This document shows positions 1 to 64,000 of a DNA stretch of 64,000 nt, piece after piece. The stretch covers positions 186,001-250,000 of the forward strand of contig NZ_JAJNDA010000003.1 of assembly GCF_021026295.1 (NCBI RefSeq), read 5' to 3'. Under the pieces are notes generated by a model that saw nothing but the letters and a program-made list of their open reading frames with translations, had not been told where the DNA came from and made no database searches. The DNA comes from Actinomycetospora soli (lineage in GTDB: Bacteria; Actinomycetota; Actinomycetes; Mycobacteriales; Pseudonocardiaceae). Each line of letters begins with the position of its first letter. The first letter of the stretch is position 1. Both the position numbers and the translations under genes were made by a program.

Positions 1-27
1 TAGTGTCGGATCAAGATCGGTCGTCAT
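1..27 (-). CDS. Start of probable immunity protein (partial, runs off window)
   Basis: An ATG at 27-25 shares one base with the TGA stop of the RHS toxin gene (TGATG), and the frame is open to the window edge, reading M-T-T-D-L-D-P-T-L. In polymorphic toxin loci the gene directly behind the toxin C-terminus normally encodes its immunity protein, and a stop/start overlap implies translational coupling. Only nine codons are visible, so the assignment rests on position and not on sequence. Confidence 0.45.
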
Positions 28-3000
28 CAGTGGTTGGAACCTGCCGGAGAGACGTGGACGGTGCCTGATCCGCGTTTATAGACGTTGACCGCGTTGGTCC
101 TCGAGCCGGCCCCTACGTTGCCTCGCGCGTCGACTCCGATTTCCTGCGGCAGTTCCACTCGAGCCCGGTTCGCGGGTTCTCCGGGCTTTCGAGCAGCCCA
201 GAGATCATGTGCGTCTGCGTGCTGCGCGGCGTGGACCGAGAGACGGTCGACGTCGATGTGTTCGTCGAAATAGCTCTTACCAGGGAGCCGAGTGCTGTGC
301 GCGTGGTTCGCGTTCCGCGTCGGGTTCGCTGTGTACTTGCCGTCGGTCACGTTGCCCTGTCCGTCGACGTGGGTCGGCCGGCTCGCGGCCAACCCTCCGG
401 TCGAACAGTTCGTCAACCCCAGCGGGTCCAGCCAGGTGTGCGGGTTGTGGACGTACGTGCTCGGGTTCGGGGCGGGCGCGAGGCCGAGCGGGTCGAGGCT
501 CGCGTAGCGGGCGGTGTCGGGGTCGTAGTGGCGGTGGACGTTGTAGGCGAAGCCGCTCTCGGGGTCGTGATACTGCCCGGGGAAGAGCAGCGGTGTCGAC
601 GCGCCGGTCCAGGTCGTGCGGCCCCACAGCGTCCGGGAGGCGGCGCCGGCCACCGAGCCGTCGAGGGCCAGCAGCTCCGTCGGGGCCCCGACGAGGTCGG
701 TGACGATCGCGTAGAAGCGTTCGTCGATCTCGGGCTGGCCCGCGCGGCGGACCCGTTCGCGCTGGCAGACCGGGTGCAGGCCGGCGTGGTCCCACGTGGT
801 CGAGGCGACGCCGTCCGGCGCGTGCGCGACCTCCTCCACGAGCGTCGCCCCGTCCCAGGCGAAGTCGACCTGCCGGTCGGGGCCGATCTTCGAGACCCGC
901 CGACCGAGCGCGTCGTAGACGTAGCGCCAGCGACCGCCGTCCGGGGTGACGAGCCCGACGAGACGGTCGTCCGCGTCCCACTCGTAGTGCCACGACTCGG
1001 CCCGCCCCGACAGCCGCCCGCGGGTGCGGCGGACGACCCGGCCCTCGGCGTCGTGGGCGTAGGTCACGCGGCCGGCGCGGACGAGGAGCGTGCCCCGGTA
1101 CTCGCGGCGCCCGCCCGGCTCCGGGTCCCCGGGCCAGTGCGCCGACGTCTGGTTGCCCGCCGCGTCGTAGGCGTAGCGCTCGCTCCAGCCCTCCCCCGCC
1201 ACCGCCGTCACGTGCCCGAGCGCGTCCAGGTCGAACGTCCGCGCGCCCGTGCCGGTGACCGCCGCCAGGTACCCGTCGTCGCGGTACCGGTAGCGACGCC
1301 GGACCGGGCCGGCCGACACGGCGCCGAGTCCCTGCGGCCCCCACTCGGAGTCCACCGTCACCACCCCGGCCCGACGACGGGTCTCCCGCCCGAGTGCGTC
1401 GTGCTCGAAGGCGACGCCCACCCCGGCGTGCAACGACGACACCCGGGACGCGGCGTCGAACGTCCACGTGCTGACCTGACCGGTCGGTGTCTCGCGCCGC
1501 ACCCGCCGTCCGGAAGGATCGAACGACGACGTGACCGCCCGCCCGTTGACCGCCTCCCGCACCACGCGCCCGCACACGTCGCGCTCGAGAACGAGGTCCA
1601 CCTCGGGCGTGGTGGCGCGGATCAGGCGCCCGGCCGGGTCGTGGTCGAACGTCGTGAGCACCCCGCCGGCACGCTGCTCGGTGACCTGGCCGAGCAGGTC
1701 GTACGCGGTCTCCACCGTCTGCCCGAGGGCGTTGCGGCGCTCGACGACCTGCCCCGCGGCGTCGAGCCGGTAGGTGCGCCGACGCCCGTCGAAGTCGGTC
1801 TCCGCCACCACCCGCCCCGCCTCGTCGCGGGTGTAGGACCAGGTCAGACCCTGCGGGTTCCGCACCCCGACCAGCTGCACCTGCGCGTCCCAGACGAACT
1901 CGGTGCGCGACCCGTCGGGATCGACGCGCGCGGCGGGCACCTCGAAGTGCGCGCGCTCGAACCGGGTCACGTGCCCGGCCGCGTCGACCGACTCGACGAC
2001 GTTGCGCTCGCCGTCGTAGACCGTGCGGGCGGTGCGGCCGTCGGGGCTCGTCGTCGACGCGGGCAGGCCCTCCAGCGTCCAGCCGTACCCGGTCCGCTGC
2101 CCGACGGCGTCGACCTCGACGACCACGCGACCGAACGCGTCGCGCTCGAAGCGGGTCGTCGCGCCGAGCGGATCGGTCACCTCGACCGGCAGCCCGGCCG
2201 CGTCGCAGCGCACGAGTGTGCGGTGGCCGAGCGGGTCGGTCACGGAGGCCAGACCGCCCGATGCGTCGTACCCGAACGACGTCCGTGCTCCCGCCGGGTC
2301 GACCACGCCCGTCCGCAGGCCCCGCTCGTCGTAGGCGTGGCGCCACACGGCCCCGTCCGGCTCGACGACCCGGACCGGCAGCCCCCGGGCGTCGCGCTCG
2401 ATCGTCACCGAGGCCCCGTCGGGACGGACCACCTCGACGAGCGCCCCGGCGTCGTCGTAGCCGAACGTCGTCCGCCGGCCGAGCGGGTCGGTCGTCGAGG
2501 TGACCTGGCCGCCGTGACCCCAGGTCCAGCGACGCGCGGCACCGGTCGCGTCGACCGCCCGCACCACGCGCCGGGCGTCGTCGTGGACGTAGTGCGAGCG
2601 GTACCCGAGCGCGTCGGTCATCTCGACCACGGACCCGAGGTGGGCCAGGTCGCACGACAGCATCCCGTCGGCGCCGGTCTGGCGGACGACCCGGTCCTGG
2701 TCGTCGTACTCGTGCCGGAACCATGTCCCGATCCGGTCGATCCACCCGGTGATGCGCCCCGTCGCGTCGTAGCCGTAGCGGAAGGGCAGATTCGACGAGT
2801 TGACGATCGCGGTGAGGTTGCCCGCGGTGTAGCCGAAGCGGACGAGCGCCGAGGGCTCGCCGTCGGGCCCGGCGTCGAGCAGGTCGAGGCCGACGATCCG
2901 GTCGAGCGCGGAGTCGACCCGGACCCGGTAGCCCCCGGAGTGCCGCACCTCGACCGGCATGCCGTCGGCGAGGCGTTCGATCGTGATCTCGTGGCCGACG

Positions 3001-4418
3001 CGGTCGGTGATCCGCGCGAGCCAGCGTTCCTCGCCCTCGCCGGTGAAGTGCAGCGTGCGACCGTGGTCGAGGTCGTCGAGCAGGACGACGCCGTCCTCGG
3101 CCCGGGCCGTCCACCGCGGCGTGTGCGTCGAGACCACCGGGACCACACCCGGCGTCGGGAACTCGAGGACGTGCGCGTCGGCGCGGGCGAACCAGACCGC
3201 GTCCGCCCCGACCTGCAGGCGCTGGTCCAACGTCGACGCCCAGGACGGTCCGAAGAAGCGACCGGCGCGGTAGTTCGAGACGTGCGTCCGCTCGAGGACC
3301 AGCGGCAGCACGCCCGGGAGGTCGACGTCGAGCTCGGGCTGGAAGAGCAGGCCCGACGCCAGGTCGACCGGCTCGGTGTTCGCGGCCTTCGTCTCCGGGA
3401 CGGCGGGCGACTCCGGGCCGCCCTGCCGCGCCGCCTGCCCGGCCGGTGGCAGGGCCTGGGCCGGTACCTCCGCCGTCCGCACCGCCGCGGCCGCGTCCTT
3501 GCCGACGACGGGTGCGACGGCCTCGCCCGCGCGGGTCAGGCCGCCGATGGCCTCCCCCGCCTTCAGCCCGCCCTTGATCCCGGTGGCCGCCCAGCCCGCG
3601 AACGGCACCATGGCCGCCGCCGAGAGGCCGGCGTTGAGGTAGTCGCCCTCGGCCGCGTACCAGGCCGCGTTCGCGCCGTCGGCCACCTCGCCGACCACCG
3701 GCACGAGGCCCACGACGTCGAGCGCCGCGTGCCCGAGATCGCCCCACGAGAACCCCGACTCCTCCTGCGGGGCCTGAGCCGGAGGGGCCGCCGCGAGCTG
3801 CGGCGGAGCTCCGAGCGGGGCACCGGGAGCGCCCGCCGTCCCGCCTCCCGGTGCCCCGCCGGCCGCGCCGGGGACCGGCGCCGTCATCCCCGCCAACTGC
3901 GCCTGCGCGCTCTGCACCTGCGTCGTCGCCGCCTGATTGGCCTGCTGCTCACGCCGGACGGCCTGCGCCTGGAGCTGCTCACCCTGCGCGATCTTCGCGT
4001 TCGCCGCGTCCACGGCGCCCTGCGCCCCGGTGACCGCGGCGTCCCGCTGCGCCGACGGCGGCCCCGCCGAGACGGTCTGCATCGTGGCGGTGGCCGTCGC
4101 GAGCTCGGCCCGCCCCTCGGCGACCAGCCGCTCCCCCTCCGCGAACATCTCCTGCGCCGAGCGCAGCTCCGTGGCGTAGGTGGTCAGCGCCTGACCGGCC
4201 AGCCGTGAGACGTCCGCGCCGATGGCGGCCCGGGTGCCGAGCTCGGCGATCCGGCCCGTCGCCGCCGTCGCCGCTCCCCCGGACCAGGCGCTGCCCAGCC
4301 CGCCGCCTGCCGCCCGGATGCCCTCGCCGGCGCTGGTGAACTGCTCGGCCGTCGACGTCAGCTGCGACGCCCCGGCCTCCACCGCTCCCGCATCGCCCGG
4401 CATGGGCACCTCGACCAC
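27..4418 (-). CDS. RHS/YD-repeat polymorphic toxin with WxG-type N-terminus
   Basis: This is a 1463-residue protein of the RHS polymorphic toxin class. Residues 1-190 are a helical, Ala/Gln-rich WxG-like domain (W-S-G near residue 45) of the kind exported by type VII-like systems. A hydrophobic stretch near 233-285 (VGLVPVVGEVADGANAAWY) precedes a DUF6531-like region near 350-430. Many YD repeats (GxxxxxxYDxxGR) span about 480-1180. The RHS core ends at the conserved DPLGL near 1335, after which about 127 residues form a variable toxin tail rich in His, Asp and Arg that I cannot assign to a family. The start is GTG at 4418, just behind GGGAGGGGG; an in-frame ATG at 4403 is an alternative. The tail is probably a toxin delivered to competitors (inference). 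Confidence 0.9.
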   Translation of the reverse strand: MVEVPMPGDAGAVEAGASQLTSTAEQFTSAGEGIRAAGGGLGSAWSGGAATAATGRIAELGTRAAIGADVSRLAGQALTTYATELRSAQEMFAEGERLVAEGRAELATATATMQTVSAGPPSAQRDAAVTGAQGAVDAANAKIAQGEQLQAQAVRREQQANQAATTQVQSAQAQLAGMTAPVPGAAGGAPGGGTAGAPGAPLGAPPQLAAAPPAQAPQEESGFSWGDLGHAALDVVGLVPVVGEVADGANAAWYAAEGDYLNAGLSAAAMVPFAGWAATGIKGGLKAGEAIGGLTRAGEAVAPVVGKDAAAAVRTAEVPAQALPPAGQAARQGGPESPAVPETKAANTEPVDLASGLLFQPELDVDLPGVLPLVLERTHVSNYRAGRFFGPSWASTLDQRLQVGADAVWFARADAHVLEFPTPGVVPVVSTHTPRWTARAEDGVVLLDDLDHGRTLHFTGEGEERWLARITDRVGHEITIERLADGMPVEVRHSGGYRVRVDSALDRIVGLDLLDAGPDGEPSALVRFGYTAGNLTAIVNSSNLPFRYGYDATGRITGWIDRIGTWFRHEYDDQDRVVRQTGADGMLSCDLAHLGSVVEMTDALGYRSHYVHDDARRVVRAVDATGAARRWTWGHGGQVTSTTDPLGRRTTFGYDDAGALVEVVRPDGASVTIERDARGLPVRVVEPDGAVWRHAYDERGLRTGVVDPAGARTSFGYDASGGLASVTDPLGHRTLVRCDAAGLPVEVTDPLGATTRFERDAFGRVVVEVDAVGQRTGYGWTLEGLPASTTSPDGRTARTVYDGERNVVESVDAAGHVTRFERAHFEVPAARVDPDGSRTEFVWDAQVQLVGVRNPQGLTWSYTRDEAGRVVAETDFDGRRRTYRLDAAGQVVERRNALGQTVETAYDLLGQVTEQRAGGVLTTFDHDPAGRLIRATTPEVDLVLERDVCGRVVREAVNGRAVTSSFDPSGRRVRRETPTGQVSTWTFDAASRVSSLHAGVGVAFEHDALGRETRRRAGVVTVDSEWGPQGLGAVSAGPVRRRYRYRDDGYLAAVTGTGARTFDLDALGHVTAVAGEGWSERYAYDAAGNQTSAHWPGDPEPGGRREYRGTLLVRAGRVTYAHDAEGRVVRRTRGRLSGRAESWHYEWDADDRLVGLVTPDGGRWRYVYDALGRRVSKIGPDRQVDFAWDGATLVEEVAHAPDGVASTTWDHAGLHPVCQRERVRRAGQPEIDERFYAIVTDLVGAPTELLALDGSVAGAASRTLWGRTTWTGASTPLLFPGQYHDPESGFAYNVHRHYDPDTARYASLDPLGLAPAPNPSTYVHNPHTWLDPLGLTNCSTGGLAASRPTHVDGQGNVTDGKYTANPTRNANHAHSTRLPGKSYFDEHIDVDRLSVHAAQHADAHDLWAARKPGEPANRARVELPQEIGVDARGNVGAGSRTNAVNVYKRGSGTVHVSPAGSNH

Positions 4419-4566
4419 CCCCTCCCGCCGGGACGGTAGGGACGTCGTCGGTGCCGTGGGTGCGCTTTGGAGAAAGTTCCCGGGGCGGTGTCGAAGGACG
4501 TCGACCTGGTTCGACGCAGGGGTGAGAGACCGGCACCGGGCCGGTCACCAGCCCTCGGAGGCCACC

Positions 4567-4974
4567 ATGTCCGTCCTCACCGCTCCCGCCGCCACCACCC
4601 GCACGTCCTCGCTGGTCCTCGGCGGGCTCGCCGCCACGGCCGTCGCGTCGGTCGCGACCTCGGCCGTCGCCGCGGCAGGGCTCGCCGTCGGGATCAGCCT
4701 GGACGTCAGCGGCGCCCCCATCCCGGTGCCCGGGTTCGCCTCGCTCACCGCGATCTTCTCCGTGATCGGCCTGGTGCTCGCGCTGGTCCTCGCGCGGACC
4801 GCCCGCAGCCCGCGGACAGCGTTCGTCCGCACCACCGTCGTGCTGACCGCGCTGTCCCTCGTGCCGGACGTCATCGCCGACGCCGCCGTCTCCACCCGGC
4901 TGCTGCTGATGCTCACCCACCTCGTCGCCGCCGCGATCGTCGTCCCGGTGATCGCCCGCCGCCTCGCCGCGTGA
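4567..4974 (+). CDS. DUF6069-like four-helix membrane protein
   Basis: This is a 135-residue integral membrane protein with about four hydrophobic segments (near residues 15-40, 58-78, 88-105 and 110-130). Short loops separate them, and there is a P-rich loop after helix 1. This matches the small actinobacterial DUF6069 membrane family; its function is unknown. The ATG at 4567 is chosen because GGAGG at 4557-4561 sits 5 nt upstream; the longer reading from 4222 has no RBS and overlaps the RHS promoter region. It stands alone between the RHS gene and the SEC-C gene. Confidence 0.7.
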   Translation: MSVLTAPAATTRTSSLVLGGLAATAVASVATSAVAAAGLAVGISLDVSGAPIPVPGFASLTAIFSVIGLVLALVLARTARSPRTAFVRTTVVLTALSLVPDVIADAAVSTRLLLMLTHLVAAAIVVPVIARRLAA

Positions 4975-5031
4975 GGTTCCCGACGGCGGGTCGGGCCGGT
5001 GCTCCGTCGACGTGCCCTACCGTTCGGGGGC

Positions 5032-5946
5032 GTGGCCGCTGCCCTGACCGAGGACGACCTCACCGGCATCTCGTCCGACGCGATCTCCTCCGACGACCCC
5101 CGGCCGTTCATCGACCAGCTGGTCGCCGCGGTCGACGAGGACCGGCTCGCCGAACCGGACCTCGCGTCCTACGCGCTCGGGCTGGCGGCCGACCTCGCCG
5201 ACGGCCTGCACGACGGCGAGCTGGCGCTCACGCTCTCGGAGCGTTCGCTCGAGGCGACGCGGGGACTGGACGACGAGCACTGGACCCGCGCTCGGCACGC
5301 CGAACTGCTCCTGCGTTTCGGGCGGGAGGACGAGGGCATGCGGGAGCTGCACGCCCTGCGCCCGCAGCTGACCCGGGACGAGATGGCGAGCCTGTACGTC
5401 ACCGAGGCCCTCACCGAGAACGGGCGCGCCGAGCTCGCGGAGGAGTGGCTGACCTCGGCGCTGACGACCGCGGCGGACATCGTCGAGCGGGCGGGGACGG
5501 GCCGCGAGGCCGACGAGGTCCGGGCCGTCGAGAACGCGCTGGCCGTCAAGCGCTTCCACGTCCGCCGGGACCTCGGGCTCCCCCACGACGAGATCGACCG
5601 CATCGCCGAGCAGCTCGACGAGGAGAACCCCGACCACGTCTTCTGGCCGGAGAAGGCCCACGCCACGCTGCTCGAGGCGCAGCCCGACGCCGCCGAGGAG
5701 CTCGGCGCCACCTGGGACGAGCACCGCGCGATCATCGAGCGCGACCTGCAGGCGAGCGACCCGACCGACCTGCCGTACGTGGAGATCGGCACGCCGGACC
5801 TGCTGACCGCGCTGCTGGGCGACGACGAGGACGCGGTGCCGCCGCCCGGACCGGAGCTGGAGTGGCCGCCCGGCCGCAACGACCCGTGCTGGTGCGGCTC
5901 GGGCGCCAAGTACAAGAAGTGCTGCTTGCCCCGCGGGCGCGCCTGA
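5032..5946 (+). CDS. SEC-C metal-binding domain protein
   Basis: The 304-residue protein is mostly acidic and helical with tetratricopeptide-like spacing. It ends in a textbook SEC-C zinc motif (PCWCGSGAKYKKCC, about residues 285-298), the Cys/His zinc finger also found at the end of SecA. The role of the stand-alone protein is unknown; protein-protein or translocase binding is only inference. GTG at 5032 is preferred: the sequence before it (TACCGT, then GGGGG) fits a leaderless or short-leader start. An in-frame GTG at 4999 would add 11 residues. It converges with the FAD hydroxylase gene, one base apart. Confidence 0.75.
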   Translation: MAAALTEDDLTGISSDAISSDDPRPFIDQLVAAVDEDRLAEPDLASYALGLAADLADGLHDGELALTLSERSLEATRGLDDEHWTRARHAELLLRFGREDEGMRELHALRPQLTRDEMASLYVTEALTENGRAELAEEWLTSALTTAADIVERAGTGREADEVRAVENALAVKRFHVRRDLGLPHDEIDRIAEQLDEENPDHVFWPEKAHATLLEAQPDAAEELGATWDEHRAIIERDLQASDPTDLPYVEIGTPDLLTALLGDDEDAVPPPGPELEWPPGRNDPCWCGSGAKYKKCCLPRGRA

Positions 5947-5947
5947 C

Positions 5948-7348
5948 TCACGGAGCGCCGAACCACCGCGCGAGGTGGGCGTCGAGGTCGTGCTGGTCGG
6001 CGCCGGCCCACGCCACGTGGCCGTCGGGCCGCAGCAGCAGCGAGTCGGGACCGGACCCGTCGTCGGGAAGACGGTCGACGCGCCCGCACCAGGCACCCAC
6101 GGAGAGCCCGGTCCGGTCGAGCAGCAGCCCGCGGGCCCGGTGCAGGTGTGGGTAGAGCCGGCCGTCGCCGACGGCGACGTCGGGCATGCGGCGGCCGACG
6201 CGGTCGTCGGGAGAGCCGAGGTCGTAGCGGATGCCGGTGGCGGCGATCCGGTCGGTGAGGTGGCGGCTGACCCCGGGGAGCTGCCCGACCTCGGTGAGCA
6301 GCGTCCGCAACGCCGCCGTCTGCGGGTCCTCGCGCAGGAGCGCGACCATCGCCCGGCAGCTCACGACGACGCCCTCGGCGACCGCGCGACGCTCGGCCCC
6401 GTACGTGTCGAGGAGCCCGTCCGGCGCCCACCCGGCGACCGCGGCGGCGAGCGCCCACCCCAGGCCGATCGCGTCCTGGAGACCGAGGTTCAGGCCCTGT
6501 CCACCCGTGGGCGGATGGACGTGCGCGGCGTCGCCGGCGAGGAACACGCGGTCGACGCGGTACGTGTCCGCGAGCCGGTCGCCGGTGCCGAAGCGGGACA
6601 CCCCGCGCGGCGAGTGCACGCCGAGGTCGGTGCCCGCGACCGTGCGCAGCCGGTCGCGGAACGCCTCGAAGGTCGGCGGTGGACCGCCGTCGGAGACCGT
6701 CGCGGCCGGCAGTATCACGCGGTGGACGCCGCCCCCGAGCGGGACGACCCCGAAGCGCAGGTGCCGCGATCGGAGTGCGGTGACGACGGGGGTCGGGTCC
6801 TCGGTGAGCTCGACGTCGGCGAGGTAGGTGTCAGCCGTGGAGGGCTCGCCGTGGAAGCCGACCCCGAGGGCCGCGCGCACGGTGCTGCGCCCGCCGTCGG
6901 CGCCCACGAGGTAGCGGGCGCGCAGGGTCGAGCCGTCGGCGAGGACCGCGGTGACCGCGTCGTCGTCCTGGTGGAGACCCGTGAGCTCGACGCCGCGCCG
7001 GACGTCGGCGCCGAGCTCGAGCGCGTGCTCGGTGAGCAGGCGCTCGATCCTCTCCTGCCGGATCGCGAGGCCGTAGGGGTGCGCGGTGTCGAGGTCGTCG
7101 GGCCACGGGAGCGGGAGCCCGGCGAACGGGCCGCCGACGCTGAAGCGGGTGGCCTCGGCGTCGAACCGCTCGAGCAGGCCGCGCTGATCGAGGATCTCGA
7201 CGCTGCGCACGTGCAGGCCCAGCCCACCCGCGCGCCACGTCGGGCTGGCGCGCTTCTCGAGGACGACGACGTGCACCCCGTGGAGCCGCAGCTCGGCGGC
7301 CAGCATCGTGCCCGTCGGTCCGGCCCCCACGATCAGCACGTCGATCAC
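5948..7348 (-). CDS. FAD-dependent aromatic-type monooxygenase
   Basis: The 466-residue protein belongs to the PF01494 hydroxylase class, which inserts oxygen into aromatic or polyketide-like substrates using NAD(P)H and FAD. The Rossmann motif VGAGPTGTMLA is at residues 6-16. The second FAD/NAD(P)H element GADGGRSTVR is near 160, and the ribityl-binding motif GDAAHVHPPTGGQG is near 278. The C-terminal region resembles the thioredoxin-like tail of phenol-hydroxylase relatives. GTG at 7348 begins right at the conserved I-D-V-L-I-V-G-A-G strand. It is divergent from a mandelate-racemase-like gene 64 bp away, so the two may share a degradative theme. The substrate cannot be told from sequence. 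Confidence 0.85.
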   Translation of the reverse strand: MIDVLIVGAGPTGTMLAAELRLHGVHVVVLEKRASPTWRAGGLGLHVRSVEILDQRGLLERFDAEATRFSVGGPFAGLPLPWPDDLDTAHPYGLAIRQERIERLLTEHALELGADVRRGVELTGLHQDDDAVTAVLADGSTLRARYLVGADGGRSTVRAALGVGFHGEPSTADTYLADVELTEDPTPVVTALRSRHLRFGVVPLGGGVHRVILPAATVSDGGPPPTFEAFRDRLRTVAGTDLGVHSPRGVSRFGTGDRLADTYRVDRVFLAGDAAHVHPPTGGQGLNLGLQDAIGLGWALAAAVAGWAPDGLLDTYGAERRAVAEGVVVSCRAMVALLREDPQTAALRTLLTEVGQLPGVSRHLTDRIAATGIRYDLGSPDDRVGRRMPDVAVGDGRLYPHLHRARGLLLDRTGLSVGAWCGRVDRLPDDGSGPDSLLLRPDGHVAWAGADQHDLDAHLARWFGAP

Positions 7349-7401
7349 GGCCGGAGAGTGTGCGGGCCGGGGGCCGTCTTGTGGCAAGTCCCCCCGCCCG
7401 C

Positions 7402-7412
7402 TATACGTTGAG
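7402..7412 (+). promoter_or_regulatory. Leaderless promoter -10 box for the racemase-like gene
   Basis: TATACG at 7402-7407 lies 5 nt before the GTG at 7413 and 8 nt before a second GTG at 7416. That is the spacing expected when transcription starts at the initiation codon. No Shine-Dalgarno sequence is present. Confidence 0.55.
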
Positions 7413-8492
7413 GTGGTGACGACGACGGTGCGGTCGGTCCAGGTCCGCCCCGTCCTGGCGCCGCTGGACCCGCCGCTGCAGACGGCGAGCGGCGAGGTGC
7501 CCACCGCCCCGCTGGTGCTGATCGACGTCGAGGCCTCGGACGGCGTGGTCGGGCACGCGTACCTGTTCTGCTACACGCCGCTGGTGCTGCCCGCGCTCGC
7601 GAGCCTGGTCGAGGAGCTGGGCGCCGCCGTGGTCGGGACCTCCGACGCGCCGCGCGCGGTCGAGGCCGACCTGCGCGGCCGGCTGCGGCTGCTGCGCCCG
7701 CAGGGGTTGGCGACGATGGCGATCTCGGGGCTCGACATGGCGCTCTGGGACGTGCTCGCCCGGCGGGTCGGGCTCCCCCTGGTGCGGCTGCTCGGCGGCG
7801 AACCGCGACCGGTCCGGGCCTACGGCAGCCTGCGGCGCATGGCGCCCGACGACGTGCGGGTCGAGGCGCGCGAGCTGGCCCGGCTGGGATTCGGGGCCTA
7901 CAAGGTGAAGGTGGGCTCGGCCGGACTCGCCCGCGACCGGGAGGTCATCGCGGCGCTGCGCGAGGCCGTCGGACCGGACGCCGAGCTCGCGGTCGACTTC
8001 AACCAGACGCTGCCGGTCCCCGAGGCGATCCGGCGCATCCACGCCCTCGCCGACGAGGGCCTGCTCTGGGTCGAGGAGCCCACCCGCGCCGACGACGCCG
8101 CCGGGCACGCCCGCATCCGCGCGGCCGTGTCGACACCGCTCCAGCTCGGCGAGAGCTGGTGGGGCGAGGACGAGATGACGGCGAGCCTGCGGGCGGACGC
8201 CGGGGACCACGCGATGTTCGACGTCGCGCGGATCGGCGGCGTGACGGGCTGGCTGCGGGCCGCGCCCGTGGCGCACGCGGCGGGACGGCCGGTCTCGAGC
8301 CACTTCTGGCCCGAGATCAGCGCCGCCCTGCTCGCCGTCACGCCGAGCGCATTCCTGGTGGAGTACCTCGACGTGGCCGCCGGAGTGCTCCGCTCCCCCG
8401 CCCGCGTCGTCGACGGCGCCGTGGTGCTGCCCGACGAGCCGGGCAGCGGCGTGGCGTGGGACGAGGACGCGGTCGAGGAGTACCGCGCCTGA
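7413..8492 (+). CDS. Mandelate racemase-family enzyme (enolase superfamily)
   Basis: The 359-residue protein aligns along its length with mandelate racemase. Every landmark of that enzyme can be seen: the K-x-K pair (AYKVKVG, near 167), the three metal-ligand strands VDFNQ, WVEEPT and LGES, the Asp before A-R-I-G-G-V-T-G-W, the catalytic His in SSHFWPEIS, and the Glu in VEYLD near the end. In mandelate racemase the Lys of K-x-K and this His act as the two bases on opposite faces of the substrate, so a racemase or dehydratase of a 2-hydroxy acid is likely. The exact substrate is unknown. It is transcribed away from an FAD hydroxylase. Confidence 0.85.
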   Translation: MVTTTVRSVQVRPVLAPLDPPLQTASGEVPTAPLVLIDVEASDGVVGHAYLFCYTPLVLPALASLVEELGAAVVGTSDAPRAVEADLRGRLRLLRPQGLATMAISGLDMALWDVLARRVGLPLVRLLGGEPRPVRAYGSLRRMAPDDVRVEARELARLGFGAYKVKVGSAGLARDREVIAALREAVGPDAELAVDFNQTLPVPEAIRRIHALADEGLLWVEEPTRADDAAGHARIRAAVSTPLQLGESWWGEDEMTASLRADAGDHAMFDVARIGGVTGWLRAAPVAHAAGRPVSSHFWPEISAALLAVTPSAFLVEYLDVAAGVLRSPARVVDGAVVLPDEPGSGVAWDEDAVEEYRA

Positions 8493-8505
8493 GTGCTGCG
8501 CCGAT

Positions 8506-8559
8506 GAGGGTCACATCAGGCAGACACCCAGGCGTCGGGACCCGCCTGATGTCACCCTC
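8506..8559. terminator. Bidirectional hairpin between convergent genes
   Basis: GAGGGTCACATCAGGC (8506-8521) is matched at 15 of 16 positions by an inverted arm at 8544-8559, leaving a 22-nt loop. It sits in the 85-bp gap between the convergent racemase-like and PASTA genes, and there is no T-run. Confidence 0.7.
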
Positions 8560-8577
8560 GGGGTGGAGCGCGGGCGG

Positions 8578-8811
8578 TCAGTCCGTGCTGATCCAGATCC
8601 GCACGATGGAGCCCGTCTCGAGCGACGTGCCCGGCTCGGGGTCCTGTCGGCCCACGTGGGCGCGGCCCGCCCCGGTGTGGAACGCGTTCTCCGGGACGGC
8701 GAGCAGACCGGCGTCGAGGGCACGGTCGTGCGCCTCGGACACCGGGACGCCCGTCAGTTCGGGCACCTGGGCGGCAGGACGGGACGGCGTGGTGGCGGTG
8801 TCGTCGGACAT
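8578..8811 (-). CDS. Small single PASTA-domain protein
   Basis: The 77-residue protein has a short disordered, Thr/Ala-rich start followed by one PASTA-like unit. That unit carries the characteristic V-P-x-L-x-G-x-x-x-x-x-A pattern, A-G-L, and D-P-x-x-G-x-x-x-x-x-G-S-x-V close to the end. PASTA units usually hang outside the cell on PknB-type kinases or PBPs, but this copy has no signal peptide or membrane helix. ATG at 8811 is supported by GGGAGG with 6-nt spacing. It lies directly behind the whiB-like gene, 44 bp away, and may be co-transcribed with it. Confidence 0.7.
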   Translation of the reverse strand: MSDDTATTPSRPAAQVPELTGVPVSEAHDRALDAGLLAVPENAFHTGAGRAHVGRQDPEPGTSLETGSIVRIWISTD

Positions 8812-8855
8812 GGGCGACCTCCCGGTGTCGTCGGTGGGTGTGGGATCGGCCGGCA

Positions 8856-9152
8856 TCACGCGGCCGGGTGGGTGGACCGTTCGCGACGGAGCGCGGCCCG
8901 TCGCTCGTCCTCGCTCTCGCCACCCCAGATGCCGTACGGCTCCTGGACCGCGTGCGCCCAGCTGCGGCACTCGTCGAGCACGGGGCACGTGGTGCAGACG
9001 GCCCGGGCGTCGGCGACGCGCCGGCTGCGCGACGGATCACGTTCACCGTCGGGGTGGAAGAACATCTCCTGGTTCATGTCGCGGCACGCAGCGTGCCGTT
9101 GCCAGTCCCAGTGGGCCACCAACGCCGCGGGCAGGCGGGAGACATCAGCCAC
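8856..9152 (-). CDS. WhiB-family iron-sulfur transcription factor
   Basis: The 98-residue WhiB-like regulator shows all four cluster cysteines (HAACRDM near residue 22, then CTTCPVLDEC near 52-61). The G-I-W-G-G turn and a basic tail (RRAALRRER) that touches DNA or sigma factor follow. WhiB proteins hold a [4Fe-4S] cluster sensitive to NO/O2 and act with the principal sigma factor. No AT-hook is visible, so it is not a WhiB7 type. GTG at 9152 is chosen because AGGAGG at 9161-9166 lies 8 nt upstream; the GTG at 9161 overlaps that RBS. Confidence 0.9.
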   Translation of the reverse strand: MADVSRLPAALVAHWDWQRHAACRDMNQEMFFHPDGERDPSRSRRVADARAVCTTCPVLDECRSWAHAVQEPYGIWGGESEDERRAALRRERSTHPAA

Positions 9153-9254
9153 GACGAGCACCTCCTACAGGACGTCGTAGTACCTGAGGCTACCCCTCGG
9201 TAGAGGCCCGAACCGTCACGGCGAGACCGATTTCGCCCGCCTACGGTGAGGGCC

Positions 9255-9920
9255 GTGCCGAGGTCGTTCGTGAGCTGGTCGTGTGGCAAGGACGCCGCCC
9301 GTGCCCTGCACGAGGTGCGTACCGACCAGGAGGTCGGCGGCCTGCTCACGACCGTCACGGACGGCGCGGTGGCGATGAGCCGGGTGCCCGTCGCCTGCCT
9401 CCGTGCCCAGGCGGCTTCCCTCGGACTCCCCCTGCGAACCGTCGACCTGCCGTGGCCCTGCCCGAACGAGGTCTACGAGGAGCGCACCGGCGCCGCGCTC
9501 GCCGCCCTGCGCGCGGACGGCGTGGACACGGTGGTCTTCGGCGACCTCTTCCTCGACGACGTCCGCGCCTACCGCGAGCGGTCCCTCGACGGCGCCGGAC
9601 TCCTCCCCCGCTTCCCGCTGTGGAGCCGCCGCACCGACCTCCTCGCCCGGCAGATGCTCGATGGCGGGACGCGGGCGGTGGTGGTGTGCGTCGACCCCGC
9701 GCAGGCTCCGCCGGAGATCGTCGGTCGCGCGTGGGACGAACGACTGCTCGACGAGCTCCCGAGCGGGGTCGACCCGTGCGGCGAGAACGGCGAGTTCCAC
9801 ACCTTCGTCACCGACGGGCCGGGGTTCGAGCGCCCGGTCGACGTCGTGCCGGGCGACCCCTACGACCACGACGGCTTCCACTACGTGCCCCTCCGGCTCC
9901 GCGGACCGAGCACGGGCTGA
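9255..9920 (+). CDS. Dph6-like ATP pyrophosphatase (adenine nucleotide alpha hydrolase)
   Basis: The 221-residue protein starts with the PP-loop S-x-S-C-G-K-D (usually SGGKD). It ends with the family signature C-G-E-N-G-E-F-H-T-F-V near residue 180, as in diphthine-ammonia ligase relatives that adenylate a carboxylate or amide. Bacteria lack diphthamide, so the target is unknown. TACGGT at 9242-9247 places a transcription start close to GTG 9255; GTG 9246 is an in-frame alternative. Its last 40 bp overlap the convergent DUF4262 gene. Confidence 0.75.
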   Translation: MPRSFVSWSCGKDAARALHEVRTDQEVGGLLTTVTDGAVAMSRVPVACLRAQAASLGLPLRTVDLPWPCPNEVYEERTGAALAALRADGVDTVVFGDLFLDDVRAYRERSLDGAGLLPRFPLWSRRTDLLARQMLDGGTRAVVVCVDPAQAPPEIVGRAWDERLLDELPSGVDPCGENGEFHTFVTDGPGFERPVDVVPGDPYDHDGFHYVPLRLRGPSTG

Positions 9921-10357
9921 CCTCCGCCCCCGCCGTTGAAGCGCGGGTTCCAGGGCCAGCGCCCCCGCCCGTCGCACCAGACGAGTTGCAGCGCCTGCAG
10001 CCGGCACCCGGGGAACAGGGCGACGACCGTCCCGAGGTGCGCCTCGGGGTGGGGCATCCCGACGATCTCGATCCGGAGGCGGTCGGTGCTGCGGAACCCC
10101 TGCCCCGACTCCCACCGCTCGTCGTGGCACAGCACGCCGTGCGCCGTGTCGTTCAGCAGGGCGCCCGCCCGTTCCGGGCGCAGGCCCGTCACCACGAACT
10201 CCGGCAGCCCGTGCCGCGCCAGGCCCACGGTGTAGGCCCACTGCGCCCGCGCCTTCTCACCCTCGACGAACTGGATGGCCCAGCCGTACCGCTCGACGAG
10301 GTCCATCATCTTCTGCAGCTCCGCGGCCCTGGTCGACCCGTCGCACATCCGGCACAT
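9881..10357 (-). CDS. DUF4262 domain protein
   Basis: The 158-residue protein has the DUF4262 layout. A W-A-I-Q-F-V-E segment and A-Y-T-V-G-L lead into a fold that reads L-P-E-F-V-V-T-G-L, and H-G-V-L and F-P-G-C-R-L-Q-A-L-Q-L-V-W occur later. The N-terminus has a C-R-M-C pair that could bind metal. Function is unknown. ATG at 10357 follows GGAGGA by 5 nt. The Gly-rich tail lies in the 40-bp overlap with the convergent Dph6-like gene. Confidence 0.75.
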   Translation of the reverse strand: MCRMCDGSTRAAELQKMMDLVERYGWAIQFVEGEKARAQWAYTVGLARHGLPEFVVTGLRPERAGALLNDTAHGVLCHDERWESGQGFRSTDRLRIEIVGMPHPEAHLGTVVALFPGCRLQALQLVWCDGRGRWPWNPRFNGGGGGQPVLGPRSRRGT

Positions 10358-10431
10358 CGCATCCTCCGTCGTTCGAACTCATGTTCGGATGATGCACCAG
10401 GGGTCCGACAGTCTCGGCCGGCGACCGACGC

Positions 10432-10992
10432 TCAGGCGCGGGCGCGCCGCAGACGCAGCAGCCCGACCAGGGCGAACGCCGCGCCCGCCAGCGCGTATCC
10501 GGCCACGGGCGCCAGCACGGGAGCAGGCCCGGTGGCCATGACGACGAAGGCGACCCCGACCACGCAGGACAGCCCGCCGCTGACGACCAACGGCCACTGG
10601 CCGCGCCGGACCCGTCGTCGGGACAGCGCGACGACGGCCTGTCCCAGGCCCGCGAGCACGGCCCAGGCACCCCAGACCCGCAGCACGCTCGGCACGTCGT
10701 GCGTCGCAGCCACCGCGAGGGCCGCGGCCGCGACCGTGCTGAGCGCCGCGTTGGCCACCAGCCCGACGCGCGCCGTCGTGCCGGACCGGCGCGCCTCCAG
10801 GCCGACGAGGACGACGTCGGCGAGCGGGTAGAGCGCCAGCAGCACCGCCGCGACCGGCCCGACCCCGGGTGCGAGGACCACGACGGCGACCGCCCACACG
10901 ACAGCGACGACGACCCGCGCGAGCAGGAGCGGGGCCTGCTCCCGGCCGGCCGACGCCGGAGGTGCGGCGGTGACGGAGACAGCGGTCGACAT
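10432..10992 (-). CDS. Multi-pass membrane protein, TetR-linked
   Basis: The 186-residue protein has about six hydrophobic helices (near residues 20-40, 45-62, 75-95, 100-120, 130-148 and 155-175) and resembles small HdeD/DUF308-type membrane proteins. No catalytic motif is visible. ATG at 10992 follows GGGAG with about 6-nt spacing. It is divergent from a TetR gene; an operator-like palindrome at 11008-11021 lies just upstream of its start, so it is probably the main target of that repressor. Confidence 0.65.
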   Translation of the reverse strand: MSTAVSVTAAPPASAGREQAPLLLARVVVAVVWAVAVVVLAPGVGPVAAVLLALYPLADVVLVGLEARRSGTTARVGLVANAALSTVAAAALAVAATHDVPSVLRVWGAWAVLAGLGQAVVALSRRRVRRGQWPLVVSGGLSCVVGVAFVVMATGPAPVLAPVAGYALAGAAFALVGLLRLRRARA

Positions 10993-11007
10993 CGTGACTC
11001 CCGAGGT

Positions 11008-11021
11008 AGAACGACCATTCT
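11008..11021. promoter_or_regulatory. TetR operator candidate 1 (membrane-protein side)
   Basis: AGAACGACCATTCT is an imperfect palindrome (AGAA and TTCT ends) 16 bp upstream of the membrane-protein ATG. It shares the ending TTCTTTCTG with the second site 53 bp away, which supports a common DNA-binding protein. Confidence 0.55.
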
Positions 11022-11060
11022 TTCTGTCGACAAGCCTGCACCAGCTCGTCGTCTCGCGCA

Positions 11061-11086
11061 AGACCGATCGTTCTTTCTGCTAACGT
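11061..11086 (+). promoter_or_regulatory. TetR operator candidate 2 and leaderless tetR promoter
   Basis: AGACCGATCGTTCT (11061-11074) is palindromic at 12 of 14 positions. It overlaps the place a -35 box would occupy for the -10 box TAACGT at 11081-11086. The GTG of the tetR gene follows 7 nt after that box, so transcription probably starts at the start codon and is self-repressed. Confidence 0.6.
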
Positions 11087-11093
11087 CCGGGTC

Positions 11094-11714
11094 GTGCCGA
11101 CCACCGAGACGACGCGCTCCGAGGCCCGGGAGCGCCTGCTCACCAGGGCGGGCGAGCTCTTCTACGGGGAGGGCATCCGTGCGGTCGGCGTGGACCGGCT
11201 CGTGTCCGAGGCGCGGGTGACCCGGGCGACCTTCTACCGGCACTTCCCGTCGAAGGAGGACCTCGTCCTCACCTATCTGCGCGGCGCCGACGCGCAGGTC
11301 CGGCAGCGGGTGCAGGCGGCGACCGAGGGCGCGGCGACGGCGGCCGACGCCCTCCGCGCCATGGCCACGTCCATCGGCGAGGACCTCGCCCGACCGGGGT
11401 TCCGCGGGTGCGCATTCCTCCGCGCGGCCGCCGAGTTCCCCGACCCCGCCGATGCGGTGCACCGCGAGGTCGCCGCCCACCGGGCGTGGTTCGTCCGCGC
11501 TCTGGAGGACCTCTTCGCCGAGGTCTACCGCGACGAGGGGCCGGGAGCCCGCCCTGCCCGCGCGGCACGGCACTTCCTGATGCTGCGCGACGGCGCCATG
11601 AGCGCGGCGTCGATCGACGACGCCGGCGACATCGGGGACACCTTCCGGCGTGGCGTCGAGGGCCTGATCACCGTGGTCCACGTCCCGGGGACCCGGCCGC
11701 ACCTGCCGGTCTGA
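11094..11714 (+). CDS. TetR/AcrR-family repressor
   Basis: The 206-residue TetR regulator has an N-terminal helix-turn-helix at about residues 10-55 (AGELFYGEGIRAVGVDRLV, then VTRATFYRHFPSKEDLV). A ligand-binding C-terminal region of the TetR_C type follows, with F-R-G-C-A-F-L and E-F-P. The leaderless GTG at 11094 follows TAACGT. Two related palindromes lie between it and the divergent membrane protein. A strong hairpin ends the gene. The ligand is unknown. Confidence 0.88.
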   Translation: MPTTETTRSEARERLLTRAGELFYGEGIRAVGVDRLVSEARVTRATFYRHFPSKEDLVLTYLRGADAQVRQRVQAATEGAATAADALRAMATSIGEDLARPGFRGCAFLRAAAEFPDPADAVHREVAAHRAWFVRALEDLFAEVYRDEGPGARPARAARHFLMLRDGAMSAASIDDAGDIGDTFRRGVEGLITVVHVPGTRPHLPV

Positions 11715-11740
11715 TCGACGATGCCGGGAAACCTGGCGCT

Positions 11741-11771
11741 GGGTGCAAGCAGTGACGCCTTGCTTGCACCC
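11741..11771. terminator. Bidirectional terminator
   Basis: GGGTGCAAGCA (11741-11751) and its exact inverse at 11761-11771 form an 11-bp perfect stem with a 9-nt loop. It lies between the convergent tetR and LLM genes. Confidence 0.8.
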
Positions 11772-11784
11772 GGAGGGTGCACCC

Positions 11785-12801
11785 TCACAGCAGCCGGGCC
11801 ACCGCCGCCAGGTCGTCGGGCAGGCCCTGCACCGCGATCTCGTCGACGACCGTCGGCTCCCACCGGTCCAGGTCGCGCCGCACCTTCGCCTCGGGACCGA
11901 TGAGCGAGACCTGCTCGACCAGCTCCGTCGGGATCGCGGCGGCGGCCTCGTCCTTGCGGTGGTGGAGGTAGAGGTCCTGCACCCGCTCGGCGACGTCGCC
12001 GTATCCCATGCGGACGAAGACGTCGTGGTGGAAGTTCGCGCCGCGCGCACCCATGCCGCCCATGTACAGCGCGAGCTCGGGACGGAGCCGGTCCGCGGCG
12101 CGCTCGACGTCGTCGTCGAGCACCACGGGCACCGTCGCGATCACCTCGAAGCCCTCGGGGCGACCGCCCGGGCGACGGGAGAACCCGTCGTCGAGAGCCC
12201 GCCGGTACTCGGCGTCGAACGCCGGCGCGAAGAACATCGCGAGCCAACCGTCGGCGATCTCGGCCGAGAGCGCGACGTTCCGCGGCCCCTCCGCGCCCAG
12301 CAGCACCGGCAGCCCCGACCGGTACGGGTGCAACGACGAACGCAGCGGTTTCCCCAGCTCGGAGCCGGGTGAGGGCAGCGGGAAGAACTCGCCGTCGTTG
12401 CGCACCGGGGCCTCGCGGACCAGCACCTGCCGCACCACCGACACGTACTCGCGGGTCCGCGCGAGGGGCCGGGCGTAGGGCACGCCGTGCCAGCCCTCCG
12501 ACACCTGCGGACCGGAAGCGCCCACGCCGAGCACGACGCGGCCGCCGGAGAGGTGGTCCAGCGTGGTGGCGGCCATCGCCGTGGCCGCCGGCGTGCGGGC
12601 CGGGACCTGCGCGACGGCGGTGCCCAGCCGCACCCGCGAGGTCAGCGCCGCGGCGAAGGCCAGCGGGGTGAAGACGTCCGAGCCGTACGCCTCGGCGAAC
12701 CACACCGACGCGAAGCCGAGCTCGTCGATCTCCCGCAGCCGCGCGGCCAGGTCGGCCGGGGGCGCGCCCGCGAAGTGGCCGAGGTTGACCCCGATCCGCA
12801 C
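11785..12801 (-). CDS. LLM-class (F420/flavin) oxidoreductase
   Basis: The 338-residue protein is a luciferase-like monooxygenase/reductase. A beta-strand R-I-G-V-N-L-G-H-F opens it; W-F-A-E-A-Y-G-S-D, R-V-R-L-G-T-A-V and G-G-R-V-V-L-G-V-G-A-S-G-P-Q-V-S-E-G-W-H-G follow. The last block is typical of F420-dependent members. GTG at 12801 begins 2 nt after the stop of the upstream acyl-CoA synthetase, so the two are coupled. It may act on the acyl chain that the ligase activates (inference). A long open reading in the same frame extends upstream, but it runs antisense-like across the ligase and is not real. Confidence 0.8.
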   Translation of the reverse strand: MRIGVNLGHFAGAPPADLAARLREIDELGFASVWFAEAYGSDVFTPLAFAAALTSRVRLGTAVAQVPARTPAATAMAATTLDHLSGGRVVLGVGASGPQVSEGWHGVPYARPLARTREYVSVVRQVLVREAPVRNDGEFFPLPSPGSELGKPLRSSLHPYRSGLPVLLGAEGPRNVALSAEIADGWLAMFFAPAFDAEYRRALDDGFSRRPGGRPEGFEVIATVPVVLDDDVERAADRLRPELALYMGGMGARGANFHHDVFVRMGYGDVAERVQDLYLHHRKDEAAAAIPTELVEQVSLIGPEAKVRRDLDRWEPTVVDEIAVQGLPDDLAAVARLL

Positions 12802-12803
12802 GG

Positions 12804-14468
12804 TCAGACCGTCGCGGCGAACAGGTCGGCGTACCGCGCGCGCAGCTTGTACTTGAGGATCTTGCCGCCGACGGTCTCCGGCAGTTCGTCGGTGAACACG
12901 ACCGCCTTCGGCGTCTCGTAGCCGCCGAGCCGCTCGCGGGCGTGCGCGACGAGTTCCTCGGCCGTCACCTCGGAGCGCGCCACGACGACGGCCGTGACCG
13001 CCTCGCCCCACCGCTCGTGCGGGAGCCCGACCACCGCGACCCGTTCGACCGCCGGGTGCGCGTAGAGCGCCGCCTCGACCCGCAGGCTGGACACGTTCTC
13101 GCCGCCGGTCTTGACGATGTCCTTGATGCGGTCGACCACCACGCGCAGGCCGTCGTCGTCGAAGGCGGCGCTGTCGCCGGAGTGGAACCAGCCGGTGCGG
13201 AACGCCTCGCGGGTCGCCGCCTCGTTCTTGTAGTAGCCGGCGGTGACGGTCGGGGTCCGGTAGACCACCTCCCCCGGTACGCCCGGGCGGTCGCGCAGCG
13301 AGACCCCGTCGTCGTCGAACACGTCGGAGGCGAGCAGCGGGCTCGGCAGGCCGACGTAGTTCACGACGGGGGCCGTGGCCGCGTAGGTCTCCGGCCAGCG
13401 GCGGGGCCAGAAGCGGTAGCAGGCGATGGCCTCGGTCTGCCCGAAGATGCCGAGGACGACGGGGTCCCCGGCCTGCTGCATCAGGCGGTCGTAGACCTCC
13501 GGCGCCAGCGCGCCCCAGCCGTAGACCAGGACGTCGAGGCACGAGACGTCGCGCCCCGCGAACTCGGTGGTCAGAGCCGTGACGAACTGCGGGGATCCGG
13601 CCCAGAGCGCCGTGATCCGCTCCTCGGACACGGCCGCGGCGACGTCGGCGGGGACCGGACGGCGCCCCAGGACGAGCGTGCCGCCGGCGACGAACGCGGA
13701 GAGCGCGAAGATCAGCTCGCCGACGTGGTAGATCATCGGCAGGTAGGTGCCGACGCGGACCTCGTTCTCCAGTCCGGAGCCGCGCGTGAGCGAGAGCGCG
13801 AAGTTCAGCGCCGCGTAGTGGCTCGCCGCGTGGGAGATCATCACGCCCTTGGGCATGGCGGTCGTCCCGGAGGTGAAGAGCATCTCCCAGATGTCGTCGC
13901 CGTGGATCTCGACGTCGGGCTCGGTGTCGTCCGCGGCGTCGACGAAGGCGGTGAAGTCCTGGCTCCCCTCGACCGGCCCGCCGCCGATGCCGATCGTGAC
14001 GCCGGGCGCGAGGCCCGCGTTCCCGAAGGCCTGCGCGGCGCGCGGCCAGGTCTCGGCGTCGACGATCGCGAACCCGGGCTCGGCGTGGGCGATGAGGTGC
14101 TCGACGACGTCGGGCGCGAGGTTCGGGTTGAGCGGCATCGCGACGAGGCCGGCCTTCGCGATCCCGACCTTCGCGAGGTAGGCCTCGACCGAGTTCTCGC
14201 AGAACAGCAGGACCCGTGCGCCGGGCTCGAGGCCGCGGGCGATCAGGGCGTTGGCCACCCGGTTCGCGGTGCGGTCGGCCTCCCGGTAGGTCACGGCGGC
14301 GAACCGTGCGTCGGCGTGGGCGCCCGGGCGGCCGACGATCGCGACCTGGTCCGGGTAGCTCCAGGTGAGCCGCTCGAAGACGTCGCCGACCGAGGTGCGC
14401 TCCCACCGGTGCACGGCCCGGCGGCCCCGGAGCGTCGTGACGTCGAACGTGATGGCGTCCAGGTCCAC
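12804..14468 (-). CDS. Acyl-CoA synthetase (AMP-forming)
   Basis: The 554-residue adenylate-forming enzyme is expected to make an acyl-CoA from a carboxylic acid, ATP and CoA. The P-loop L-F-T-S-G-T-T-A-M-P-K-G is near 207, and the aromatic motif F-G-Q-T-E-A is near 335. G-W-F-H-S-G-D and V-D-R-I-K-D-I-V-K-T-G-G-E-N-V-S-S follow near 430-450, and the catalytic Lys lies in G-G-K-I-L-K-Y-K near 538. GTG at 14468 follows GGGAGG by 5 nt. The downstream LLM gene is 2 nt away. The substrate class is not determined by sequence; fatty or terpenoid acids are plausible. Confidence 0.88.
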   Translation of the reverse strand: MDLDAITFDVTTLRGRRAVHRWERTSVGDVFERLTWSYPDQVAIVGRPGAHADARFAAVTYREADRTANRVANALIARGLEPGARVLLFCENSVEAYLAKVGIAKAGLVAMPLNPNLAPDVVEHLIAHAEPGFAIVDAETWPRAAQAFGNAGLAPGVTIGIGGGPVEGSQDFTAFVDAADDTEPDVEIHGDDIWEMLFTSGTTAMPKGVMISHAASHYAALNFALSLTRGSGLENEVRVGTYLPMIYHVGELIFALSAFVAGGTLVLGRRPVPADVAAAVSEERITALWAGSPQFVTALTTEFAGRDVSCLDVLVYGWGALAPEVYDRLMQQAGDPVVLGIFGQTEAIACYRFWPRRWPETYAATAPVVNYVGLPSPLLASDVFDDDGVSLRDRPGVPGEVVYRTPTVTAGYYKNEAATREAFRTGWFHSGDSAAFDDDGLRVVVDRIKDIVKTGGENVSSLRVEAALYAHPAVERVAVVGLPHERWGEAVTAVVVARSEVTAEELVAHARERLGGYETPKAVVFTDELPETVGGKILKYKLRARYADLFAATV

Positions 14469-14660
14469 CGGGCCTCCCTGCCGCTGCAGATGTGACGTGC
14501 AGCATTCCCAGCAGGTCCGGGTGAACGCAAGCCCCGAGTTATCGGCGATTCACAAAGCGGTCGGGATCGGCACCCGCGGACGGTGCCGCAGCACCGGTGC
14601 GGGCGACACCGGTTCCTGCCGCGTGGTCCGCGGCATCGCGTCACGCGGCGTCGCCCCCGG

Positions 14661-15326
14661 TCACCCCTCGTCGAGCACGGGCGCCGGCGACGTCTGCCCC
14701 GACGCCAACACGCTGCGCGCCATCCCGACCAACATCTCGGCGAGCCGGTCGGCCGGGAGTCCGCTGTGGTGGAACAGCACCGCCTGCGTCGTGCCCAGCG
14801 CCCCGTGCACCACCACGCGCAGCTCCGCGTCCGAGAGCTCCCGGCGCAGCGGGGCCAGGACGATCACCCACTCCTCGATGTAGTGCCGCTGGGCGCGGCG
14901 CAGCCGTCGGAGGTCCTCCTCGGGCAGGTGGTGGGCCTCGCGGTAGTACACCTGCAGCAGCCGGCGGTCCTCGATCGCGAAGCGCACGTGGTTCGCCACG
15001 AGCCGCTCGAGGGCGTCGCGGTCGTCCGCGGCCTCGGCCACCGCGGCCGCCGCGCTGCGCTGCATCTCGTCCATCAGCTGCTCGAGCAGCGCGGAGAGCA
15101 GGGCCGACTTCGAGCCGAAGTGCCGGTAGATGCCGGACCCGACGATGCCCGCGGCGGCACCGATGTCGGCCATGCCGACCGCGTGGTAGCCGTGCTTCGC
15201 GACGAGCTCCGCCGCCGCGGCGAGGATGCGGTCCTTGCGGGCGGGGTCCCGACGACGACGGGTGCCGGTCCCCCCGGTCGCCCCGGGCGACCCGGCCAGC
15301 GCCAGGGTCGGCTCCGCCTCGCTCAT
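14661..15326 (-). CDS. TetR-family regulator of the catabolic operon
   Basis: The 221-residue protein has a TetR helix-turn-helix at about residues 28-75 (ILAAAAELVAKHGYHAVGM, then VGSGIYRHFGSKSALL). Its C-terminal half resembles fatty-acid-type repressors of actinobacteria (Y-Y-R-E-A-H-H-L, I-E-E-W). ATG at 15326 follows GGGGAGG by 5 nt. It is divergent from the nine-gene acyl-CoA operon, with a GTGA-N8-TCAC palindrome between them. Regulation of that operon, probably by an acyl-CoA ligand, is inferred from position. Confidence 0.85.
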   Translation of the reverse strand: MSEAEPTLALAGSPGATGGTGTRRRRDPARKDRILAAAAELVAKHGYHAVGMADIGAAAGIVGSGIYRHFGSKSALLSALLEQLMDEMQRSAAAAVAEAADDRDALERLVANHVRFAIEDRRLLQVYYREAHHLPEEDLRRLRRAQRHYIEEWVIVLAPLRRELSDAELRVVVHGALGTTQAVLFHHSGLPADRLAEMLVGMARSVLASGQTSPAPVLDEG

Positions 15327-15393
15327 GTCCGCCTCCCCGAGGGGCTCCGGGCATCTTCCCGCCCACACCCGCGGACGCTACGGTACGCCGCGA

Positions 15394-15409
15394 GTGAACG
15401 GCCAGTCAC
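15394..15409. promoter_or_regulatory. Candidate operator for the catabolic operon
   Basis: GTGAACGGCCAGTCAC is palindromic at 12 of 16 positions. It falls at the expected transcription start for the plus-strand box TACGGT (15379-15384), 17 bp before the acyl-CoA dehydrogenase GTG and about 70 bp from the divergent tetR start. Confidence 0.55.
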
Positions 15410-15425
15410 AACGCGGGGAGTTGGC

Positions 15426-16577
15426 GTGGACTTCGTGGAGACCGATGAGCACCGTGACCTGCGGGCCGCCGTCGCGCGGGCGTCTGCACCGTTCGGGGGC
15501 GACTACTACGTCGACCACGCCCGCCGGGGCGCCGAGTGCACCGAGCTGTGGCACGCGCTGGGCGACGCCGGGTACATCGGCGTCTCCGTCCCCGAGGCGT
15601 ACGGCGGCGGGGGCGGCGGGATGGTCGAGCTCTCGCTCGTCTGCGAGGAGACCGCCGCGCAGGGCGCGCCGATCCTGCTCCTACTGGTCACCCACGCGAT
15701 CTCCGCGGCCGTGATCGCCGAGTACGGCACCGAGGAGCAGCGCAAGGAGTGGCTGCCGGGCCTCGCGTCCGGCCGGGAGAAGGTGGTCTTCGCGATCACC
15801 GAACCGGGCGCCGGCTCGAACACCCACCGGCTCTCGACCACCGCCCGCCGCGAGGGCGACGAGTGGGTGATCCGCGGCGAGAAGTACTACATCTCCGGGG
15901 TCGACGACGCCGAGGCGCTGCTGCTCGTCGCGCGGACCGGGACCGACCCGTCGGGGAAGGCGCAGCTCTCGCTCTTCCTCGTCCCCACCGACGCCCCCGG
16001 CCTGCAGAAGGTGCCGCTGCCGGTGGACGTGCTCCTGCCCGAGAAGCAGTTCACGCTGCGGTTCGACGACGTGCGGGTGCCCGCGTCGGCGCTGGTCGGC
16101 GACGAGAACCAGGGCTTCAAGCAGGTCTTCCACGGCCTCAACCCGGAGCGCATCACCGGCGCGGCGCTGTGCGTCGGCATCGCCCGGTACGCGCTGGCGA
16201 AGGCCGCCCGCTACGCCAACGACCGCCAGGTCTGGGACCGCCCGATCGGCGCCCACCAGGGCGTGGCCCACCCGCTGGCGAAGGCCAGGATCGAGACCGA
16301 GCTGGCCGCCCTCATGACGCAGAAGGCCGCCTGGCTGCACGACCGCGGGCTCCCGGCCGGTGAGGCGTCGAACATGGCGAAGTACGCCGCCGCCGAGGCC
16401 GCGCTCGCCGCCTGCGACGCCGCGATGCAGACCCACGGCGGCAACGGGGTCTCGCAGGAGTTCGGCCTGCTCCCCTACTGGGGCCTCGCCCGCCTGCTGC
16501 GGATCGCGCCGGTGAACCGCGAGATGGTGCTGAACTTCGTGGCGCAGCACAGCCTGGGTCTGCCGAGGTCGTACTGA
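15426..16577 (+). CDS. Acyl-CoA dehydrogenase
   Basis: The 383-residue FAD enzyme would introduce a 2,3-double bond into an acyl-CoA. FAD-contact motifs F-A-I-T-E-P-G-A-G-S-N near 122 and Y-Y-I-S-G-V-D near 160 are seen, and the C-terminal helix region Q-T-H-G-G-N-G-V-S-Q-E-F-G closes the fold. In this operon it would play the role of AtuD (citronellyl-CoA dehydrogenase) or an isovaleryl-CoA-like dehydrogenase. GTG at 15426 has GGGGAG 5 nt upstream. Its stop overlaps the next start by one base (TGATG). Confidence 0.88.
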   Translation: MDFVETDEHRDLRAAVARASAPFGGDYYVDHARRGAECTELWHALGDAGYIGVSVPEAYGGGGGGMVELSLVCEETAAQGAPILLLLVTHAISAAVIAEYGTEEQRKEWLPGLASGREKVVFAITEPGAGSNTHRLSTTARREGDEWVIRGEKYYISGVDDAEALLLVARTGTDPSGKAQLSLFLVPTDAPGLQKVPLPVDVLLPEKQFTLRFDDVRVPASALVGDENQGFKQVFHGLNPERITGAALCVGIARYALAKAARYANDRQVWDRPIGAHQGVAHPLAKARIETELAALMTQKAAWLHDRGLPAGEASNMAKYAAAEAALAACDAAMQTHGGNGVSQEFGLLPYWGLARLLRIAPVNREMVLNFVAQHSLGLPRSY

Positions 16578-18169
16578 TGGATCTCGAGCGGAACCTCGTC
16601 CAGCGGGTCAACGTCGGCGACGCCCTGACCCGCAGCGCCTTCGCACGGCCGGAGCAGCTCGCCGTCGTCGACGGTGACCGTCGGCTGACCTACGCCGCGT
16701 TCGACGCGTGGGTGAACCGGCTCGGCCACGGGCTCCTGGCCCGCGGCTACGCGGTCGGCGACGCCCTCGCGCTCGCCGTCGGCAACAGCGCCGAGTTCCT
16801 CGCCGTCTACTACGCCTGCGCGAGGACGGGCGTCGTGTGCGTGCCGATCAACCTCGGTTGGCGTCCCGACGAGGTCGCCTACGTGCTCGGGCACTCGCAG
16901 GCCCGCGGCGTCGTCGTCGAGAGCCACCTGCTCGAGCCGATCACGACCGCCGTCGGGAAGGTCCCGTCCGTGGCCGACGTGGTCGTGGCGCCCGGGACCG
17001 AGCGTGGCGCGCCGCTGACGTCGGACGTCAGCGGTGGGCCACGGCTGACCCTGGCCGACCTCGAGGCGGACGACGACTCCCCCGTCGAGGTCGCGATCGA
17101 CGACCGGGCGGCGCTGAGCTACCTCTACACCTCGGGCACCACGTCGTTCCCGAAGGGCGTGGTCGGGACGCACCTCGGCATCCACCTCGAGTCGATGTCC
17201 GCGGCGCTGGACTCGGGCTGGAGCGCCGCCGACCGGTTCCTCGCGATGATGCCGATGTTCCACACCGCGCAGCTCAACGCGTTCTGCACGCCCGCGGTGA
17301 CCGTCGGCGCGACGATCCACGTGCACCGCGGCTTCGACCCCGAGCGGTTCCTGACGACGATCGAGTCCGAGCGGATCACGCAGGTCTTCGGGCTGCCGAT
17401 GATGTACCGCGCGGCGCTGGACCACCCGTCGTTCGCCGACCGCGACCTGAGCTCGCTGACGCGCGCCGTCTATGCCATGGCGCCGATGCCCGAGGCCCAG
17501 ATCCGCGCCTGCCTCGACGGGTACCGGTGCGACTTCGCGCTGCTGTTCGGCCAGACCGAGATGTCCCCGATCACCACCCTCTTCCGCCCGGAGCACCAGC
17601 TCAGCCACGTCGGGTCGGTCGGGACGCCGCTGACCGGCGTGCAGGTGGCGGTCATGGGTCCCGACGGCGGGCTGCTGCCGCCCGGCGAGCAGGGCGAGAT
17701 CGTCTACCGCGGGCCGTCGACGATGCAGGGCTACCTGCACGACGAGGCCGCCACCGCCACCGCGTTCGCCCACGGCTGGTTCCACTCGGGCGACGTCGGA
17801 CGGTTCGGCGAGGACGGCGTCCTGTGGTTCGCCGACCGCACGAAGGACGTCATCAAGACCGGCGGCGAGAACGTCGCGTCGCTCGAGGTGGAGCGGGCGG
17901 TGTACGACGCCGAGCCGGGCGTCGCCGAGGTCGTCGTGGTCGGGCTGCCGCACGCGCGGTGGAGCGAGGCGATCACGGCCGTCGTCGTGCCGAAGCCGGG
18001 CGCGACGATCGACCCCGAGAAGCTCACCGCGGCGCTCAAGGACCGCCTCGACGGCTACAAGGTGCCGAAGGCCGTGATCGTCGAGTCCGAGCTGCCCCGC
18101 ACCTCGACCGGGAAGATCCAGAAGAACGTCGTCCGGGAGACCCACGCGATGCACTACGGAGGACGCTGA
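16577..18169 (+). CDS. Acyl-CoA synthetase (AMP-forming), first of two in operon
   Basis: The 530-residue adenylate-forming enzyme has P-loop Y-L-Y-T-S-G-T-T-S-F-P-K-G near 180, F-G-Q-T-E-M near 325 and H-G-W-F-H-S-G-D near 398. R-T-K-D-V-I-K-T-G-G-E-N-V-A-S is near 420, and the acylation Lys lies in S-T-G-K-I-Q-K-N near 512. It would activate the free acid that feeds the dehydrogenase. It overlaps the dehydrogenase stop by one base and ends one base before the carboxylase beta gene. A second, dissimilar ligase later in the operon suggests two acid substrates or chain lengths. Confidence 0.87.
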   Translation: MDLERNLVQRVNVGDALTRSAFARPEQLAVVDGDRRLTYAAFDAWVNRLGHGLLARGYAVGDALALAVGNSAEFLAVYYACARTGVVCVPINLGWRPDEVAYVLGHSQARGVVVESHLLEPITTAVGKVPSVADVVVAPGTERGAPLTSDVSGGPRLTLADLEADDDSPVEVAIDDRAALSYLYTSGTTSFPKGVVGTHLGIHLESMSAALDSGWSAADRFLAMMPMFHTAQLNAFCTPAVTVGATIHVHRGFDPERFLTTIESERITQVFGLPMMYRAALDHPSFADRDLSSLTRAVYAMAPMPEAQIRACLDGYRCDFALLFGQTEMSPITTLFRPEHQLSHVGSVGTPLTGVQVAVMGPDGGLLPPGEQGEIVYRGPSTMQGYLHDEAATATAFAHGWFHSGDVGRFGEDGVLWFADRTKDVIKTGGENVASLEVERAVYDAEPGVAEVVVVGLPHARWSEAITAVVVPKPGATIDPEKLTAALKDRLDGYKVPKAVIVESELPRTSTGKIQKNVVRETHAMHYGGR

Positions 18170-18170
18170 C

Positions 18171-19766
18171 GTGGCCGTCCTGACCAGCCTGCTCGACCCG
18201 TCGTCGGAGACCTACGCGTCGAACCGGAAGCAGCAGCTCGAGGTGATCGCCCAGCTCGACGAGCAGCTCGAGCTCGCCGTCGCGGGTGGCGGCGAGCGGT
18301 ACACCCGGCGGCACCGCGACCGCGGGAAGCTGCCGGTGCGCGAGCGGCTCGCGCTGCTGCTCGACCCGGACTCGCCGTTCCTCGAGCTCTCGCCGCTGGC
18401 AGCGTGGGGCACCGACTTCACGGTCGGGGCCTCGGTGCTGACGGGGATCGGGGTCGTCTCGGGCGTCGAGTGCCTCGTCATCGGCCACGACCCGACGGTG
18501 CGCGGCGGCGCGATGAACCCGTACTCGCTGCGCAAGACGCTGCGGGCGCTGGAGATCGCGCGGCTCAACCGGCTGCCGGTGATCAACCTGGTGGAGTCCG
18601 GTGGGGCGGACCTGCCCACGCAGGCGGACCTGTTCGTCCCGGCGGGGCGCATCTTCCACGAGCTCACCGAGCTGTCGTCGATGGCGATCCCGACCGTGGC
18701 GCTGGTGTTCGGCAACTCCACCGCCGGCGGCGCGTACGTGCCCGGTATGTGCGACTACGCCGTGCTCGTCGACCGCGCCGCGAAGGTGTTCCTCGGCGGG
18801 CCGCCGCTGGTGAGGATGGCGACCGGGGAGACCGCCGACGACGAGGCGCTCGGCGGCGCCGAGATGCACTCGCGGGTCTCGGGCCTGTCGGACTACTTCG
18901 CCACCGACGAGCGCGACGCGATCCGGCTCGGCCGGGAGATCGTGTCGCGGTTCCACTGGCGGAAGCTGGGGCCTCTTCCCGCTGAGAACGCGCCGCCGCG
19001 CTACGACCCCGAGGAGATCCTCGGCATCCTGCCGCCCGACCCGAAGGTGCCGTTCGACCCGCGCGAGGTGCTCGCCCGCACCGTCGACGGCTCGGAGTTC
19101 GACGAGTACAAGCCGCTCTACGGCACCTCGCTGGTCACCGGGTGGGCGAGCATCCACGGCTATCCGGTCGGGGTCCTCGCGAACCACCGCGGCGTGCTGT
19201 TCTCCGAGGAGGCGAAGAAGGCCAGCGAGTTCATCCTGCTCGCCAACCAGACCGACACGCCGTTGATCTTCCTGCAGAACACGACCGGCTACATGGTCGG
19301 CACGGACTACGAGCAGGGCGGGATCATCAAGGACGGCGCCAAGATGATCAACGCGGTGACCAACAGCGCCGTGCCGCACCTGACGATCAACATGGCGTCG
19401 TCGTTCGGGGCCGGGAATTACGGCATGTCGGGCCGCGCGTACGACCCGCGGCTGATGTTCGCCTGGCCCGGCGCGAAGCTCGCCGTGATGGGCGCGGCGC
19501 AGCTCGCGGGCGTCATGTCGATCGTCGGGCGGGCCTCGGCGCAGTCGCAGGGCAAGCCGTTCGACGAGGACGCCGACGCCGCCCGCACCCGGGCGATCGA
19601 GGCGCAGATCGAGGCCGAGTCCCACAGCTTCTTCATCTCCGGGAAGCTCTACGACGACGGCATCGTCGATCCCCGCGACACCCGCACCGTCCTCGGCCTG
19701 TCGCTCTCGGCCGTCCACTCGAACCCCGTCGCCGGCCGTCGTGGTTACGGCACCTTCCGGATGTGA
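18171..19766 (+). CDS. Biotin-dependent acyl-CoA carboxylase, carboxyltransferase beta subunit
   Basis: The 531-residue carboxyltransferase is of the methylcrotonyl-CoA/geranyl-CoA carboxylase type; it moves CO2 from biotin to a 3-methyl-enoyl-CoA. Visible blocks are N-L-V-E-S-G-G-A-D-L-P-T-Q near 140, N-S-T-A-G-G-A-Y-V-P-G-M near 182, F-L-Q-N-T-T-G-Y-M-V-G near 363, and M-A-S-S-F-G-A-G-N-Y-G-M-S-G-R near 405. This long single-subunit form is typical of MCC and AtuC. GTG at 18171 has GGAGGA 7 nt upstream. The alpha subunit follows after a 40-bp palindrome. Confidence 0.9.
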   Translation: MAVLTSLLDPSSETYASNRKQQLEVIAQLDEQLELAVAGGGERYTRRHRDRGKLPVRERLALLLDPDSPFLELSPLAAWGTDFTVGASVLTGIGVVSGVECLVIGHDPTVRGGAMNPYSLRKTLRALEIARLNRLPVINLVESGGADLPTQADLFVPAGRIFHELTELSSMAIPTVALVFGNSTAGGAYVPGMCDYAVLVDRAAKVFLGGPPLVRMATGETADDEALGGAEMHSRVSGLSDYFATDERDAIRLGREIVSRFHWRKLGPLPAENAPPRYDPEEILGILPPDPKVPFDPREVLARTVDGSEFDEYKPLYGTSLVTGWASIHGYPVGVLANHRGVLFSEEAKKASEFILLANQTDTPLIFLQNTTGYMVGTDYEQGGIIKDGAKMINAVTNSAVPHLTINMASSFGAGNYGMSGRAYDPRLMFAWPGAKLAVMGAAQLAGVMSIVGRASAQSQGKPFDEDADAARTRAIEAQIEAESHSFFISGKLYDDGIVDPRDTRTVLGLSLSAVHSNPVAGRRGYGTFRM

Positions 19767-19785
19767 GAGGGGGTGGCTTCGCCAG

Positions 19786-19825
19786 GTGAGCACTATCGGT
19801 CGCTATAGCGACCGTTAGTGCTCAC
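19786..19825. repeat. 40-bp near-perfect palindrome between carboxylase subunits
   Basis: The left half GTGAGCACTATCGGTCGCTA pairs with the right half over 19 of 20 positions, so the whole 40 bp can fold into one stem with almost no loop. It fills the only real gap (77 bp) in an operon whose other genes overlap or nearly touch. Possible roles are partial terminator, mRNA stabiliser, or a dispersed palindrome insertion. Confidence 0.85.
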
Positions 19826-19843
19826 GTGCGCGGAGCGCACATC

Positions 19844-21781
19844 ATGATCACCAAGCTGCTGGTCGCCAACCGCGGTGAGATCGCCGCGCGCGTCATGCGC
19901 ACCGCCCAGGCGCTGGGCATCGACACCGTCGCCGTGTACTCCGACCCGGACACCGACGCCCCGTTCGTCGCCCTCGCCGACGAGGCGGTGCGTCTGCCGG
20001 GCGCGTCGCCGACCGAGACCTACCTGCGCGCCGACCTCGTGGTCGAGGCCGCCCGGGCCACCGGCGCCGACGCGGTGCACCCCGGCTACGGCTTCCTCTC
20101 CGAGAACGCCGGCTTCGCGCGCGACTGCGCGGCGGTCGGGCTGACGTTCGTCGGGCCCTCCCCCGACGCGATCGCCTCGATGGGCTCCAAACTCGAGGCG
20201 AAGGCGCTGATGGACGCGGCGGGCGTGCCGGTGCTGCCCGGTGCCTTCCTGCCCGAGGGCGCGGAGCTGCCGACCGACCTCGACTTCCCGGTGCTGGTCA
20301 AGGCCGCGTTCGGCGGCGGCGGACGCGGCATGCGCATCGTGCGGCGGGCGTCCGACCTGGCCGACGCCGTCGAGGGCGCCCGCCGCGAGGCCGCGTCGGC
20401 GTTCGGCGACGGCACCGTGTTCCTCGAGCGGTACGTCGAGGACCCGCGCCACGTCGAGGTGCAGATCGTCGGCGACACCCACGGCGAGGTCGTGCACCTC
20501 TTCGAGCGCGAGTGCTCGATCCAGCGGCGCTACCAGAAGATCGTGGAGGAGAGCCCCTCCCCCGCGGTCGACGCGACCCTGCGCGCCGAGCTGGGCGCCG
20601 CCGCCGTCGCCGCCGGGAAGGCGATCGGCTACACGGGCGCGGGCACGGTCGAGTTCGTCCTCGACCGCGACGGGCGCTTCTTCTTCCTCGAGGTCAACAC
20701 CCGGCTGCAGGTCGAGCACCCGGTGACGGAGCTCGTGACCGGCCTGGACCTGGTCGCGCTGCAGCTGCGGATCGCCGAGGGGCACCCGCTGCCGGACGAC
20801 GCCCGGACGGCCCAGGTCACCGGGCACGCCATCGAGGTCCGGCTCTACGCCGAGGACGTCCCGGCCGGCTACCTGCCCGCGACCGGCACCCTGCACCGGT
20901 TCGCGATCCCGACGATGCCCGGGCTGCGGGTCGACGCCGGGGTCGCCGACGGGTCGGTCGTCGGCCCGCACTACGACCCGATGCTCGCCAAGGTCATCGC
21001 CCACGGCCCCACGCGGACCGAGGCCGCCCGCACCCTGGCCCGCGCACTCGCCCGCGCGGGCATCCACGGCGTCACCACCAACCGCGACCTGCTCGTCGGC
21101 ATCCTGCGCGACGAGGAGTTCCTCGCGGGCGGTACCGACACCGGCTACCTCCCGCGCCACCCCGAGCTCCTGACGCCGGGTGCGTCCGCCGGTGAGCGGG
21201 TGCGGGCGGTGGCGGCGGCGCTGGCGGCCCAGGCGCAGCACCGCGCGGACGCGCGCGTGCTGCGCGACCTGCCGTCGGGATGGCGCAACGTCGGCGGACC
21301 GCCGCAGACCGTCGGGTACACGGCCGGCGACCGGACGCTCGAGGTCGCCTACTCCTTCCGCCGGGCCGGGCTCACCGTCGCGGTCGACGGCGAGCCGCTC
21401 GACGTGGGCCTGGTGTCGGCCTCTCCATCGGAGGTGGTGCTGACGCTGGGCGGCGTGCGCCGGACCTACTGGATCCACCGCGCCGCCGGGCGGACGTTCG
21501 TCGACGGGCCCGACGGGTCGAGCGCGTTCGACGACGTACCGCGCTTCGCCGACCCGAACGCCGTCGCGCACGCCGGGTCCCTGCTCGCGCCGATGCCGGG
21601 CACGGTGGTGCGGGTGCTCGCCACGAGCGGGGAGTCCGTGGCCGCGGGAGCGGCCCTCGTCGTCCTGGAGGCCATGAAGATGGAGCACACGGTCGCGGCG
21701 CCGGTCGACGGCGTCGTCACGGTGCACGTGAGCGCAGGTGACCAGGTGGAGACCCGACAGGTGCTGGCGGTCGTCGAATGA
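19844..21781 (+). CDS. Acyl-CoA carboxylase alpha subunit (biotin carboxylase + BCCP)
   Basis: The 645-residue protein carries the biotin carboxylase fold at residues 1-445 (L-V-A-N-R-G-E-I-A-A-R at 5, ATP loop K-A-A-F-G-G-G-G-R-G-M near 155, E-V-N-T-R-L-Q-V-E-H-P near 285). A linker follows, then a biotinyl domain with E-A-M-K-M-E-H at about 612-618, the Lys being biotinylated. This is the MccA/AtuF layout. ATG at 19844 has GGAG 8 nt upstream; a GTG at 19826 lies at the edge of the palindrome. The stop overlaps the next gene by 4 nt. Confidence 0.92.
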   Translation: MITKLLVANRGEIAARVMRTAQALGIDTVAVYSDPDTDAPFVALADEAVRLPGASPTETYLRADLVVEAARATGADAVHPGYGFLSENAGFARDCAAVGLTFVGPSPDAIASMGSKLEAKALMDAAGVPVLPGAFLPEGAELPTDLDFPVLVKAAFGGGGRGMRIVRRASDLADAVEGARREAASAFGDGTVFLERYVEDPRHVEVQIVGDTHGEVVHLFERECSIQRRYQKIVEESPSPAVDATLRAELGAAAVAAGKAIGYTGAGTVEFVLDRDGRFFFLEVNTRLQVEHPVTELVTGLDLVALQLRIAEGHPLPDDARTAQVTGHAIEVRLYAEDVPAGYLPATGTLHRFAIPTMPGLRVDAGVADGSVVGPHYDPMLAKVIAHGPTRTEAARTLARALARAGIHGVTTNRDLLVGILRDEEFLAGGTDTGYLPRHPELLTPGASAGERVRAVAAALAAQAQHRADARVLRDLPSGWRNVGGPPQTVGYTAGDRTLEVAYSFRRAGLTVAVDGEPLDVGLVSASPSEVVLTLGGVRRTYWIHRAAGRTFVDGPDGSSAFDDVPRFADPNAVAHAGSLLAPMPGTVVRVLATSGESVAAGAALVVLEAMKMEHTVAAPVDGVVTVHVSAGDQVETRQVLAVVE

Positions 21782-23277
21782 ACCTCGCGACGTTGCTGCG
21801 GCGCGCCGCGGCCGACCACGCCGACCGGGTGGCGCTGCGGCTGGACGCCGCCGAGGTCTCCTACGCGGCGTTCGCCGACCAGGTGGCGCGGTTCGCCGGC
21901 TACCTGCGGGCCACCGGCGTCGGCGAGGGCGACCGCGTCGCCGTCCTGGCGCCGAACTGCCTCGAGTATCTCGTCGCGATCGTCGGCAGCTGGCAGGCCG
22001 GCGCGGTCGGCGTCCCGCTGAACTACCTCTTCCCGGACGCGCCGCTGCGCCACGCGCTGCTCGACTCGGGCGCGCGGCTCGTCGTCCTGCCGCCGGACGA
22101 CGTCGTCCGCGTCGAGCGGGTCCTCGGGGAGGACCTCCCGCTCTTCCTGACGACGGGTCGGGAGGGTTCCTTCGCGACCGCGGTCGCCGGGGCGGCGCCG
22201 CTCGAGGGCGTGGTGCCGCGTCTGGACGGCGACGACGCGCTGCTGATGTACACGTCGGGGTCGACCGGTGTGCCGAAGGGTGTGCGGCAGACGCACCGCA
22301 ACATCGCCGCGCAGGTCGACGGCGCGATCGAGGTCTACGCGTTGACCGGCGAGGACCACGTCCTCAACTGCATGCCGATGTTCCACGTGGGCGGCCTGCA
22401 GCTCGCGAGCCTGCCGATGCTGCTGCGGGGCGGTCAGATCACCTTCATGCCGCGCTGGGACGTGGTGCGCTGGCTGGAACTGGTGGAGGAGCTGCGCCCG
22501 ACCTACGGCGGACTGATCTCGACGATGATGATCGACGTCGGGAACCGGACGGTGGACCAGCCGGTCGTCCTGGACTCGTTCCGGGTCTGCATGTTCGGCG
22601 GCTCGCGGACCCCGACGGCGGCGATCGGGCGGCTCTCGGAGGGGACCGGGATTCTCGGCACCGAGATCTACGGGCAGACCGAGCAGAGCGGTCTGGTCGT
22701 CACCTACCGCGCCGGCGAGACCCGTCGTCCGGACTCGATGGGCCGGGCCCTGGACCAGATCGTGCGGACGCGCCTGGTGCCGGTGGACGGCTCGCCCGAC
22801 CTCGCGCCCGGCGACCCGGGCGTGGGCGAGCTGTGGGTGCGGGGCGACGCCGTGACGCCCGGGTACTGGGGCGTGGACGCCTCGGAGAAGTTCGTCGACG
22901 GCTGGTTCCGCACCGGCGACCTCATGTCCCGGGACGCCGACGGCTACCTCTACTACGTCGACCGGATCGACGACATGATCGTCTCCGGCGGCGAGAACGT
23001 GTTCCCGCAGATGGTCGAGGAGCACCTCGCGGGCCACCCCGACCTGGCGGAGGTCGCCGTCATCGGCACCGCCCACGAACGGTGGGTGGAGCAGGTGACG
23101 GCCGTGGTGGTGCCGCGTCGCGACGGCGTCACCGTCGAGGCGCTGCACCGGTGGTGCGCCGAGCACCCCGACCTGCAGGGCATGCACCGACCGCGGCGGA
23201 TCGAGATCGTCGATGCGCTGCCCCGCACCGGCAGCGGCAAGCTGAACCGGCCCGACCTGCGGAGGATGTTCCCGTGA
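21778..23277 (+). CDS. Acyl-CoA synthetase (AMP-forming), second in operon
   Basis: The 499-residue adenylate-forming enzyme has P-loop L-M-Y-T-S-G-S-T-G-V-P-K-G near 157, Y-G-Q-T-E-Q-S-G near 300 and D-G-W-F-R-T-G-D near 380. D-D-M-I-V-S-G-G-E-N-V-F is near 400, and the catalytic Lys lies in S-G-K-L-N-R near 490. It resembles the fatty-acid/o-succinylbenzoate-like ligases more than its partner earlier in the operon. It is coupled to the alpha subunit by ATGA and to the hydratase by GTGA. Confidence 0.87.
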   Translation: MNLATLLRRAAADHADRVALRLDAAEVSYAAFADQVARFAGYLRATGVGEGDRVAVLAPNCLEYLVAIVGSWQAGAVGVPLNYLFPDAPLRHALLDSGARLVVLPPDDVVRVERVLGEDLPLFLTTGREGSFATAVAGAAPLEGVVPRLDGDDALLMYTSGSTGVPKGVRQTHRNIAAQVDGAIEVYALTGEDHVLNCMPMFHVGGLQLASLPMLLRGGQITFMPRWDVVRWLELVEELRPTYGGLISTMMIDVGNRTVDQPVVLDSFRVCMFGGSRTPTAAIGRLSEGTGILGTEIYGQTEQSGLVVTYRAGETRRPDSMGRALDQIVRTRLVPVDGSPDLAPGDPGVGELWVRGDAVTPGYWGVDASEKFVDGWFRTGDLMSRDADGYLYYVDRIDDMIVSGGENVFPQMVEEHLAGHPDLAEVAVIGTAHERWVEQVTAVVVPRRDGVTVEALHRWCAEHPDLQGMHRPRRIEIVDALPRTGSGKLNRPDLRRMFP

Positions 23278-24020
23278 GTGTGGTCTACGAGGTCGACGAC
23301 GGCGTCGCCTGGTTGACGATCGACCGGCCCGAGGCACGGAACGCGCTGTCGCGGGAGGTCCGCGACGGGCTGTGGGAGGGCACGCGGCGCTTCGTCGACG
23401 ACGACACCGCGGCGGTGCTGGTGCTGACCGGCGCCGGGGAGAAGGCCTTCTGCGCGGGCGGCGACCTCAAGGAGATGGCGGAGACCTCGCTGGAGATCCC
23501 GCCGCCGGACTTCCTGCCGCAGTTCGGGCGCAACATCGACGTGCCGAAGCCGACGATCGCCGCCGTCAACGGGGTCGCCTACGCCGGCGGGTTCCTGCTC
23601 GCGCAGCAGTGCGACCTCGTCGTCGCGGCCGAGCACGCGCGGTTCGCGGTGTCGGAGGTGAAGGTCGGGCGCGGGTCGCCGTGGGCGGCGCCGCTGTCGT
23701 GGCTGGTGCCGCCGCGGGTGGCGATGGAGATCCTGCTGACCGGCGACCCGCTGGACGCCGCGCGGGCACGCGAGGTGGGGTTGGTGAACCACGTGGTGCC
23801 GGCCGCGGAGCTGCGGAACCGGACCCGGGCGCTGGCGCGGACGATCGCGGCGAACGCCCCGTTGTCGGTCCGTGCTGGTAAGCAGACGGCGTACCTCTCC
23901 CGGCCCGACGTGTACGAGCGGGCCGAGGAGATCTGGGCGCCGGTCTACCGGTCGGCGGACGCACAGGAGGGGCCGGCGGCGTTCCGCGACAAGCGCGCGC
24001 CGGTCTGGACGGGGAGGTAG
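23274..24020 (+). CDS. Enoyl-CoA hydratase/isomerase
   Basis: The 248-residue crotonase-fold protein has oxyanion-hole segments A-F-C-A-G-G-D-L near 60 and A-Y-A-G-G-F near 102. Both crotonase glutamates appear to be present (S-E-V-K-V near 124 and A-M-E-I-L-L-T-G near 146), so hydration of a 2-enoyl-CoA is likely. In this setting it would take the 3-methylglutaconyl- or isohexenylglutaconyl-CoA step, like AtuE (inference). The GTG at 23274 overlaps the upstream stop by 4 nt. Confidence 0.85.
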   Translation: MSVVYEVDDGVAWLTIDRPEARNALSREVRDGLWEGTRRFVDDDTAAVLVLTGAGEKAFCAGGDLKEMAETSLEIPPPDFLPQFGRNIDVPKPTIAAVNGVAYAGGFLLAQQCDLVVAAEHARFAVSEVKVGRGSPWAAPLSWLVPPRVAMEILLTGDPLDAARAREVGLVNHVVPAAELRNRTRALARTIAANAPLSVRAGKQTAYLSRPDVYERAEEIWAPVYRSADAQEGPAAFRDKRAPVWTGR

Positions 24021-24025
24021 CACCG

Positions 24026-24811
24026 ATGCCGGTGTCGATGGACGCGCTCGCCGACGACCTCGCGGCCGAGTCCGCCGAGCTGCGGTCCGTGCTGGCCGGG
24101 CTGTCCGAGGAGCAGTGGCGCCTCGACACGCCCGCCGAGGGCTGGACGATCCTCGACCAGGTCTCGCACCTGGCGTTCTTCGACGACGTCGCCCTGCGCT
24201 CGGCCACCGACCCCGAGGCGTTCGCGGCGGAGAAGGCCGCCATGGACGCGGAGGGCGGGGTCACGCCCGACGCGGTCGTGCTCCGGTACCGGTCGATGCC
24301 GGGCGCGGAGATGCTCGCCTGGTTCGACGACGCCCGGGCCCGGCTGATCGCCGCCTTCCGGGAGCTCGACCCGAAGGCCCGGGTGCCGTGGTTCGGGCCG
24401 GCGATGAGCGCGGCGTCGTCCCTGACGGCGCGGATCATGGAGACCTGGGCGCACGCGCAGGACGTGTACGACGCGGTGGGCGCGACGCACGCCCCGTCCG
24501 ACCGGCTGCGGCACGTGGCCCACATCGGCGTCGGCGCGCGGGCGTTCAGCTACGCGGCGCACGGGCTGCCGATGCCCGAGGTGCCGGTCCGGGTGGAGCT
24601 CGCGGCGCCCGACGGGTCGACGTGGACGTGGGGCCCGGAGGACGCCCCCGACCGGATCACGGGTCCGGCGGAGGACTTCGCGCTGCTCATCACGCAGCGG
24701 CGTCACCGGGACGACCTCTCCCTGACGGTCGTGGGCGAGGCCGCCACGGAGTGGGCGCGGATCGGGCAGGCGTTCGCGGGCGAGGCGGGGACGGGGAGGA
24801 AGCCGCGGTGA
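24026..24811 (+). CDS. DinB/mycothiol-transferase-like metal-binding protein (TIGR03084 type)
   Basis: The 261-residue protein has an N-terminal DinB-like four-helix domain (T-P-A-E-G-W-T-I-L-D-Q-V-S-H-L near 38-52, later M-E-T-W-A-H-A-Q-D near 137). The His residues are placed to bind a metal, as in mycothiol-dependent maleylpyruvate isomerase. The C-terminal part matches the wHTH-free TIGR03084 pattern (W-T-W-G-P, R-R-H-R-D). A thiol-dependent role in acyl metabolism is possible, but no reaction is established. ATG at 24026 follows GGGAGG; the stop overlaps the AtuA-like gene by 4 nt. Confidence 0.75.
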   Translation: MPVSMDALADDLAAESAELRSVLAGLSEEQWRLDTPAEGWTILDQVSHLAFFDDVALRSATDPEAFAAEKAAMDAEGGVTPDAVVLRYRSMPGAEMLAWFDDARARLIAAFRELDPKARVPWFGPAMSAASSLTARIMETWAHAQDVYDAVGATHAPSDRLRHVAHIGVGARAFSYAAHGLPMPEVPVRVELAAPDGSTWTWGPEDAPDRITGPAEDFALLITQRRHRDDLSLTVVGEAATEWARIGQAFAGEAGTGRKPR

Positions 24812-26592
24812 GCACTCCCATGCGTGAGGGGAACCCTGCCGCCACGAGAGCGCTCGGATCCTTCCCTCACGGCGGGCGCCCGGTGCGGATCGGCAACATC
24901 TCGGGGTTCTACGGCGACCGCCTCAACGCGGCGCGGGAGATGCTCGACGGGGGGCCCGTCGACGTCCTGTGCGGCGACTACCTCGCCGAGCTGACGATGC
25001 TGATCCTCGCCAAGGCGCAGGCGAAGGACCCCGACGCCGGGTACGCGAAGACGTTCCTGACGCAGATGCGCGACGTGCTCGCCGACTGCGTCGCCCGCGG
25101 GGTGAAGGTCGTCTCCAACGCGGGCGGGCTGAACCCGGCCGGGCTGGCGGCGGCGCTGAGCGACCTCGGGACGGGGGCGCGCATCGCGTACGTCGAGGGC
25201 GACGACCTCCGGGGGTCGCTCGAGTCGGTCGAGCCACCCGTCGTCGGGAAGCCCGTGTCGGCCAACGCCTACCTGGGCGGGTGGGGCATCGCGGAGGCCC
25301 TCGCGGCGGGCGCCGACGTCGTCGTGACCGGCCGGGTCACCGACGCGTCGCTCGTGGTGGGGCCGGCCGCGTGGTGGCACGGGTGGTCGCGCGACGCGTT
25401 CGACGCGCTGGCGGGCGCCGTGGTCGCGGGACACGTCATCGAGTGCGGGCCGCAGGCGTGCGGCGGGAACTACGCGTTCCTCGACGAGCTCACCGACCGC
25501 CGGTACCCGGGGTTCCCGATCGCGGAGGTGGAGGCCGACGGCTCGTCGGTGATCACGAAGCACCCGGACACGGGCGGGCTGGTGTCGGTCGGCACCGTCA
25601 CGGCGCAGCTGCTCTACGAGATCGCGGCGCCCGCCTACCTCGGGCCGGACTGCACCACGCACTTCGACACGATCGCGCTGACCCAGGAGGGCGGACACCG
25701 CGTGCGCGTCTCCGGGGTGCGCGGATCGGCGCCGCCGGAGACGTTGAAGGTGGCGCTGAACGACGCGGGCGGCTACCGGAACTCGATGACGCTCGTGCTC
25801 ACCGGGCTGGACATCGAGGCGAAGGCCGCGTTCGCCGAGCAGATGCTCTTCGAGGTGCTGGGTGGGCGGGACCGGTTCGCTGAGGTCGACGTCCGGCTGC
25901 TGCGCTTCGACCACCCCGACGCCGCGTCGAACGCCGAGGCCACCGCGCACCTCAAGGTCACGGTGAAGGACCCCGACCCGCGCGTCGTCGGCCGCTCGTT
26001 CTCCAACGCGACGATGGAACTCGCCCTCGGCGGCTACGCGGGCTTCCACACCACGACGCCACCGAGTGCCGAGTCGGCGTTCGGCGTCTACCGACCGGCC
26101 GCGGTGCCGCGCTCGGCCGTGACGCAGACCGTGGTGCTGCCGGACGGGGAGCGTCGGGTGGTGGTCGACCCGCCCACCTCCGGTGACAGCACGGCGTCGT
26201 TGCTGTCGTCCAGTGACAGCAACGACGCTTTCCTGCCACACGGGGTGGAGGGTCCGACCCGCCGTGTGCCCCTCGGAACGGTGGTCGGCGCACGCTCGGG
26301 CGACAAGGGCGGGAACGCGAACATCGGGTTGTGGGCCCGGACGGAGGCCGCGCACGTCTGGCTGCAGGACTTCCTGACGCCGGACCGGGTGCGGGACCTG
26401 CTCGGTCCGGAGGTCGCCGACCTGGCGATCGAGGTGCACCCGCTGCCGAACCTGCGGGCCGTCAACGTCGTCGTGCACGGCATCCTCGGTGACGGCGTCG
26501 CCTCCTCGACCCGGCCCGACCCGCAGGCCAAGGGGCTCGGCGAGTACCTCCGGAGTCGGCTCGTCGACGTGCCGGAGTCCCTGGTGGGGTGA
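24808..26592 (+). CDS. AtuA-like protein (DUF1446 + C-terminal AtuA domain)
   Basis: The 594-residue protein combines the DUF1446 domain (R-I-G-N-I-S-G-F-Y-G-D-R near 29, G-D-Y-L-A-E-L-T near 54, G-R-V-T-D-A-S near 173, G-G-N-Y near 220) with a small C-terminal domain (A-R-S-G-D-K-G-G-N-A-N-I-G near 496). AtuA is required for growth on citronellol or geraniol in pseudomonads, but its biochemical role is not settled. The GTG at 24808 overlaps the upstream stop by 4 nt. Residues 5-22 are encoded by a dispersed 50-bp palindromic element, and residues 461-478, between the two domains, by another palindrome. Relatives normally start close to R-P-V-R-I-G-N, so the N-terminal extension is extra. Confidence 0.87.
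   Translation: MSTPMREGNPAATRALGSFPHGGRPVRIGNISGFYGDRLNAAREMLDGGPVDVLCGDYLAELTMLILAKAQAKDPDAGYAKTFLTQMRDVLADCVARGVKVVSNAGGLNPAGLAAALSDLGTGARIAYVEGDDLRGSLESVEPPVVGKPVSANAYLGGWGIAEALAAGADVVVTGRVTDASLVVGPAAWWHGWSRDAFDALAGAVVAGHVIECGPQACGGNYAFLDELTDRRYPGFPIAEVEADGSSVITKHPDTGGLVSVGTVTAQLLYEIAAPAYLGPDCTTHFDTIALTQEGGHRVRVSGVRGSAPPETLKVALNDAGGYRNSMTLVLTGLDIEAKAAFAEQMLFEVLGGRDRFAEVDVRLLRFDHPDAASNAEATAHLKVTVKDPDPRVVGRSFSNATMELALGGYAGFHTTTPPSAESAFGVYRPAAVPRSAVTQTVVLPDGERRVVVDPPTSGDSTASLLSSSDSNDAFLPHGVEGPTRRVPLGTVVGARSGDKGGNANIGLWARTEAAHVWLQDFLTPDRVRDLLGPEVADLAIEVHPLPNLRAVNVVVHGILGDGVASSTRPDPQAKGLGEYLRSRLVDVPESLVG
24822..24871. repeat. 50-bp palindromic element A, copy 1 (inside AtuA-like gene)
   Basis: It starts GCGTGAGGGGAACCCT and ends CTTCCCTCACG, with the inner palindrome GAGCGCTC. 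It matches copies at 43341-43390 and, inverted, 43417-43466, all exactly 50 bp. Here it is translated as R-E-G-N-P-A-A-T-R-A-L and onward at the protein N-terminus. Confidence 0.85.
26194..26239. repeat. Palindromic element B, copy 1 (translated in AtuA-like gene)
   Basis: GCGTCGTTGCTGTC and its exact inverse (14-bp arms, 7-nt loop, 26194-26228) are followed by TTTCCTGCCAC (26229-26239). A 26-bp segment at 33263-33288 is the exact reverse complement of the right end of this copy. The reading frame stays open and gives a Ser/Asp-rich linker between two domains. Confidence 0.85.
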
Positions 26593-26603
26593 TCGGGCGG
26601 GAA

Positions 26604-26663
26604 GATCCTCACCTGCGGAGCGACGTGCTCGCTCAGCGAGCACATCGCTCCGCAGAACAGGAT
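26604..26663. terminator. Strong hairpin after the nine-gene operon
   Basis: GATCCT, CTGCGGAGCGA and TGCTCGCT on the left pair with their inverses on the right, giving a 60-bp stem with small internal loops. It begins 12 bp after the AtuA-like stop and probably ends the operon before the CDGSH gene. Confidence 0.75.
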
Positions 26664-26732
26664 CTCGGCCCCGCGAGGAGGCCCGCCACGGATCACGTGC
26701 GAGCGCAGCGGCCCTCCGGGTAGCCGCCTCGC

Positions 26733-26978
26733 ATGTCGCACCCCGACCGTGTTCCCCGCGTGACCCTGACCGACGGCGGGCCGATGCTCGTCGAGGGGCC
26801 CGTGGAGCTGGAGACCCCCGACGGCGAGATCGTGCGCTCCGAGCGGCCGGTGGTCGCGGTGTGCACGTGCCGGCGGAGCAAGCGCTTCCCGTTCTGCGAC
26901 ACGAGCCACCGCACGAAGGTGCGTCAGACCAGGGTGCGCAACGACGACGACCCGGCCTCCCAGGACCGCATGAGGTGA
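26733..26978 (+). CDS. CDGSH iron-sulfur domain protein
   Basis: The 81-residue protein carries the CDGSH signature C-T-C-R-R-S-K-R-F-P-F-C-D-T-S-H near residues 49-64. Three Cys and one His bind a labile [2Fe-2S] cluster, as in mitoNEET. A short beta region (D-G-P-x-x-V-E-G-P-V-E) precedes it. A role in electron or cluster transfer is usual for the family. It overlaps the convergent iron-containing redox gene by 55 bp at the 3' end, a pairing that suggests a functional link. Confidence 0.85.
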   Translation: MSHPDRVPRVTLTDGGPMLVEGPVELETPDGEIVRSERPVVAVCTCRRSKRFPFCDTSHRTKVRQTRVRNDDDPASQDRMR

Positions 26979-27928
26979 TCGCCGAGGCGGTCCTCGAGCA
27001 GGGTGAGGGCGCGCATCCCGAAGACCACGTCCGGCGCCAGCTCCGGCGAGCGCGCCACGAGGTCGGCCAGCAGACCGCGCCGCACCAGCTGCTCGTGCAC
27101 CGCGTCGGCCTCGACGTGCTCGACGTAGAAGGCGGTCGCCGCCTCGGAGAGGCCCAGCCGCTGCATCGCCTTGACCAGGCGCGCCGACCCGGGTGACGAC
27201 GTCACCTCGATCAGCGCGAACTGACCCACCGACGCCCCGCGCCACCGGCGGTGCAGCCCGCACAGCGACATCAGGTTGACCGGCGCGAGCGCCTCGGCGG
27301 GCGCCGCCTCGAGGTAGCCGTGGTAGCGGGGGTCGAGGCCGAGCTCGTCCATCATGTCGGCGAAGACCTTCGCGTGCACCCGCTCCGCGCGGCCGCCGCC
27401 GAACTCGTCGTGCTCGACGGTCACCAGCGACGCCTTGGCCTGCCCGTCGATGCGCGGGATCACCCACGCCTGCGGGTCGGCCTCCTTGAGGTGGTAGATC
27501 GACCGGTGGATCACGTACTCGCGCAGCTGCCAGAGCTGTCCGTCCTTCGCGAGCCGCCACGACGCGCCGTCCCCGTCGACCTGCTCGACGAGCAGCGCCT
27601 CGACCTCGGCGTCCACGTCGTCACCGGCGGGCACCTCGGCCTGCAGGGCGTCGAGGAACGTCCGCTCGAGGGAGCGGCGCAGGCGCAGCAGCTCGGGGTC
27701 CCACTCGAGCTCGGCGTCGACCTCGGCGAACCCGTGGTAGTGCAGCTCGTACAGGACGTAGAGCGCGAGCTGCAGGTCCTCGCCGTACGGGTCGAGCCCG
27801 GGGTCCGACGGCAGGTCGGCCGCGGGACGGCGTCCCGCCAGCACGTCGATGACGGCGGACGAGACGGGTCCACGCGCCGACGGCAGGGCGTCGGCGCGGG
27901 CGACGGGCGGGCTGAGGACGTCGGTCAC
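26924..27928 (-). CDS. Haem-oxygenase-like iron-containing redox enzyme
   Basis: The 334-residue helical protein matches the haem-oxygenase-like diiron/iron-containing redox family (CADD/SznF-fold). Candidate metal ligands are seen in L-Y-E-L-H-Y near 64, V-E-H-D-E-F-G-G-G near 173 and Y-V-E-H-V-E-A-D near 275. The fold binds two iron atoms and uses O2, with varied substrates. GTG at 27928 has GAGGAGA about 6 nt upstream. Its 3' end overlaps the CDGSH gene, whose cluster could supply electrons (inference). Confidence 0.75.
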   Translation of the reverse strand: MTDVLSPPVARADALPSARGPVSSAVIDVLAGRRPAADLPSDPGLDPYGEDLQLALYVLYELHYHGFAEVDAELEWDPELLRLRRSLERTFLDALQAEVPAGDDVDAEVEALLVEQVDGDGASWRLAKDGQLWQLREYVIHRSIYHLKEADPQAWVIPRIDGQAKASLVTVEHDEFGGGRAERVHAKVFADMMDELGLDPRYHGYLEAAPAEALAPVNLMSLCGLHRRWRGASVGQFALIEVTSSPGSARLVKAMQRLGLSEAATAFYVEHVEADAVHEQLVRRGLLADLVARSPELAPDVVFGMRALTLLEDRLGDHLMRSWEAGSSSLRTLV

Positions 27929-28187
27929 TCGGGTCTCCTCGACGACGGGTCGGTGCGATCGAGCGGCCCGGCTACCCGTCGCCGCACCCCGGATACGCGG
28001 CGTGTGCATCACATCGGATCCGACGGTCGGTGCTCGTGACCAGCGGGTAACACCCGCCCATCTCCGTCCCCGGCGGTTGAGTGTGCAGCTGTGCACCGGG
28101 GACGCCCGGCCGCCGGTGGTGAACCGGCCGCCGGCACGCGTCCGAGCCGTTCCGTGCCGTCCCCCGTGCCCGCCGAGGAGCATGCGC

Positions 28188-28973
28188 ATGTCGATCTCCC
28201 TGCCCACCCCGCGCCCCACCGTGACCGAGCCGGTCGTCCCCGACGTCATCGTCCCGATCCACCGCGCCGACGGGACCCGCGCGCACCTGCCGGTGCTGCG
28301 CGGCCCGGGCGTCTACCCCGCGCAGCGCGACACCTGGCTGCTCGCCGACGTCCTCGTGCGGGAGCTGCACGAGTCTCCCCCCGGACGCCGGGTGCTCGAG
28401 CTCTGCTCCGGGACGGGCGCGTTGTCGCTGGTCGCGGCCGGGGTGCCGGGGACGGACGTCACCGCCGTCGACGTCTCGCGGCGCGCCCTCGCGAGCGCGT
28501 GGGCCAACGGGCGGCGGCTGCGCCGCCGGGTCCGGCTGCACCGGGGCGACCTGGCCGCACCCGTCGTCGGGAAGCAGTACGACCTCGTCGTCTCCAACCC
28601 GCCCTACGTCCCGGCCGCGGACGCCGCGCTGCCGACGCGGGGCGCGATGCGCGCCTTCGACGGCGGGCTCGACGGCCGCACCGTGCTCGACCGCGTGATC
28701 GACGCGGCCCCGCAGGTCCTCGCCCCCGGCGGGTGCCTGCTGCTCGTGCACTCGGCGATCAACGGGGTGGCCACCTCACTGCAGCGCCTGGCCGCGCACG
28801 GTCTCGAGGCCGACGTCGCCGCCCGCTGCGAGCACCCGTTCGGCCCGGTGTTCACGGCGCGGGCGGAGCTGCTCGAGCAGCGCGGCCTCATCGAGCCCGG
28901 GCGGCGCACCGAGGAGCTCGTCGTCGTGCGGGCCCGTCGCCCGCTGGCCGCCGCGGCGCTCGAGAGCGCGTAG
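28188..28973 (+). CDS. HemK2/N5-glutamine-type methyltransferase
   Basis: The 261-residue Rossmann methyltransferase has the SAM motif V-L-E-L-C-S-G-T-G-A-L near 67, T-A-V-D-V-S near 90 and the N-P-P-Y catalytic motif near 142. N-P-P-Y is typical of enzymes that methylate Gln or Asn/exocyclic amines. Actinobacterial relatives are annotated as HemK2/MTQ2-like and their target is unproven. ATG at 28188 is chosen for GAGGAG 7 nt upstream. The 259-bp gap before it holds G+C-rich inverted repeats but no gene that I can support. Confidence 0.8.
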   Translation: MSISLPTPRPTVTEPVVPDVIVPIHRADGTRAHLPVLRGPGVYPAQRDTWLLADVLVRELHESPPGRRVLELCSGTGALSLVAAGVPGTDVTAVDVSRRALASAWANGRRLRRRVRLHRGDLAAPVVGKQYDLVVSNPPYVPAADAALPTRGAMRAFDGGLDGRTVLDRVIDAAPQVLAPGGCLLLVHSAINGVATSLQRLAAHGLEADVAARCEHPFGPVFTARAELLEQRGLIEPGRRTEELVVVRARRPLAAAALESA

Positions 28974-29027
28974 GACACGACCAGGCCCGTCCGGGTGATC
29001 CCGCCGGTGGCGACGACCGTGTCCGAC

Positions 29028-29033
29028 TAGCGT
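29028..29033 (+). promoter_or_regulatory. -10 box of leaderless small gene
   Basis: TAGCGT at 29028-29033 lies 7 nt before the GTG at 29041. There is no Shine-Dalgarno sequence, so the gene is probably transcribed without a leader. Confidence 0.5.
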
Positions 29034-29040
29034 CCGCCGC

Positions 29041-29214
29041 GTGCTGCGCTTCCTCCGGGACACCCTGATCATCGCCGTGTTCGCCGGGGCCCTGACGTCG
29101 TTCGTCCTGCACGAGGCCGCGATCGGCGCGGTCCTCGCCGTCGTCGGCGGCGTCATGATCAGCCTGGCCGCGCGCGGCCACAAGTACATGACGTTCGGCG
29201 GGCTGGTCCGCTAG
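29041..29214 (+). CDS. Small membrane protein (57 aa)
   Basis: The short ORF GTG 29041 to TAG 29214 encodes a basic N-terminus (L-R-F-L-R-D-T) followed by two hydrophobic segments (residues 8-25 and 27-46). A polar tail ends in M-T-F-G-G-L-V-R. It looks like a two-helix membrane protein. Support comes from the leaderless promoter box and the hydrophobic codon pattern. Function is unknown. Its last bases overlap the convergent methyltransferase by 4 nt. Confidence 0.55.
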   Translation: MLRFLRDTLIIAVFAGALTSFVLHEAAIGAVLAVVGGVMISLAARGHKYMTFGGLVR

Positions 29215-29978
29215 ACGCGCCCGACCGCGCCGTAGGCCCCGATCGGCTCGATCCCGGGACGGGGCTCCGGCCAGTCGGTGAGGTCGACGACGCCGGGCGG
29301 GACGATCTCGAGCCCGTCGAAGAGCGCCGTGATCTCGGTACGCGAACGCAGGGTCGGCGGCGCGTCGGTGTCGCCGTAGGCGCGGGCCACCGACTCCAGA
29401 CGGGCGGTGAGCTCCGGGTCGCTGTGGTCGTTGCTCGCGTGGCTCACCGCCAGCACGCTTCCCGACGACAGGTGGCGCAGGTAGGGCGTCAACGTCCCGC
29501 CCAGGTCGCCCGGCACGAAGTGCAGGACGGCGAGGGCGAGGAGGGCGACCGGGCGGTCCAGGTCGAGCAGGCCGGCGACCCCGGGGGCGCCGAGGACCGA
29601 CCGGGCGTCACGCAGGTCGCGCTGGGAGATGCTCACCGTGTCCAGGGGCGCCGTGATCTCCTCGGCGTGCTTGACCGCCACCGCCTCGTTGTCGACGTAG
29701 GCGACCCGGACCGCCGGGTCGACGGCGTGGGCGATCTCGTGGACGTTGCCCACCGACGGCACGCCCGAGCCGAGATCGAGGAACTGGTCGATCCCCTGCT
29801 CGACGCACCACGTGACCACGCGGCGCATGAAGTCGCGGGTCTCCCACGTCGCGCGGATCGCGTCGGGCCGGCTCGCCACGACCCGCGCCACCGCAGCGCG
29901 GTCGACGGCGAAGTTGTGCGCCCCGCCGAGCATGTGGTCGTACATCCGCGCGGCGTTCGCCCGTTCCGGCTCCGACAC
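29211..29978 (-). CDS. DUF574-family SAM-dependent methyltransferase
   Basis: The 255-residue protein matches the actinobacterial DUF574/PF04672 methyltransferase family. A-R-M-Y-D-H-M-L-G-G-A-H-N-F-A-V-D-R lies near 9-26, F-L-D-L-G-S-G-V-P near 66 (SAM), V-A-Y-V-D-N-E near 92, and L-A-V-L-H-F-V near 148. These genes are abundant in actinomycetes and often lie near nsdA/regulatory genes; the substrates are unknown. The GTG start at 29978 lies behind TAGGCT, which fits a leaderless transcript. Confidence 0.88.
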   Translation of the reverse strand: MSEPERANAARMYDHMLGGAHNFAVDRAAVARVVASRPDAIRATWETRDFMRRVVTWCVEQGIDQFLDLGSGVPSVGNVHEIAHAVDPAVRVAYVDNEAVAVKHAEEITAPLDTVSISQRDLRDARSVLGAPGVAGLLDLDRPVALLALAVLHFVPGDLGGTLTPYLRHLSSGSVLAVSHASNDHSDPELTARLESVARAYGDTDAPPTLRSRTEITALFDGLEIVPPGVVDLTDWPEPRPGIEPIGAYGAVGRV

Positions 29979-30187
29979 GGACGCAGCCTAACGAGCGTAG
30001 GGTGCCTCCTGCTTGCGCCTAGGGTTCCGTCCGACGCCCGCCCACCCGACCCACAACCAGGGCGATCCGGGGTCTGGACCGAGCGGCGCCACGGCCCACG
30101 GCCGACACCTGACGGGAGAGAAACCCCGAGGGCTCCGATCCCGACGCGCCCGCACCCGGAGTGCGGGCCGACGCCCAGGAGCCGCCG

Positions 30188-31021
30188 GTGTCCCCCGCCG
30201 TCATCGCCCTCACCCTGCTCGCCGCCGTCCTGCACGCGACGTGGAACGCGATCGCCCACGGGGTCGCCGACCGCCTCGTCGGGTTCGCGCTCATCGGTCT
30301 GTCCTACGTCGTGGTCGGCGGCGGGGCCGCGCTCGTCCTGGGTCCGCCGCCGGCGCACGCCTGGCCGTTCGTGCTCGTGTCCGCCGCGCTCCACGTCGGC
30401 TACACGCTGCTGCTCTGGGCGAGCTATCAGCTCGGCGAGTTCAGCCAGGTCTACCCGGTGGCCCGCGGGACGGCGCCGTGGGTCGTCGCGCTGTACGAGG
30501 TCGTGTTCGGCGGCGGACTGCCGTGGTCGGAGCTGCTCGGCGTCGTCGTGATCTCCCTCGGGCTGGTGTCGCTGGCCCTCGACGGCGGGCGGCCGACGCG
30601 GGCCGCGCTGCCCGCGCTCGGGGCCGCGGTCGCGACCGGCCTGTTCATCGCCGGCTACACCCTGGTCGACGCGGCCGCGGTGGCGACGACGCCGGTCGCG
30701 GTCTACGCCGCCTGGATGTTCCTGGTGCAGGGTCCGGTGATGCCCGTACTCGCCCTCGTCCGGCGCGGCCGCGGGCTGCTACGGGTGCCGTGGTCGTCGG
30801 TGGCGATCGGTTTCCTCGGCGGGCTCGTGTCGCTCGCGGCGTACGGCCTGGTCCTGGTCGCCCAGACCAGCGGGGCGACGGCGGCGGTCGCGGCGCTGCG
30901 GGAGACCTCGATCGTCATCGGCGCCGTGCTCGGCACGCTGTTCCTCGGCGAACGCTTCGGGTGGCGGCGGGCGGTCGCCGCCGCGGTCGTCGTCGTCGGG
31001 ATCGTGCTGGTGGATCTGTGA
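30188..31021 (+). CDS. EamA/DMT-family transporter
   Basis: The 277-residue protein has ten hydrophobic helices arranged as two EamA halves (first half about 1-130, second about 140-277). The pattern W-N-A-I-A-H-G in helix 1 and G-E-R-F-G-W-R-R-A-V near the end is typical of drug/metabolite exporters. GTG at 30188 has AGGAG 6 nt upstream. The cargo cannot be inferred. It overlaps the following gene by 4 nt (GTGA). Confidence 0.82.
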   Translation: MSPAVIALTLLAAVLHATWNAIAHGVADRLVGFALIGLSYVVVGGGAALVLGPPPAHAWPFVLVSAALHVGYTLLLWASYQLGEFSQVYPVARGTAPWVVALYEVVFGGGLPWSELLGVVVISLGLVSLALDGGRPTRAALPALGAAVATGLFIAGYTLVDAAAVATTPVAVYAAWMFLVQGPVMPVLALVRRGRGLLRVPWSSVAIGFLGGLVSLAAYGLVLVAQTSGATAAVAALRETSIVIGAVLGTLFLGERFGWRRAVAAAVVVVGIVLVDL

Positions 31022-31686
31022 GCCCGGTCGGGCACCCCGCGGCGGTGGAACGCTTCGACGGCTGGATCGGCGGGCTCGGCACGGAGTCCGGGCTGCGCTA
31101 CGTCATCGGACATTGGCCCTCGTCGCCGCTCGGGACCTTCACCGACGTCATGGTCGAGCGGCCCGACGGGCACCGGCTCCTGCTCGCGCCGTCGCCCGCC
31201 GTGGAGGAGTTCGTGGCCGCGACGTACACCTTCGACGAGGTGCGCCACGTCCCGGTCGACCTGCGCTCGGTCGGCTCCGAGTTCTTCCTGACGGCGGGTC
31301 CGCTCACCGCGCGCTTCGTCCTCGGCGGGCGGTCGCCGCTCGGGGTGCTGCTGCACGCCGTGCCGTGGCGGCTCGCGACCGCGCCGTGGTGGATCGCGAC
31401 GATCGACGCGATCGCGCGGCGGGTGCTGCCCGGGGTCCGGACCGTCGGCAGCGCGGGCGGCGGGCGCACCGAGTACTACGGGGCCCAGGACCTGCACCGG
31501 ATCGAGGCGGCGACGACGACGTTCGACGGCGTCGACCAGGGGGCGCTGCGGCCGGTGTCGCCGCCGGTGCGGTTCGGTTTCGGGTCGACGCCGACCGCAC
31601 CGTCCTGGGTGCGGATCACGACGCTGATCGCGGGCGCCGGGAATTCGACGGAACCGATCGGGGCCGACGGCACTCCAAGGCAGTGA
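31018..31686 (+). CDS. Conserved protein of unknown function
   Basis: The 222-residue soluble protein starts at GTG 31018, overlapping the transporter stop by 4 nt. It has strand-rich segments such as D-V-M-V-E-R-P-D-G-H-R-L-L-L and E-F-F-L-T-A-G-P-L-T-A-R-F, and W-R-L-A-T-A-P-W-W-I near 120. I recognise no catalytic motif. Coupling to an EamA exporter suggests a shared role but does not define it. Confidence 0.6.
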   Translation: MSPVGHPAAVERFDGWIGGLGTESGLRYVIGHWPSSPLGTFTDVMVERPDGHRLLLAPSPAVEEFVAATYTFDEVRHVPVDLRSVGSEFFLTAGPLTARFVLGGRSPLGVLLHAVPWRLATAPWWIATIDAIARRVLPGVRTVGSAGGGRTEYYGAQDLHRIEAATTTFDGVDQGALRPVSPPVRFGFGSTPTAPSWVRITTLIAGAGNSTEPIGADGTPRQ

Positions 31687-31727
31687 GGGGGCCGTGATCG
31701 ACGCGGCCCGCAGTCGTGGAGGTCATC

Positions 31728-32087
31728 GTGGTCCGCTCCGTCGTCGTCGCCGTGCTCGCCCTGCTCGCCGTGCTGGTCGGCGCGCCCCCGGCTCTCGCCG
31801 AGCCACCGGAGATCTGCGGCGCGTCCACGCCCGAGGACCAGGTGGTGCGGGTGTTCGCGCGCGGTCCGGAGGCCTCGGGGTCCTCGGCGCTGCTGTGCGG
31901 GAACCGCTACTACGGGTTCCGCCGCATCGACTGGTCCGCCGTCTCGCTCGACGCGATCGCCCGGACGCTGGCCGCCCCGGCGTCGTCGACCTACGACGAG
32001 CGCAGCGAGACCTGGACGCTGACCGGCGCGGCGGTCGTCGTCGTCACGGCCGCGCACGGCCAGGTGATCACCGCGCGGGCGGCGTGA
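31728..32087 (+). CDS. Exported small protein
   Basis: The 119-residue protein has a Sec signal peptide: a basic start (V-R), a hydrophobic core (VVVAVLALLAVLVGAPP) and A-L-A|E near residue 24. The mature part has two Cys (E-I-C-G and L-L-C-G-N) that could form a disulfide. GTG at 31728 has GGAGG 5 nt upstream. Its stop overlaps the next start (TGATG), so it is coupled to the WxG toxin-like protein; it could be an accessory or immunity factor (inference). Confidence 0.6.
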   Translation: MVRSVVVAVLALLAVLVGAPPALAEPPEICGASTPEDQVVRVFARGPEASGSSALLCGNRYYGFRRIDWSAVSLDAIARTLAAPASSTYDERSETWTLTGAAVVVVTAAHGQVITARAA

Positions 32088-33250
32088 TGGACGTCGTCGA
32101 GGAGGTCGGTCTGTGGTGGCCCGCGGCGGACCCGGAGCGGCTCCGGGCGGCCGCAGGTGCGTGGGACCGGGCCGCGGTCGAGCTGGACCGCGCCCGCGAG
32201 GTCGGCGGGTCGGCAACGGCGCAGGCGCGGGCGACGTGGGCGGGCGGGGCGGCGGACCGGTTCGCCGCGACCTGGACCGCGCACGAGGCCGCCCTGCGCG
32301 ACGACGCCGCCGGCTGCCGGGCCCTCGGCGTCGCGCTGACCCGGTTCGCCGAGGCGGTGGAGGACGCGCGGGCGCGGGTCACGGAGCTGGCGGTGACCGC
32401 GGGCGCGACGATCGTCGCCGGGGTGGGGCTCGCCTGGCTGACGTTCGGCACCTCCGCCGCCGCCGCCGGCGCGGTGAGCGCGGGACTCGTCGCCGCCGCG
32501 ACCGCGATCGGCGTGGAGCTCTCGGCGACCGCCGCGGCGATCCTCGGCGGTGTGGTGGTGGGCGCCGTGTTCGGCGCCGTCGAGGCGGCCGCGATCGACC
32601 TGGCGGTCGCCCAGCCGCTGCGTGTCGAGGCGTTCGGTCGCGGTGGGTACTCGCTCGACGAGGCCGGGTCCGCCGCCGTGGCGGGCGGGGCGTTCGGGGG
32701 CGTGCTCGGCGGGATCGCCCGCGGTCTCGCCGTCCCCTCCCCCGGCCCGGGTCCGGCCGCACCGCGAGGCATCGCCGACGACCTCGGCGCGCTCGACGGC
32801 CGCATCTCCGCCGCGCTCGACCCGGCGTCGCGCGGCGCGCTCGGCCCGCTGTTCCGGCCCGGGGTGCACGAGTCGCCCGGCGCGACGTTCTCGCCCGAGC
32901 AGGTGCCGACCGCCCGATTGCTGGAGTCCGAGGGCATGAGCGTCCACGCGCGGGCCGACGCCGGCGCGCTGGTGCGCGCCGACGCGGGCGACCGCGGGCG
33001 GTTCGTGGAGCTGACGGTCCCCGAGGTGTCGTCGGCGTCCTCGGTGGAGGCGGCGGTACTCGAGGGCAGCGGCCGGCTGGCCCGGCAGGGCGGCGGCGAC
33101 CTGGTGGTCGACGGCCGCATGATCGCGCTCGACGTCGACGAGGCCGGGAAGGGCCTGCTCGCCGCCGTCCTGCGGGCGAAGGCCGAGAAGCTGGAGCTGC
33201 CGACGTCGATCCGGTTCGTGTTCGACGAGGGGAGCATCTTCTGGCCGTGA
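32087..33250 (+). CDS. WxG-headed toxin-like protein with central hydrophobic region
   Basis: The 387-residue protein has an N-terminal helical hairpin with W-A-G (near residue 47), like WXG100/LXG-type secretion domains. Two hydrophobic Gly/Ala helices follow (near 105-165 and 200-220), as in many polymorphic toxins. A C-terminal globular domain starts near 270. The end (G-G-D-L-V-V-D-G-R-M-I-A-L-D-V, then R-F-V-F-D-E-G) resembles the strand layout of CdiA-type restriction-like nuclease tails, but I cannot identify a full active site. ATG at 32087 overlaps the upstream stop by one base. Confidence 0.65.
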   Translation: MDVVEEVGLWWPAADPERLRAAAGAWDRAAVELDRAREVGGSATAQARATWAGGAADRFAATWTAHEAALRDDAAGCRALGVALTRFAEAVEDARARVTELAVTAGATIVAGVGLAWLTFGTSAAAAGAVSAGLVAAATAIGVELSATAAAILGGVVVGAVFGAVEAAAIDLAVAQPLRVEAFGRGGYSLDEAGSAAVAGGAFGGVLGGIARGLAVPSPGPGPAAPRGIADDLGALDGRISAALDPASRGALGPLFRPGVHESPGATFSPEQVPTARLLESEGMSVHARADAGALVRADAGDRGRFVELTVPEVSSASSVEAAVLEGSGRLARQGGGDLVVDGRMIALDVDEAGKGLLAAVLRAKAEKLELPTSIRFVFDEGSIFWP

Positions 33251-33262
33251 CGCCGCCTCCTC

Positions 33263-33305
33263 GTGGCAGGAAAGCGTCGTTGCTGTCATCCAGTGGCAGT
33301 CACGC
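33263..33305. repeat. Palindromic element B, copy 2 (intergenic)
   Basis: GTGGCAGGAAAGCGTCGTTG begins a 26-bp stretch (33263-33288) that is the exact reverse complement of part of the copy in the AtuA-like gene. The 3' half then follows the same palindrome (TCCAGTGGCAG) with substitutions. It lies 12 bp after the toxin-like gene. Confidence 0.8.
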
Positions 33306-33358
33306 CACTTCGTCGAAACCGGCCCACGGACGGCCCCGACGTTCCTACGCTCGGCGTC

Positions 33359-33664
33359 GTGACTGGCGCATTCGGCACCCGGCCCGAGGATCTCGAGGCG
33401 GCGGCGGCGCAGTTCGACGAGGCGGGGCGGATCGCCGTCGAGGCCGCCGCCGCGCTCCGGTCGGCCCTCGCCGGCCTCGGCGACGTGGCCGGCGACGACG
33501 AGCAGGGGCGGACGTTCGCGGCGCAGTACGACCCGAAGGCGGCCGAGGGGGTCACCGCCATCGGCCGGGAGGCGACCGGGCTCGGGTCGCTGGGCGGGGC
33601 GCTCCGGGCGACCGCGGCCGACTACCGCGCGGGAGATACCGGGGCGCTCGGGCCCGAGGGCTGA
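33359..33664 (+). CDS. WXG100-like small secreted-type protein with YxxxD motif
   Basis: The 101-residue, Ala-rich helical protein has the length and helix-turn-helix character of WXG100/Esp-type proteins. It ends with A-D-Y-R-A-G-D, a YxxxD pattern used as a type VII export signal. The W-x-G turn itself is missing. The GTG at 33359 follows TACGCT (33345-33350), a leaderless box. Next to the WxG toxin-like gene it could be a secretion partner (inference). Confidence 0.6.
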   Translation: MTGAFGTRPEDLEAAAAQFDEAGRIAVEAAAALRSALAGLGDVAGDDEQGRTFAAQYDPKAAEGVTAIGREATGLGSLGGALRATAADYRAGDTGALGPEG

Positions 33665-33731
33665 CCGTCCCGGGTCATCCGCGTCGCTCGACGCAGGCGG
33701 GCGGTAAGCCGCGCCGGGCCCCCGAGCCGGC

Positions 33732-34583
33732 TCAGTCCAGGCGGCCGAGGAAGGCCAGGAGCTGCTCGTTCACGGCGTCCGGGTGCCGGGCCGGGAGCCA
33801 GTGACCCGCACCGGGCAGCGTCACGCACTCGAAGCCGCCCGTGAGGTACGCGCCGGACCCGGCCATCTGCGCCTCGCCCAGCGCGATGTCCTCGGCCCCG
33901 ATCACGCCCAGCACCGGGCAGGTGATCGGCGGCAGGTCGACGGGGTGCTCGTCGACGAAGGTCCGCGGGTCGACGTTGGCGCGGTACCAGGACAGGCCGG
34001 CGGTGAGGGCGCCCGGACGGGAGAGGTCGCGGATCTGGGTGCGGACGAGGTCGTCGTCCTCGGTGCCGGGGTGGGCCCAGCGGCGGAGGAAGGACCAGTC
34101 GTCGGCGGGGAGGACCTCCTCCGCGACGCCGGGCTCGCGGAACCAGAGCATGTACCAGGACGCGGCGCGCTGGGAGAGCCCCGCGGCCCGGAAGGCGTTG
34201 GGGTGCCCGACGGACAGCGCCACGTAGCCGCGCACCGCCTCGCTCGCCATCGCGAGCGCCCAGCCGACCGCGGCCCCGTAGTCGTGGCCCACGACGACGA
34301 CCGAGTCCACCTCGCGCTCGCGCAGCAGCGCGACCATGTCCGCCACCGACCGGCGGACGCGGTAGGCGGCGACGTCGTCGGGGCGGTCGCTGTCGCCGAA
34401 GCCCCGCAGGTCGGGGGCGATGACGCGGTACCCGGCGTCGACGAGGCACGCGATCTGGGCCCGCCAGAGCGTCGCCCGGTCCGGGAAGCCGTGCAGGAGC
34501 AGGACCGCCGGGCCCGACCCGACGTCGTACACGGAGAGGGTGACGTCCGGCAGCGCGATCCGGACCGGCTCGGGCAGCTCCAT
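33732..34583 (-). CDS. Alpha/beta hydrolase, epoxide-hydrolase-like
   Basis: The 283-residue hydrolase shows the oxyanion motif H-G-F-P-D near 31, the nucleophile elbow G-H-D-Y-G-A (Asp nucleophile) near 100 and the catalytic His in G-A-G-H-W near 260. An Asp nucleophile with H-G-x-P is the epoxide hydrolase/dehalogenase pattern. ATG at 34583 overlaps the HemW stop by one base (TGATG), so it is translated from the hemW transcript. The substrate is unknown. Confidence 0.85.
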   Translation of the reverse strand: MELPEPVRIALPDVTLSVYDVGSGPAVLLLHGFPDRATLWRAQIACLVDAGYRVIAPDLRGFGDSDRPDDVAAYRVRRSVADMVALLREREVDSVVVVGHDYGAAVGWALAMASEAVRGYVALSVGHPNAFRAAGLSQRAASWYMLWFREPGVAEEVLPADDWSFLRRWAHPGTEDDDLVRTQIRDLSRPGALTAGLSWYRANVDPRTFVDEHPVDLPPITCPVLGVIGAEDIALGEAQMAGSGAYLTGGFECVTLPGAGHWLPARHPDAVNEQLLAFLGRLD

Positions 34584-35818
34584 CAGTCTCCCGTCAACGA
34601 GATCGCGACGCCGTCGGCGAGCAACCGCCCGTGGCGGGTGAGGACCGCCTGCCCGCGGGCCCAGGACCCGTCGTCGAGAAGGCCGTCCCGGACCGCCTGC
34701 TCGGCGGCCGCCCGGCCCGCCTCGTCGAGGACCCCCGCCGGGAGCCCCTCGACCGTGCGCAGGGCCAGGAGCACCTGCTCGACGTGCCGGTCGGCCGGCA
34801 TGAGCCGCTCGCGCGCCTCGGCGGGCGACTCCCCCGCGGCGAGCTGCTTCGAGTAGCGGGCCGGGTGGCGCACGTTCCACCACCGCACGCCGCCGACGTG
34901 GGAGTGCGCGCCCGGGCCGGCACCCCACCAGTCGCCGCCGGACCAGTAGCCGAGGTTGTGCCGGCAGCGGGCCTCGGTCGAGCGGGCCCAGTTCGACACC
35001 TCGTACCAGCCGAGGCCGTGGGCGGTGAGGACGTCGTCGACGATCTCGTAGCGGTCGGCGAGGACGTCGTCGTCGGGCATCGGCAGCTCGCCGCGGGCGA
35101 CGCGCCGGGCGAGCGCGGTGCCGTCCTCGACGATCAGCGAGTAGGCCGAGACGTGGTCGGCGCCGCTGGCGAGCACGGCGTCGAGGGAGCGACGGAGGTC
35201 GCCGTCGGTCTCGGTGGGGGTGCCGTAGATCAGGTCGAGGTTGACGTGGCGCAGCCCGGCCTCGAGCGCCGCGCGGGCGACCGTGACGGCCGCGCCCGGG
35301 GTGTGGCGGCGGTCGAGCACGGCGAGGACGTGGTCGACGTCGGACTGCATCCCCAGCGAGAGCCGCGTGTACCCGGCGTCGGCGATGGCGGCGAGCAGCT
35401 CGGGGGTGGTCGACTCGGGGTTAGCCTCGGTGGTCACCTCGGCGCCGGCTGCGAGACCGAAGGTCGACCGGATCGCGTCGAGGACGGCCGTGAGCCCCTC
35501 CGCGCCGAGCAGCGAGGGTGTGCCGCCGCCGAGGAACACCGTGTCGGCGGGCGGGGGCGTGCCGAGGACGCGGGTGGCGAGGTCGAGTTCCTGACGGAGG
35601 CCCTCGAGCCAGGACGCGGGCGAGGCGGGGTCGTCGGAGCCGGTCAGCCCCAGGTCGGTGGCGGTATAGGTGTTGAAGTCGCAGTACCCGCAGCGGGTCG
35701 CGCAGAACGGGACGTGGACGTAGACGCCGAACGGGCGCGTCCCGAGCCCGTCGAGCGCGGCGGGCGGGAGCGCGCCGTCGGCCGGGGCGGGTTCACCGCC
35801 GGGGGGCACGGAGGGCAC
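34583..35818 (-). CDS. hemW: HemW radical-SAM haem chaperone
   Basis: The 411-residue protein carries the radical-SAM motif C-A-T-R-C-G-Y-C near 42-49 (CxxxCxxC), G-G-G-T-P-S near 102 and the HemW-specific H-N-L-G-Y-W near 285 that distinguishes it from oxygen-independent coproporphyrinogen oxidase HemN. HemW inserts haem into respiratory enzymes. GTG at 35818 follows CACAAT by 7 nt (leaderless); an ATG at 35860 would begin inside a dispersed palindrome and is less likely. Confidence 0.87.
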   Translation of the reverse strand: MPSVPPGGEPAPADGALPPAALDGLGTRPFGVYVHVPFCATRCGYCDFNTYTATDLGLTGSDDPASPASWLEGLRQELDLATRVLGTPPPADTVFLGGGTPSLLGAEGLTAVLDAIRSTFGLAAGAEVTTEANPESTTPELLAAIADAGYTRLSLGMQSDVDHVLAVLDRRHTPGAAVTVARAALEAGLRHVNLDLIYGTPTETDGDLRRSLDAVLASGADHVSAYSLIVEDGTALARRVARGELPMPDDDVLADRYEIVDDVLTAHGLGWYEVSNWARSTEARCRHNLGYWSGGDWWGAGPGAHSHVGGVRWWNVRHPARYSKQLAAGESPAEARERLMPADRHVEQVLLALRTVEGLPAGVLDEAGRAAAEQAVRDGLLDDGSWARGQAVLTRHGRLLADGVAISLTGD

Positions 35819-35849
35819 GCGTCCATTGTGCGCGTGGTGACGACGGGGC

Positions 35850-35909
35850 TTCCCTGCCATTGGATCCGACAGCAGTCCCACGCAGCACGCCGATAGGGCT
35901 TTCCTGCCG
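35850..35909. repeat. Palindromic element B, divergent copy 3
   Basis: The segment starts TTCCCTGCCATTGGATCCGA and ends GGGCTTTCCTGCC. In reverse it reads GGCAGGAAAGC ... TGCTGTCGGATCCAATGGCAG, which follows the same order of blocks as the copy at 33263 with many changes. It lies between hemW and the sulfite reductase leader. Confidence 0.5.
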
Positions 35910-35992
35910 TGAGAGGGGGACCCCACACCGGACGCCGGTGGAATCGCGCACCACGACATGGCACGCTCAACGACGTGCGTGCACTGGACCCG

Positions 35993-36058
35993 ATGCTCGT
36001 CGGTCGACCCCATGTCGACCTGGGCTACGTGTCGAGCGCGCTCTGCCCGGCGTGCTGA
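35993..36058 (+). CDS. Cysteine-type leader peptide of the sulfite reductase operon
   Basis: ATG 35993 to TGA 36056-36058 encodes a 21-residue peptide containing G-R-P-H-V-D-L-G-Y-V-S-S-A-L-C-P-A-C. The R-P-H-V-D-L ... S-A-L-C pattern is that of actinobacterial leader peptides found before sulfur genes, in which Cys codons are read near the end. An in-frame GTG at 35975 is an alternative start. The sir gene begins 109 bp downstream. Control of the operon by charged Cys-tRNA or translation of the leader is inferred. Confidence 0.75.
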   Translation: MLVGRPHVDLGYVSSALCPAC

Positions 36059-36068
36059 GGCACCGCCG
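36048..36068 (+). promoter_or_regulatory. Candidate attenuator hairpin over leader stop
   Basis: CGGCGTGC pairs with GCAC and GCCG (one bulged C) around the TGAG loop. The left arm contains the last Cys codon and the loop the stop codon of the leader peptide. Confidence 0.5.
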
Positions 36069-36167
36069 CTGACGCCCACGAGGGCACCCACCACCACGAT
36101 CGTCAGCAGGCGCGCGCGACCCGCCGTCGGGAACGCGTGTGCCTGCGTCTGTGAGGACGCACCACCG

Positions 36168-37940
36168 ATGACCAGCGCCCCGTCCAGCGAAGGTGCCACG
36201 ACGCCCGAGCAGTCGTACGCCGAGACCACCTCCGTCGGCATGCGCGGTGACGTGGAGGACAAGCCCGTCAAGGCCGCCCCGAAGCGCGCCCGCAAGGGCA
36301 AGGCCGAGGGCCAGTGGGCGCTGGGCTACCGGGAGCCGCTCAACAAGAACGAGCAGTCCAAGAAGGACGACAACCCGCTCAACGTGCGGGCCCGGATCGA
36401 GAACATCTACGCCCACCGCGGCTTCGACTCCATCGACCCGGCCGACCTGCGCGGGCGGTTCCGGTGGATGGGTCTCTACACCCAGCGCGCCGAGGGCTTC
36501 CCCGGCACGGACACCGGGCACGTCGAGGAGGAGGAGCTCGACGCGTCGTACTTCATGCTCCGGGTCCGCGTCGACGGCGGCGCGCTGACCACCGAGCAGC
36601 TGCGCGTCATCGGCGAGATCTCCCAGACCTTCGCGCGCGACACCGCCGACGTCACCGACCGCGAGAACATCCAGTTGCACTGGATCCGCGTCGAGGACGT
36701 CCCGGAGATCTGGCGCCGCCTCGAGGGCGTCGGCCTGACGACGACGGAGGCCTGCGGCGACTGCCCGCGCGTCATCCTCGGCTCGCCGGTCGCCGGCATC
36801 AGCGCCGACGAGATCATCGACGGCACGTCCGCGATCGACGAGATCGCCGCGAAGTACATCGGTGACCGGTCGCTGTCGAACCTCCCCCGCAAGTTCAAGA
36901 CCGCGATCTCGGGTCAGCAGGACGTGGCGCACGAGGTCAACGACGTCAGCTTCGTCGGGGTGAACCACCCTGAGCACGGCCCGGGCTTCGACCTGCACGT
37001 CGGCGGCGGGCTCTCCACCAACCCGAAGCTCGCCGTCCGCCTCGGCGCGTGGGTGCCGCTCGAGGAGGTGCCGGACGTCTGGCACGCCGTCGTCTCGGTG
37101 TTCCGTGACTACGGCTACCGCCGGCTGCGCACCCGCGCCCGGATCAAGTTCCTCATCGCCGACTGGGGCCCCGAGAAGTTCCGGCAGGTCATGGAGGACG
37201 AGTACCTGCACCGGAAGATGCTGGACGGTCCCGCCCCCGAGGCCATCGCCGGCACGATCGACCACGTCGGCGTGCACGACCAGGTCGACGGCCGCAAGTA
37301 CGTCGGCGTCGCCCCTCCCGCGGGGCGGACCTCGGGCTCGACGCTGGTGGGCGTCGCGAAGGCCGCCGAGGACGTCGGGTCCACCCGCATCCGCCTCACG
37401 CCGTACCAGAAGATCGTCGTCCTCGACGTCGCCGAGGAGAAGGTCGACACCCTGACGACGGCGCTCGACCACCTCGGGCTGCCGGCGCGCCCGAGCGTCT
37501 TCCGCCGCTCGACGATGGCCTGCACCGGCCTGGAGTTCTGCAAGCTCGCGTTCGTCGACACCAAGAACCGGGCCGGTGACCTCGTCACCGAGCTCGAGCA
37601 GCTCTGCGCGGACGTCGCGCCGGAGCTCGACACGCCGATCTCGATCCACCTCAACGGCTGCCCGAACTCGTGCGCGCGGGTGCAGGTCGCCGACATCGGT
37701 CTCAAGGGCCAGATCGTGAACGACGCCGACGGCAACCCGGCCGCCGGCTTCCAGGTGCACCTCGGCGGCGGGCTCGGCCTCGACTCCGGATTCGGGCGCA
37801 AGCTGCGCGGCCACAAGGTCCTCTCGGCCGAGCTCGGCCCCTACGTCGAGCGCCTGGTCCGGGCCTTCGTCTCCGACCGGAACGACGGCGAGCGCTTCGC
37901 CCAGTGGGTGCTCCGGGCGGAAGAAAGCCGGCTGCAGTGA
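36168..37940 (+). CDS. sir: Ferredoxin-dependent assimilatory sulfite reductase
   Basis: The 590-residue sirohaem/[4Fe-4S] enzyme reduces sulfite to sulfide with six electrons from ferredoxin. The two halves of the nitrite/sulfite reductase fold are visible. Cluster cysteines occur as A-C-T-G-L-E-F-C near 452 and G-C-P-N-S-C near 498, and substrate-side basic residues lie in R-E-N-I-Q-L-H-W near 166. It resembles mycobacterial SirA. ATG at 36168 lies behind GAGGA. Its stop overlaps the small zinc-ribbon gene by 4 nt. Confidence 0.92.
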   Translation: MTSAPSSEGATTPEQSYAETTSVGMRGDVEDKPVKAAPKRARKGKAEGQWALGYREPLNKNEQSKKDDNPLNVRARIENIYAHRGFDSIDPADLRGRFRWMGLYTQRAEGFPGTDTGHVEEEELDASYFMLRVRVDGGALTTEQLRVIGEISQTFARDTADVTDRENIQLHWIRVEDVPEIWRRLEGVGLTTTEACGDCPRVILGSPVAGISADEIIDGTSAIDEIAAKYIGDRSLSNLPRKFKTAISGQQDVAHEVNDVSFVGVNHPEHGPGFDLHVGGGLSTNPKLAVRLGAWVPLEEVPDVWHAVVSVFRDYGYRRLRTRARIKFLIADWGPEKFRQVMEDEYLHRKMLDGPAPEAIAGTIDHVGVHDQVDGRKYVGVAPPAGRTSGSTLVGVAKAAEDVGSTRIRLTPYQKIVVLDVAEEKVDTLTTALDHLGLPARPSVFRRSTMACTGLEFCKLAFVDTKNRAGDLVTELEQLCADVAPELDTPISIHLNGCPNSCARVQVADIGLKGQIVNDADGNPAAGFQVHLGGGLGLDSGFGRKLRGHKVLSAELGPYVERLVRAFVSDRNDGERFAQWVLRAEESRLQ

Positions 37941-38065
37941 GGTTGGCGATCCAGTACTGCCCCTACTGCGGCGAGCAGGACCTGCGCCCCCGGGAGACGC
38001 CCGAGAACGCCTGGGAGTGCGCCGACTGCCGCAGCACCTTCGTCGTCTCAGGAGTGGCCGCATGA
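37937..38065 (+). CDS. Small zinc-ribbon protein of the sulfate assimilation operon
   Basis: The 42-residue ORF (GTG 37937 to TGA 38065) overlaps sir by 4 nt at its start and cysH by 4 nt at its end. It encodes Q-Y-C-P-Y-C-G and, 20 residues later, W-E-C-A-D-C-R. These two CxxC knuckles make a rubredoxin-like or zinc-ribbon fold. Embedding between sir and cysH with overlaps on both sides argues that it is real and works with them, perhaps as an electron carrier or assembly factor (inference). Confidence 0.75.
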   Translation: MRLAIQYCPYCGEQDLRPRETPENAWECADCRSTFVVSGVAA

Positions 38066-38781
38066 CCAGCATCGAGGACCGGACCCGGGCCGACGCCCTG
38101 GCCGCCGGGGAGCGCTTCGCCGCGCTCGAGGGCACGACGGACCACGTCGAGCTCACCCGGCAGATCCTGGCGTGGGCCGCCGAGACGTACGGCGACCGGT
38201 TGATCGTGGCGTCGAACATGCAGGACGCCGTGCTGGTGAAGCTCGGCGCCGAGGCCCGCCCCGGCGTCGACGTGCTCTTCCTCGAGACGGGCTACCACTT
38301 CGCCGAGACGCTCGGGACCCGCGACGCCGTCGCGCAGGTCTACGGGGTGAACATCGTCGAGGCGCACCCGGAGCGCACCGTCGCCGAGCAGGACGCCGAG
38401 TTCGGGAAGAACCTCTTCGCCACCGACCCGGGTGCCTGCTGCGACATGCGCAAGGTCGTGCCCCTGAAGCAGACCCTCGCGCGCTACGACGCCTGGGTGA
38501 CCGGCGTGCGCCGCGTCGAGGCGCCGACCCGCGCGACCACCCCACTGGTCACGTGGGACGAGAAGCACGGGCTGGCGAAGGTCAACCCGATCGCGCACTG
38601 GACCGACGAGCAGATGGACGCCTACATCGCCGAGAACGCGGTGCTGGTGAACCCGCTGGTCGGCGAGGGCTACCCCTCGATCGGCTGTCAGCCGTGCACG
38701 GCCAAGCCGGCGCCCGGCGCCGACCCGCGCAGCGGCCGCTGGGCGGGCTTCACCAAGACCGAATGCGGGCTGCACGGATGA
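38062..38781 (+). CDS. cysH: Adenylyl-sulfate (APS) reductase
   Basis: The 239-residue protein reduces APS to sulfite. It carries the [4Fe-4S] Cys pairs C-C-D-M-R-K near 129 and G-C-Q-P-C near 214 that mark APS-type enzymes rather than PAPS-type enzymes. The catalytic Cys is in the C-terminal E-C-G-L-H-G. The start ATGA overlaps the zinc-ribbon stop and the end ATGA overlaps cysD. Confidence 0.93.
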   Translation: MTSIEDRTRADALAAGERFAALEGTTDHVELTRQILAWAAETYGDRLIVASNMQDAVLVKLGAEARPGVDVLFLETGYHFAETLGTRDAVAQVYGVNIVEAHPERTVAEQDAEFGKNLFATDPGACCDMRKVVPLKQTLARYDAWVTGVRRVEAPTRATTPLVTWDEKHGLAKVNPIAHWTDEQMDAYIAENAVLVNPLVGEGYPSIGCQPCTAKPAPGADPRSGRWAGFTKTECGLHG

Positions 38782-39692
38782 CGGCGACGCTCCCGACGAC
38801 GGGTACCGATCAGCTGGACGTCCTCGAGTCCGAGGCGATCCACGTCATGCGCGAGGTCGCCGGCGAGTTCGACCGCCCGGTGATCCTCTTCTCCGGCGGC
38901 AAGGACTCCATGCTGCTGGTGCACCTCGCGCACAAGGCGTTCTGGCCCGCGCCGATCCCGTTCCCGGTGCTGCACGTCGACACCGGGCACAACTTCGACG
39001 AGGTCATCGCGTTCCGCGACGCCGTCGTCGAGCGGTACGGGCTGACCCTCGAGGTCGCGAGCGTCCAGGACTACATCGACGACGGACGGCTGTCCGAGCG
39101 CGCCGACGGCACCCGCAACCCGCTCCAGACGACGCCGCTGCTCAACGCGATCGCCGACCACCGCCACGACGCGGTGTTCGGCGGTGGTCGCCGCGACGAG
39201 GAGCGGGCCCGCGCGAAGGAGCGCATCTTCTCGCTGCGCACCGCCTTCGGGGCGTGGGAGCCGTCGCGGCAGCGCCCCGAGCTGTGGAACCTCTACAACG
39301 GGCGCCACAAGCCGGGCGAGCACGTGCGCGTGTTCCCGCTGTCGAACTGGACCGAGCTCGACGTCTGGCGCTACATCCAGCGCGAGGAGATCGACCTGCC
39401 CTCGATCTACTACGCCCACACCCGCGACGTGTTCGCCCGCGACGGCATGTGGCTGACGTCGGGTCCCTGGGGCGGTCCGCGCGACGGCGAAGAGGTCATC
39501 ACGAAGACCGTGCGCTACCGCACCGTCGGCGACGGCTCGTGCACGGGCGCGGTCGAGTCGACCGCGACCACGCTCGACGAGGTGCTCGCCGAGGTCCGTG
39601 AGTCCCGGCTGACCGAGCGCGGCGCCACCCGCGCCGACGACCGGCTCTCCGAGGCCGCCATGGAAGATCGCAAGAAGGAAGGCTACTTCTGA
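38778..39692 (+). CDS. cysD: Sulfate adenylyltransferase subunit 2
   Basis: The 304-residue ATP sulfurylase small subunit makes APS from sulfate and ATP. The PP-loop F-S-G-G-K-D-S near 39, D-T-G-H-N-F-D-E near 70 and the C-terminal K-K-E-G-Y-F are typical. It forms a complex with CysN, whose gene begins 2 nt after its stop. Confidence 0.95.
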   Translation: MTATLPTTGTDQLDVLESEAIHVMREVAGEFDRPVILFSGGKDSMLLVHLAHKAFWPAPIPFPVLHVDTGHNFDEVIAFRDAVVERYGLTLEVASVQDYIDDGRLSERADGTRNPLQTTPLLNAIADHRHDAVFGGGRRDEERARAKERIFSLRTAFGAWEPSRQRPELWNLYNGRHKPGEHVRVFPLSNWTELDVWRYIQREEIDLPSIYYAHTRDVFARDGMWLTSGPWGGPRDGEEVITKTVRYRTVGDGSCTGAVESTATTLDEVLAEVRESRLTERGATRADDRLSEAAMEDRKKEGYF

Positions 39693-39693
39693 C

Positions 39694-40971
39694 ATGACCG
39701 ATCTCCTGCGGCTCGCGACGGCGGGCTCGGTCGACGACGGCAAGTCCACGCTCGTCGGTCGGCTGCTCTACGACACCAAGTCGGTCCTGGCCGACCAGCT
39801 CGAGGCCGTCGAGCGCGCGTCGAAGAGCGCCGACGGCGAGCCCGACCTGTCGCTGCTGGTCGACGGCCTGCGCTCGGAGCGGGAGCAGGGCATCACGATC
39901 GACGTGGCGTACCGCTACTTCGCGACGCCGAGGCGGTCCTTCGTCCTCGCCGACACCCCCGGCCACGTGCAGTACACCCGCAACACCGTCACCGGGGCGT
40001 CCACCGCGGCGCTCGCGGTGCTGCTGGTCGACGCGCGGCACGGCGTCGTCGAGCAGACCCGTCGTCACGCCGCGGTCATGGCCCTGCTGCGGGTGCCGCG
40101 GCTCGTGCTCGCCGTCAACAAGATCGACCTCGTGGACTACGACGAGTCGACCTACCTGACGATCGCCAAGGAGTTCCGCGACCACACCGCGGCCCTCGGG
40201 TACGCCGAGGACGCCGTCGTGACGATCCCGGTGTCGGCGAAGAAGGGCGACAACGTGGTGCTGGAGTCCGAGCGGACTCCCTGGTACGACGGCCCGACGC
40301 TGCTCGACCACCTCGAGACCGTGCCGGTCGACGGCCCGGACGACGCGGCGCCGTTCCGCTTCCCGGTGCAGACCGTGATCCGGCCGCGCTCGGCCGAGCA
40401 CCCCGACTACCGCGGCTACGCGGGCCTGGTCGCGGCCGGCTCGGTGTCGGTGGGCGACGAGGTCGTCGTGCTCCCCGACGGGCAGCGCACCACGGTCGAG
40501 GGCATCGACCGGTACACCGCGTCGCTCTCCTCGGCGTCCGCGGGCGACAGCGTGGTGCTGCGGCTGGCGCACGACCTCGGCATCGCCCGCGGCGCCGTGC
40601 TCGTGGCGGCCGCGTCGGCACCGGAGCCGGTCACCGAGTTCACCGCGACCCTCGCGTGGCTGCACGACAAGCCGCTCACGCCCGGGCGCCGGCTGCTGGT
40701 CAAGCACGGGACGCACACCGTGCAGGCCATGATCACGGCCGTCGAGGACCGGCTGGACATCCAGACCCTCGCCCTCGACGCCGACCCGGGCACGCTCGAG
40801 ATCAACGACATCGGCCACGTCGCGATCACCGTGGCCGAGCCGCTGCCGCTCGACGACTACGACCGCGTCGCCGCCACCGGGTCGTTTCTGGTCATCGACC
40901 CGCAGGCGGGCGACACGCTCGCCGCGGGTCTGGTCGGGCGGCCGCTGGTGACGACGCCGGTGGACGCCTGA
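39694..40971 (+). CDS. cysN: Sulfate adenylyltransferase subunit 1 (GTPase)
   Basis: The 425-residue GTPase drives APS synthesis. G1 is G-S-V-D-D-G-K-S-T near 10-18, G3 is D-T-P-G-H near 88 and G4 is N-K-I-D near 143, followed by two beta-barrel domains. The protein stops before any CysC-like kinase, so APS is not routed to PAPS here, which fits the APS-type CysH. The operon appears to end at the hairpins that follow. Confidence 0.95.
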   Translation: MTDLLRLATAGSVDDGKSTLVGRLLYDTKSVLADQLEAVERASKSADGEPDLSLLVDGLRSEREQGITIDVAYRYFATPRRSFVLADTPGHVQYTRNTVTGASTAALAVLLVDARHGVVEQTRRHAAVMALLRVPRLVLAVNKIDLVDYDESTYLTIAKEFRDHTAALGYAEDAVVTIPVSAKKGDNVVLESERTPWYDGPTLLDHLETVPVDGPDDAAPFRFPVQTVIRPRSAEHPDYRGYAGLVAAGSVSVGDEVVVLPDGQRTTVEGIDRYTASLSSASAGDSVVLRLAHDLGIARGAVLVAAASAPEPVTEFTATLAWLHDKPLTPGRRLLVKHGTHTVQAMITAVEDRLDIQTLALDADPGTLEINDIGHVAITVAEPLPLDDYDRVAATGSFLVIDPQAGDTLAAGLVGRPLVTTPVDA

Positions 40972-40981
40972 CCCTGCTGTT

Positions 40982-41032
40982 GAGCGAAGGGCCCCTTCGG
41001 TCGAGTAGGTCGACCGGAGGGGCCCTTCGCTC
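40982..41032. repeat. 51-bp hairpin element C, copy 1
   Basis: GAGCGAAGGGCCCCTTCGGT and the rest of the arm pair with GACCGGAGGGGCCCTTCGCTC around a short loop. It starts 11 bp after cysN. An inverted copy lies at 41145-41195. It can serve as terminator for cysN. Confidence 0.85.
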
Positions 41033-41144
41033 GTGTCGGGCCCGGGCCGGGTGGTCCGCGAGTGGCACACCACGCAGGTCCGGGCGGCCCGCGACCTGCC
41101 CCAGTGACCACTCGCGAAGACCGGGCCGGCCCGCCGTCGGGCAC

Positions 41145-41195
41145 GAGCGAAGGGCCCCCTCGGTCGATCTACTCGACCGAAGGAGCCCTTCGCTC
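41145..41195. repeat. 51-bp hairpin element C, copy 2 (inverted)
   Basis: In reverse it reads GAGCGAAGGGCTCCTTCGGT and onward, nearly identical to copy 1, including part of the GTG-C/T-CGGGC flank. It starts 15 bp past the convergent carbonic anhydrase stop. Between the copies (41033-41144) a further inverted repeat (GGTCCGCGAGTGG / CCACTCGCGAAGACC) is present and no gene. Confidence 0.85.
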
Positions 41196-41210
41196 AGAAC
41201 GACACCGGGA

Positions 41211-41699
41211 TCAGTTGACCTCGTTCAGCTTCCCGGTCGCCACGTCGATGACGAAGCCACGCACCGAGTTCTTGTTCTTGATGAACGGGCTGTCGGTGAT
41301 CCGCTTGATGGAGTCGCGGACGTCCTGCTCGGCGTCGGGGAACGCGTTCGCGGTCCACGAGGGGCGCTCGCCGGACTCCTTCTCGAGGATGTCGGCGAAC
41401 TGCTCGTCGGTGAACGTGACCATGCCGCAGTCGGTGTGGTGGATGAGGATGATCTCCTCGGTCCCCAGCAGGTGCTGCGAGATCGCGAGCGAGCGGATGG
41501 TGTCGTCGGCGACGATCCCGCCCGCGTTGCGGATGACGTGCGAGTCGCCCTCCCTCAGGCCGAGCGCGCCGTAGGGGTTCACGCGGGCGTCCATGCAGGC
41601 GACGACGGCGGTCTTGCGGGCAGGCGGCAGGGGCAGCTCGCCGGGGAAGTTCGCGACGTAGGTCTCGTTGTTCTTCAGGTAGTCGTCGGTGACCGACAC
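41211..41699 (-). CDS. Beta-carbonic anhydrase
   Basis: The 162-residue enzyme is of the mycobacterial CanA (Rv1284) type. The zinc ligands are the Cys of A-C-M-D-A-R near 34-39 and the His and Cys of H-H-T-D-C-G near 87-92. The D-x-R dyad is intact, and the end V-A-T-G-K-L-N-E-V is characteristic. GTG at 41699 has GAGAGGAA upstream. It lies convergent to the cysDN genes, an association also known from Mycobacterium. Confidence 0.92.
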   Translation of the reverse strand: MSVTDDYLKNNETYVANFPGELPLPPARKTAVVACMDARVNPYGALGLREGDSHVIRNAGGIVADDTIRSLAISQHLLGTEEIILIHHTDCGMVTFTDEQFADILEKESGERPSWTANAFPDAEQDVRDSIKRITDSPFIKNKNSVRGFVIDVATGKLNEVN

Positions 41700-41778
41700 G
41701 ACGGGGTTCCTCTCAGGGGTTCGACCAGGACACGACGGCACGGACCGGCCGCGGAGACACGCGGGGACGGATGCGGGC

Positions 41779-41883
41779 TCACGCGGCCCGGCGACACCAC
41801 TGGTCGAACTCCTGCACGCGGCGGCTCGGCCAGAAGGCCATGAGCCCGAAGACCCGGAGGTCACCTGCGCGCATGCGCATCAT
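41779..41883 (-). CDS. Possible small ORF (34 aa)
   Basis: ATG 41883 to a stop at 41779 would encode M-M-R-M-R-A-G-D-L-R-V-F-G-L-M and then F-W-P-S-R-R-V-Q-E-F-D-Q-W-C-R-R-A-A. The Trp/Arg-rich end looks protein-like, but the RBS is weak. It fills part of the 230-bp gap between the carbonic anhydrase and the next leader peptide. Confidence 0.25.
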   Translation of the reverse strand: MMRMRAGDLRVFGLMAFWPSRRVQEFDQWCRRAA

Positions 41884-41929
41884 TCGACCGCACCTGCGGT
41901 GAGGGATGCAAGGAACTACGGTGTCCGCG

Positions 41930-42001
41930 ATGACCGGCTGGCTGCTCGTCGTACGCGAGCACATCGACCTGCTGCTGGTCGCCTCCGCGCTGTGTCGGTA
42001 G
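41930..42001 (+). CDS. Cysteine-type leader peptide of the MFS/monooxygenase operon
   Basis: ATG 41930 to TAG 42001 encodes 23 residues ending E-H-I-D-L-L-L-V-A-S-A-L-C-R. This is the same H-[VI]-D-L ... S-A-L-C-R motif as the leader before sir. TACGGT at 41917-41922 fits a leaderless transcript starting at this ATG. The Cys codon TGT is the second-last codon. An inverted repeat (GTCGGT at 41994-41999 with ACCGAC at 42020-42025, plus inner GGG/CCC) covers this codon and the stop, like an attenuator. The transporter starts 37 bp later. Confidence 0.75.
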   Translation: MTGWLLVVREHIDLLLVASALCR

Positions 42002-42038
42002 GGACCCGTCCGCTCCCCCACCGACCTCGGAGACCCGT

Positions 42039-43346
42039 GTGACCAGCACCGTCCAGCCGGCCCCCACCACCCCGCGCCGCGTCGCCCTCGCGAGCGCCGT
42101 CGGCACGACCATCGAGTGGTACGACTTCTACCTCTACGCCACCGCGACCGCGCTGGTCTTCAACACGCTGTTCTTCCCCTCCGTCAGCCCCACGGCGGGC
42201 ACGCTCGCCGCCTTCGCGACCTACGCCGCGGGGTTCGGCGCCCGGCCGATCGGCGCGATCGTCGCCGGACACCTCGGCGACCGGGTGGGGCGCAAGAGCG
42301 TGCTGGTCGGGTCGCTGATCGCGATGGGCGTGGCGACGACCCTGATCGGCGTCCTGCCCGGCTACGCGAGCATCGGCGCCCTGGCCCCGACCCTGCTCGT
42401 CGTGCTGCGGCTCGTCCAGGGGTTCGCGGTGGGCGCGGAGTGGGGCGGCGCCGCGGTGCTGTCCGCTGAGCACGCACCGCCGCACCGCCGCGGCTGGTAC
42501 GGCAGCTTCACCCAGATCGGCTCCCCCGCCGGGATGCTGCTCGCGACCGGGTCGCTCTTCCTGGTGCGGGCGACGACCTCCGAGGAGGCCTTCCTGTCCT
42601 GGGGCTGGCGGATCCCGTTCCTCGCGAGTGCCGTGCTCGTCGTCGTCGGCCTGGTCATCCGGCTGCGGCTGGAGGACGCACCCGAGTTCACGACGCTGCG
42701 CTCCGAGCGCCAGGTCGCGAAGCTGCCGATCGTCGAGGTCCTGCGCACCGCGCCCCGGGCGGTGCTCCTGACGACGGGTCTGCGCCTCTCCCAGATCGGG
42801 CTCTACGTCCTGATCACGACCTACGGTCTGACCTACATCACCCAGACCCTCGGCCGCGGCTCGACCGCGGGCCTCACCGCCGTCGTCGTCGTCTCGGCGA
42901 TCGGGCTCGTGACGACGCCGCTCTGGGCCGTGCTCTCCGACCGGATCGGTCGTCGGCGGCCCTACCTGCTCGGCGCGATCGGCGGGACGGCCGGGCTGGC
43001 GCTGTTCTTCCTGGCCGTCGACACCGGGTCGACCGTGCTGATCGTGCTGGCCGCGGTGCTGGCGATCAACGTCGTGCACGACTCCATGTACGGCCCGCAG
43101 GCGGCGTGGTTCGCCGAGATGTTCGACGTCCGGGTGCGCTACAGCGGCGCCTCGCTCGGCTACCAGATCGGGTCGGTGCTCTCCGGCGGGTTCGCCCCGC
43201 TCGTGGCCGCCTCCCTGCTCATCGCGGGCGACGGCCGGCCGTGGTGGATCGTGCTCGCCTACGCCGGGCTCGCCGTCCTGACGACCGCCGCGGCCCTGCT
43301 TGCCCCCGACCCCACCCGTCGTCGGGACGAGGTCCCCGCCGCGTGA
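42039..43346 (+). CDS. MFS transporter, metabolite:H+ symporter (MHS) family
   Basis: The 435-residue protein has 12 membrane helices. It carries the MHS-family signatures T-T-I-E-W-Y-D-F-Y near 23 in helix 1 and G-x-L-G-D-R-x-G-R-K near 78. R-L-V-Q-G-F-A-V-G-A-E-W-G-G lies near 124. Such symporters import organic acids or betaines. A Cys leader peptide upstream and a DszC/SfnB-like monooxygenase downstream suggest uptake of an organosulfur acid such as a sulfonate (inference). GTG at 42039 has GGAG 6 nt upstream. The stop TGA lies inside a 50-bp palindromic element. Confidence 0.85.
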   Translation: MTSTVQPAPTTPRRVALASAVGTTIEWYDFYLYATATALVFNTLFFPSVSPTAGTLAAFATYAAGFGARPIGAIVAGHLGDRVGRKSVLVGSLIAMGVATTLIGVLPGYASIGALAPTLLVVLRLVQGFAVGAEWGGAAVLSAEHAPPHRRGWYGSFTQIGSPAGMLLATGSLFLVRATTSEEAFLSWGWRIPFLASAVLVVVGLVIRLRLEDAPEFTTLRSERQVAKLPIVEVLRTAPRAVLLTTGLRLSQIGLYVLITTYGLTYITQTLGRGSTAGLTAVVVVSAIGLVTTPLWAVLSDRIGRRRPYLLGAIGGTAGLALFFLAVDTGSTVLIVLAAVLAINVVHDSMYGPQAAWFAEMFDVRVRYSGASLGYQIGSVLSGGFAPLVAASLLIAGDGRPWWIVLAYAGLAVLTTAAALLAPDPTRRRDEVPAA

Positions 43347-43390
43347 GGGGAACCCTCGGACCACAAGAGCGCTCTTGTCCTCCCCTCGCG
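43341..43390. repeat. 50-bp palindromic element A, copy 2
   Basis: It starts GCGTGAGGGGAACCCTCGGA and ends TCCTCCCCTCGCG around the inner palindrome AAGAGCGCTCTT. It supplies the stop codon of the MFS gene and lies just upstream of the RBS of the next gene. Confidence 0.88.
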
Positions 43391-43404
43391 AACGGAGCAA
43401 CGCC

Positions 43405-44619
43405 GTGACAGCCGAACGCGAGGGGAAGAATCGAGCGCTCTTGTGGCACGAGGGTTCCCCTCGCGCGGGGACGCGGGAGCTGCTGAGCTGGATCGCCGCG
43501 GGCGCCGCCGAGCGGGAGCTGCGCGACGAGAGCCCGTTCGCGCAGGTGCGGGCGGTCGCGGACGCGGGGCTCGGTGCCCTGGCGCTGCCCGTCGACCAGG
43601 GCGGGCACGGCGCGTCGATCCGCGAGCTGCTCGCGTTCGTCATCGACCTCGCCGAGGCGGATCCGATCGTCGCGCACGTGCTGCGCACGCACTACAGCCA
43701 GACCCTCGGCTTCGTCCGCGGCGGACACACGCGCTGGCTGGACGAGGTGCGGGCGGGCAAGGTGTTCGGCAACGCCATCTCCGAGACGGGCACGGTCGCC
43801 GCCGGCAACCACGACTTCACGACGACGCTCACGGAGACCGCCGACGGCCGGTGGCTCGACGGCGTGAAGTACTACAGCACCGGCACCCTGTACTCCGACT
43901 GGATCTCGGTGGCGGCCCGGGTCGAGGGCGACCGGGTCGCGACGGTGCTGGTCCCGACCGACCGCCCGGGCGTCGAGGTCGTCGACGACTGGGACGGCAT
44001 GGGCCAGTCGCGGACCGGGACGGGGACCACGCGGTTCACCGACGTCGCCGTGGCCGACGACGAGTTCCTGTCCGTACGGTCGCGCCACGAGCCGCGGCCG
44101 GCGGCCGACGTGCCGTTCCTCCAGCTCTACCTGCAGGCGCTCATGGCCGGGATCCTGCGCTCGGTCGCGACCGACGCGGCGGCCCTCGTGCGCTCGCGGA
44201 CCCGCACCTTCGACCACGCGCCCGCGCCGCGGCCCGTCGACGACCCGATCCTGCAGGAGACCGTCGGTCGGCTGGTGTCGACGGCCTGGGTCGCGGAGTC
44301 CGCGGTGCTCGCCGCGGCCGACACGGTCCAGGCCGCCGAGGACGCGGTGCGTGCCGGCGAACCGACCGAGGAGGTCGGCCGGGCGGCGTCCGTGGCGGCC
44401 AGTGCGGTCAAGGTGCACCTGGACCGGGTGGCGGCCGACGCGGCGACGTCGCTGTTCGACGTCGGCGGCGCGTCGGCCTCCAGCCGGGGGAAGAACCTGG
44501 ACCGGCACTGGCGCAACATCCGCACGCTGAGCCTGCACAACCCGGCGTCGTACCGGGCCACCGCCCTCGGCCGCCTCGCGATCAGCGGCGAGGACCTCCC
44601 CCGCAACGGCTACTTCTGA
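43405..44619 (+). CDS. DszC/SfnB-like flavin monooxygenase (acyl-CoA dehydrogenase fold)
   Basis: The 404-residue protein has the acyl-CoA dehydrogenase fold in the version used by reduced-flavin monooxygenases. K-Y-Y-S-T-G-T-L-Y-S-D-W lies near 154, and the C-terminal H-W-R-N-I-R-T-L-S-L-H-N-P near 370 is shared with DszC and SfnB. Those enzymes oxygenate sulfur compounds such as dibenzothiophene or dimethyl sulfone with FMNH2 from a partner reductase. GTG at 43405 has GGAG 7 nt upstream. Residues 4-22 are encoded by an inverted copy of the 50-bp element, so the conserved domain really starts after A-G-T-R-E-L. Confidence 0.82.
   Translation: MTAEREGKNRALLWHEGSPRAGTRELLSWIAAGAAERELRDESPFAQVRAVADAGLGALALPVDQGGHGASIRELLAFVIDLAEADPIVAHVLRTHYSQTLGFVRGGHTRWLDEVRAGKVFGNAISETGTVAAGNHDFTTTLTETADGRWLDGVKYYSTGTLYSDWISVAARVEGDRVATVLVPTDRPGVEVVDDWDGMGQSRTGTGTTRFTDVAVADDEFLSVRSRHEPRPAADVPFLQLYLQALMAGILRSVATDAAALVRSRTRTFDHAPAPRPVDDPILQETVGRLVSTAWVAESAVLAAADTVQAAEDAVRAGEPTEEVGRAASVAASAVKVHLDRVAADAATSLFDVGGASASSRGKNLDRHWRNIRTLSLHNPASYRATALGRLAISGEDLPRNGYF
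43417..43466. repeat. 50-bp palindromic element A, copy 3 (inverted, translated)
   Basis: The reverse strand reads GCGCGAGGGGAACCCTCGTG and onward to TTCCCCTCGCG, matching copy 2 except for a few bases. It lies inside the first 22 codons of the monooxygenase gene and is read through in frame. Confidence 0.88.
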
Positions 44620-45815
44620 TCGACCACCCGCAGCGTCTGCGCGGGCACGGCCTCGTCCGACCCGACGTACGCCCGGATGTCGTCCAGCCCGTCCCACACG
44701 TTCACGTTCATCACCGCGAGGAGCCGGCCGGACCCGTCGAGCCAGGACGCGACGAACTCCCGGCCGGCGACGTCGCCGCTGGTCTCCACCCGGTCGTAGC
44801 GACCCTGCGGGGCGTGCCCGACGTACTCCATGCCCAGGTCGAACTGGTCGGAGAAGAAGTACGGCGCGTCGGTGTAGGTGGCGTCGCCGCCGAGCAGTGC
44901 GGCCACCGCGGTCGCCGGGTGGGTGGACGCGGCGTTCCAGTGCTCGACGCGCAGGCGCCCGTAGATCGGGTGGTCGTGGGCGGCGATGTCGCCGACCGCG
45001 TAGACGTCGGGGTCGCTCGAGCGCAGCGACGCGTCGACCAGCACGCCGTTCTCGACGTCGAGGCCTGCCGCCTCCACGAGCGCGAGCTCCGGCGCCGCGC
45101 CCACCCCGATCACCACGGCGTCGGCCGCGACCGTCGAGCCGTCCCCGAGCCGGACCCCGGAGGCGCGCCCGTGCTCGACGACGATCTCGTCCACCTGCGT
45201 GTTCGGGCGCAGCTCCACGCCGTTCTCGGTGTGCAGGTCGGCGAACACCTGCGCCATCTCGGACCCGAGGACCTTGAGCAGCGGCAGCTCCTCGTGCTCC
45301 AGCACCGTCACCGTGGTGCCGGCGCCGCGCGCGGTCGCCGCGACCTCCAGCCCGATCCAGCCGCCGCCGATGACGACGAGGCGGCGACCCTCCCCGAACT
45401 CCTCCCGGATGGCCTCGGAGTCCTCGCGGGTGCGCAGCGTGTGGACGCCGGGCGCGTCGGCGCCGGGCAGGTCGAGCGTGCGGGCGGTCGAGCCCGTGGC
45501 GAGGACGAGCTTGTCGTAGTCGAGCGTGGTGCCGTCGGCGAGCGTCACCTGGTGCGCCTTCGGGTCGAGCACGTCGGCCCTGGCCCCGAGACGCAGGTCG
45601 ATGCGCTGCTCGTCGTACCACTCCTGCGGGTGCAGGACGACGTCGTCGTCGAAGGCGACCGATCCGGCGAGGTAGTCCTTGGACAGCGGCGGGCGGTCGT
45701 AGGGCAGCTGCGTCTCGGCCCCGACGAGCGTCACGTCACCGTCGAACCCCTGGTCGCGGAGGGTCTGCGCCGTGGTGGTCCCGGCGAGCCCGGCTCCGAT
45801 GATCACGATGTGCAT
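44610..45815 (-). CDS. FAD/NAD(P)-dependent ferredoxin/rubredoxin reductase-like oxidoreductase
   Basis: The 401-residue flavoprotein has FAD motif I-I-G-A-G-L-A-G at 5-12 and the P-Y-D-R-P-P-L-S-K-D motif at 39-48 typical of ferredoxin reductases of oxygenase systems. The NAD motif V-I-G-G-G-W-I-G-L-E is near 150 and A-V-G-D-I-A-A near 270. A C-terminal Reductase_C domain follows. It probably passes electrons from NAD(P)H to a ferredoxin or oxygenase. Its 3' end overlaps the convergent monooxygenase gene by 10 bp. Confidence 0.87.
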   Translation of the reverse strand: MHIVIIGAGLAGTTTAQTLRDQGFDGDVTLVGAETQLPYDRPPLSKDYLAGSVAFDDDVVLHPQEWYDEQRIDLRLGARADVLDPKAHQVTLADGTTLDYDKLVLATGSTARTLDLPGADAPGVHTLRTREDSEAIREEFGEGRRLVVIGGGWIGLEVAATARGAGTTVTVLEHEELPLLKVLGSEMAQVFADLHTENGVELRPNTQVDEIVVEHGRASGVRLGDGSTVAADAVVIGVGAAPELALVEAAGLDVENGVLVDASLRSSDPDVYAVGDIAAHDHPIYGRLRVEHWNAASTHPATAVAALLGGDATYTDAPYFFSDQFDLGMEYVGHAPQGRYDRVETSGDVAGREFVASWLDGSGRLLAVMNVNVWDGLDDIRAYVGSDEAVPAQTLRVVDQK

Positions 45816-45841
45816 GCCCGGGGGGTGCCTGCGGCTCGCGC

Positions 45842-45873
45842 GGACTAATCCGCGTCAGGACACGGATTAGTCC
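45842..45873. promoter_or_regulatory. 11-bp inverted repeat between divergent genes
   Basis: GGACTAATCCG (45842-45852) and its perfect inverse CGGATTAGTCC (45863-45873) lie in the 83-bp gap between the reductase and LLM genes, on the helix face expected of an operator. It is relatively A+T-rich for this genome. Confidence 0.6.
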
Positions 45874-45898
45874 TCCCGGGGCGGAGCCACCCCCGCAT

Positions 45899-46999
45899 GT
45901 GGAGTTCATCGGTCAGCTCAGCACCCGGCACGGTTCGGAGATCCACCCGCCGTCGGGCCCTCTTCTCGACGTCGGGTTCGTGCGGCGCTTCGCGGCCGCG
46001 CACGAGGAGGCGGGCTTCGACCGGGTGCTCATCGGGCACAGCGCCTCGTCGCCGGACGGGATGCAGGTCGCGGCCGCGCTCGCCGCGTCGACCGAGCGAC
46101 TGGGCTTCCTGATCGCGCACCGCCCCGGCTTCGTCGCCCCGACGCTCGCGGCCCGCTCCTTCGCGACGCTCGACGCGTTCGCCGGGCCCGGACGGGTCGC
46201 GGTGCACACCATCTCGGGGGGCAGCGACGCCGACCAGGCGCGCGACGGCGACCACCTCGACAAGGAGGGCCGCTACCGGCGCACCGACGAGTACCTCGAG
46301 GTGCTGCGCCGGACGTGGGAGGCGGGCGAGCCGTTCGACCACCACGGCGAGTTCTACGACGTCGACGACGCGCAGACCGACGTGCGCCCGGAGCAGCCGA
46401 TCCCGGTCTTCTTCGGCGGCTCGTCGGAGTCGGCCTACCGCGTCGGCGGGAAACACGCCGACGTCTTCGCGCTGTGGGGCGAGCCGCTCGCCGAGACCGC
46501 CGAGCAGATCGCGTCGGTCCACGCCGCGGCCCGGGCGGCAGGGCGGAGCGACCTGCCGGGCATCTCCGTGTCGTTCCGGCCGATCCTCGGCGCCACCGAG
46601 GAGCAGGCGTGGGACCGGGCACACGACGTCCTCGACCGGATCGTCGCCGCGGGCGGGGGCGGCGGGTCGTTCACGGGCCGGTCCGCGCACCGGCAGGGCC
46701 ACGAGACGACGCGCACCAACGTCGGGTCGCAGCGGCTGATGGCCGCCGCCGAGCGCGGCGAGCTCCACGACCGGTGCCTCTGGACGCCGACCGCCGCGGC
46801 GAGCGGTGCGGCCGGGAACTCCACGGCCCTCGTCGGGACGCCGGAGACCGTGGCCGCCGCCCTGCTCGACTACGTCGACCTCGGGGTGACGACCTTCCTG
46901 CTGCGCGGCTACGACCCGTTCGACGACGTCGCCGCCTACGGGCGGGACCTGCTGCCGCTCGTGCGTTCGGAAGTGGCGTCCCGCGGCTCGGCCGCGTGA
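45899..46999 (+). CDS. SsuD/SfnG-type LLM sulfonate/sulfone monooxygenase
   Basis: The 366-residue protein belongs to the FMNH2-dependent alkanesulfonate monooxygenase branch. R-P-G-F-V-A-P-T-L-A-A-R near 75, H-T-I-S-G-G near 103, G-R-Y-R-R-T-D-E-Y near 122 and V-F-F-G-G-S-S near 168 are shared with SsuD. It would release sulfite from a sulfonate or sulfone. It starts at GTG 45899 and is divergent from the flavoprotein reductase, a plausible electron partner. An 11-bp inverted repeat lies upstream. Confidence 0.85.
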   Translation: MEFIGQLSTRHGSEIHPPSGPLLDVGFVRRFAAAHEEAGFDRVLIGHSASSPDGMQVAAALAASTERLGFLIAHRPGFVAPTLAARSFATLDAFAGPGRVAVHTISGGSDADQARDGDHLDKEGRYRRTDEYLEVLRRTWEAGEPFDHHGEFYDVDDAQTDVRPEQPIPVFFGGSSESAYRVGGKHADVFALWGEPLAETAEQIASVHAAARAAGRSDLPGISVSFRPILGATEEQAWDRAHDVLDRIVAAGGGGGSFTGRSAHRQGHETTRTNVGSQRLMAAAERGELHDRCLWTPTAAASGAAGNSTALVGTPETVAAALLDYVDLGVTTFLLRGYDPFDDVAAYGRDLLPLVRSEVASRGSAA

Positions 47000-47005
47000 G
47001 ACCGC

Positions 47006-47034
47006 TTGTGTGATCGCTGCCACAGGCGTAGGGC
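47006..47034 (+). promoter_or_regulatory. Promoter of Lsr2-like gene
   Basis: TTGTGT (47006-47011) and TAGGGC (47029-47034) are separated by 17 bp and lie about 26 bp before the ATG at 47060. Confidence 0.45.
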
Positions 47035-47059
47035 TGGGCGACGACCCCAGGAGGTGTCC

Positions 47060-47254
47060 ATGACCGAACCGAACCGCTCCACCACCCCCCTGCCCCGACA
47101 CGACGCCGACGAGCCGACGCGAGCGAGCACCGTGTCCGGGTGGGTGGAGTCCGCCCGCATGTGGGCCCGCGAGCGGGGCCTGCCCGTCCCGCCATCGGGC
47201 CCCCTGCCCCGCGGGATCGTCGACCAGTACCGCCGCCGGCAGAGCCGCGAGTAG
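47060..47254 (+). CDS. Lsr2 C-terminal-domain-like DNA-binding protein
   Basis: The 64-residue protein has a disordered start, then S-A-R-M-W-A-R-E-R-G-L-P-V-P-P-S-G-P-L-P and R-G-I-V-D-Q-Y-R-R-R. This follows the pattern of the AT-binding C-terminal domain of the xenogeneic silencer Lsr2 (W-A-x-x-x-G-x-x-V-x-x-x-G-R-x-P-x-x-V-x-x-x-Y). It lacks the N-terminal oligomerisation domain, so it could compete with Lsr2 (inference). ATG at 47060 has AGGAGG 5 nt upstream. Confidence 0.7.
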   Translation: MTEPNRSTTPLPRHDADEPTRASTVSGWVESARMWARERGLPVPPSGPLPRGIVDQYRRRQSRE

Positions 47255-47311
47255 GGAAGGTTCGACGGTCCCGGTTCGTTGTGCACGACGAAGTCGAGAG
47301 AAGGGACCTTC

Positions 47312-47836
47312 ATGGCCACCGAGACCGCGATCCTCGCCGGCGGCTGCTTCTGGGGCGCCCAGGACCTGCTGCGGCGTCGGCCCGGCGTCATCTCCACCCG
47401 CGTCGGCTACTCCGGCGGCGACGTCCCGAACGCGACCTACCGCAACCACGGCGACCACGCCGAGGCGGTCGAGGTCGTGTTCGACGACGAGAAGATCTCG
47501 TTCCGCGAGATCCTCGAGTTCTTCTTCCAGATCCACGACCCGTCGACGCGCAACCGGCAGGGCAACGACATCGGCCGCAGCTACCGGTCGGCGATCTTCT
47601 ACACCTCCGACGAGCAGAAGCGCGTCGCCGAGGACACGATCGCCGACGTGGACGCCTCCGGTCTCTGGCCCGGCAAGGTCGTCACCGAGGTCGAGCCGGC
47701 CGGTGACTTCTGGGAGGCCGAGCCGGAGCACCAGGACTACCTGATCCGCCAGCCGTGGGGCTACACCTGCCACTGGGTGCGCCCGGACTGGAAGCTCCCG
47801 AAGCGCTCGGAGACGTCCGGGTCTGCCCAGGCCTGA
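47312..47836 (+). CDS. msrA: Peptide methionine-S-sulfoxide reductase
   Basis: The 174-residue MsrA has the catalytic motif G-G-C-F-W-G at 10-15, the G-Y-S-G-G loop near 32 and the substrate residues of H-A-E-A-V-E-V near 49. The C-terminal region lacks a clear second-Cys tail beyond T-C-H-W. It repairs oxidised methionine, in keeping with the sulfur neighbourhood. ATG at 47312 follows AGAAGGGA. A strong hairpin follows the gene. Confidence 0.93.
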
Positions 47837-47847
47837 CGCGCACGTCA

Positions 47848-47881
47848 CCTCGGGTTGTCGGGTTCGTCCGACGACCCGAGG
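47848..47881 (+). terminator. msrA terminator hairpin
   Basis: CCTCGGGTTGTCGG pairs with CCGACGACCCGAGG (14 bp with one G-T pair, 6-nt loop) 12 bp after the msrA stop. Confidence 0.75.
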
Positions 47882-47891
47882 ATGAACACCC

Positions 47892-48377
47892 ATGACGGCC
47901 GACCACCCGTGCCTGCTCACGCAGCGCCGTCACGTCGACCAGCGGTGCCTCCGGCTCGTGTGCACTCCTCCGTTCTCTGACGCGGATGAGTACCCACGAG
48001 CCGGAGGCACCTCCTTTGTCCATCACCGCTCATTGGTTCCTGCCCACCTACGGCGACTCCCGCGGCCTCGTCGGCGGCGGACACGGCATGGCCGCTGCGG
48101 CCGCGGGCACGCCCCGCGAGGCGTCGCTCGGCTACCTCGCCCAGATCGCCCGCGCCGCCGAGACCGTCGGCTTCGAGGGTGCGCTCACGCCCACCGGTGC
48201 GTGGTGCGAGGACGCGTGGCTCACCACCGCCATGCTCGCCGCCGAGAGCGAGCGCCTGAAGTTCCTCGTCGCGTTCCGTCCCGGCGGCACCTCCCCCACG
48301 CTCGCCGCGCAGATGGGCGCCACCTTCCAGCGCCACTCCGGCGGTCGGCTGCTGGTCAACGTCGTCACCGGCGGTGA
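47892..48377 (+). CDS. Cys-type leader ORF reading into the SsuD gene
   Basis: The ATG at 47892 starts M-T-A-D-H-P-C-L-L-T-Q-R-R-H-V-D-Q-R-C-L-R-L-V-C. This is the R-R-H-V-D leader motif with Cys codons at 47910, 47946 and 47961. Unlike the other leaders it meets no stop codon and stays open, out of frame with SsuD, to 48377. Only the first 25 or so codons look selected; the rest is probably a by-product of G+C-rich sequence. Ribosomes that continue would cross the SsuD RBS and start, so coupling or occlusion is possible. Confidence 0.45.
   Translation: MTADHPCLLTQRRHVDQRCLRLVCTPPFSDADEYPRAGGTSFVHHRSLVPAHLRRLPRPRRRRTRHGRCGRGHAPRGVARLPRPDRPRRRDRRLRGCAHAHRCVVRGRVAHHRHARRRERAPEVPRRVPSRRHLPHARRADGRHLPAPLRRSAAGQRRHRR
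47944..48011 (+). promoter_or_regulatory. 17-bp perfect hairpin holding the SsuD Shine-Dalgarno
   Basis: GGTGCCTCCGGCTCGTG (47944-47960) is the exact inverse of CACGAGCCGGAGGCACC (47995-48011). The left arm encodes the Cys-rich end of the leader; the right arm contains GGAGG (48003-48007), the best RBS for the TTG at 48016. The hairpin would hide that RBS unless leader translation keeps it open. Confidence 0.75.
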
Positions 48378-49191
48378 GCCGTCCGAGCAGCGCGCCTACG
48401 GCGACTTCCTCGACAAGGACGACCGCTACACCCGCACCGGCGAGTTCCTCGACGTCGTCCGCCGCCTCTGGGCCGGGGAGGAGGTCACGCTCGAGGGCGA
48501 GCAGGTCCATGTCGAGGGCGCGAAGCTCGAGCGCGTCCCGGACCCGGTGCCGCCGATCTACTTCGGTGGGTCGTCCGCCAAGGCCGGCGAGGTCGCGGCG
48601 AAGCACGTCGACGTGTACCTGACCTGGGGGGAGCCACCCGAGCAGGTCCAGGAGAAGATCACCTGGATCCGCAAGCTCGCCGCCGAGGAGGGCCGCGAGG
48701 TCCGCTTCGGGATCCGGCTGCACGTGATCACCCGCGACACCTCCGACGCCGCCTGGGCGCAGGCCGAGGAGCTGCTGCGCGGCATCCCCGATCACATGAT
48801 CGAGAACGTCCAGGCCGGGCTGTCGAAGAGCGAGTCGGTCGGCCAGCAGCGCATGCGGTCCCTGCACGACGGCGGGGCCAAGACCGCCGCCGACCTCGAG
48901 GTCTCACCCAACCTGTGGGCGGGCGTCGGCCTGGTGCGCGGCGGCGCGGGCACGGCGCTCGTCGGGAGCCACGCCGAGGTCGCCGACCGCATGGCCGAGT
49001 ACCACGACCTCGGCATCACCGAGTTCGTGCTCTCCGGGCACCCGCACCTCGAGGAGGCCTACTGGGTCGGCGAGGGCCCGCTGGCGGAGCTCGGCCGGCG
49101 CGGTCTGTGGACCCCGGCCGCCGGTTCCGAGGCCGCCCGCGCGCTGCACGCCCCCGCCGCGTCCGTGCCGTTCGCCGGGTCCGCCCGATGA
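48016..49191 (+). CDS. ssuD: Alkanesulfonate monooxygenase, FMNH2-dependent
   Basis: The 391-residue LLM enzyme closely follows SsuD: S-I-T-A-H-W-F-L-P-T-Y-G-D-S-R at the start, F-R-P-G-G-T-S-P-T-L-A near 85, V-N-V-V-T-G-G near 115, and R-Y-T-R-T-G-E-F near 138. I-Y-F-G-G-S-S-A-K-A near 180 follows. It splits C1-Cn alkanesulfonates to aldehyde and sulfite. I choose TTG 48016 because family members begin M-S-x-x-x-H-W-F-L-P and GGAGG lies 8 nt upstream. The in-frame ATG at 47986 has no RBS and would translate the hairpin. The end overlaps the MFS gene by 4 nt. Confidence 0.85.
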   Translation: MSITAHWFLPTYGDSRGLVGGGHGMAAAAAGTPREASLGYLAQIARAAETVGFEGALTPTGAWCEDAWLTTAMLAAESERLKFLVAFRPGGTSPTLAAQMGATFQRHSGGRLLVNVVTGGEPSEQRAYGDFLDKDDRYTRTGEFLDVVRRLWAGEEVTLEGEQVHVEGAKLERVPDPVPPIYFGGSSAKAGEVAAKHVDVYLTWGEPPEQVQEKITWIRKLAAEEGREVRFGIRLHVITRDTSDAAWAQAEELLRGIPDHMIENVQAGLSKSESVGQQRMRSLHDGGAKTAADLEVSPNLWAGVGLVRGGAGTALVGSHAEVADRMAEYHDLGITEFVLSGHPHLEEAYWVGEGPLAELGRRGLWTPAAGSEAARALHAPAASVPFAGSAR

Positions 49192-50495
49192 CCGCGACGG
49201 CCGACACCACCGTCCCGTCCGCCGGCAGCCGCGAGGGCCGCACGGTCCTCGCGGCCTCGCTCATCGGCACGACGATCGAGTGGTACGACTTCTTCCTCTT
49301 CGCCACCGCCGCCGGGATCGTCTTCCCGCAGCTCTTCTACGGCAACGGCGACCCGACGGTCGCGACCCTGCTCTCGTTCGCCACCTTCGCGATCGGGTTC
49401 GTCGCCCGCCCCATCGGCGGGCTGATCTTCGGCCACATCGGCGACCGCGTCGGCCGCCGCAGCACGCTCATCGTGACGATGGCTCTCACCGGGCTCTCCA
49501 CCGCGGCGATCGGCCTGCTGCCCACGTACGCCGCGATCGGCGTCGCCGCGCCGATCCTGCTCGTGCTGCTCCGTGTCATCCAGGGCATCGCGATCGGCGG
49601 CGAGTGGGGCGGCGCCGTGCTCATGGCCGTCGAGTACGCGCCACCGGGGAAGCGCGGCCTCTACGGGGCGACCCCGCAGATCGGCCTCGGGCTGGGCCTC
49701 GCACTGGGCACCGGCGCGTTCGCGCTGCTCGGAGCGGTGATGGACGACCAGGCGTTCCTCGACTACGGCTGGCGCATCGCGTTCGTCGCCAGCGTCGTCC
49801 TCGTCGTCATCGGGTTCGTCGTCCGGCTCGCCGTGCTCGAGACCCCGGCCTTCCGCCGCATGCAGGAGTCGGCGGAGGTGTCGCGCGTCCCGGTGGTCGA
49901 CGTCGTGCGCGACCCGGAGTCGCGCCGGAACCTCGGCTTCGGCCTGCTCGCCCGCTGGGCCGAGGGCGCGTCGTTCAACACCTGGGGCGTCTTCGTCCTC
50001 ACCTACACCGTGTCGACGCTGAAGCTGCCGCGCTCGGAGATGCTGATCGCGGTGACCGTGGCGGCCGTGGTGAGCGCCTTCGTCGTGCTGCTGGCCGGGT
50101 TCCTCGGCGACCGCATCGGCCGCGGCCGGGTGTTCGCGATCGGCTGCGCGATCCTCGCCGTCGGGGTGTTCCCGGCCTTCGCGCTGCTCGGGACGGGGTC
50201 GACGGTCGTCGTCGGGCTCGTGCTGATCGTGATGCTCGGGATCTCCTACGGGCTGACCAGCGGCGCCGAGTCGACGTTGTTCGCCGAGATCTTCCCGACG
50301 CGGACCCGCTACACCGGCATGTCGCTCGCCTTCCAGGGCGGCGGGATCTACGCCTCCGGGCTCACCCCGCTGATCCTCACCTCCCTGCTCGCCCTCGGCG
50401 GCGGCGCACCCTGGTACGCGGCGGGCTACCTGTTCGTCGCGGCACTCGTCAGCATCTGGGCCGCGCTGAAGGCCCGGCCGCTCGAGCACCTGTAG
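49188..50495 (+). CDS. MFS transporter, MHS family (putative sulfonate importer)
   Basis: The 435-residue, 12-helix symporter has the MHS motifs T-T-I-E-W-Y-D-F-F near 28 and G-H-I-G-D-R-V-G-R-R near 80. R-V-I-Q-G-I-A-I-G-G-E-W-G-G lies near 126. It is related to the transporter at 42039. Coupling to SsuD by an ATGA overlap makes sulfonate uptake the best guess, in place of the usual SsuABC importer (inference). A long hairpin follows its stop. Confidence 0.85.
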   Translation: MTATADTTVPSAGSREGRTVLAASLIGTTIEWYDFFLFATAAGIVFPQLFYGNGDPTVATLLSFATFAIGFVARPIGGLIFGHIGDRVGRRSTLIVTMALTGLSTAAIGLLPTYAAIGVAAPILLVLLRVIQGIAIGGEWGGAVLMAVEYAPPGKRGLYGATPQIGLGLGLALGTGAFALLGAVMDDQAFLDYGWRIAFVASVVLVVIGFVVRLAVLETPAFRRMQESAEVSRVPVVDVVRDPESRRNLGFGLLARWAEGASFNTWGVFVLTYTVSTLKLPRSEMLIAVTVAAVVSAFVVLLAGFLGDRIGRGRVFAIGCAILAVGVFPAFALLGTGSTVVVGLVLIVMLGISYGLTSGAESTLFAEIFPTRTRYTGMSLAFQGGGIYASGLTPLILTSLLALGGGAPWYAAGYLFVAALVSIWAALKARPLEHL

Positions 50496-50550
50496 GCGAG
50501 CGAGCGGCACTGTCGCAGCATCTGTGTGCGCGACAGTGCCGTTCGTTCGC
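50496..50550. terminator. Bidirectional hairpin between convergent genes
   Basis: GCGAGCGAGCGGCACTGTCGC (50496-50516) pairs at 19 of 21 positions with 50530-50550 around a 13-nt loop. It begins at the MFS stop and lies before the convergent LLM stop. Confidence 0.8.
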
Positions 50551-50564
50551 GTCGGAAGCGCCCG

Positions 50565-51707
50565 TCAGGCCGCCACGGCCCCGACCGCATCGGCGAGCAG
50601 CTCGTAGCTGCGCACCCGGTCGGCGTGCTCGGTGGTGATCGTCGTGATCAGCAGTTCGTCCGCGCCGACCGCGTTGACCAGCGTCGACAGGCCCGCCCGG
50701 ACCGTGCACGGCGAGCCGACGAACTGGGTGTCGACGCGGTCGGCCACCCCGGTGCGCTCGGCGTCCGACCATCGCCGCGCGCGGGCCTGCGCCGGCGTGA
50801 CGTACGGGTGCGCGCCGCGACCGGTGCGGATGTCGAGGACCCACTGCCCGTAGGGCGCGGCGAGCTCGCGGGCGGCCGCGTCGGAGTCCGCCACGACCAC
50901 GTCGGCCGAGACCATGACATGGGGCCGATCCAGGCGCTCCGACGGCCGGAACGCCGCGCGGTACGCGGCCACCGTCTCGAGCACCGTCGTCGGCAGCGTG
51001 TGGTAGTTGACCGCGAACGGCAGGCCCAGTTCGCCGGCGGTCTGCGCGCTCACCCCCGGGCTGGACCCGAGGATCCACACGTCGAGGTCGGCACCCTCGG
51101 CGGGCAACGCGTGCAGCGGCGCCCCGTCGTCGCGAACGGCCGTCCCACGGATGTACGAGAGGATCTCCAGCACCTGCGCGCGGTGGTCGGGCGCGTCGCC
51201 GTCGATGCCGAACCGCTCGGCGAGCGAGGCGAACGTCGACAGGTCCGCCCCGGGCACCCGGCCCGGGCTGGGGATGAGCAGCCCCTCGACGTGGCGTGAC
51301 GGCGGTGGGGGCGGGGCGTCCGACGCCGGCGCCGACCGCTCCCGGATGCGCGCCAGGATCTTGTGGATGTCGAACCGACCGAGCCCGAGGTCGACCCGGC
51401 CGGGGTGGACCGCGGCGACCGTGCCGAACTGCTCGGCGATCTGCAACGGCGGGGTCATCGGCATCTGCACCGCGCCCGACCCCACCCGGATCGCGCGGGT
51501 CGCGCTCGCGACCAGCGCGGCGAGCACCGGTGTGGACGACGAGGCGACGCCCGGGTTCAGATGGTGTTCGGCCACCCAGTACCGGCGGTAGCCGGCCGCC
51601 TCGGCGACACGGGCGAGGTCGATCGTGTTCCGCAGGGCGTCGGCGGAGGTGCCGCCGGCCGGGACGGGGCCGAGGTCGAGGATCGAGAGCGGGACGGACG
51701 AGGGCAC
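50565..51707 (-). CDS. LLM-class flavin-dependent oxidoreductase (MsnO8/LuxA-like)
   Basis: The 380-residue protein is a luciferase-like oxidoreductase with L-S-I-L-D-L-G-P-V at the start, W-V-A-E-H-H-L-N-P-G near 46 and R-V-G-S-G-A-V-Q-M near 76. P-G-R-V-D-L-G-L-G-R near 103 is also seen. The A-E-H-H motif groups it with the bacterial-luciferase-like family, many members of which desulfonate. GTG at 51707 has GGAAGG upstream. A leader ORF with R-R-H-V-D-L starts 104 bp before it and overlaps its start out of frame. Confidence 0.82.
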   Translation of the reverse strand: MPSSVPLSILDLGPVPAGGTSADALRNTIDLARVAEAAGYRRYWVAEHHLNPGVASSSTPVLAALVASATRAIRVGSGAVQMPMTPPLQIAEQFGTVAAVHPGRVDLGLGRFDIHKILARIRERSAPASDAPPPPPSRHVEGLLIPSPGRVPGADLSTFASLAERFGIDGDAPDHRAQVLEILSYIRGTAVRDDGAPLHALPAEGADLDVWILGSSPGVSAQTAGELGLPFAVNYHTLPTTVLETVAAYRAAFRPSERLDRPHVMVSADVVVADSDAAARELAAPYGQWVLDIRTGRGAHPYVTPAQARARRWSDAERTGVADRVDTQFVGSPCTVRAGLSTLVNAVGADELLITTITTEHADRVRSYELLADAVGAVAA

Positions 51708-51811
51708 GGTGCACCTTCCGGGCGGGCGGGGACGGGGGCCGTCCCCGGACTCACCGCGCTCGCCGTCCGCACCAGATCGACGTGCCGGCGCAGGGTGCCG
51801 TGTCGGAGCAT
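51557..51811 (-). CDS. Leader ORF with R-R-H-V-D-L motif, no Cys in the usual place
   Basis: The ATG at 51811 encodes M-L-R-H-G-T-L-R-R-H-V-D-L-V-R-T-A-S-A-V-S-P-G. This has the leader motif, but Ser follows S-A-V where the others have Cys. The frame then stays open into the LLM gene to 51557. As with the ORF at 47892, only the first 20 or so codons look selected. A 9-bp perfect stem (51727-51735 with 51739-51747) lies between the motif and the LLM RBS. Confidence 0.4.
   Translation of the reverse strand: MLRHGTLRRHVDLVRTASAVSPGTAPVPARPEGAPCPRPSRSRSSTSAPSRPAAPPPTPCGTRSTSPVSPRRPATAGTGWPNTI
51727..51747 (-). promoter_or_regulatory. Candidate attenuator hairpin before LLM gene
   Basis: On the minus strand CGGGGACGG and CCGTCCCCG form a perfect 9-bp stem with a 3-nt loop, about 20 nt before the LLM start at 51707. 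Confidence 0.55.
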
Positions 51812-51839
51812 CCCGGGTCCCTCTCGCTCGACGCCGTGG

Positions 51840-52154
51840 TCAGCGCCCGCGCAAGCGGTCCGCGGCGAGCAGGAGCGCGGCGTGCGCCTCCTCCACGTCG
51901 GCCGCCGTCAGGTAGGCGCAGGCGATCGTCACGGCGGGCACCGCGTCCGACGGGCCGAGCGTCAGCTGCTCGTCGAGAGCGGCGCGCAAGGTGGTCTCGA
52001 CGGTGCGGCACCGCGCCCAGCGCTCACGGGCGCCCTCGGAGTCGAGCCCCTGCAACTGCCGGATTCCGGCGGCGACGGCCCGCTCGAGCGGGTCGCGCAC
52101 GCCGGTCCGGCGGCGGGTGGTGACGGTCGGCGTGGCAGGACGGGACGTGGGCAC
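51840..52154 (-). CDS. Small helical protein behind a Cys leader
   Basis: The 104-residue, Ala/Arg-rich, probably all-helical protein contains E-G-A-R-E-R-W-A-R-C-R-T-V-E-T-T-L-R-A-A-L-D and A-C-A-Y-L-T-A-A-D-V-E-E-A-H-A-A-L-L-L. No family is recognised. GTG at 52154 follows GTGAGGAAC. It lies between two leader peptides on the minus strand, so a link to sulfur metabolism is likely but not proven. Confidence 0.55.
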   Translation of the reverse strand: MPTSRPATPTVTTRRRTGVRDPLERAVAAGIRQLQGLDSEGARERWARCRTVETTLRAALDEQLTLGPSDAVPAVTIACAYLTAADVEEAHAALLLAADRLRGR

Positions 52155-52190
52155 AGCGGTTCCTCACGGCGGGGCCCCGGAAGGGCCGAC

Positions 52191-52224
52191 GGGTCGGACG
52201 GCGAGCTCAGCTCGCCCGACACCC
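52191..52224 (-). promoter_or_regulatory. Candidate attenuator hairpin over leader stop
   Basis: GGGTCGG and GCGAGC pair with GCTCGC and CCGAC-CCC around a 3-nt loop. The stem covers the Cys codon and stop of the leader peptide that ends at 52207. Confidence 0.6.
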
Positions 52225-52290
52225 CGCGGAGACGACGCGCAGCAGATCGACGTACGTGCGGCGCACGAGTCGCGATCCGGGTCCCGTCAC
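52207..52290 (-). CDS. Cysteine-type leader peptide
   Basis: GTG 52290 to TGA 52207 encodes 27 residues ending L-V-R-R-T-Y-V-D-L-L-R-V-V-S-A-G-C-R-A-S. The R-R-x-[HY]-V-D-L ... S-A-x-C-R pattern matches the leaders before sir and the MFS operon. GAGTGAG lies upstream. It precedes the 104-residue protein gene by 53 bp, and a hairpin overlaps its end. Confidence 0.7.
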   Translation of the reverse strand: MTGPGSRLVRRTYVDLLRVVSAGCRAS

Positions 52291-52361
52291 GTCACTCACT
52301 CTGACACGGACGGGGCACCCACCACCAGAGCGACCCCGCGACCTGCGCACGCCGCCCGCCG

Positions 52362-53318
52362 CTACGACGGGACGACGGTGACCGGGGACGCCGGGGTGGA
52401 TCCGGTCCGGGCCCGCAGCTCCCCGAGCACGGCGAGCGTGCGCGCCCGTTCCTCCGCCGTCCCGACCGGACTCACGTTGAGGTCGGTCGCCCCGGCGTCG
52501 GCGTACTGCGCGAGGCCCGCCGCCAGCGCCGCCTCGTCCCCGACGACCGCGATGTCGCCCGGCGAGGCGAAGCCGTCACGCGCGAGCACGGCGGCGTACG
52601 ACGGCAGCCGTGCGTAGGCGGCGTAGTCCGCAGCGACCTCGGCGCGCACCCGCTCCGGCTCGTCGGTCAGCGCGACGGGCACCCCGACGACGATCCGCCG
52701 CGGCTCCCCCGCCGCCGCTGCCGACAGCCGGGGCACCACGTGCTCGCCGATGGTGCGCGGCCCGGACAGGAACGTGATGGTGCCGGACGTGCGCTCCCCG
52801 GCGAGGGCGAGCATCACCGGCCCGAGCGCCCCGAGCAGCAGCGGCACCCGCGGCTCGGCGCCGGGTACGGCGGTGTCGGTCGCGGACGAGCCCACGCCGC
52901 TCGAGCCGGGCACCGACCGGTCGTCGAGGATCGGCTCCAGCACGTCGAGGTGCGCGCGCAGCGCCGCCACGGGCCGCTCGAACGGCACCCCGTAGACCTC
53001 GAGCAGGCCGGGGTGGCTCACCCCGAGTCCCAGTGCGAGCCGACCGTGCGAACCCGCCTGCACCGTCAGCGCCTGCGCAGCCAGCACCCGCGGGTGGCGT
53101 GGCTGCACGACGACGACCGAGGCGCCCAGCTCCACCCGCGACGTCTCCCGGGCCAGCGCCGCGTACGTCGTCAGCGTGTCGAAGCCGTACCCCTGCGGCA
53201 GCCACACGGTGTCCAGCCCCGCGTCCTCGACGGCCCGCGCACGGGCCGCGAGTTCGTCGACGAGGTGGTACGCCGTGGCGGGCAGGCCGGCGGCGATGTT
53301 CACTCCGATCCGGATCAT
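52362..53318 (-). CDS. LLM-class F420-dependent oxidoreductase (TIGR03564-like)
   Basis: The 318-residue protein starts M-I-R-I-G-V-N-I-A-A-G. It has T-V-W-L-P-Q-G-Y-G-F-D near 38, R-V-E-L-G-A-S-V-V near 61 and H-G-R-L-A-L-G-L-G-V-S-H near 92, the layout of the F420-dependent TIGR03564 group. The electron donor would be F420H2. It is divergent from an HTH regulator (47 bp), which may control it. Confidence 0.8.
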   Translation of the reverse strand: MIRIGVNIAAGLPATAYHLVDELAARARAVEDAGLDTVWLPQGYGFDTLTTYAALARETSRVELGASVVVVQPRHPRVLAAQALTVQAGSHGRLALGLGVSHPGLLEVYGVPFERPVAALRAHLDVLEPILDDRSVPGSSGVGSSATDTAVPGAEPRVPLLLGALGPVMLALAGERTSGTITFLSGPRTIGEHVVPRLSAAAAGEPRRIVVGVPVALTDEPERVRAEVAADYAAYARLPSYAAVLARDGFASPGDIAVVGDEAALAAGLAQYADAGATDLNVSPVGTAEERARTLAVLGELRARTGSTPASPVTVVPS

Positions 53319-53365
53319 GCGACCGAGGCTGCGGGGACGACCGCGGCGGAACCAGGAGTCCGACG

Positions 53366-54121
53366 GTGACAGCCTCGACCCACGCCCGCCGACGGGAGCT
53401 CGGACGCTGCGTCCGGTCCTACCGCGAGCTGGTGACGCCGGGCGCGGTCGGGCTGCCCGTCGGCGACCGACGTCGCACCCCGGGCCTGCGCCGCGAGGAG
53501 GTCGCGGCGCTCGCCGGGGTCGGGATCAGCTGGTACACGTGGCTCGAGCAGGGCCGGGTCGCCGCGTCCGAGCAGGTCGTCGACGCCGTCGGCCGGGTGC
53601 TCGGCATCGACGACGTCGGCCGCGGACACCTCCGGGCACTCGCGCATCCGCCGACCTTGCTCCCGACCGTGCCACCGAGCACGCCGCTCGGGGGCCCGGA
53701 CGGCCTGCGCCCGCTCCTCGCGAGCTGGTCGAGCCACCCCGCCGTGCTGCTCGACGCGCGCCTCGACGTGGTCGCCGGCAACGAGGCCTGGGCGGACGCG
53801 TTCGGTCCGGGCACCGGCCGCTCGGTGCTCGCGGCGCTGCTCGACCGTCCCGACGCCGCCGACCTCCTCACCGCGATCGCCCGCCGCCTTCGCATGGTCG
53901 GCAACCTGCTGCCCGACGACGAGCGCATCGCCCGCGTCCGCGACCGCGCCCGCGCCGCCGCCCCCGCCCTGACACCGCTGTGGGAGTGCCGTGCGGTCGG
54001 GGCGTTCGGGCGACCGCGGGTATGTCTGGGCGGGGTCGAGCGGGACGCGTACCTGCTCGGTGAGGCGGGCGCCCCCGACGTCGTCGAGGCCTCGGTGCTG
54101 GTCCTGCTCCCGGCGCCGTGA
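53366..54121 (+). CDS. XRE-family regulator with MmyB-like ligand domain
   Basis: The 251-residue protein has an N-terminal helix-turn-helix containing R-R-T-P-G-L-R-R-E-E-V-A-A-L-A-G-V near 35-52 and S-W-Y-T-W-L-E-Q-G-R. A PAS-like MmyB ligand domain (D-A-R-L-D-V-V-A-G-N-E-A-W near 130, N-L-L near 178) follows. Such regulators commonly sit beside oxidoreductases that they control. GTG at 53366 has AGGAG 8 nt upstream. It is divergent from the F420-type LLM gene. Confidence 0.82.
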   Translation: MTASTHARRRELGRCVRSYRELVTPGAVGLPVGDRRRTPGLRREEVAALAGVGISWYTWLEQGRVAASEQVVDAVGRVLGIDDVGRGHLRALAHPPTLLPTVPPSTPLGGPDGLRPLLASWSSHPAVLLDARLDVVAGNEAWADAFGPGTGRSVLAALLDRPDAADLLTAIARRLRMVGNLLPDDERIARVRDRARAAAPALTPLWECRAVGAFGRPRVCLGGVERDAYLLGEAGAPDVVEASVLVLLPAP

Positions 54122-54350
54122 TCCCGACGCCAGGCCTCATCGCGGCGCGGACGGTCCGGGAGGTCGGCCTCGGATGTCTCCCTGCCCGCTCCCGCCTCGG
54201 CGGGTGCGATCCCCGGCGAGTGGTGTCAGGAATCGGGACTCGGGCGTCCGAATCCGCTCCGTCCCGCGATTCCGCCACACGGACCGTGAACGGGACGCCC
54301 GGTCCGTGACCGAGCGTGAGTGGCCACGTGCGCTGTGACCCCGGCAACGG
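54122..54350. other. Intergenic region with two hairpins, no gene seen
   Basis: The stretch between the XRE gene and the riboswitch promoter holds two inverted repeats. The first is GGAATCGGGAC (54229-54239) with GTCCCGCGATTCC (54261-54273); the second is CACGGACCG (54278-54286) with CGGTCCGTG (54300-54308). They could end the XRE transcript. No protein-like ORF is convincing here. Confidence 0.6.
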
Positions 54351-54381
54351 TTGACAGATCACGGGTCCGACTTCCTAGAGT
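54351..54381 (+). promoter_or_regulatory. Promoter of the SAM-riboswitch operon
   Basis: A consensus TTGACA (54351-54356) is followed by TAGAGT (54376-54381). The 19-bp spacer is slightly long; reading the -10 box as CCTAGA gives 17 bp. The riboswitch begins about 8 nt downstream. Confidence 0.7.
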
Positions 54382-54388
54382 CCTCCTC

Positions 54389-54484
54389 AGCCATCCCGAG
54401 CGGCCGAGAGACCTGGCTCCCTGACGCCGCAGCAACCCCCCGCAGCACCGCGGGTGAGGGTGCTCATGCCAGGACCGATGGGAG
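54389..54484 (+). ncRNA. SAM riboswitch (S-box, SAM-I type)
   Basis: The conserved S-box core is plain: GAGCGGCCGAGAGACCTGGC, then TGACGCC, GCAACC (P2/P3 core) and GGTGC-TCATGCCAG on the 3' side. P1 pairs CCATC (54391-54395) with GATGG (54477-54481). SAM riboswitches shut off methionine, cysteine and sulfur-uptake genes when SAM is plentiful. The 3' P1 strand runs into GGGAG (54480-54484), the RBS of the leader peptide at 54490, so SAM binding would directly block leader translation. Confidence 0.9.
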
Positions 54485-54489
54485 ACCGC

Positions 54490-54591
54490 ATGCGCACGGA
54501 CCGGGACGTCGTCCTGCGCTGCGAGCACCGCGGGAGCTACCGCCGCCACGTCGACCTGCAGCGGGTCGCGAGCGCGGTCTGTCGGGCCTGA
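54490..54591 (+). CDS. Cysteine-type leader peptide under SAM riboswitch
   Basis: ATG 54490 to TGA 54591 encodes 33 residues ending R-R-H-V-D-L-Q-R-V-A-S-A-V-C-R-A. This is the full leader motif with the Cys codon TGT three codons before the stop (an earlier Cys is at residue 11). GGGAG lies 5 nt upstream, at the base of the riboswitch. A perfect 11-bp hairpin begins over the TGT codon. The arrangement suggests that the operon reads SAM first and Cys supply second (inference). Confidence 0.8.
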   Translation: MRTDRDVVLRCEHRGSYRRHVDLQRVASAVCRA

Positions 54592-54606
54592 CCGCCCCGA
54601 CAGACC
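54576..54606 (+). promoter_or_regulatory. Attenuator hairpin burying the Cys codon
   Basis: GGTCTGTCGGG (54576-54586) is the exact inverse of CCCGACAGACC (54596-54606), with a 9-nt loop containing the leader stop. The left arm includes the TGT Cys codon, so a ribosome stalled there would prevent the stem from forming. Confidence 0.7.
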
Positions 54607-54639
54607 ACTCCCCCTCCACCGCAGGAGCGCGGTACCCCC

Positions 54640-55883
54640 ATGTCTTCTTCACCCCTGCCCGTGCACGTCGCCGTCGCCCTCGACGGCGCGGGCTGGCACC
54701 CCGCCGCCTGGCGCGAGCCCGGCGCCCGACCCGCCGAGCTGTTCTCCGCCCGCTACTGGACCGACCTCGTGCGGACCGCCGAACGCGGTCTGCTCGACCT
54801 GGTCACGATCGAGGACTCCCTCGGGCTGCAGTCGGGCGACCACCTCTCCGAGCCCGAGCGCCGCACCGACCGCGTGCAGGGTCGGCTCGACGCGGAGCTG
54901 ATCGCCGCGTTCCTCGCGCCGCTGACGAGCCGGATCGGTCTCGTGCCGACGGTCACGACCACGCACACCGAGCCGTTCCACGTCGCCTCGGCGCTCGCGA
55001 CGCTCGACCATGACTCCCGCGGCCGGGCCGGCTGGCGCGTGCAGACCTCGGTGCGCCCCGACGAGGCGGCCCACTTCGGACGTCGCTCCGTCCCGGGGCT
55101 GCGTCGCGGCGAGCTCGACACTCCCGCGGCGCGGGCACTGATCGCCGAGCTGTCCGGCGAGGCCGCGGACGCCATCGAGGTGGTCCGCCGGCTCTGGGAC
55201 TCCTGGGAGGACGACGCCGAGTCCGCGACGCCGCCAGCGGGAAGTTCCTCGACCGTACGAAACTGCATTACGTCGACTTCGTCGGCGAGCAGTTCTCGGT
55301 ACGCGGCCCGTCGATCGTGCCGCGGCCGCCGCAGGGCCAGCTGCTCGTCGTCTCGCTCGGCCACGGCGACGAGCCCTACCGGCTCGCGGCGCGGGGCGCC
55401 GACGTCCTGTGCGTCACGCCGCACGACGTTGACGAGGCCCGCGGGATCGTCGAGCGGGTCCGGGAGATCGAGGCCGAGGTCGAGCGCCACGACGAGGCGA
55501 GCGCAGCGACGAGGGGTCCGCTCGAGCCCCTCCGGGTGCTCGCCGACCTCGTCGTCCTGCTGGCCCCCACCCAGGACGAGGCCGACGAGCGCCTCGCCCG
55601 CCTCGACGCGATCGACCCGCTGACCAGCGACGCTGCCGTCCTGGCCACCACTCCGTCCGCCCTCGCGGACCTGCTGGTCGCCTGGCAGGAGGCCGGACTC
55701 GACGGCTACCGGCTCCGACCCGCCGTCCTGCCGACCGACCTCGACCGCATCGTCGACGGCCTGGTGCCGGCCCTGCAGCAGCGCGGCGCGTTCCGCACCG
55801 CCTACGTCGGGTCCACCCTGCGCGAGCGCTTCGGCCTGCCGCGCCCCACCAGCCGTTACGCCACCGCCGGGAGCTCCGCATGA
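54640..55883 (+). pseudogene. LLM-class oxidoreductase with a 1-nt frameshift
   Basis: The first part (ATG 54640 to about 55221) encodes an LLM protein (S-A-R-Y-W-T-D-L-V-R-T-A-E-R-G near 36, R-V-Q-T-S-V-R-P-D near 130, L-W-D-S-W-E-D-D-A-E near 190). After GAG at 55219-55221 the frame shifts. The other frame continues with R-D-A-A-S-G-K-F-L-D-R-T-K-L-H-Y-V-D-F-V-G to the stop at 55883. Restoring one G (GAG-GTC-CGC) would give a continuous protein of about 414 residues. Whether this is a real inactivation or a base-calling error cannot be told. It overlaps the next gene by 4 nt, as in an intact operon. Confidence 0.85.
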
Positions 55884-57259
55884 GCCGCAAGCAGATCGTG
55901 CTGGGGGCCTACTTCCCCGGCGTCAACCACGACACCGTGTGGAGCGACCCGGCCTCGGGGAGCCACATCGACTTCGCGTCGTTCGAGCACTGGGCGCGCA
56001 CCGCGGAGCGCGGGAAGCTCGACCTGCTCTTCCTCGCCGAGGGCCTCCGCATCCGCACCCGCGGCGAGGACTTCTTCGACCAGGACGTGGTCGGGCGCCC
56101 GGACACGTTCACCGTGCTCGCCTCCCTGGCCGCCGTCACCTCCCACATCGGGCTCGCGGGCACGATCAACTCGACGTTCAACGAGCCGTACGAGCTGGCC
56201 CGGAAGTTCGCCACGCTCGACGTCCTCTCCGGCGGGCGCGCCGCGTGGAACGTCGTGACCAGCTCGGACGCGCCGACCGGCGAGAACTTCCGCCGCGGCG
56301 GCTACCTCGGGCACCACCAGCGCTACGAACGGGCGGGCGAGACCCTCACCGCGGTCCGCGCCCTGTGGGACTCGTGGGGGTCGGACGCGGTCGTCGCGGA
56401 CCCGTCGTCGGGAACGTTCCTGCGCGACGGCCACGTCGGCGACTTCGCCGTGCACGGCAACCAGTTCGACATCGCCGGCCGCTTCACCGTGCCCCGCGGC
56501 CCGCAGGGCCACCCGGTGATCCTGCAGGCCGGCGAGTCCCCGGCCGGCCGCGACTTCGCCGCCGCGAACGCCGACGCGATCTTCTCCCGCTACCAGAAGT
56601 TCGACGAGGCGCGGGCATTCTACGACGACGTGAAGGCGCGGGTCGCGAAGGCCGGCCGCGACCCCGGAGAGGTGCGGATCCTGCCGTCCGCGGCGGTCGT
56701 CCTGGGCGACACCGAGGCCGAGGCGCGCGAGCGGCACGCCGAGATCCACGACCGCCAGGTCGACCCCTGGACCGCGATCGTGCTCGCCGAGATGGTGTGG
56801 AACCGCGACCTCTCGGCCTACGACCCGGACGGTCCGGTCCCCGACGTCGAGCCGACGCCGGAGGCCCCGACCTGGATCCGCGGGCGCGCGCCGCTGACCC
56901 AGGACGCGCACGCGACCGCGACGTCGTGGCGGGAGATCGCCGAGGCCCGTGGGCTGTCACTGCGCGAGACGGTCAAGCACGTCTTCGACCGGGCCGTGTT
57001 CGTCGGCACCCCGGAGCACGTCGCCGACGAGATCGACCGCTACGTCCAGGCCGACGCCTGCGACGGCTTCATCCTCGGCTCCCACGTGAGCCCGACCGGC
57101 CTCGACGAGATCGTCGACCGGGTCGTCCCGATCCTCGCCGACCGCGGGGTGTTCCGCACCGACTACGAGGCAGGCACGTTGCGCGAGAACCTCGGGTTGG
57201 CCCCGCCCGCCCGCTTCGGCGAGCGTCGTCCGACCGGCTCCGCGGCGGTGGCCTCGTGA
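55880..57259 (+). CDS. NtaA/SnaA/DszA-family LLM monooxygenase
   Basis: The 459-residue FMN-dependent monooxygenase belongs to the DszA/NtaA branch. F-E-H-W-A-R-T-A-E-R-G-K-L-D-L-L-F near 33, T-S-H-I-G-L-A-G-T near 88, S-G-G-R-A-A-W-N-V-V-T-S near 118 and Q-A-G-E-S-P-A-G near 215 are all seen. DszA opens dibenzothiophene sulfone; relatives attack nitrilotriacetate or other sulfonates. Linked with a SAM riboswitch, it probably liberates sulfur. ATGA overlap upstream, GTGA overlap with the binding-protein gene. Confidence 0.88.
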   Translation: MSRKQIVLGAYFPGVNHDTVWSDPASGSHIDFASFEHWARTAERGKLDLLFLAEGLRIRTRGEDFFDQDVVGRPDTFTVLASLAAVTSHIGLAGTINSTFNEPYELARKFATLDVLSGGRAAWNVVTSSDAPTGENFRRGGYLGHHQRYERAGETLTAVRALWDSWGSDAVVADPSSGTFLRDGHVGDFAVHGNQFDIAGRFTVPRGPQGHPVILQAGESPAGRDFAAANADAIFSRYQKFDEARAFYDDVKARVAKAGRDPGEVRILPSAAVVLGDTEAEARERHAEIHDRQVDPWTAIVLAEMVWNRDLSAYDPDGPVPDVEPTPEAPTWIRGRAPLTQDAHATATSWREIAEARGLSLRETVKHVFDRAVFVGTPEHVADEIDRYVQADACDGFILGSHVSPTGLDEIVDRVVPILADRGVFRTDYEAGTLRENLGLAPPARFGERRPTGSAAVAS

Positions 57260-58860
57260 AGCGCTCGATCCTCCCGGCGTTCCTGACGGCGGGTCTGCTC
57301 ACCCTGGCGGCCTGCAGCGGCGGCGCCGGCGGGTCCGGCGAGGACGCCGGTCCGCCGCGCCCGGGTGGCTCGCTGGTCTTCGCGGTGTCCAGTGACGCCG
57401 GGTGCGCCGACCCGGCGCAGGTCGCCAGCAACGACTCGATCTACTCGATGCGCCAGATCGTCGACTCGCTCACCGACCAGGACCCGGCGACCGGTGACAT
57501 CAAGCCGTGGCTGGCGACCTCCTGGTCGCCGAACCCGCAGGCCACCGAGTGGACGTTCCAGCTCCGGCCGGGCGCGACCTTCTCCGACGGCACCCCGGTC
57601 GACGGAGGAGCGGTGAAGGCGAACTTCGACCGCGTGCCGTCGCTGGGCGCGCGCGGCACGCTGGCGAAGGGCTACCTCGCCGGCTACCAGGGCACGACCG
57701 TGACGAGCCCGACGTCGTTCACGGTGCGCTTCGCCCAGCCCAACGTGCAGTTCCTGCAGGGCACCTCGACGCACAGCCTCGGCCTGCTCTCCCCCGCGAG
57801 CGCGGCGCAGACCGACGACCAGCGCTGCGCCGGCGTCGTCGGGTCGGGGCCGTTCGTGCTGCAGTCGTACACGAAGAACCAGGCCACGATCCTGACGAAG
57901 CGGACCGGCTACTCCTGGGGCTCGTCGCTGTTCACGCACCCCGGCGAGGCCTACCTCGACCGCGCCGAGTTCCGGGTGGTCCCGGAGTCCGGCGTGCGCA
58001 CCGGCAGCCTGCAGTCCGGCGAGGTCGACGCGATCGCGAGCATCGGCCCACAGGACGAGGCGCCGCTGTCGGGCGCCGGGATCGACCTGCCGTCGCGGGC
58101 GAACCCGGGCATCCCGTTCGGGATCGTGTTCAACCAGGCGACCCCGCTCGGCGCCGACCCGGCCGTCCGCGAGGCCGTCTCGGCGGCGATCAACCGGCAG
58201 GAGATCGTCTCGGCCGTCTACACCTCGCAGACGAAGCCGGCGACCTCGGCGCTCGCCTCGACGACGCCGGACTACGCCGACCGGTCCGCGTCGCTCGGGT
58301 TCGATCCGGACCGGGCGAACCGGGTGCTCGACGCCGCCGGCTGGGTCCGGGGCGGCGACGGGGTCCGGGCGAAGGCCGGCGCGCGGCTGACCGTGCCCCT
58401 GCTCTACGCCCCGGTCATCGCGACGAACCGGCCGGCGCTGGAGCTGCTCCAGCAGCAGCTGCGCGCCGTCGGGATCGACCTCCAGCTGCAGGAGCGGCCG
58501 GTGTCCGACACGGCGGCCATCCAGCAGAGCGGCCAGTTCACCGCGGCCTGGTTCAACGTCAGCCGCGCCGACCCGGACATCCTGCGCGCCCAGTTCTCGA
58601 GCGCCGGGTCGAACGTCTTCCGCTTCCCGGCGGCTACTCCGGTGGACGGGCTGCTGTCCGCGCAGGCGGGCACGCTCGACCCGGCGCAGCGCACGCAGAT
58701 CGTGGCGCAGGCCCAGCAGCAGCTCGTCGACCAGCACCTGGTGATCCCGGTCGCCGAGCTGACCACGACGCTCGCCGTCGGGCCGAACGCGCACGACGTC
58801 GCCTTCGACGCCTCGTCGCGCATCCAGCTGCACGACACCTGGAAGTCGGCGTCGTCGTGA
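57256..58860 (+). CDS. ABC transporter solute-binding lipoprotein (family 5)
   Basis: The 534-residue protein has a lipoprotein signal ending L-A-A-C near residue 19. The family-5 (peptide/nickel/DppA-OppA) fold follows, with A-T-S-W-S-P-N-P near 90, W-T-F-Q-L-R-P-G-A-T-F-S-D-G-T-P-V near 105 and F-N-Q-A near 295. It captures the substrate outside the membrane. In this operon the ligand is likely a sulfur-containing compound and not a peptide (inference). GTG start overlaps the upstream stop by 4 nt. Confidence 0.9.
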   Translation: MKRSILPAFLTAGLLTLAACSGGAGGSGEDAGPPRPGGSLVFAVSSDAGCADPAQVASNDSIYSMRQIVDSLTDQDPATGDIKPWLATSWSPNPQATEWTFQLRPGATFSDGTPVDGGAVKANFDRVPSLGARGTLAKGYLAGYQGTTVTSPTSFTVRFAQPNVQFLQGTSTHSLGLLSPASAAQTDDQRCAGVVGSGPFVLQSYTKNQATILTKRTGYSWGSSLFTHPGEAYLDRAEFRVVPESGVRTGSLQSGEVDAIASIGPQDEAPLSGAGIDLPSRANPGIPFGIVFNQATPLGADPAVREAVSAAINRQEIVSAVYTSQTKPATSALASTTPDYADRSASLGFDPDRANRVLDAAGWVRGGDGVRAKAGARLTVPLLYAPVIATNRPALELLQQQLRAVGIDLQLQERPVSDTAAIQQSGQFTAAWFNVSRADPDILRAQFSSAGSNVFRFPAATPVDGLLSAQAGTLDPAQRTQIVAQAQQQLVDQHLVIPVAELTTTLAVGPNAHDVAFDASSRIQLHDTWKSASS

Positions 58861-59795
58861 TCTACCTGGCGCGGCGGCTCGGGTTCGCGGTGCTCGTGCT
58901 CTGGGCCGCGTACACCGTCTCGTTCGCGGTGCTCTACCTGCTCTCCGACCCCGTGGCGACCCTCGTCGCCCGGGCGTCGGACGGCTCGGCGGTCACCCCG
59001 GCCGAGCTGGCGGAACTGACGGCCCGCTACGGGCTCGACCAGCCGCTGCTCGTGCAGTACCTGGACCGGCTGGGGGCCGCGCTCCACGGTGACCTCGGGA
59101 CGTCCTTCGTCAGCGGGCAACCCGTGGGCCGCACCGTCGCCGAGGCGCTGCCCCCGACCCTGCAGATCGCGACGGCGGGCCTCGTGCTCGCCGTCGTGCT
59201 CGGGGCCGGGGTCGCGCTCCTCGCCACCTACACGCGGCGCCGGTGGCTCGCGCACGCCCTCATGGGGCTGCCGTCGCTGGCGGTGTCGCTCCCGGTGTTC
59301 TGGGTCGGGCTGATGCTGGTCCAGCTGTTCTCGTTCCAGCTCGGCTGGCTGCCCGCCGTCGGGGCCCGCGGGCCAGAGGCGCTGATCCTGCCCGCGATCA
59401 CGCTCGCGCTGCCGACGGGCGCGCTGATCGCGCAGGTGCTCGTGAAGAGCATGTCGACGGCGCTCGCCGAGCCCTACGTGACCACCGCACGCGCGAAGGG
59501 GGTCGGTCCGCTCGCGGTCCACCTCCGACACGCGCTGGGCAACGCGGCGATCCCGGCGCTGACGGTGCTCGGGTACGTCACCGGCAACCTGCTGGCGGGC
59601 ACCGTCGTCGTCGAGACCGTCTTCACCCGACCCGGCCTCGGGCGGGTCACGGTCGAGGCCGTCGCCGACCAGGACGTCCCGCTCGTGCAGGGCGTCGTGC
59701 TCTTCGCCGCGGTCGTGTTCGTCGTGGTGAACCTCGTGGTCGACCTGATCTATCCCCTGCTCGACCCCCGCGTCACCCAGGCGGTGCCCGCATGA
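58857..59795 (+). CDS. ABC transporter permease (DppB type)
   Basis: The 312-residue inner-membrane permease has six helices and starts Y-L-A-R-R-L-G-F-A-V. G-L-D-Q-P-L-L-V-Q-Y lies near 60 and D-L-G-T-S-F near 80. The EAA-type loop is Y-V-T-T-A-R-A-K-G near 203, and V-V-E-T-V-F-x-x-P-G-L-G near 255 is the DppB signature. It pairs with the next permease. GTGA overlap upstream; ATGA overlap downstream. Confidence 0.92.
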   Translation: MIYLARRLGFAVLVLWAAYTVSFAVLYLLSDPVATLVARASDGSAVTPAELAELTARYGLDQPLLVQYLDRLGAALHGDLGTSFVSGQPVGRTVAEALPPTLQIATAGLVLAVVLGAGVALLATYTRRRWLAHALMGLPSLAVSLPVFWVGLMLVQLFSFQLGWLPAVGARGPEALILPAITLALPTGALIAQVLVKSMSTALAEPYVTTARAKGVGPLAVHLRHALGNAAIPALTVLGYVTGNLLAGTVVVETVFTRPGLGRVTVEAVADQDVPLVQGVVLFAAVVFVVVNLVVDLIYPLLDPRVTQAVPA

Positions 59796-60694
59796 CCGAC
59801 CTCCTCGACCCCCGCACGACGGCCGAGCCGGCACCACCCCCGTCGTCGGGAACGCCTCCCGTCGCGGGACGCGCGCGGCTCGGCCGCTTCCTGCGGCGCC
59901 GACCGGGGCTCGTGGTCTCGGTCCTCGTGATCGTGTTCGTGCTGGTCTCGGCGGTCTTCCCGTCCCTGTTCGCGCCCGGCGACCCGACCCTCGCCGTACC
60001 CCGCCAGCGCTCGTTGCCGCCGGGGCCCGGACACTGGTTCGGGACCGACTACCTCGGCCGCGACGTGTGGACCCGCGTGGTCCACGGCACCTCCCTCTCG
60101 CTGCAGGCGACGCTGACCGCGGTGGCGGTCGCGCTCGTCGTCGGGGGCCTGATCGGGCTGCTGGCGGGATTCGTCGGCGGCTGGGTCGACGAGGTGCTCA
60201 TGCGCGTCGTCGACGTGCTGCTCGCGATCCCGCCGATCCTGCTGGCGCTCGCGCTGATCGCCGCGCTCGGCTTCGGCACGACGAACGTGGCGATCGCCGT
60301 CGGCGTCGCGAGCGTCGCCCAGTTCGCGCGCGTGATGCGGGCGGAGACGCTGCGGGTGCGCGGGACGGTGTACGTGGAGGCGGCGCGGGCGGTCGGGACG
60401 CGGTGGTGGGTCTCGCTGGGCCGCCATGTGCTGCCGAACGCCGCGGGCCCGGTGCTGGTCCTCGCGGTGCTGGAGTTCGGGCTCGCGATCCTCGCGGTGT
60501 CGTCGCTGTCGTTCCTCGGCTACGGCGCTCCGCCGCCCGCGCCGGAGTGGGGGTCGCTCGTGGCCGAAGGGCGCAACTACCTCGCGACCGCATGGTGGAT
60601 GTGTGCCATGCCCGGCCTGACGATCGCCGCGACGGTGCTCGCGGTCAACCGCGTCTCGAAGGCGCTCGACGGCGAGTGGGGGCGGGACCGGTGA
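59792..60694 (+). CDS. ABC transporter permease (DppC type)
   Basis: The 300-residue permease has a cytoplasmic Pro-rich start and one N-terminal helix (about 39-58). H-W-F-G-T-D-Y-L-G-R-D-V near 82 is typical of DppC, and five further helices follow. The EAA loop is Y-V-E-A-A-R-A-V-G near 192, and the end is S-F-L-G-Y-G-A-P-P-P-x-P-E-W-G. It forms the channel with the DppB-like partner. Confidence 0.92.
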   Translation: MTDLLDPRTTAEPAPPPSSGTPPVAGRARLGRFLRRRPGLVVSVLVIVFVLVSAVFPSLFAPGDPTLAVPRQRSLPPGPGHWFGTDYLGRDVWTRVVHGTSLSLQATLTAVAVALVVGGLIGLLAGFVGGWVDEVLMRVVDVLLAIPPILLALALIAALGFGTTNVAIAVGVASVAQFARVMRAETLRVRGTVYVEAARAVGTRWWVSLGRHVLPNAAGPVLVLAVLEFGLAILAVSSLSFLGYGAPPPAPEWGSLVAEGRNYLATAWWMCAMPGLTIAATVLAVNRVSKALDGEWGRDR

Positions 60695-62304
60695 GCCTGC
60701 TGAGCGTGACGGACCTGCAGGTCGACTACCGGGTCGCCGGCGGCACCGTCGACGCCCTGCGCGGGGTCTCGCTGGAGGTGGCGGCGGGCGAGGTCGTGGC
60801 CGTCGTCGGGGAGTCCGGCTCGGGGAAGTCGACGCTGGCCCAGGCCGTGATCGGGCTGCTCGCGGCGAACGGCGCGGTGCGCGCGGGCAGTGTCGCGCTC
60901 GACGGCGAGGAGCTGCTCGGCCGCTCCGAGAAGGCCCTGCGCGCGGTGCGCGGCGCCCGGATCGGTCTGGTCCCCCAGGACCCGGGCGTCTCGCTCAACC
61001 CGGTGCAGAAGGTGGGGACGCAGGTCGCGGAGGTGCTGCGCGTGCACGCCCTGGCCGACCGACGCTCCGCCCCGGCGCGGGCCGTCGAGCTGCTGGAACG
61101 GGCGGGCATCCCCGACGCGGTGACGCGCGCGGGCCAGTACCCGCACGAGCTCTCGGGCGGGCTGCGGCAGCGGGCGCTGATCGCCGTGGCCATCGCGGCG
61201 TCCCCCGCGCTGCTGATCGCGGACGAGCCGACGAGCGCGCTGGACGCCACCGTCGCGCGGCGCATCCTCGACCACCTCGAGGAGCTGCGGGCCGCGACCG
61301 GCAGCGCGCTCCTGCTGGTCACCCACGACCTCGGGGTGGCCGCCGATCGTGCCGACCGCATCGTCGTGATGTCGCAGGGCCGGATCGTCGAGCAGGGGCC
61401 GACCGCGGAGATCCTCGAACGGCCGACGCACCCCTACACGCGGGAGCTGCTCGCGGCCGCGCCCGGGCTCGCCGTCGTGGACGCCCTTCCGCCGGTCTCC
61501 GCGGCCGGAACGCCGATCGCCGAGGTGCGGGGACTGGTGAAGGACTTCCCGCTGCCGCGGACGCGCGGGTCGTTCCGACGCGAGCACCTGCGGGCGGTCG
61601 ACGACGTCTCCTTCACGATCGCGCGCGGCGAGACGCTGGCGCTCGTCGGGGAGTCCGGGTCGGGGAAGTCGACGACGGCGCGCCTCCTGCTGCGCCTCGC
61701 GGACCCGACGTCGGGACAGGTGTTCCTCGACGGCTCCGACGTCACGACGGTGCGCGGGTCCGCCTGGCGCGACCTGCGACGGCGGGCCCAGCTCGTCTAC
61801 CAGAACCCCTACGCCTCGCTCGATCCCCGCTTCGCGGTGCGCGAGGTGATCACCGAACCGCTGCGGGCGTTCGGCGTGGGCACGCGCGAGGAGCAGGCGG
61901 CGCGGGCGGCCGAGCTCGTCGACCGGGTGGCGCTGCCGGCCGCGATGCTCGACCGGCGGCCCGTGGAGCTCTCCGGCGGGCAGCGGCAGCGCGTCGCGAT
62001 CGCCCGGGCGCTCGCCCTCTCCCCCGACCTCGTGGTGTGCGACGAGCCCGTGTCGGCGCTCGACGTCTCGGTGCAGGCCCAGGTGCTGGAGCTGCTGCAC
62101 GAGCTGCAGGAGCGCGACGGGCTCTCGTACCTGTTCATCTCGCACGACCTCGCGGTGGTCCGCCGGGTCGCCCACCGGGTCGGGGTGATGCAGGGCGGGC
62201 GGCTCCTGGAGCTCCGGCCCACCGGCGAGCTGTTCGACGACCCGCACCACGAGTACACCCGGACCCTGCTGGGCGCGATCGCCGGTCAGCAGGCGCGGGT
62301 GTAG
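60691..62304 (+). CDS. Fused dual ABC ATPase (DppD-DppF)
   Basis: The 537-residue protein joins two ATPase domains in one chain. Domain 1 has Walker A G-E-S-G-S-G-K-S-T near 39, signature L-S-G-G-L-R-Q-R near 152 and Walker B L-L-I-A-D-E-P near 170. Domain 2 has Walker A near 315, signature L-S-G-G-Q-R-Q-R near 428 and Walker B L-V-V-C-D-E-P near 447. The linker carries the H-P-Y-T-R-E-L-L motif of peptide-type importers. It energises the two permeases. It is the last gene of the riboswitch operon. Confidence 0.93.
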   Translation: MSLLSVTDLQVDYRVAGGTVDALRGVSLEVAAGEVVAVVGESGSGKSTLAQAVIGLLAANGAVRAGSVALDGEELLGRSEKALRAVRGARIGLVPQDPGVSLNPVQKVGTQVAEVLRVHALADRRSAPARAVELLERAGIPDAVTRAGQYPHELSGGLRQRALIAVAIAASPALLIADEPTSALDATVARRILDHLEELRAATGSALLLVTHDLGVAADRADRIVVMSQGRIVEQGPTAEILERPTHPYTRELLAAAPGLAVVDALPPVSAAGTPIAEVRGLVKDFPLPRTRGSFRREHLRAVDDVSFTIARGETLALVGESGSGKSTTARLLLRLADPTSGQVFLDGSDVTTVRGSAWRDLRRRAQLVYQNPYASLDPRFAVREVITEPLRAFGVGTREEQAARAAELVDRVALPAAMLDRRPVELSGGQRQRVAIARALALSPDLVVCDEPVSALDVSVQAQVLELLHELQERDGLSYLFISHDLAVVRRVAHRVGVMQGGRLLELRPTGELFDDPHHEYTRTLLGAIAGQQARV

Positions 62305-62313
62305 GCACCTGGA

Positions 62314-62403
62314 CCGGACCATGATCACGTCGAGGGGACGGCCATGGCCGTTCCGGAGATCGACATCAGCTACCGACGTCCCCTCGACGTGATCATGGTC
62401 CGG
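62314..62403. repeat. 27-bp perfect inverted repeat after the ABC operon
   Basis: The arm at 62314-62340, beginning CCGGACCATGATCACGTCGA, is matched without error by 62377-62403, with 36 bp between. It starts 9 bp after the ATPase stop. It could be a terminator, but the arms are far longer than needed, and the centre contains an ATG-initiated frame running into the next region. Confidence 0.85.
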
Positions 62404-62419
62404 CGCCCAGGGTTCATGG

Positions 62420-62776
62420 ATGGACGACGAGCTGCGCGCGGTGATCGACCTCGAGCTCCGGCTGCTCGACCTCGAGGTCCGGCGGTCCCGGGAGCTGGCG
62501 GGCCCGCTGATCGACCCGGAGTTCCGCGAGTTCGGCGCGTCGGGCCGGGAGTGGGACCGCGAGTCCGTCCTGGCGGTCGTGTTCGCCGCCGACCACGAGC
62601 CGCTGGTCGTCTCCGACGAGGCGGCGGTCCGGCTCGCGGAGGACGTCGTGCTCGTGACCTACCGGACCCGTCGTCGGGAACGGACCACGCTGCGCAGCTC
62701 GATCTGGCGGCGGGAGCCCGGCGGGCCGTGGCGGGTGCTCTTCCACCAGGGCACGCCGGTCCCGACACAGATGTAG
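62420..62776 (+). CDS. SnoaL/DUF4440-like NTF2-fold protein
   Basis: The 118-residue protein matches the DUF4440 pattern. L-E-L-R-L-L-D-L-E-V-R-R-S-R-E-L is followed by L-I-D-P-E-F-R-E-F-G-A-S-G-R-E-W-D-R near 32-49 and V-L-V-T-Y-R-T-R-R near 75. W-R-V-L-F-H-Q-G-T-P lies near the end. NTF2-fold members bind small molecules and occasionally catalyse; the role here is unknown. ATG at 62420 lies 17 bp after the long inverted repeat. Its TAG stop is inside a terminator stem. Confidence 0.8.
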   Translation: MDDELRAVIDLELRLLDLEVRRSRELAGPLIDPEFREFGASGREWDRESVLAVVFAADHEPLVVSDEAAVRLAEDVVLVTYRTRRRERTTLRSSIWRREPGGPWRVLFHQGTPVPTQM

Positions 62777-62808
62777 CGGATCCGGACGCCCAGGCCTCGG
62801 ATCCGCTA
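62774..62808. terminator. Terminator hairpin
   Basis: TAGCGGATCCG (62774-62784) and CGGATCCGCTA (62798-62808) form a perfect 11-bp stem with a 13-nt loop. The left arm contains the stop codon of the NTF2-fold gene. It lies before the convergent monooxygenase. Confidence 0.78.
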
Positions 62809-62894
62809 CTTCTCCTGGGCACCGTCCTACTCGAGTCCTGCCGGCGCACCGCGATCGACCCCGAGGGAGGGGACCGAGGCGCGGTGGGTCGCGG

Positions 62895-64000
62895 TCAGCT
62901 GTACCAGGTCGGCTGGGGCAACTCGCCGGTCAGCACGAAGCGCCCGACCTCACGGCGCTTGTAGGCGACCGGGTCGTGCAGCGAGTGCGTGCGGACGTTG
63001 CGCCAGAACCGGTCGAAGCCCAGGGACGCCCGGGTCGCGCGGGCACCGGTGAGCTCGAAGATCGCGTTGGAGGCGGCCAGCGCGACGTCGGTGGCGACCG
63101 CCTTCACGGCCGCCACCCGGACCTCGTGCTCGCCGCGCGCCTGCTCGGTCAGGGCGTCGGGGTCGCGGTGGATCTCCTGCTGCTCGTCCGCGACGGCGTC
63201 GGCGAGGGCCTCGGCCGCCCAGAGCTTCGCCGTCAGGTCGCCGTAGCCGTCGACGATGTAGGGCTCGTCGGTGGCGCGCTCCTGCCCGCCGTGCAGCCAC
63301 GGGCGTGTGGTGGTGCGGGTGTACTCCGCAGCCGTGTCGAGGGCGCCGCGCGCGATCCCCAGGTAGAAGTTGACGAACACCAGCTGGATCACCGGGACGT
63401 TCAGGGTGTTGTAGACGCGCGGCTGATAGACCTTGTCGCGGAACCCCGCCGCTGCGGCCCACGGCACCCGCACGCCGTCGATGGTGACCCCGCCGGACTC
63501 GGTCAGTCGCTGGCCGACGTTGTCCCAGTCGTCGTGGTAGACGATGCCGTCCTGCTTCGAGGGCACGATCGCGAAGACGTGGGTCTCGGTGCCGGAGATG
63601 ACGCCCTCGAGGACGGTCACGTCGGAGACGTTGCTGCCGGTCGAGAACGACTTCTTGCCGTGGTAGACGAGCTCGTCGCCCTCGTCGTGGATGACGACGT
63701 CGTCGTCGCGCGGGTTCACGGCGCCGCCGAAGAACCACTGCTCGGCCGTCGCCTGCGTCTCGACGGCCTCGATCTGCTCGGGTGTGCCGACCAGCCGCGC
63801 CGCCCAGAACCACAGGTAGTGGTAGCCGAGCAGCTGGCCGATCGAGCCGTCGCCCGCGGCGACCTCCCGGGTCACCCGATAGGCCAGCGGCCACTCCTGG
63901 CCGCCCCCGCCCTGCGCCACGGGGCCGAGCAACGTGACCAGGCCGGACCGCTTGAGCACGGCCACCTCGTCGTACGGCGTCGCGCCGGCGGCGTCGCGCT
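62895..64000 (-). CDS. DszC-like flavin monooxygenase (partial, N-terminus beyond window)
   Basis: At least 368 residues of a DszC/SfnB-type enzyme with the acyl-CoA dehydrogenase fold are present. G-D-G-S-I-G-Q-L-L-G-Y-H-Y and K-K-S-F-S-T-G-S-N-V-S-D are seen, as is the end F-W-R-N-V-R-T-H-S-L-H-D-P-V-A-Y-K. The frame is open to the window edge (A-T-P-Y-D-E-V-A-V-L-K-R-S-G-L), so the GTG at 63965 is not the true start. It resembles the enzyme at 43405 and probably oxygenates a sulfur compound with reduced flavin. It may work with the DszA-like enzyme on the other strand. Confidence 0.87.
   Translation of the reverse strand, partial: RDAAGATPYDEVAVLKRSGLVTLLGPVAQGGGGQEWPLAYRVTREVAAGDGSIGQLLGYHYLWFWAARLVGTPEQIEAVETQATAEQWFFGGAVNPRDDDVVIHDEGDELVYHGKKSFSTGSNVSDVTVLEGVISGTETHVFAIVPSKQDGIVYHDDWDNVGQRLTESGGVTIDGVRVPWAAAAGFRDKVYQPRVYNTLNVPVIQLVFVNFYLGIARGALDTAAEYTRTTTRPWLHGGQERATDEPYIVDGYGDLTAKLWAAEALADAVADEQQEIHRDPDALTEQARGEHEVRVAAVKAVATDVALAASNAIFELTGARATRASLGFDRFWRNVRTHSLHDPVAYKRREVGRFVLTGELPQPTWYS

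Follow-up and report, generated by a model that had tools for sequence, protein, structure and literature searches.

In arrest peptides, TnaC and SecM among them, conserved residues lie at a fixed distance from the stall codon, and polycysteine leaderless short ORFs of mycobacteria were reportedly described by Canestrari in 2020. In the relevant passages of two papers (PMC13236596, PMC9094748), the mycobacterial polycysteine ORFs precede sulfur operons, are partly leaderless, and are proposed to act by cysteine-responsive attenuation. The cys-operon part of Seliverstov 2005 (PMC1262725) presents candidate leader peptides with Cys runs in Mycobacterium, Propionibacterium, and Bifidobacterium. 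Riboswitch-controlled upstream ORFs (uORFs) of M. tuberculosis are described in passages on B12/ppe2 (PMC11260477) and Mbox/pe20 (PMC12810186).

Leaders in the Window

In an earlier note, six leader peptides were described in the window (the whole 64,000-nucleotide stretch of DNA analysed). The translations at their starts read as described, and the leader class was already known, as stated there. The peptides were compared with the NCBIfam profile NF042934 (cis_reg_atten, "putative leader peptide"), which has a cut-off of 27 bits. Five of the six matched, one of them at or above the cut-off (the leader starting at 54490) and four at 19.9-26.0 bits; genome-wide, among the 27 matches listed with E of 10 or less, 5 exceeded it. 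The sensor Cys codon of the family is located nine codons past the Asp of the RxHVDLxR motif, a position referred to here as +9.

Four leaders are clear family members. The leader at 35993..36058 (+), MLVGRPHVDLGYVSSALCPAC, scored 26.0 bits, is located upstream of sir (sulfite/nitrite reductase family), and has UGC at +9 (36044-36046, +). The leader at 41930..42001 (+), MTGWLLVVREHIDLLLVASALCR, with 21.0 bits and UGU at 41993-41995 (+), precedes an MFS transporter and a gene with a DszC-like acyl-CoA dehydrogenase fold. The GTG-started leader at 52207..52290 (-), RTYVDLLRVVSAGCRAS, scored 19.9 bits, has UGU at 52221-52219 (-), and lies upstream of a 104-aa protein for which a Pfam search gave no match. 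The leader at 54490..54591 (+), MRTDRDVVLRCEHRGSYRRHVDLQRVASAVCRA, reached 33.3 bits, has UGU at 54580-54582 (+), and is situated behind a SAM-I riboswitch.

The remaining two lack Cys at +9, and the equality of the six copies did not hold for them. The leader at 51749..51811 (-), MLRHGTLRRHVDLVRTASAVS, upstream of an MsnO8-type LLM monooxygenase (25.3 bits), has Ser (AGT/AGU) at the Cys position of the other leaders; its frame is open for 84 codons, and the Ser form is kept in two sister species. The ORF at 47892..47966 (+), RRHVDQRCLRLVC, upstream of SsuD, is a remodelled leader relative with no match to NF042934. It has ACT at +9 and no nearby stop, and its frame stays open for 161 codons and runs across the SsuD start. 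At the same site, the leader is canonical (RRHVDL...C) in three sister species and remodelled, as here, in one. The leaders are short ORFs located directly ahead of a metabolic gene; 47892 and 51811 do not form closed short ORFs. Counted over core and tail, the window leaders contain one or two Cys, with no run of Cys codons.

Genomic Distribution of the Leaders

The earlier note had counted six copies within 19 kb and had proposed a whole-genome motif search. That search showed the count to be too low: the genome has at least 20 leaders, a lower bound given by an HMM scan that scored 150 of 269 candidates. They comprise 18 Cys-type leaders, one stop variant, and one Ser variant, with 47892 excluded. 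Seventeen are located within 88 kb (C33:221990-309674) between hemW and lepA, mostly next to sulfate, sulfonate, and organosulfur genes, in a large sulfur-nutrition gene island whose full extent had escaped the earlier note. The claim of sulfur-linked targets stood for most leaders; two precede genes without an identified family, and one target (behind 309642) is not evidently sulfur-linked. The density, which had been called notable, is not special to the present genome, as other genera of the host's family have 8-14 matches per genome (e.g., G115, G133, and G149).

Leaders were conserved in 18/18 genomes of the genus, 187/200 of the family, and 150/246 of the class. For the profile scan, loci were fetched with their neighbourhoods by means of the leader HMM (185 sequences, 1.33 Mb). 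It revealed 202 leaders with an in-frame start and a stop within 20 codons, and at the final threshold the reversed sequences gave none. In the genus-level set (n = 193), 107 leaders had one Cys codon, 68 had two, and 18 had three. Taken together, family membership, the genome set, the sulfur-linked targets of most leaders, and conservation lend good support to the earlier proposal of a cis-acting sulfur regulon of Cys leaders.

The Putative Sensor Codon at +9

A feature overlooked in the earlier note is a fixed UGU codon. In a scan blind to Cys, this residue was found at +9 in 159/165 genus, 45/45 family, and 71/72 class leaders, with one case in the reversed control; the class set (n = 72) consists of leaders from families of the class other than the host's. 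The codon at +9 was UGU in 145/168 genus, 27/45 family, and 72/72 class leaders, against a background UGU share in genes of 6%, 11%, and 11%, respectively. In the core and tail of these leaders, Cys codons at other positions were split between UGC and UGU as 88/5, 12/3, and 95/26. In a leader-independent set fetched via the downstream LLM protein, a leader preceded the LLM gene at 24 of 80 loci, and all 24 had UGU.

In the host's taxonomic family, the UGC exceptions are concentrated at sir, MFS, and TauE-like genes. In the genus, sir leaders had UGC in 17/17 cases by eye and 15/15 by pattern. The rule that sir leaders always have UGC was abandoned, with 13 UGC and 7 UGT by pattern in the wider family and UGT in 3/3 Streptomyces cases.

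The deviation from synonymous usage was 2.9-3.2 bits at +9 as compared with 0.00-0.35 bits at H, V, D, L, and R+3. Outside +9, a signal was seen at R at -4 (0.67 bits) and R at -3 (0.54 bits) in the genus and at S at +6 (1.23 bits) in the class. As far as codon usage indicates, RxHVDLxR is conserved mainly at the peptide and not the RNA level, which suggests a nascent-chain-assisted stall.

These data bear on plain codon counting, in which any Cys codon suitably spaced from the stop would serve, UGU would be favoured for its slower wobble reading, and the peptide would be irrelevant. The polycysteine leaders of the order (L185-L190), several of which have UGU at two or more sites, are in line with it, as is the ribosome-footprint distance between the +9 codon and the pairing excess given below. 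Yet these same leaders always have UGU at +9 while their other Cys codons vary, and the peptide is kept, with normal synonymous usage, at a fixed distance to the codon. We consider this explanation unlikely.

Leaders without Cys at +9

In the Cys-blind scan, all seven Cys-less leaders had UGA precisely at +9. Stops at +9 were found in six species at one locus and in Streptomyces; L329, L363, and L364 also have them, and the codon is UGA, once UAG (L364). Some stop-type leaders (L086, L096, and L329) have no Cys codon at all. In Streptomyces, SAM-IV riboswitches precede stop-type leaders. Ser occurs at +9 in three species of the genus and in seven of eight Streptomyces matches, which were chosen for lacking Cys, and Gly and Pro forms were also found. 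The rule that +9 is always Cys or stop was dropped once the Ser, Gly, and Pro forms appeared, and the idea that UGA is a nucleotide relic of UGU was weakened by the UAG of L364. Pure Cys-tRNA sensing does not explain the conservation of the stop, Ser, Gly, and Pro forms.

TnaC is an arrest peptide that responds to tryptophan. By analogy, RxHVDLxR might sense a small sulfur metabolite and stall the ribosome at +9 whatever the codon (UGU, UGA, UAG, AGU, or AGC), without being centred on Cys-tRNA. The precise position of the stops and the leaders devoid of Cys codons fit such a metabolite sensor; the UGU in 72/72 class leaders, however, points to the codon itself, and the copies with a stop or Ser could be in decay or have been re-purposed. 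We regard it as quite unlikely.

Downstream RNA Structure

The earlier note reported an inverted repeat in at least five of the six elements. As a significant feature, this was not upheld. A helix can be drawn for 41930, 51811, 52290, and 54490, but compared with mononucleotide shuffles, only 54490 gave a better fold (z -3.0; others -1.1 to +0.6). The hairpin of this leader, GTCTGTCGGGC/GCCCCGACAGAC (54577..54605, +), begins at the sensor codon, and its stem base is preserved by eye in two sister species. When 205 leaders were folded against dinucleotide shuffles, the mean z was -0.62, and 30/205 had z < -2. With this share, and one of six elements in the window, the downstream hairpin was rejected as a general feature and is a minor one only. 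A downstream palindrome ahead of SsuD was discarded as an attenuator, as it is a dispersed repeat. Downstream structure is weak both in bulk and in five of the six elements of the window, which counts against the best explanation proposed below.

An excess of complementarity was observed right after the sensor codon (peak 0.166 vs. 0.057). Pairing of UGU with downstream RNA was rejected as the explanation of the codon, which itself shows no excess beyond small values. This also speaks against UGU being an RNA-level signal and not a matter of decoding, e.g., a UGUC motif recognized by a binding protein or forming part of an alternative structure. Such a signal would agree with the C that follows UGU in 161/168 genus leaders despite a varying residue (R, P, or L) and with the AGU-C and GGU-C relics, but C follows UGU in only 53/72 class leaders and UGC is tolerated at sir genes; the explanation seems decidedly improbable. 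That the leader peptide is a trans-acting small signalling protein, as its peptide-level conservation might indicate, is hardly credible given about 20 slightly differing copies, each directly ahead of another unit, which fit cis action.

Putative Leaderless Starts

A TANNNT box 6-8 nt ahead of the in-frame start was found in 34/168 genus, 7/45 family, and 41/72 class leaders, as compared with 0/288, 0/95, and 1/99 control starts, respectively; no such -10 box was present in 134/168 genus leaders. In the window, leader 41930 has a TACGGT box 7 nt ahead of its start, which is compatible with leaderless initiation. Leader 54490 is not leaderless, since it has a Shine-Dalgarno sequence behind a riboswitch.

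The SAM-I Riboswitch Ahead of Leader 54490

This riboswitch, located immediately ahead of leader 54490, had also escaped the earlier note. The SAM-I aptamer (RF00162) at 54388..54484 (+) scored 51.7 bits against a gathering threshold of 44.4. Upstream, a promoter-like TTGACA (54351-54356) and TAGAGT (54376-54381) with a 19-nt spacer (54351..54381, +) was recognized by eye in three species. The 3' strand of aptamer helix P1 (GATGG) overlaps the Shine-Dalgarno sequence GGGAG (54480-54484) of the leader. Downstream of the composite, an NtaA/DmoA-type LLM monooxygenase is encoded at 54640..55883 (+). In the present assembly, this gene has an apparent frame shift near 55260-55317.

Thirteen such composites and an atypical one (L356) were found in two genera. 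Eleven of the 14 scored above the gathering threshold, with L355, L356, and L360 below it. In all 14, a Shine-Dalgarno sequence lies in or overlaps P1; the ORF behind it is a leader in 13 and another short ORF in L356. A leader start 3-6 nt past the P1-overlapping Shine-Dalgarno sequence was present in 13/14 composites and in 0/46 other SAM-I aptamers. This arrangement suggests that leader 54490 may be a cysteine sensor gated by SAM.

Proposed Mechanism

On the sequence evidence, the NF042934 leaders are probably cis-acting cysteine sensors, one per sulfur-acquisition unit, which would work as separate attenuators with a common signal. We infer that a ribosome would translate the short ORF, which in a subset of leaders would have a leaderless start, and that with UGU (+9) in the A site the nascent RxHVDLxR would lie in the exit tunnel, about 5-12 residues up. 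When Cys-tRNA is scarce, the ribosome would stall at the +9 UGU, and its footprint would block an inhibitory RNA structure or termination downstream, so that the sulfur gene is turned on. With ample cysteine, the ribosome would complete the leader and the gene would stay low. In the case of 54490, the SAM-I aptamer would mask part of the Shine-Dalgarno sequence, and the leader would be translated, and able to sense cysteine, only at low SAM; the gene would come on when SAM and cysteine are low together, and not otherwise.

More tentatively, the leaders may be conditional arrest peptides, in which RxHVDLxR primes a stall at one wobble-read, tunable codon at +9, with a SAM-I gate in two genera; we put this forward as a possibility. 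A single UGU would then do the work of the several sensor codons usually found in a row. The choice of codon at +9 would be a matter of tuning, with UGU at scavenging genes and, in the host's taxonomic family, UGC at sir and at two types of transporter, and with stop or Ser where another signal has taken over. SAM-I and leader together would form an RNA-only gate, open when both SAM and cysteine are low and not otherwise. The composite would act as a natural logic gate with two metabolite inputs, joining the methionine branch of sulfur metabolism to the cysteine branch.

A synonymous codon that hardly varies, and whose spacing to a conserved peptide is fixed, offers a sharp, testable handle on the conservation of the peptide. 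In the literature searched, which was limited to open-licence papers, we found no description of the UGU register or of a SAM-Cys composite, and the literature searched gave no explanation for the conservation of the leader peptide. The +9 UGU register, the peptide-level conservation, and the SAM-I-leader composite appear new.

Comparison with Known Systems

The present leaders share with NF042934 (see also the Cys-rich leader peptides NF042936 and NF042933) the motif and the position before sulfur genes; the entry, as seen in the profile scan, is silent on the UGU register, the Ser and stop variants, and SAM gating. As in TnaC and SecM, conserved residues are placed at a fixed distance to a putative stall codon. 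In contrast to the mycobacterial polycysteine ORFs, as presented in the passages cited above, the leaders usually have one to three Cys codons, a conserved motif, and a fixed UGU; their polycysteine forms occur only in order-level relatives. With the leaders of Seliverstov 2005, as far as the cys-operon part of PMC1262725 describes them, they have in common Cys codons close to the stop and no obvious terminator. As in the M. tuberculosis cases, in the passages on B12/ppe2 and Mbox/pe20, a riboswitch at 54490 would govern translation of a small upstream ORF. Amino-acid sensing by the uORF is not described in those passages, whereas the gated ORF at 54490 is a Cys leader, which would give the element two inputs.

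Leader ORFs of the window and the genome

The predicted peptides of all six ORFs, translated from their starts at 35993, 41930, 47892, 51811, 52290 and 54490, agreed with the description in the earlier note. In an NCBIfam search with NF042934 ("putative leader peptide", cut-off 27 bits), 54490 scored 33.3 bits; 35993, 51811, 41930 and 52290 reached 26.0, 25.3, 21.0 and 19.9 bits, respectively, and 47892 gave no match. A Pfam search of the six peptides returned nothing useful. The six copies in 19 kb proved to be part of a larger set, as HMM and pattern scans of the A. soli genome (6.52 Mb, 69 contigs) detected at least 20 leaders, 47892 not counted. Eighteen of these have Cys at the sensor position, the ninth codon after Asp of RxHVDLxR (+9), one is a stop variant (C33:251007, C33 being contig NZ_JAJNDA010000003.1, on which the window spans 186001-250000) and one a Ser variant (window 51811, C33:237752). 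An island at C33:221990-309674 holds 17 of the 20; hemW (C33:220583-221818) stands at its left edge and lepA (C33:318085-320004) to its right, both identified above cut-off.

The first genes after the leaders putatively encode a sulfite/nitrite reductase family protein, MFS transporter, SsuD, MsnO8-type, NtaA/DmoA-type and CE1758-type LLM monooxygenases, DszC/SfnB-like protein, dodecin, alkanesulfonate monooxygenase-like protein, YeiH-type putative sulfate exporter, ABC permease, OsmC, APS kinase, NMT1 and family-3 binding proteins, and TauD. Elsewhere in the genome, leaders precede a putative rhodanese, acyl-CoA dehydrogenase fold protein and LLM. Because many of these NCBIfam matches fall below curated cut-offs, the substrates implied by the names are tentative. 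The small proteins after 52290 and after C33 position 309642 had no Pfam match. The island also contains cysH-cysD-cysN and CysK/CBS-like, cystathionine gamma-synthase-like and SufS-type desulfurase genes. A SAM-IV riboswitch (100.9 bits; L043 6024-6139, that is C33:255024-255139, minus strand) precedes the SufS-type cysteine desulfurase gene, an arrangement reported for Streptomyces lividans too.

NF042934 matches were found in 18/18 genus genomes (E up to 0.05), 187/200 family genomes and 150/246 class genomes, with 0/14 control genomes matched in each search; at E up to 10, 10 of the 14 controls gave matches, none above cut-off. In the family search, several other genera equalled Actinomycetospora in leader richness. 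A profile seeded with 18 A. soli leaders was scanned over 185 sequences (1.33 Mb) and yielded 202 leaders that have an in-frame start codon and terminate within 20 codons (0 in reversed sequences at the final threshold), a number which is not a density because the loci were mostly fetched via the leader HMM.

Sensor codon

The profile-based set favours Cys at +9 by construction. In a Cys-blind motif scan (R-x-[HAYF]-[VI]-D-[LFYH]-x-[RL], with a start and a stop each no more than 30 codons away; 282 leaders, 1 in the reversed control), Cys stood exactly at +9 in 159/165 genus, 45/45 family and 71/72 class leaders. The seven others all have UGA there, six of them belonging to a single orthologous locus. 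Among profile-based leaders, +9 was UGU in 145/168 genus, 27/45 family and 72/72 class leaders (the last from 68/70 class loci and 37 genera, by manual count), against a background UGU share of Cys codons of 6.1%, 11.0% and 10.8% in ORFs passing a GC3 filter. The remaining Cys codons of the same leaders, core plus tail, had UGC/UGU ratios of 88/5, 12/3 and 95/26, and in polycysteine and CxC leaders +9 is UGU with variable adjoining Cys codons. Among 80 named loci fetched independently of the leader, via the downstream LLM protein, a leader preceded the LLM gene in 24, all with UGU at +9, and none was detected there in 56. Six other ORFs matched in this set had UGT, UGA, UAG and three non-Cys codons at +9; two of the latter three look like chance matches.

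UGC at +9 was confined to few targets: of the 23 genus leaders with this codon, 17 stand before sir and 6 before an MFS transporter gene, and of the 18 in the family, 13 stand before sir and 5 before a TauE-like permease gene, the genes being named by eye from protein starts. UGU was also present in seven sir leaders of the family and three MFS leaders of the genus (pattern-named targets). Eight Streptomyces HMM matches, chosen for an early end, had Ser in seven (AGC 5, AGU 2) and UGA in one; a family-level match had Pro. The motif scan detected 8 of 11 ordinary matches (7 UGU, 1 UGC). In Streptomyces loci L324-L331 and L206, the Ser (AGC/AGU) or stop leader precedes a conserved gene, MSVTPLAA...FRGRIGRDARSGHY.

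Synonymous-codon deviation from background at +9 was 2.92 bits in the genus and 3.19 bits in the class, compared with 0.00-0.35 bits at H, V, D, L and R+3; other deviating sites were R-4 (0.67) and R-3 (0.54) in the genus and S+6 (1.23) in the class. This pattern of codon usage indicates that what is kept in the motif is chiefly the peptide, and in the sensor codon the nucleotides. Arg four before Asp is CGU/CGA in about 44% of cases in the genus-level set versus 8% in genes. With UGU in the A site, the motif would lie about 5-12 residues up the exit tunnel, a range in which characterised arrest peptides operate. A role of the nascent chain in the proposed stall is rated between about evenly likely and somewhat unlikely.

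Starts and downstream RNA

TANNNT precedes an in-frame ATG/GTG by 6-8 nt in 34/168 genus, 7/45 family and 41/72 class leaders and is almost absent elsewhere (out-of-frame control starts 0/288, 0/95 and 1/99), which supports leaderless starts in a subset. Complementarity with the downstream RNA peaks directly 3' of the sensor codon (0.166 vs 0.057 with swapped partners). Hairpins, which had been put forward at the leader ends, did not hold up as a general feature: folding of 205 leaders barely beat shuffles (mean z -0.62; 30 below -2). Shine-Dalgarno masking, a terminator and Rho are candidates for the output step. The leaders likely work by cysteine-sensing attenuation.

Many intergenic sites of the genus carry a dispersed palindromic repeat some 36-40 bp long (GAGCAC...GTGCTC, centre often GGTCGCTATAGCGACC, arms differing yet matching), among them window 19787-19822, L106 3151, L143 3077 and L148 7180; some of the 53 pattern matches in 2.24 Mb are due to chance.

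SAM-I aptamer before a Cys leader

A SAM-I aptamer (window 54388-54484, 51.7 bits) ends six bases before leader 54490, whose Shine-Dalgarno sequence GGGAG (54480-54484) overlaps the P1 3' strand. Within the genus, this composite occurs in 3/18 genomes, A. soli and two sister species. Seven further genomes, six from genus g5 and one from g3, were chosen for extra SAM-I matches or a leader-rich genus: a leader follows 11 of the extra aptamers retrieved from g5, and none follows two from g3. Three extra g5 aptamers had no locus of their own; one, visible in L358, also precedes a leader. Of the 14 composites, eleven pass the SAM-I gathering cut-off and the other three score lower. All 14 have P1 CCATC/GATGG with an overlapping Shine-Dalgarno, and the ORF that begins 3-6 nt after it is the leader in 13 and another short ORF in L356. 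The arrangement was found in 0/46 other SAM-I aptamers examined. The +9 codon is UGU in 11 composites (including the downstream leader of L356), UGC in two and GGU in one. Targets include three orthologues of the window LLM, three family-5 binding proteins, an ABC ATPase and three FAD oxidoreductases. From its anatomy alone, the composite is plausibly a two-signal gate for SAM and cysteine.

In the present assembly, the LLM gene after the window composite (54640-55883) has a frame change near 55260-55317; assembly error and decay are candidate causes. SAM-IV aptamers stand before stop-type leaders in two named Streptomyces, in one of them also before a UGU leader. Those at L363 1292-1437 and L364 1726-1871 (both minus strand) lie immediately 5' of stop-type leaders RLHIDLLRVSSAY, with UGA in one and UAG in the other and a motif part without a Cys codon.

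Relation to known systems

A search of open-licence papers found neither a fixed UGU register nor a SAM switch above a Cys leader. Canestrari, in 2020, is said to have described leaderless short ORFs responding to Cys in mycobacteria. The leader class itself was, as the earlier note held, already known: PMC1262725 describes leader peptides of cys operons in Actinobacteria. A uORF under riboswitch control is described for M. tuberculosis in PMC11260477 and PMC12810186.
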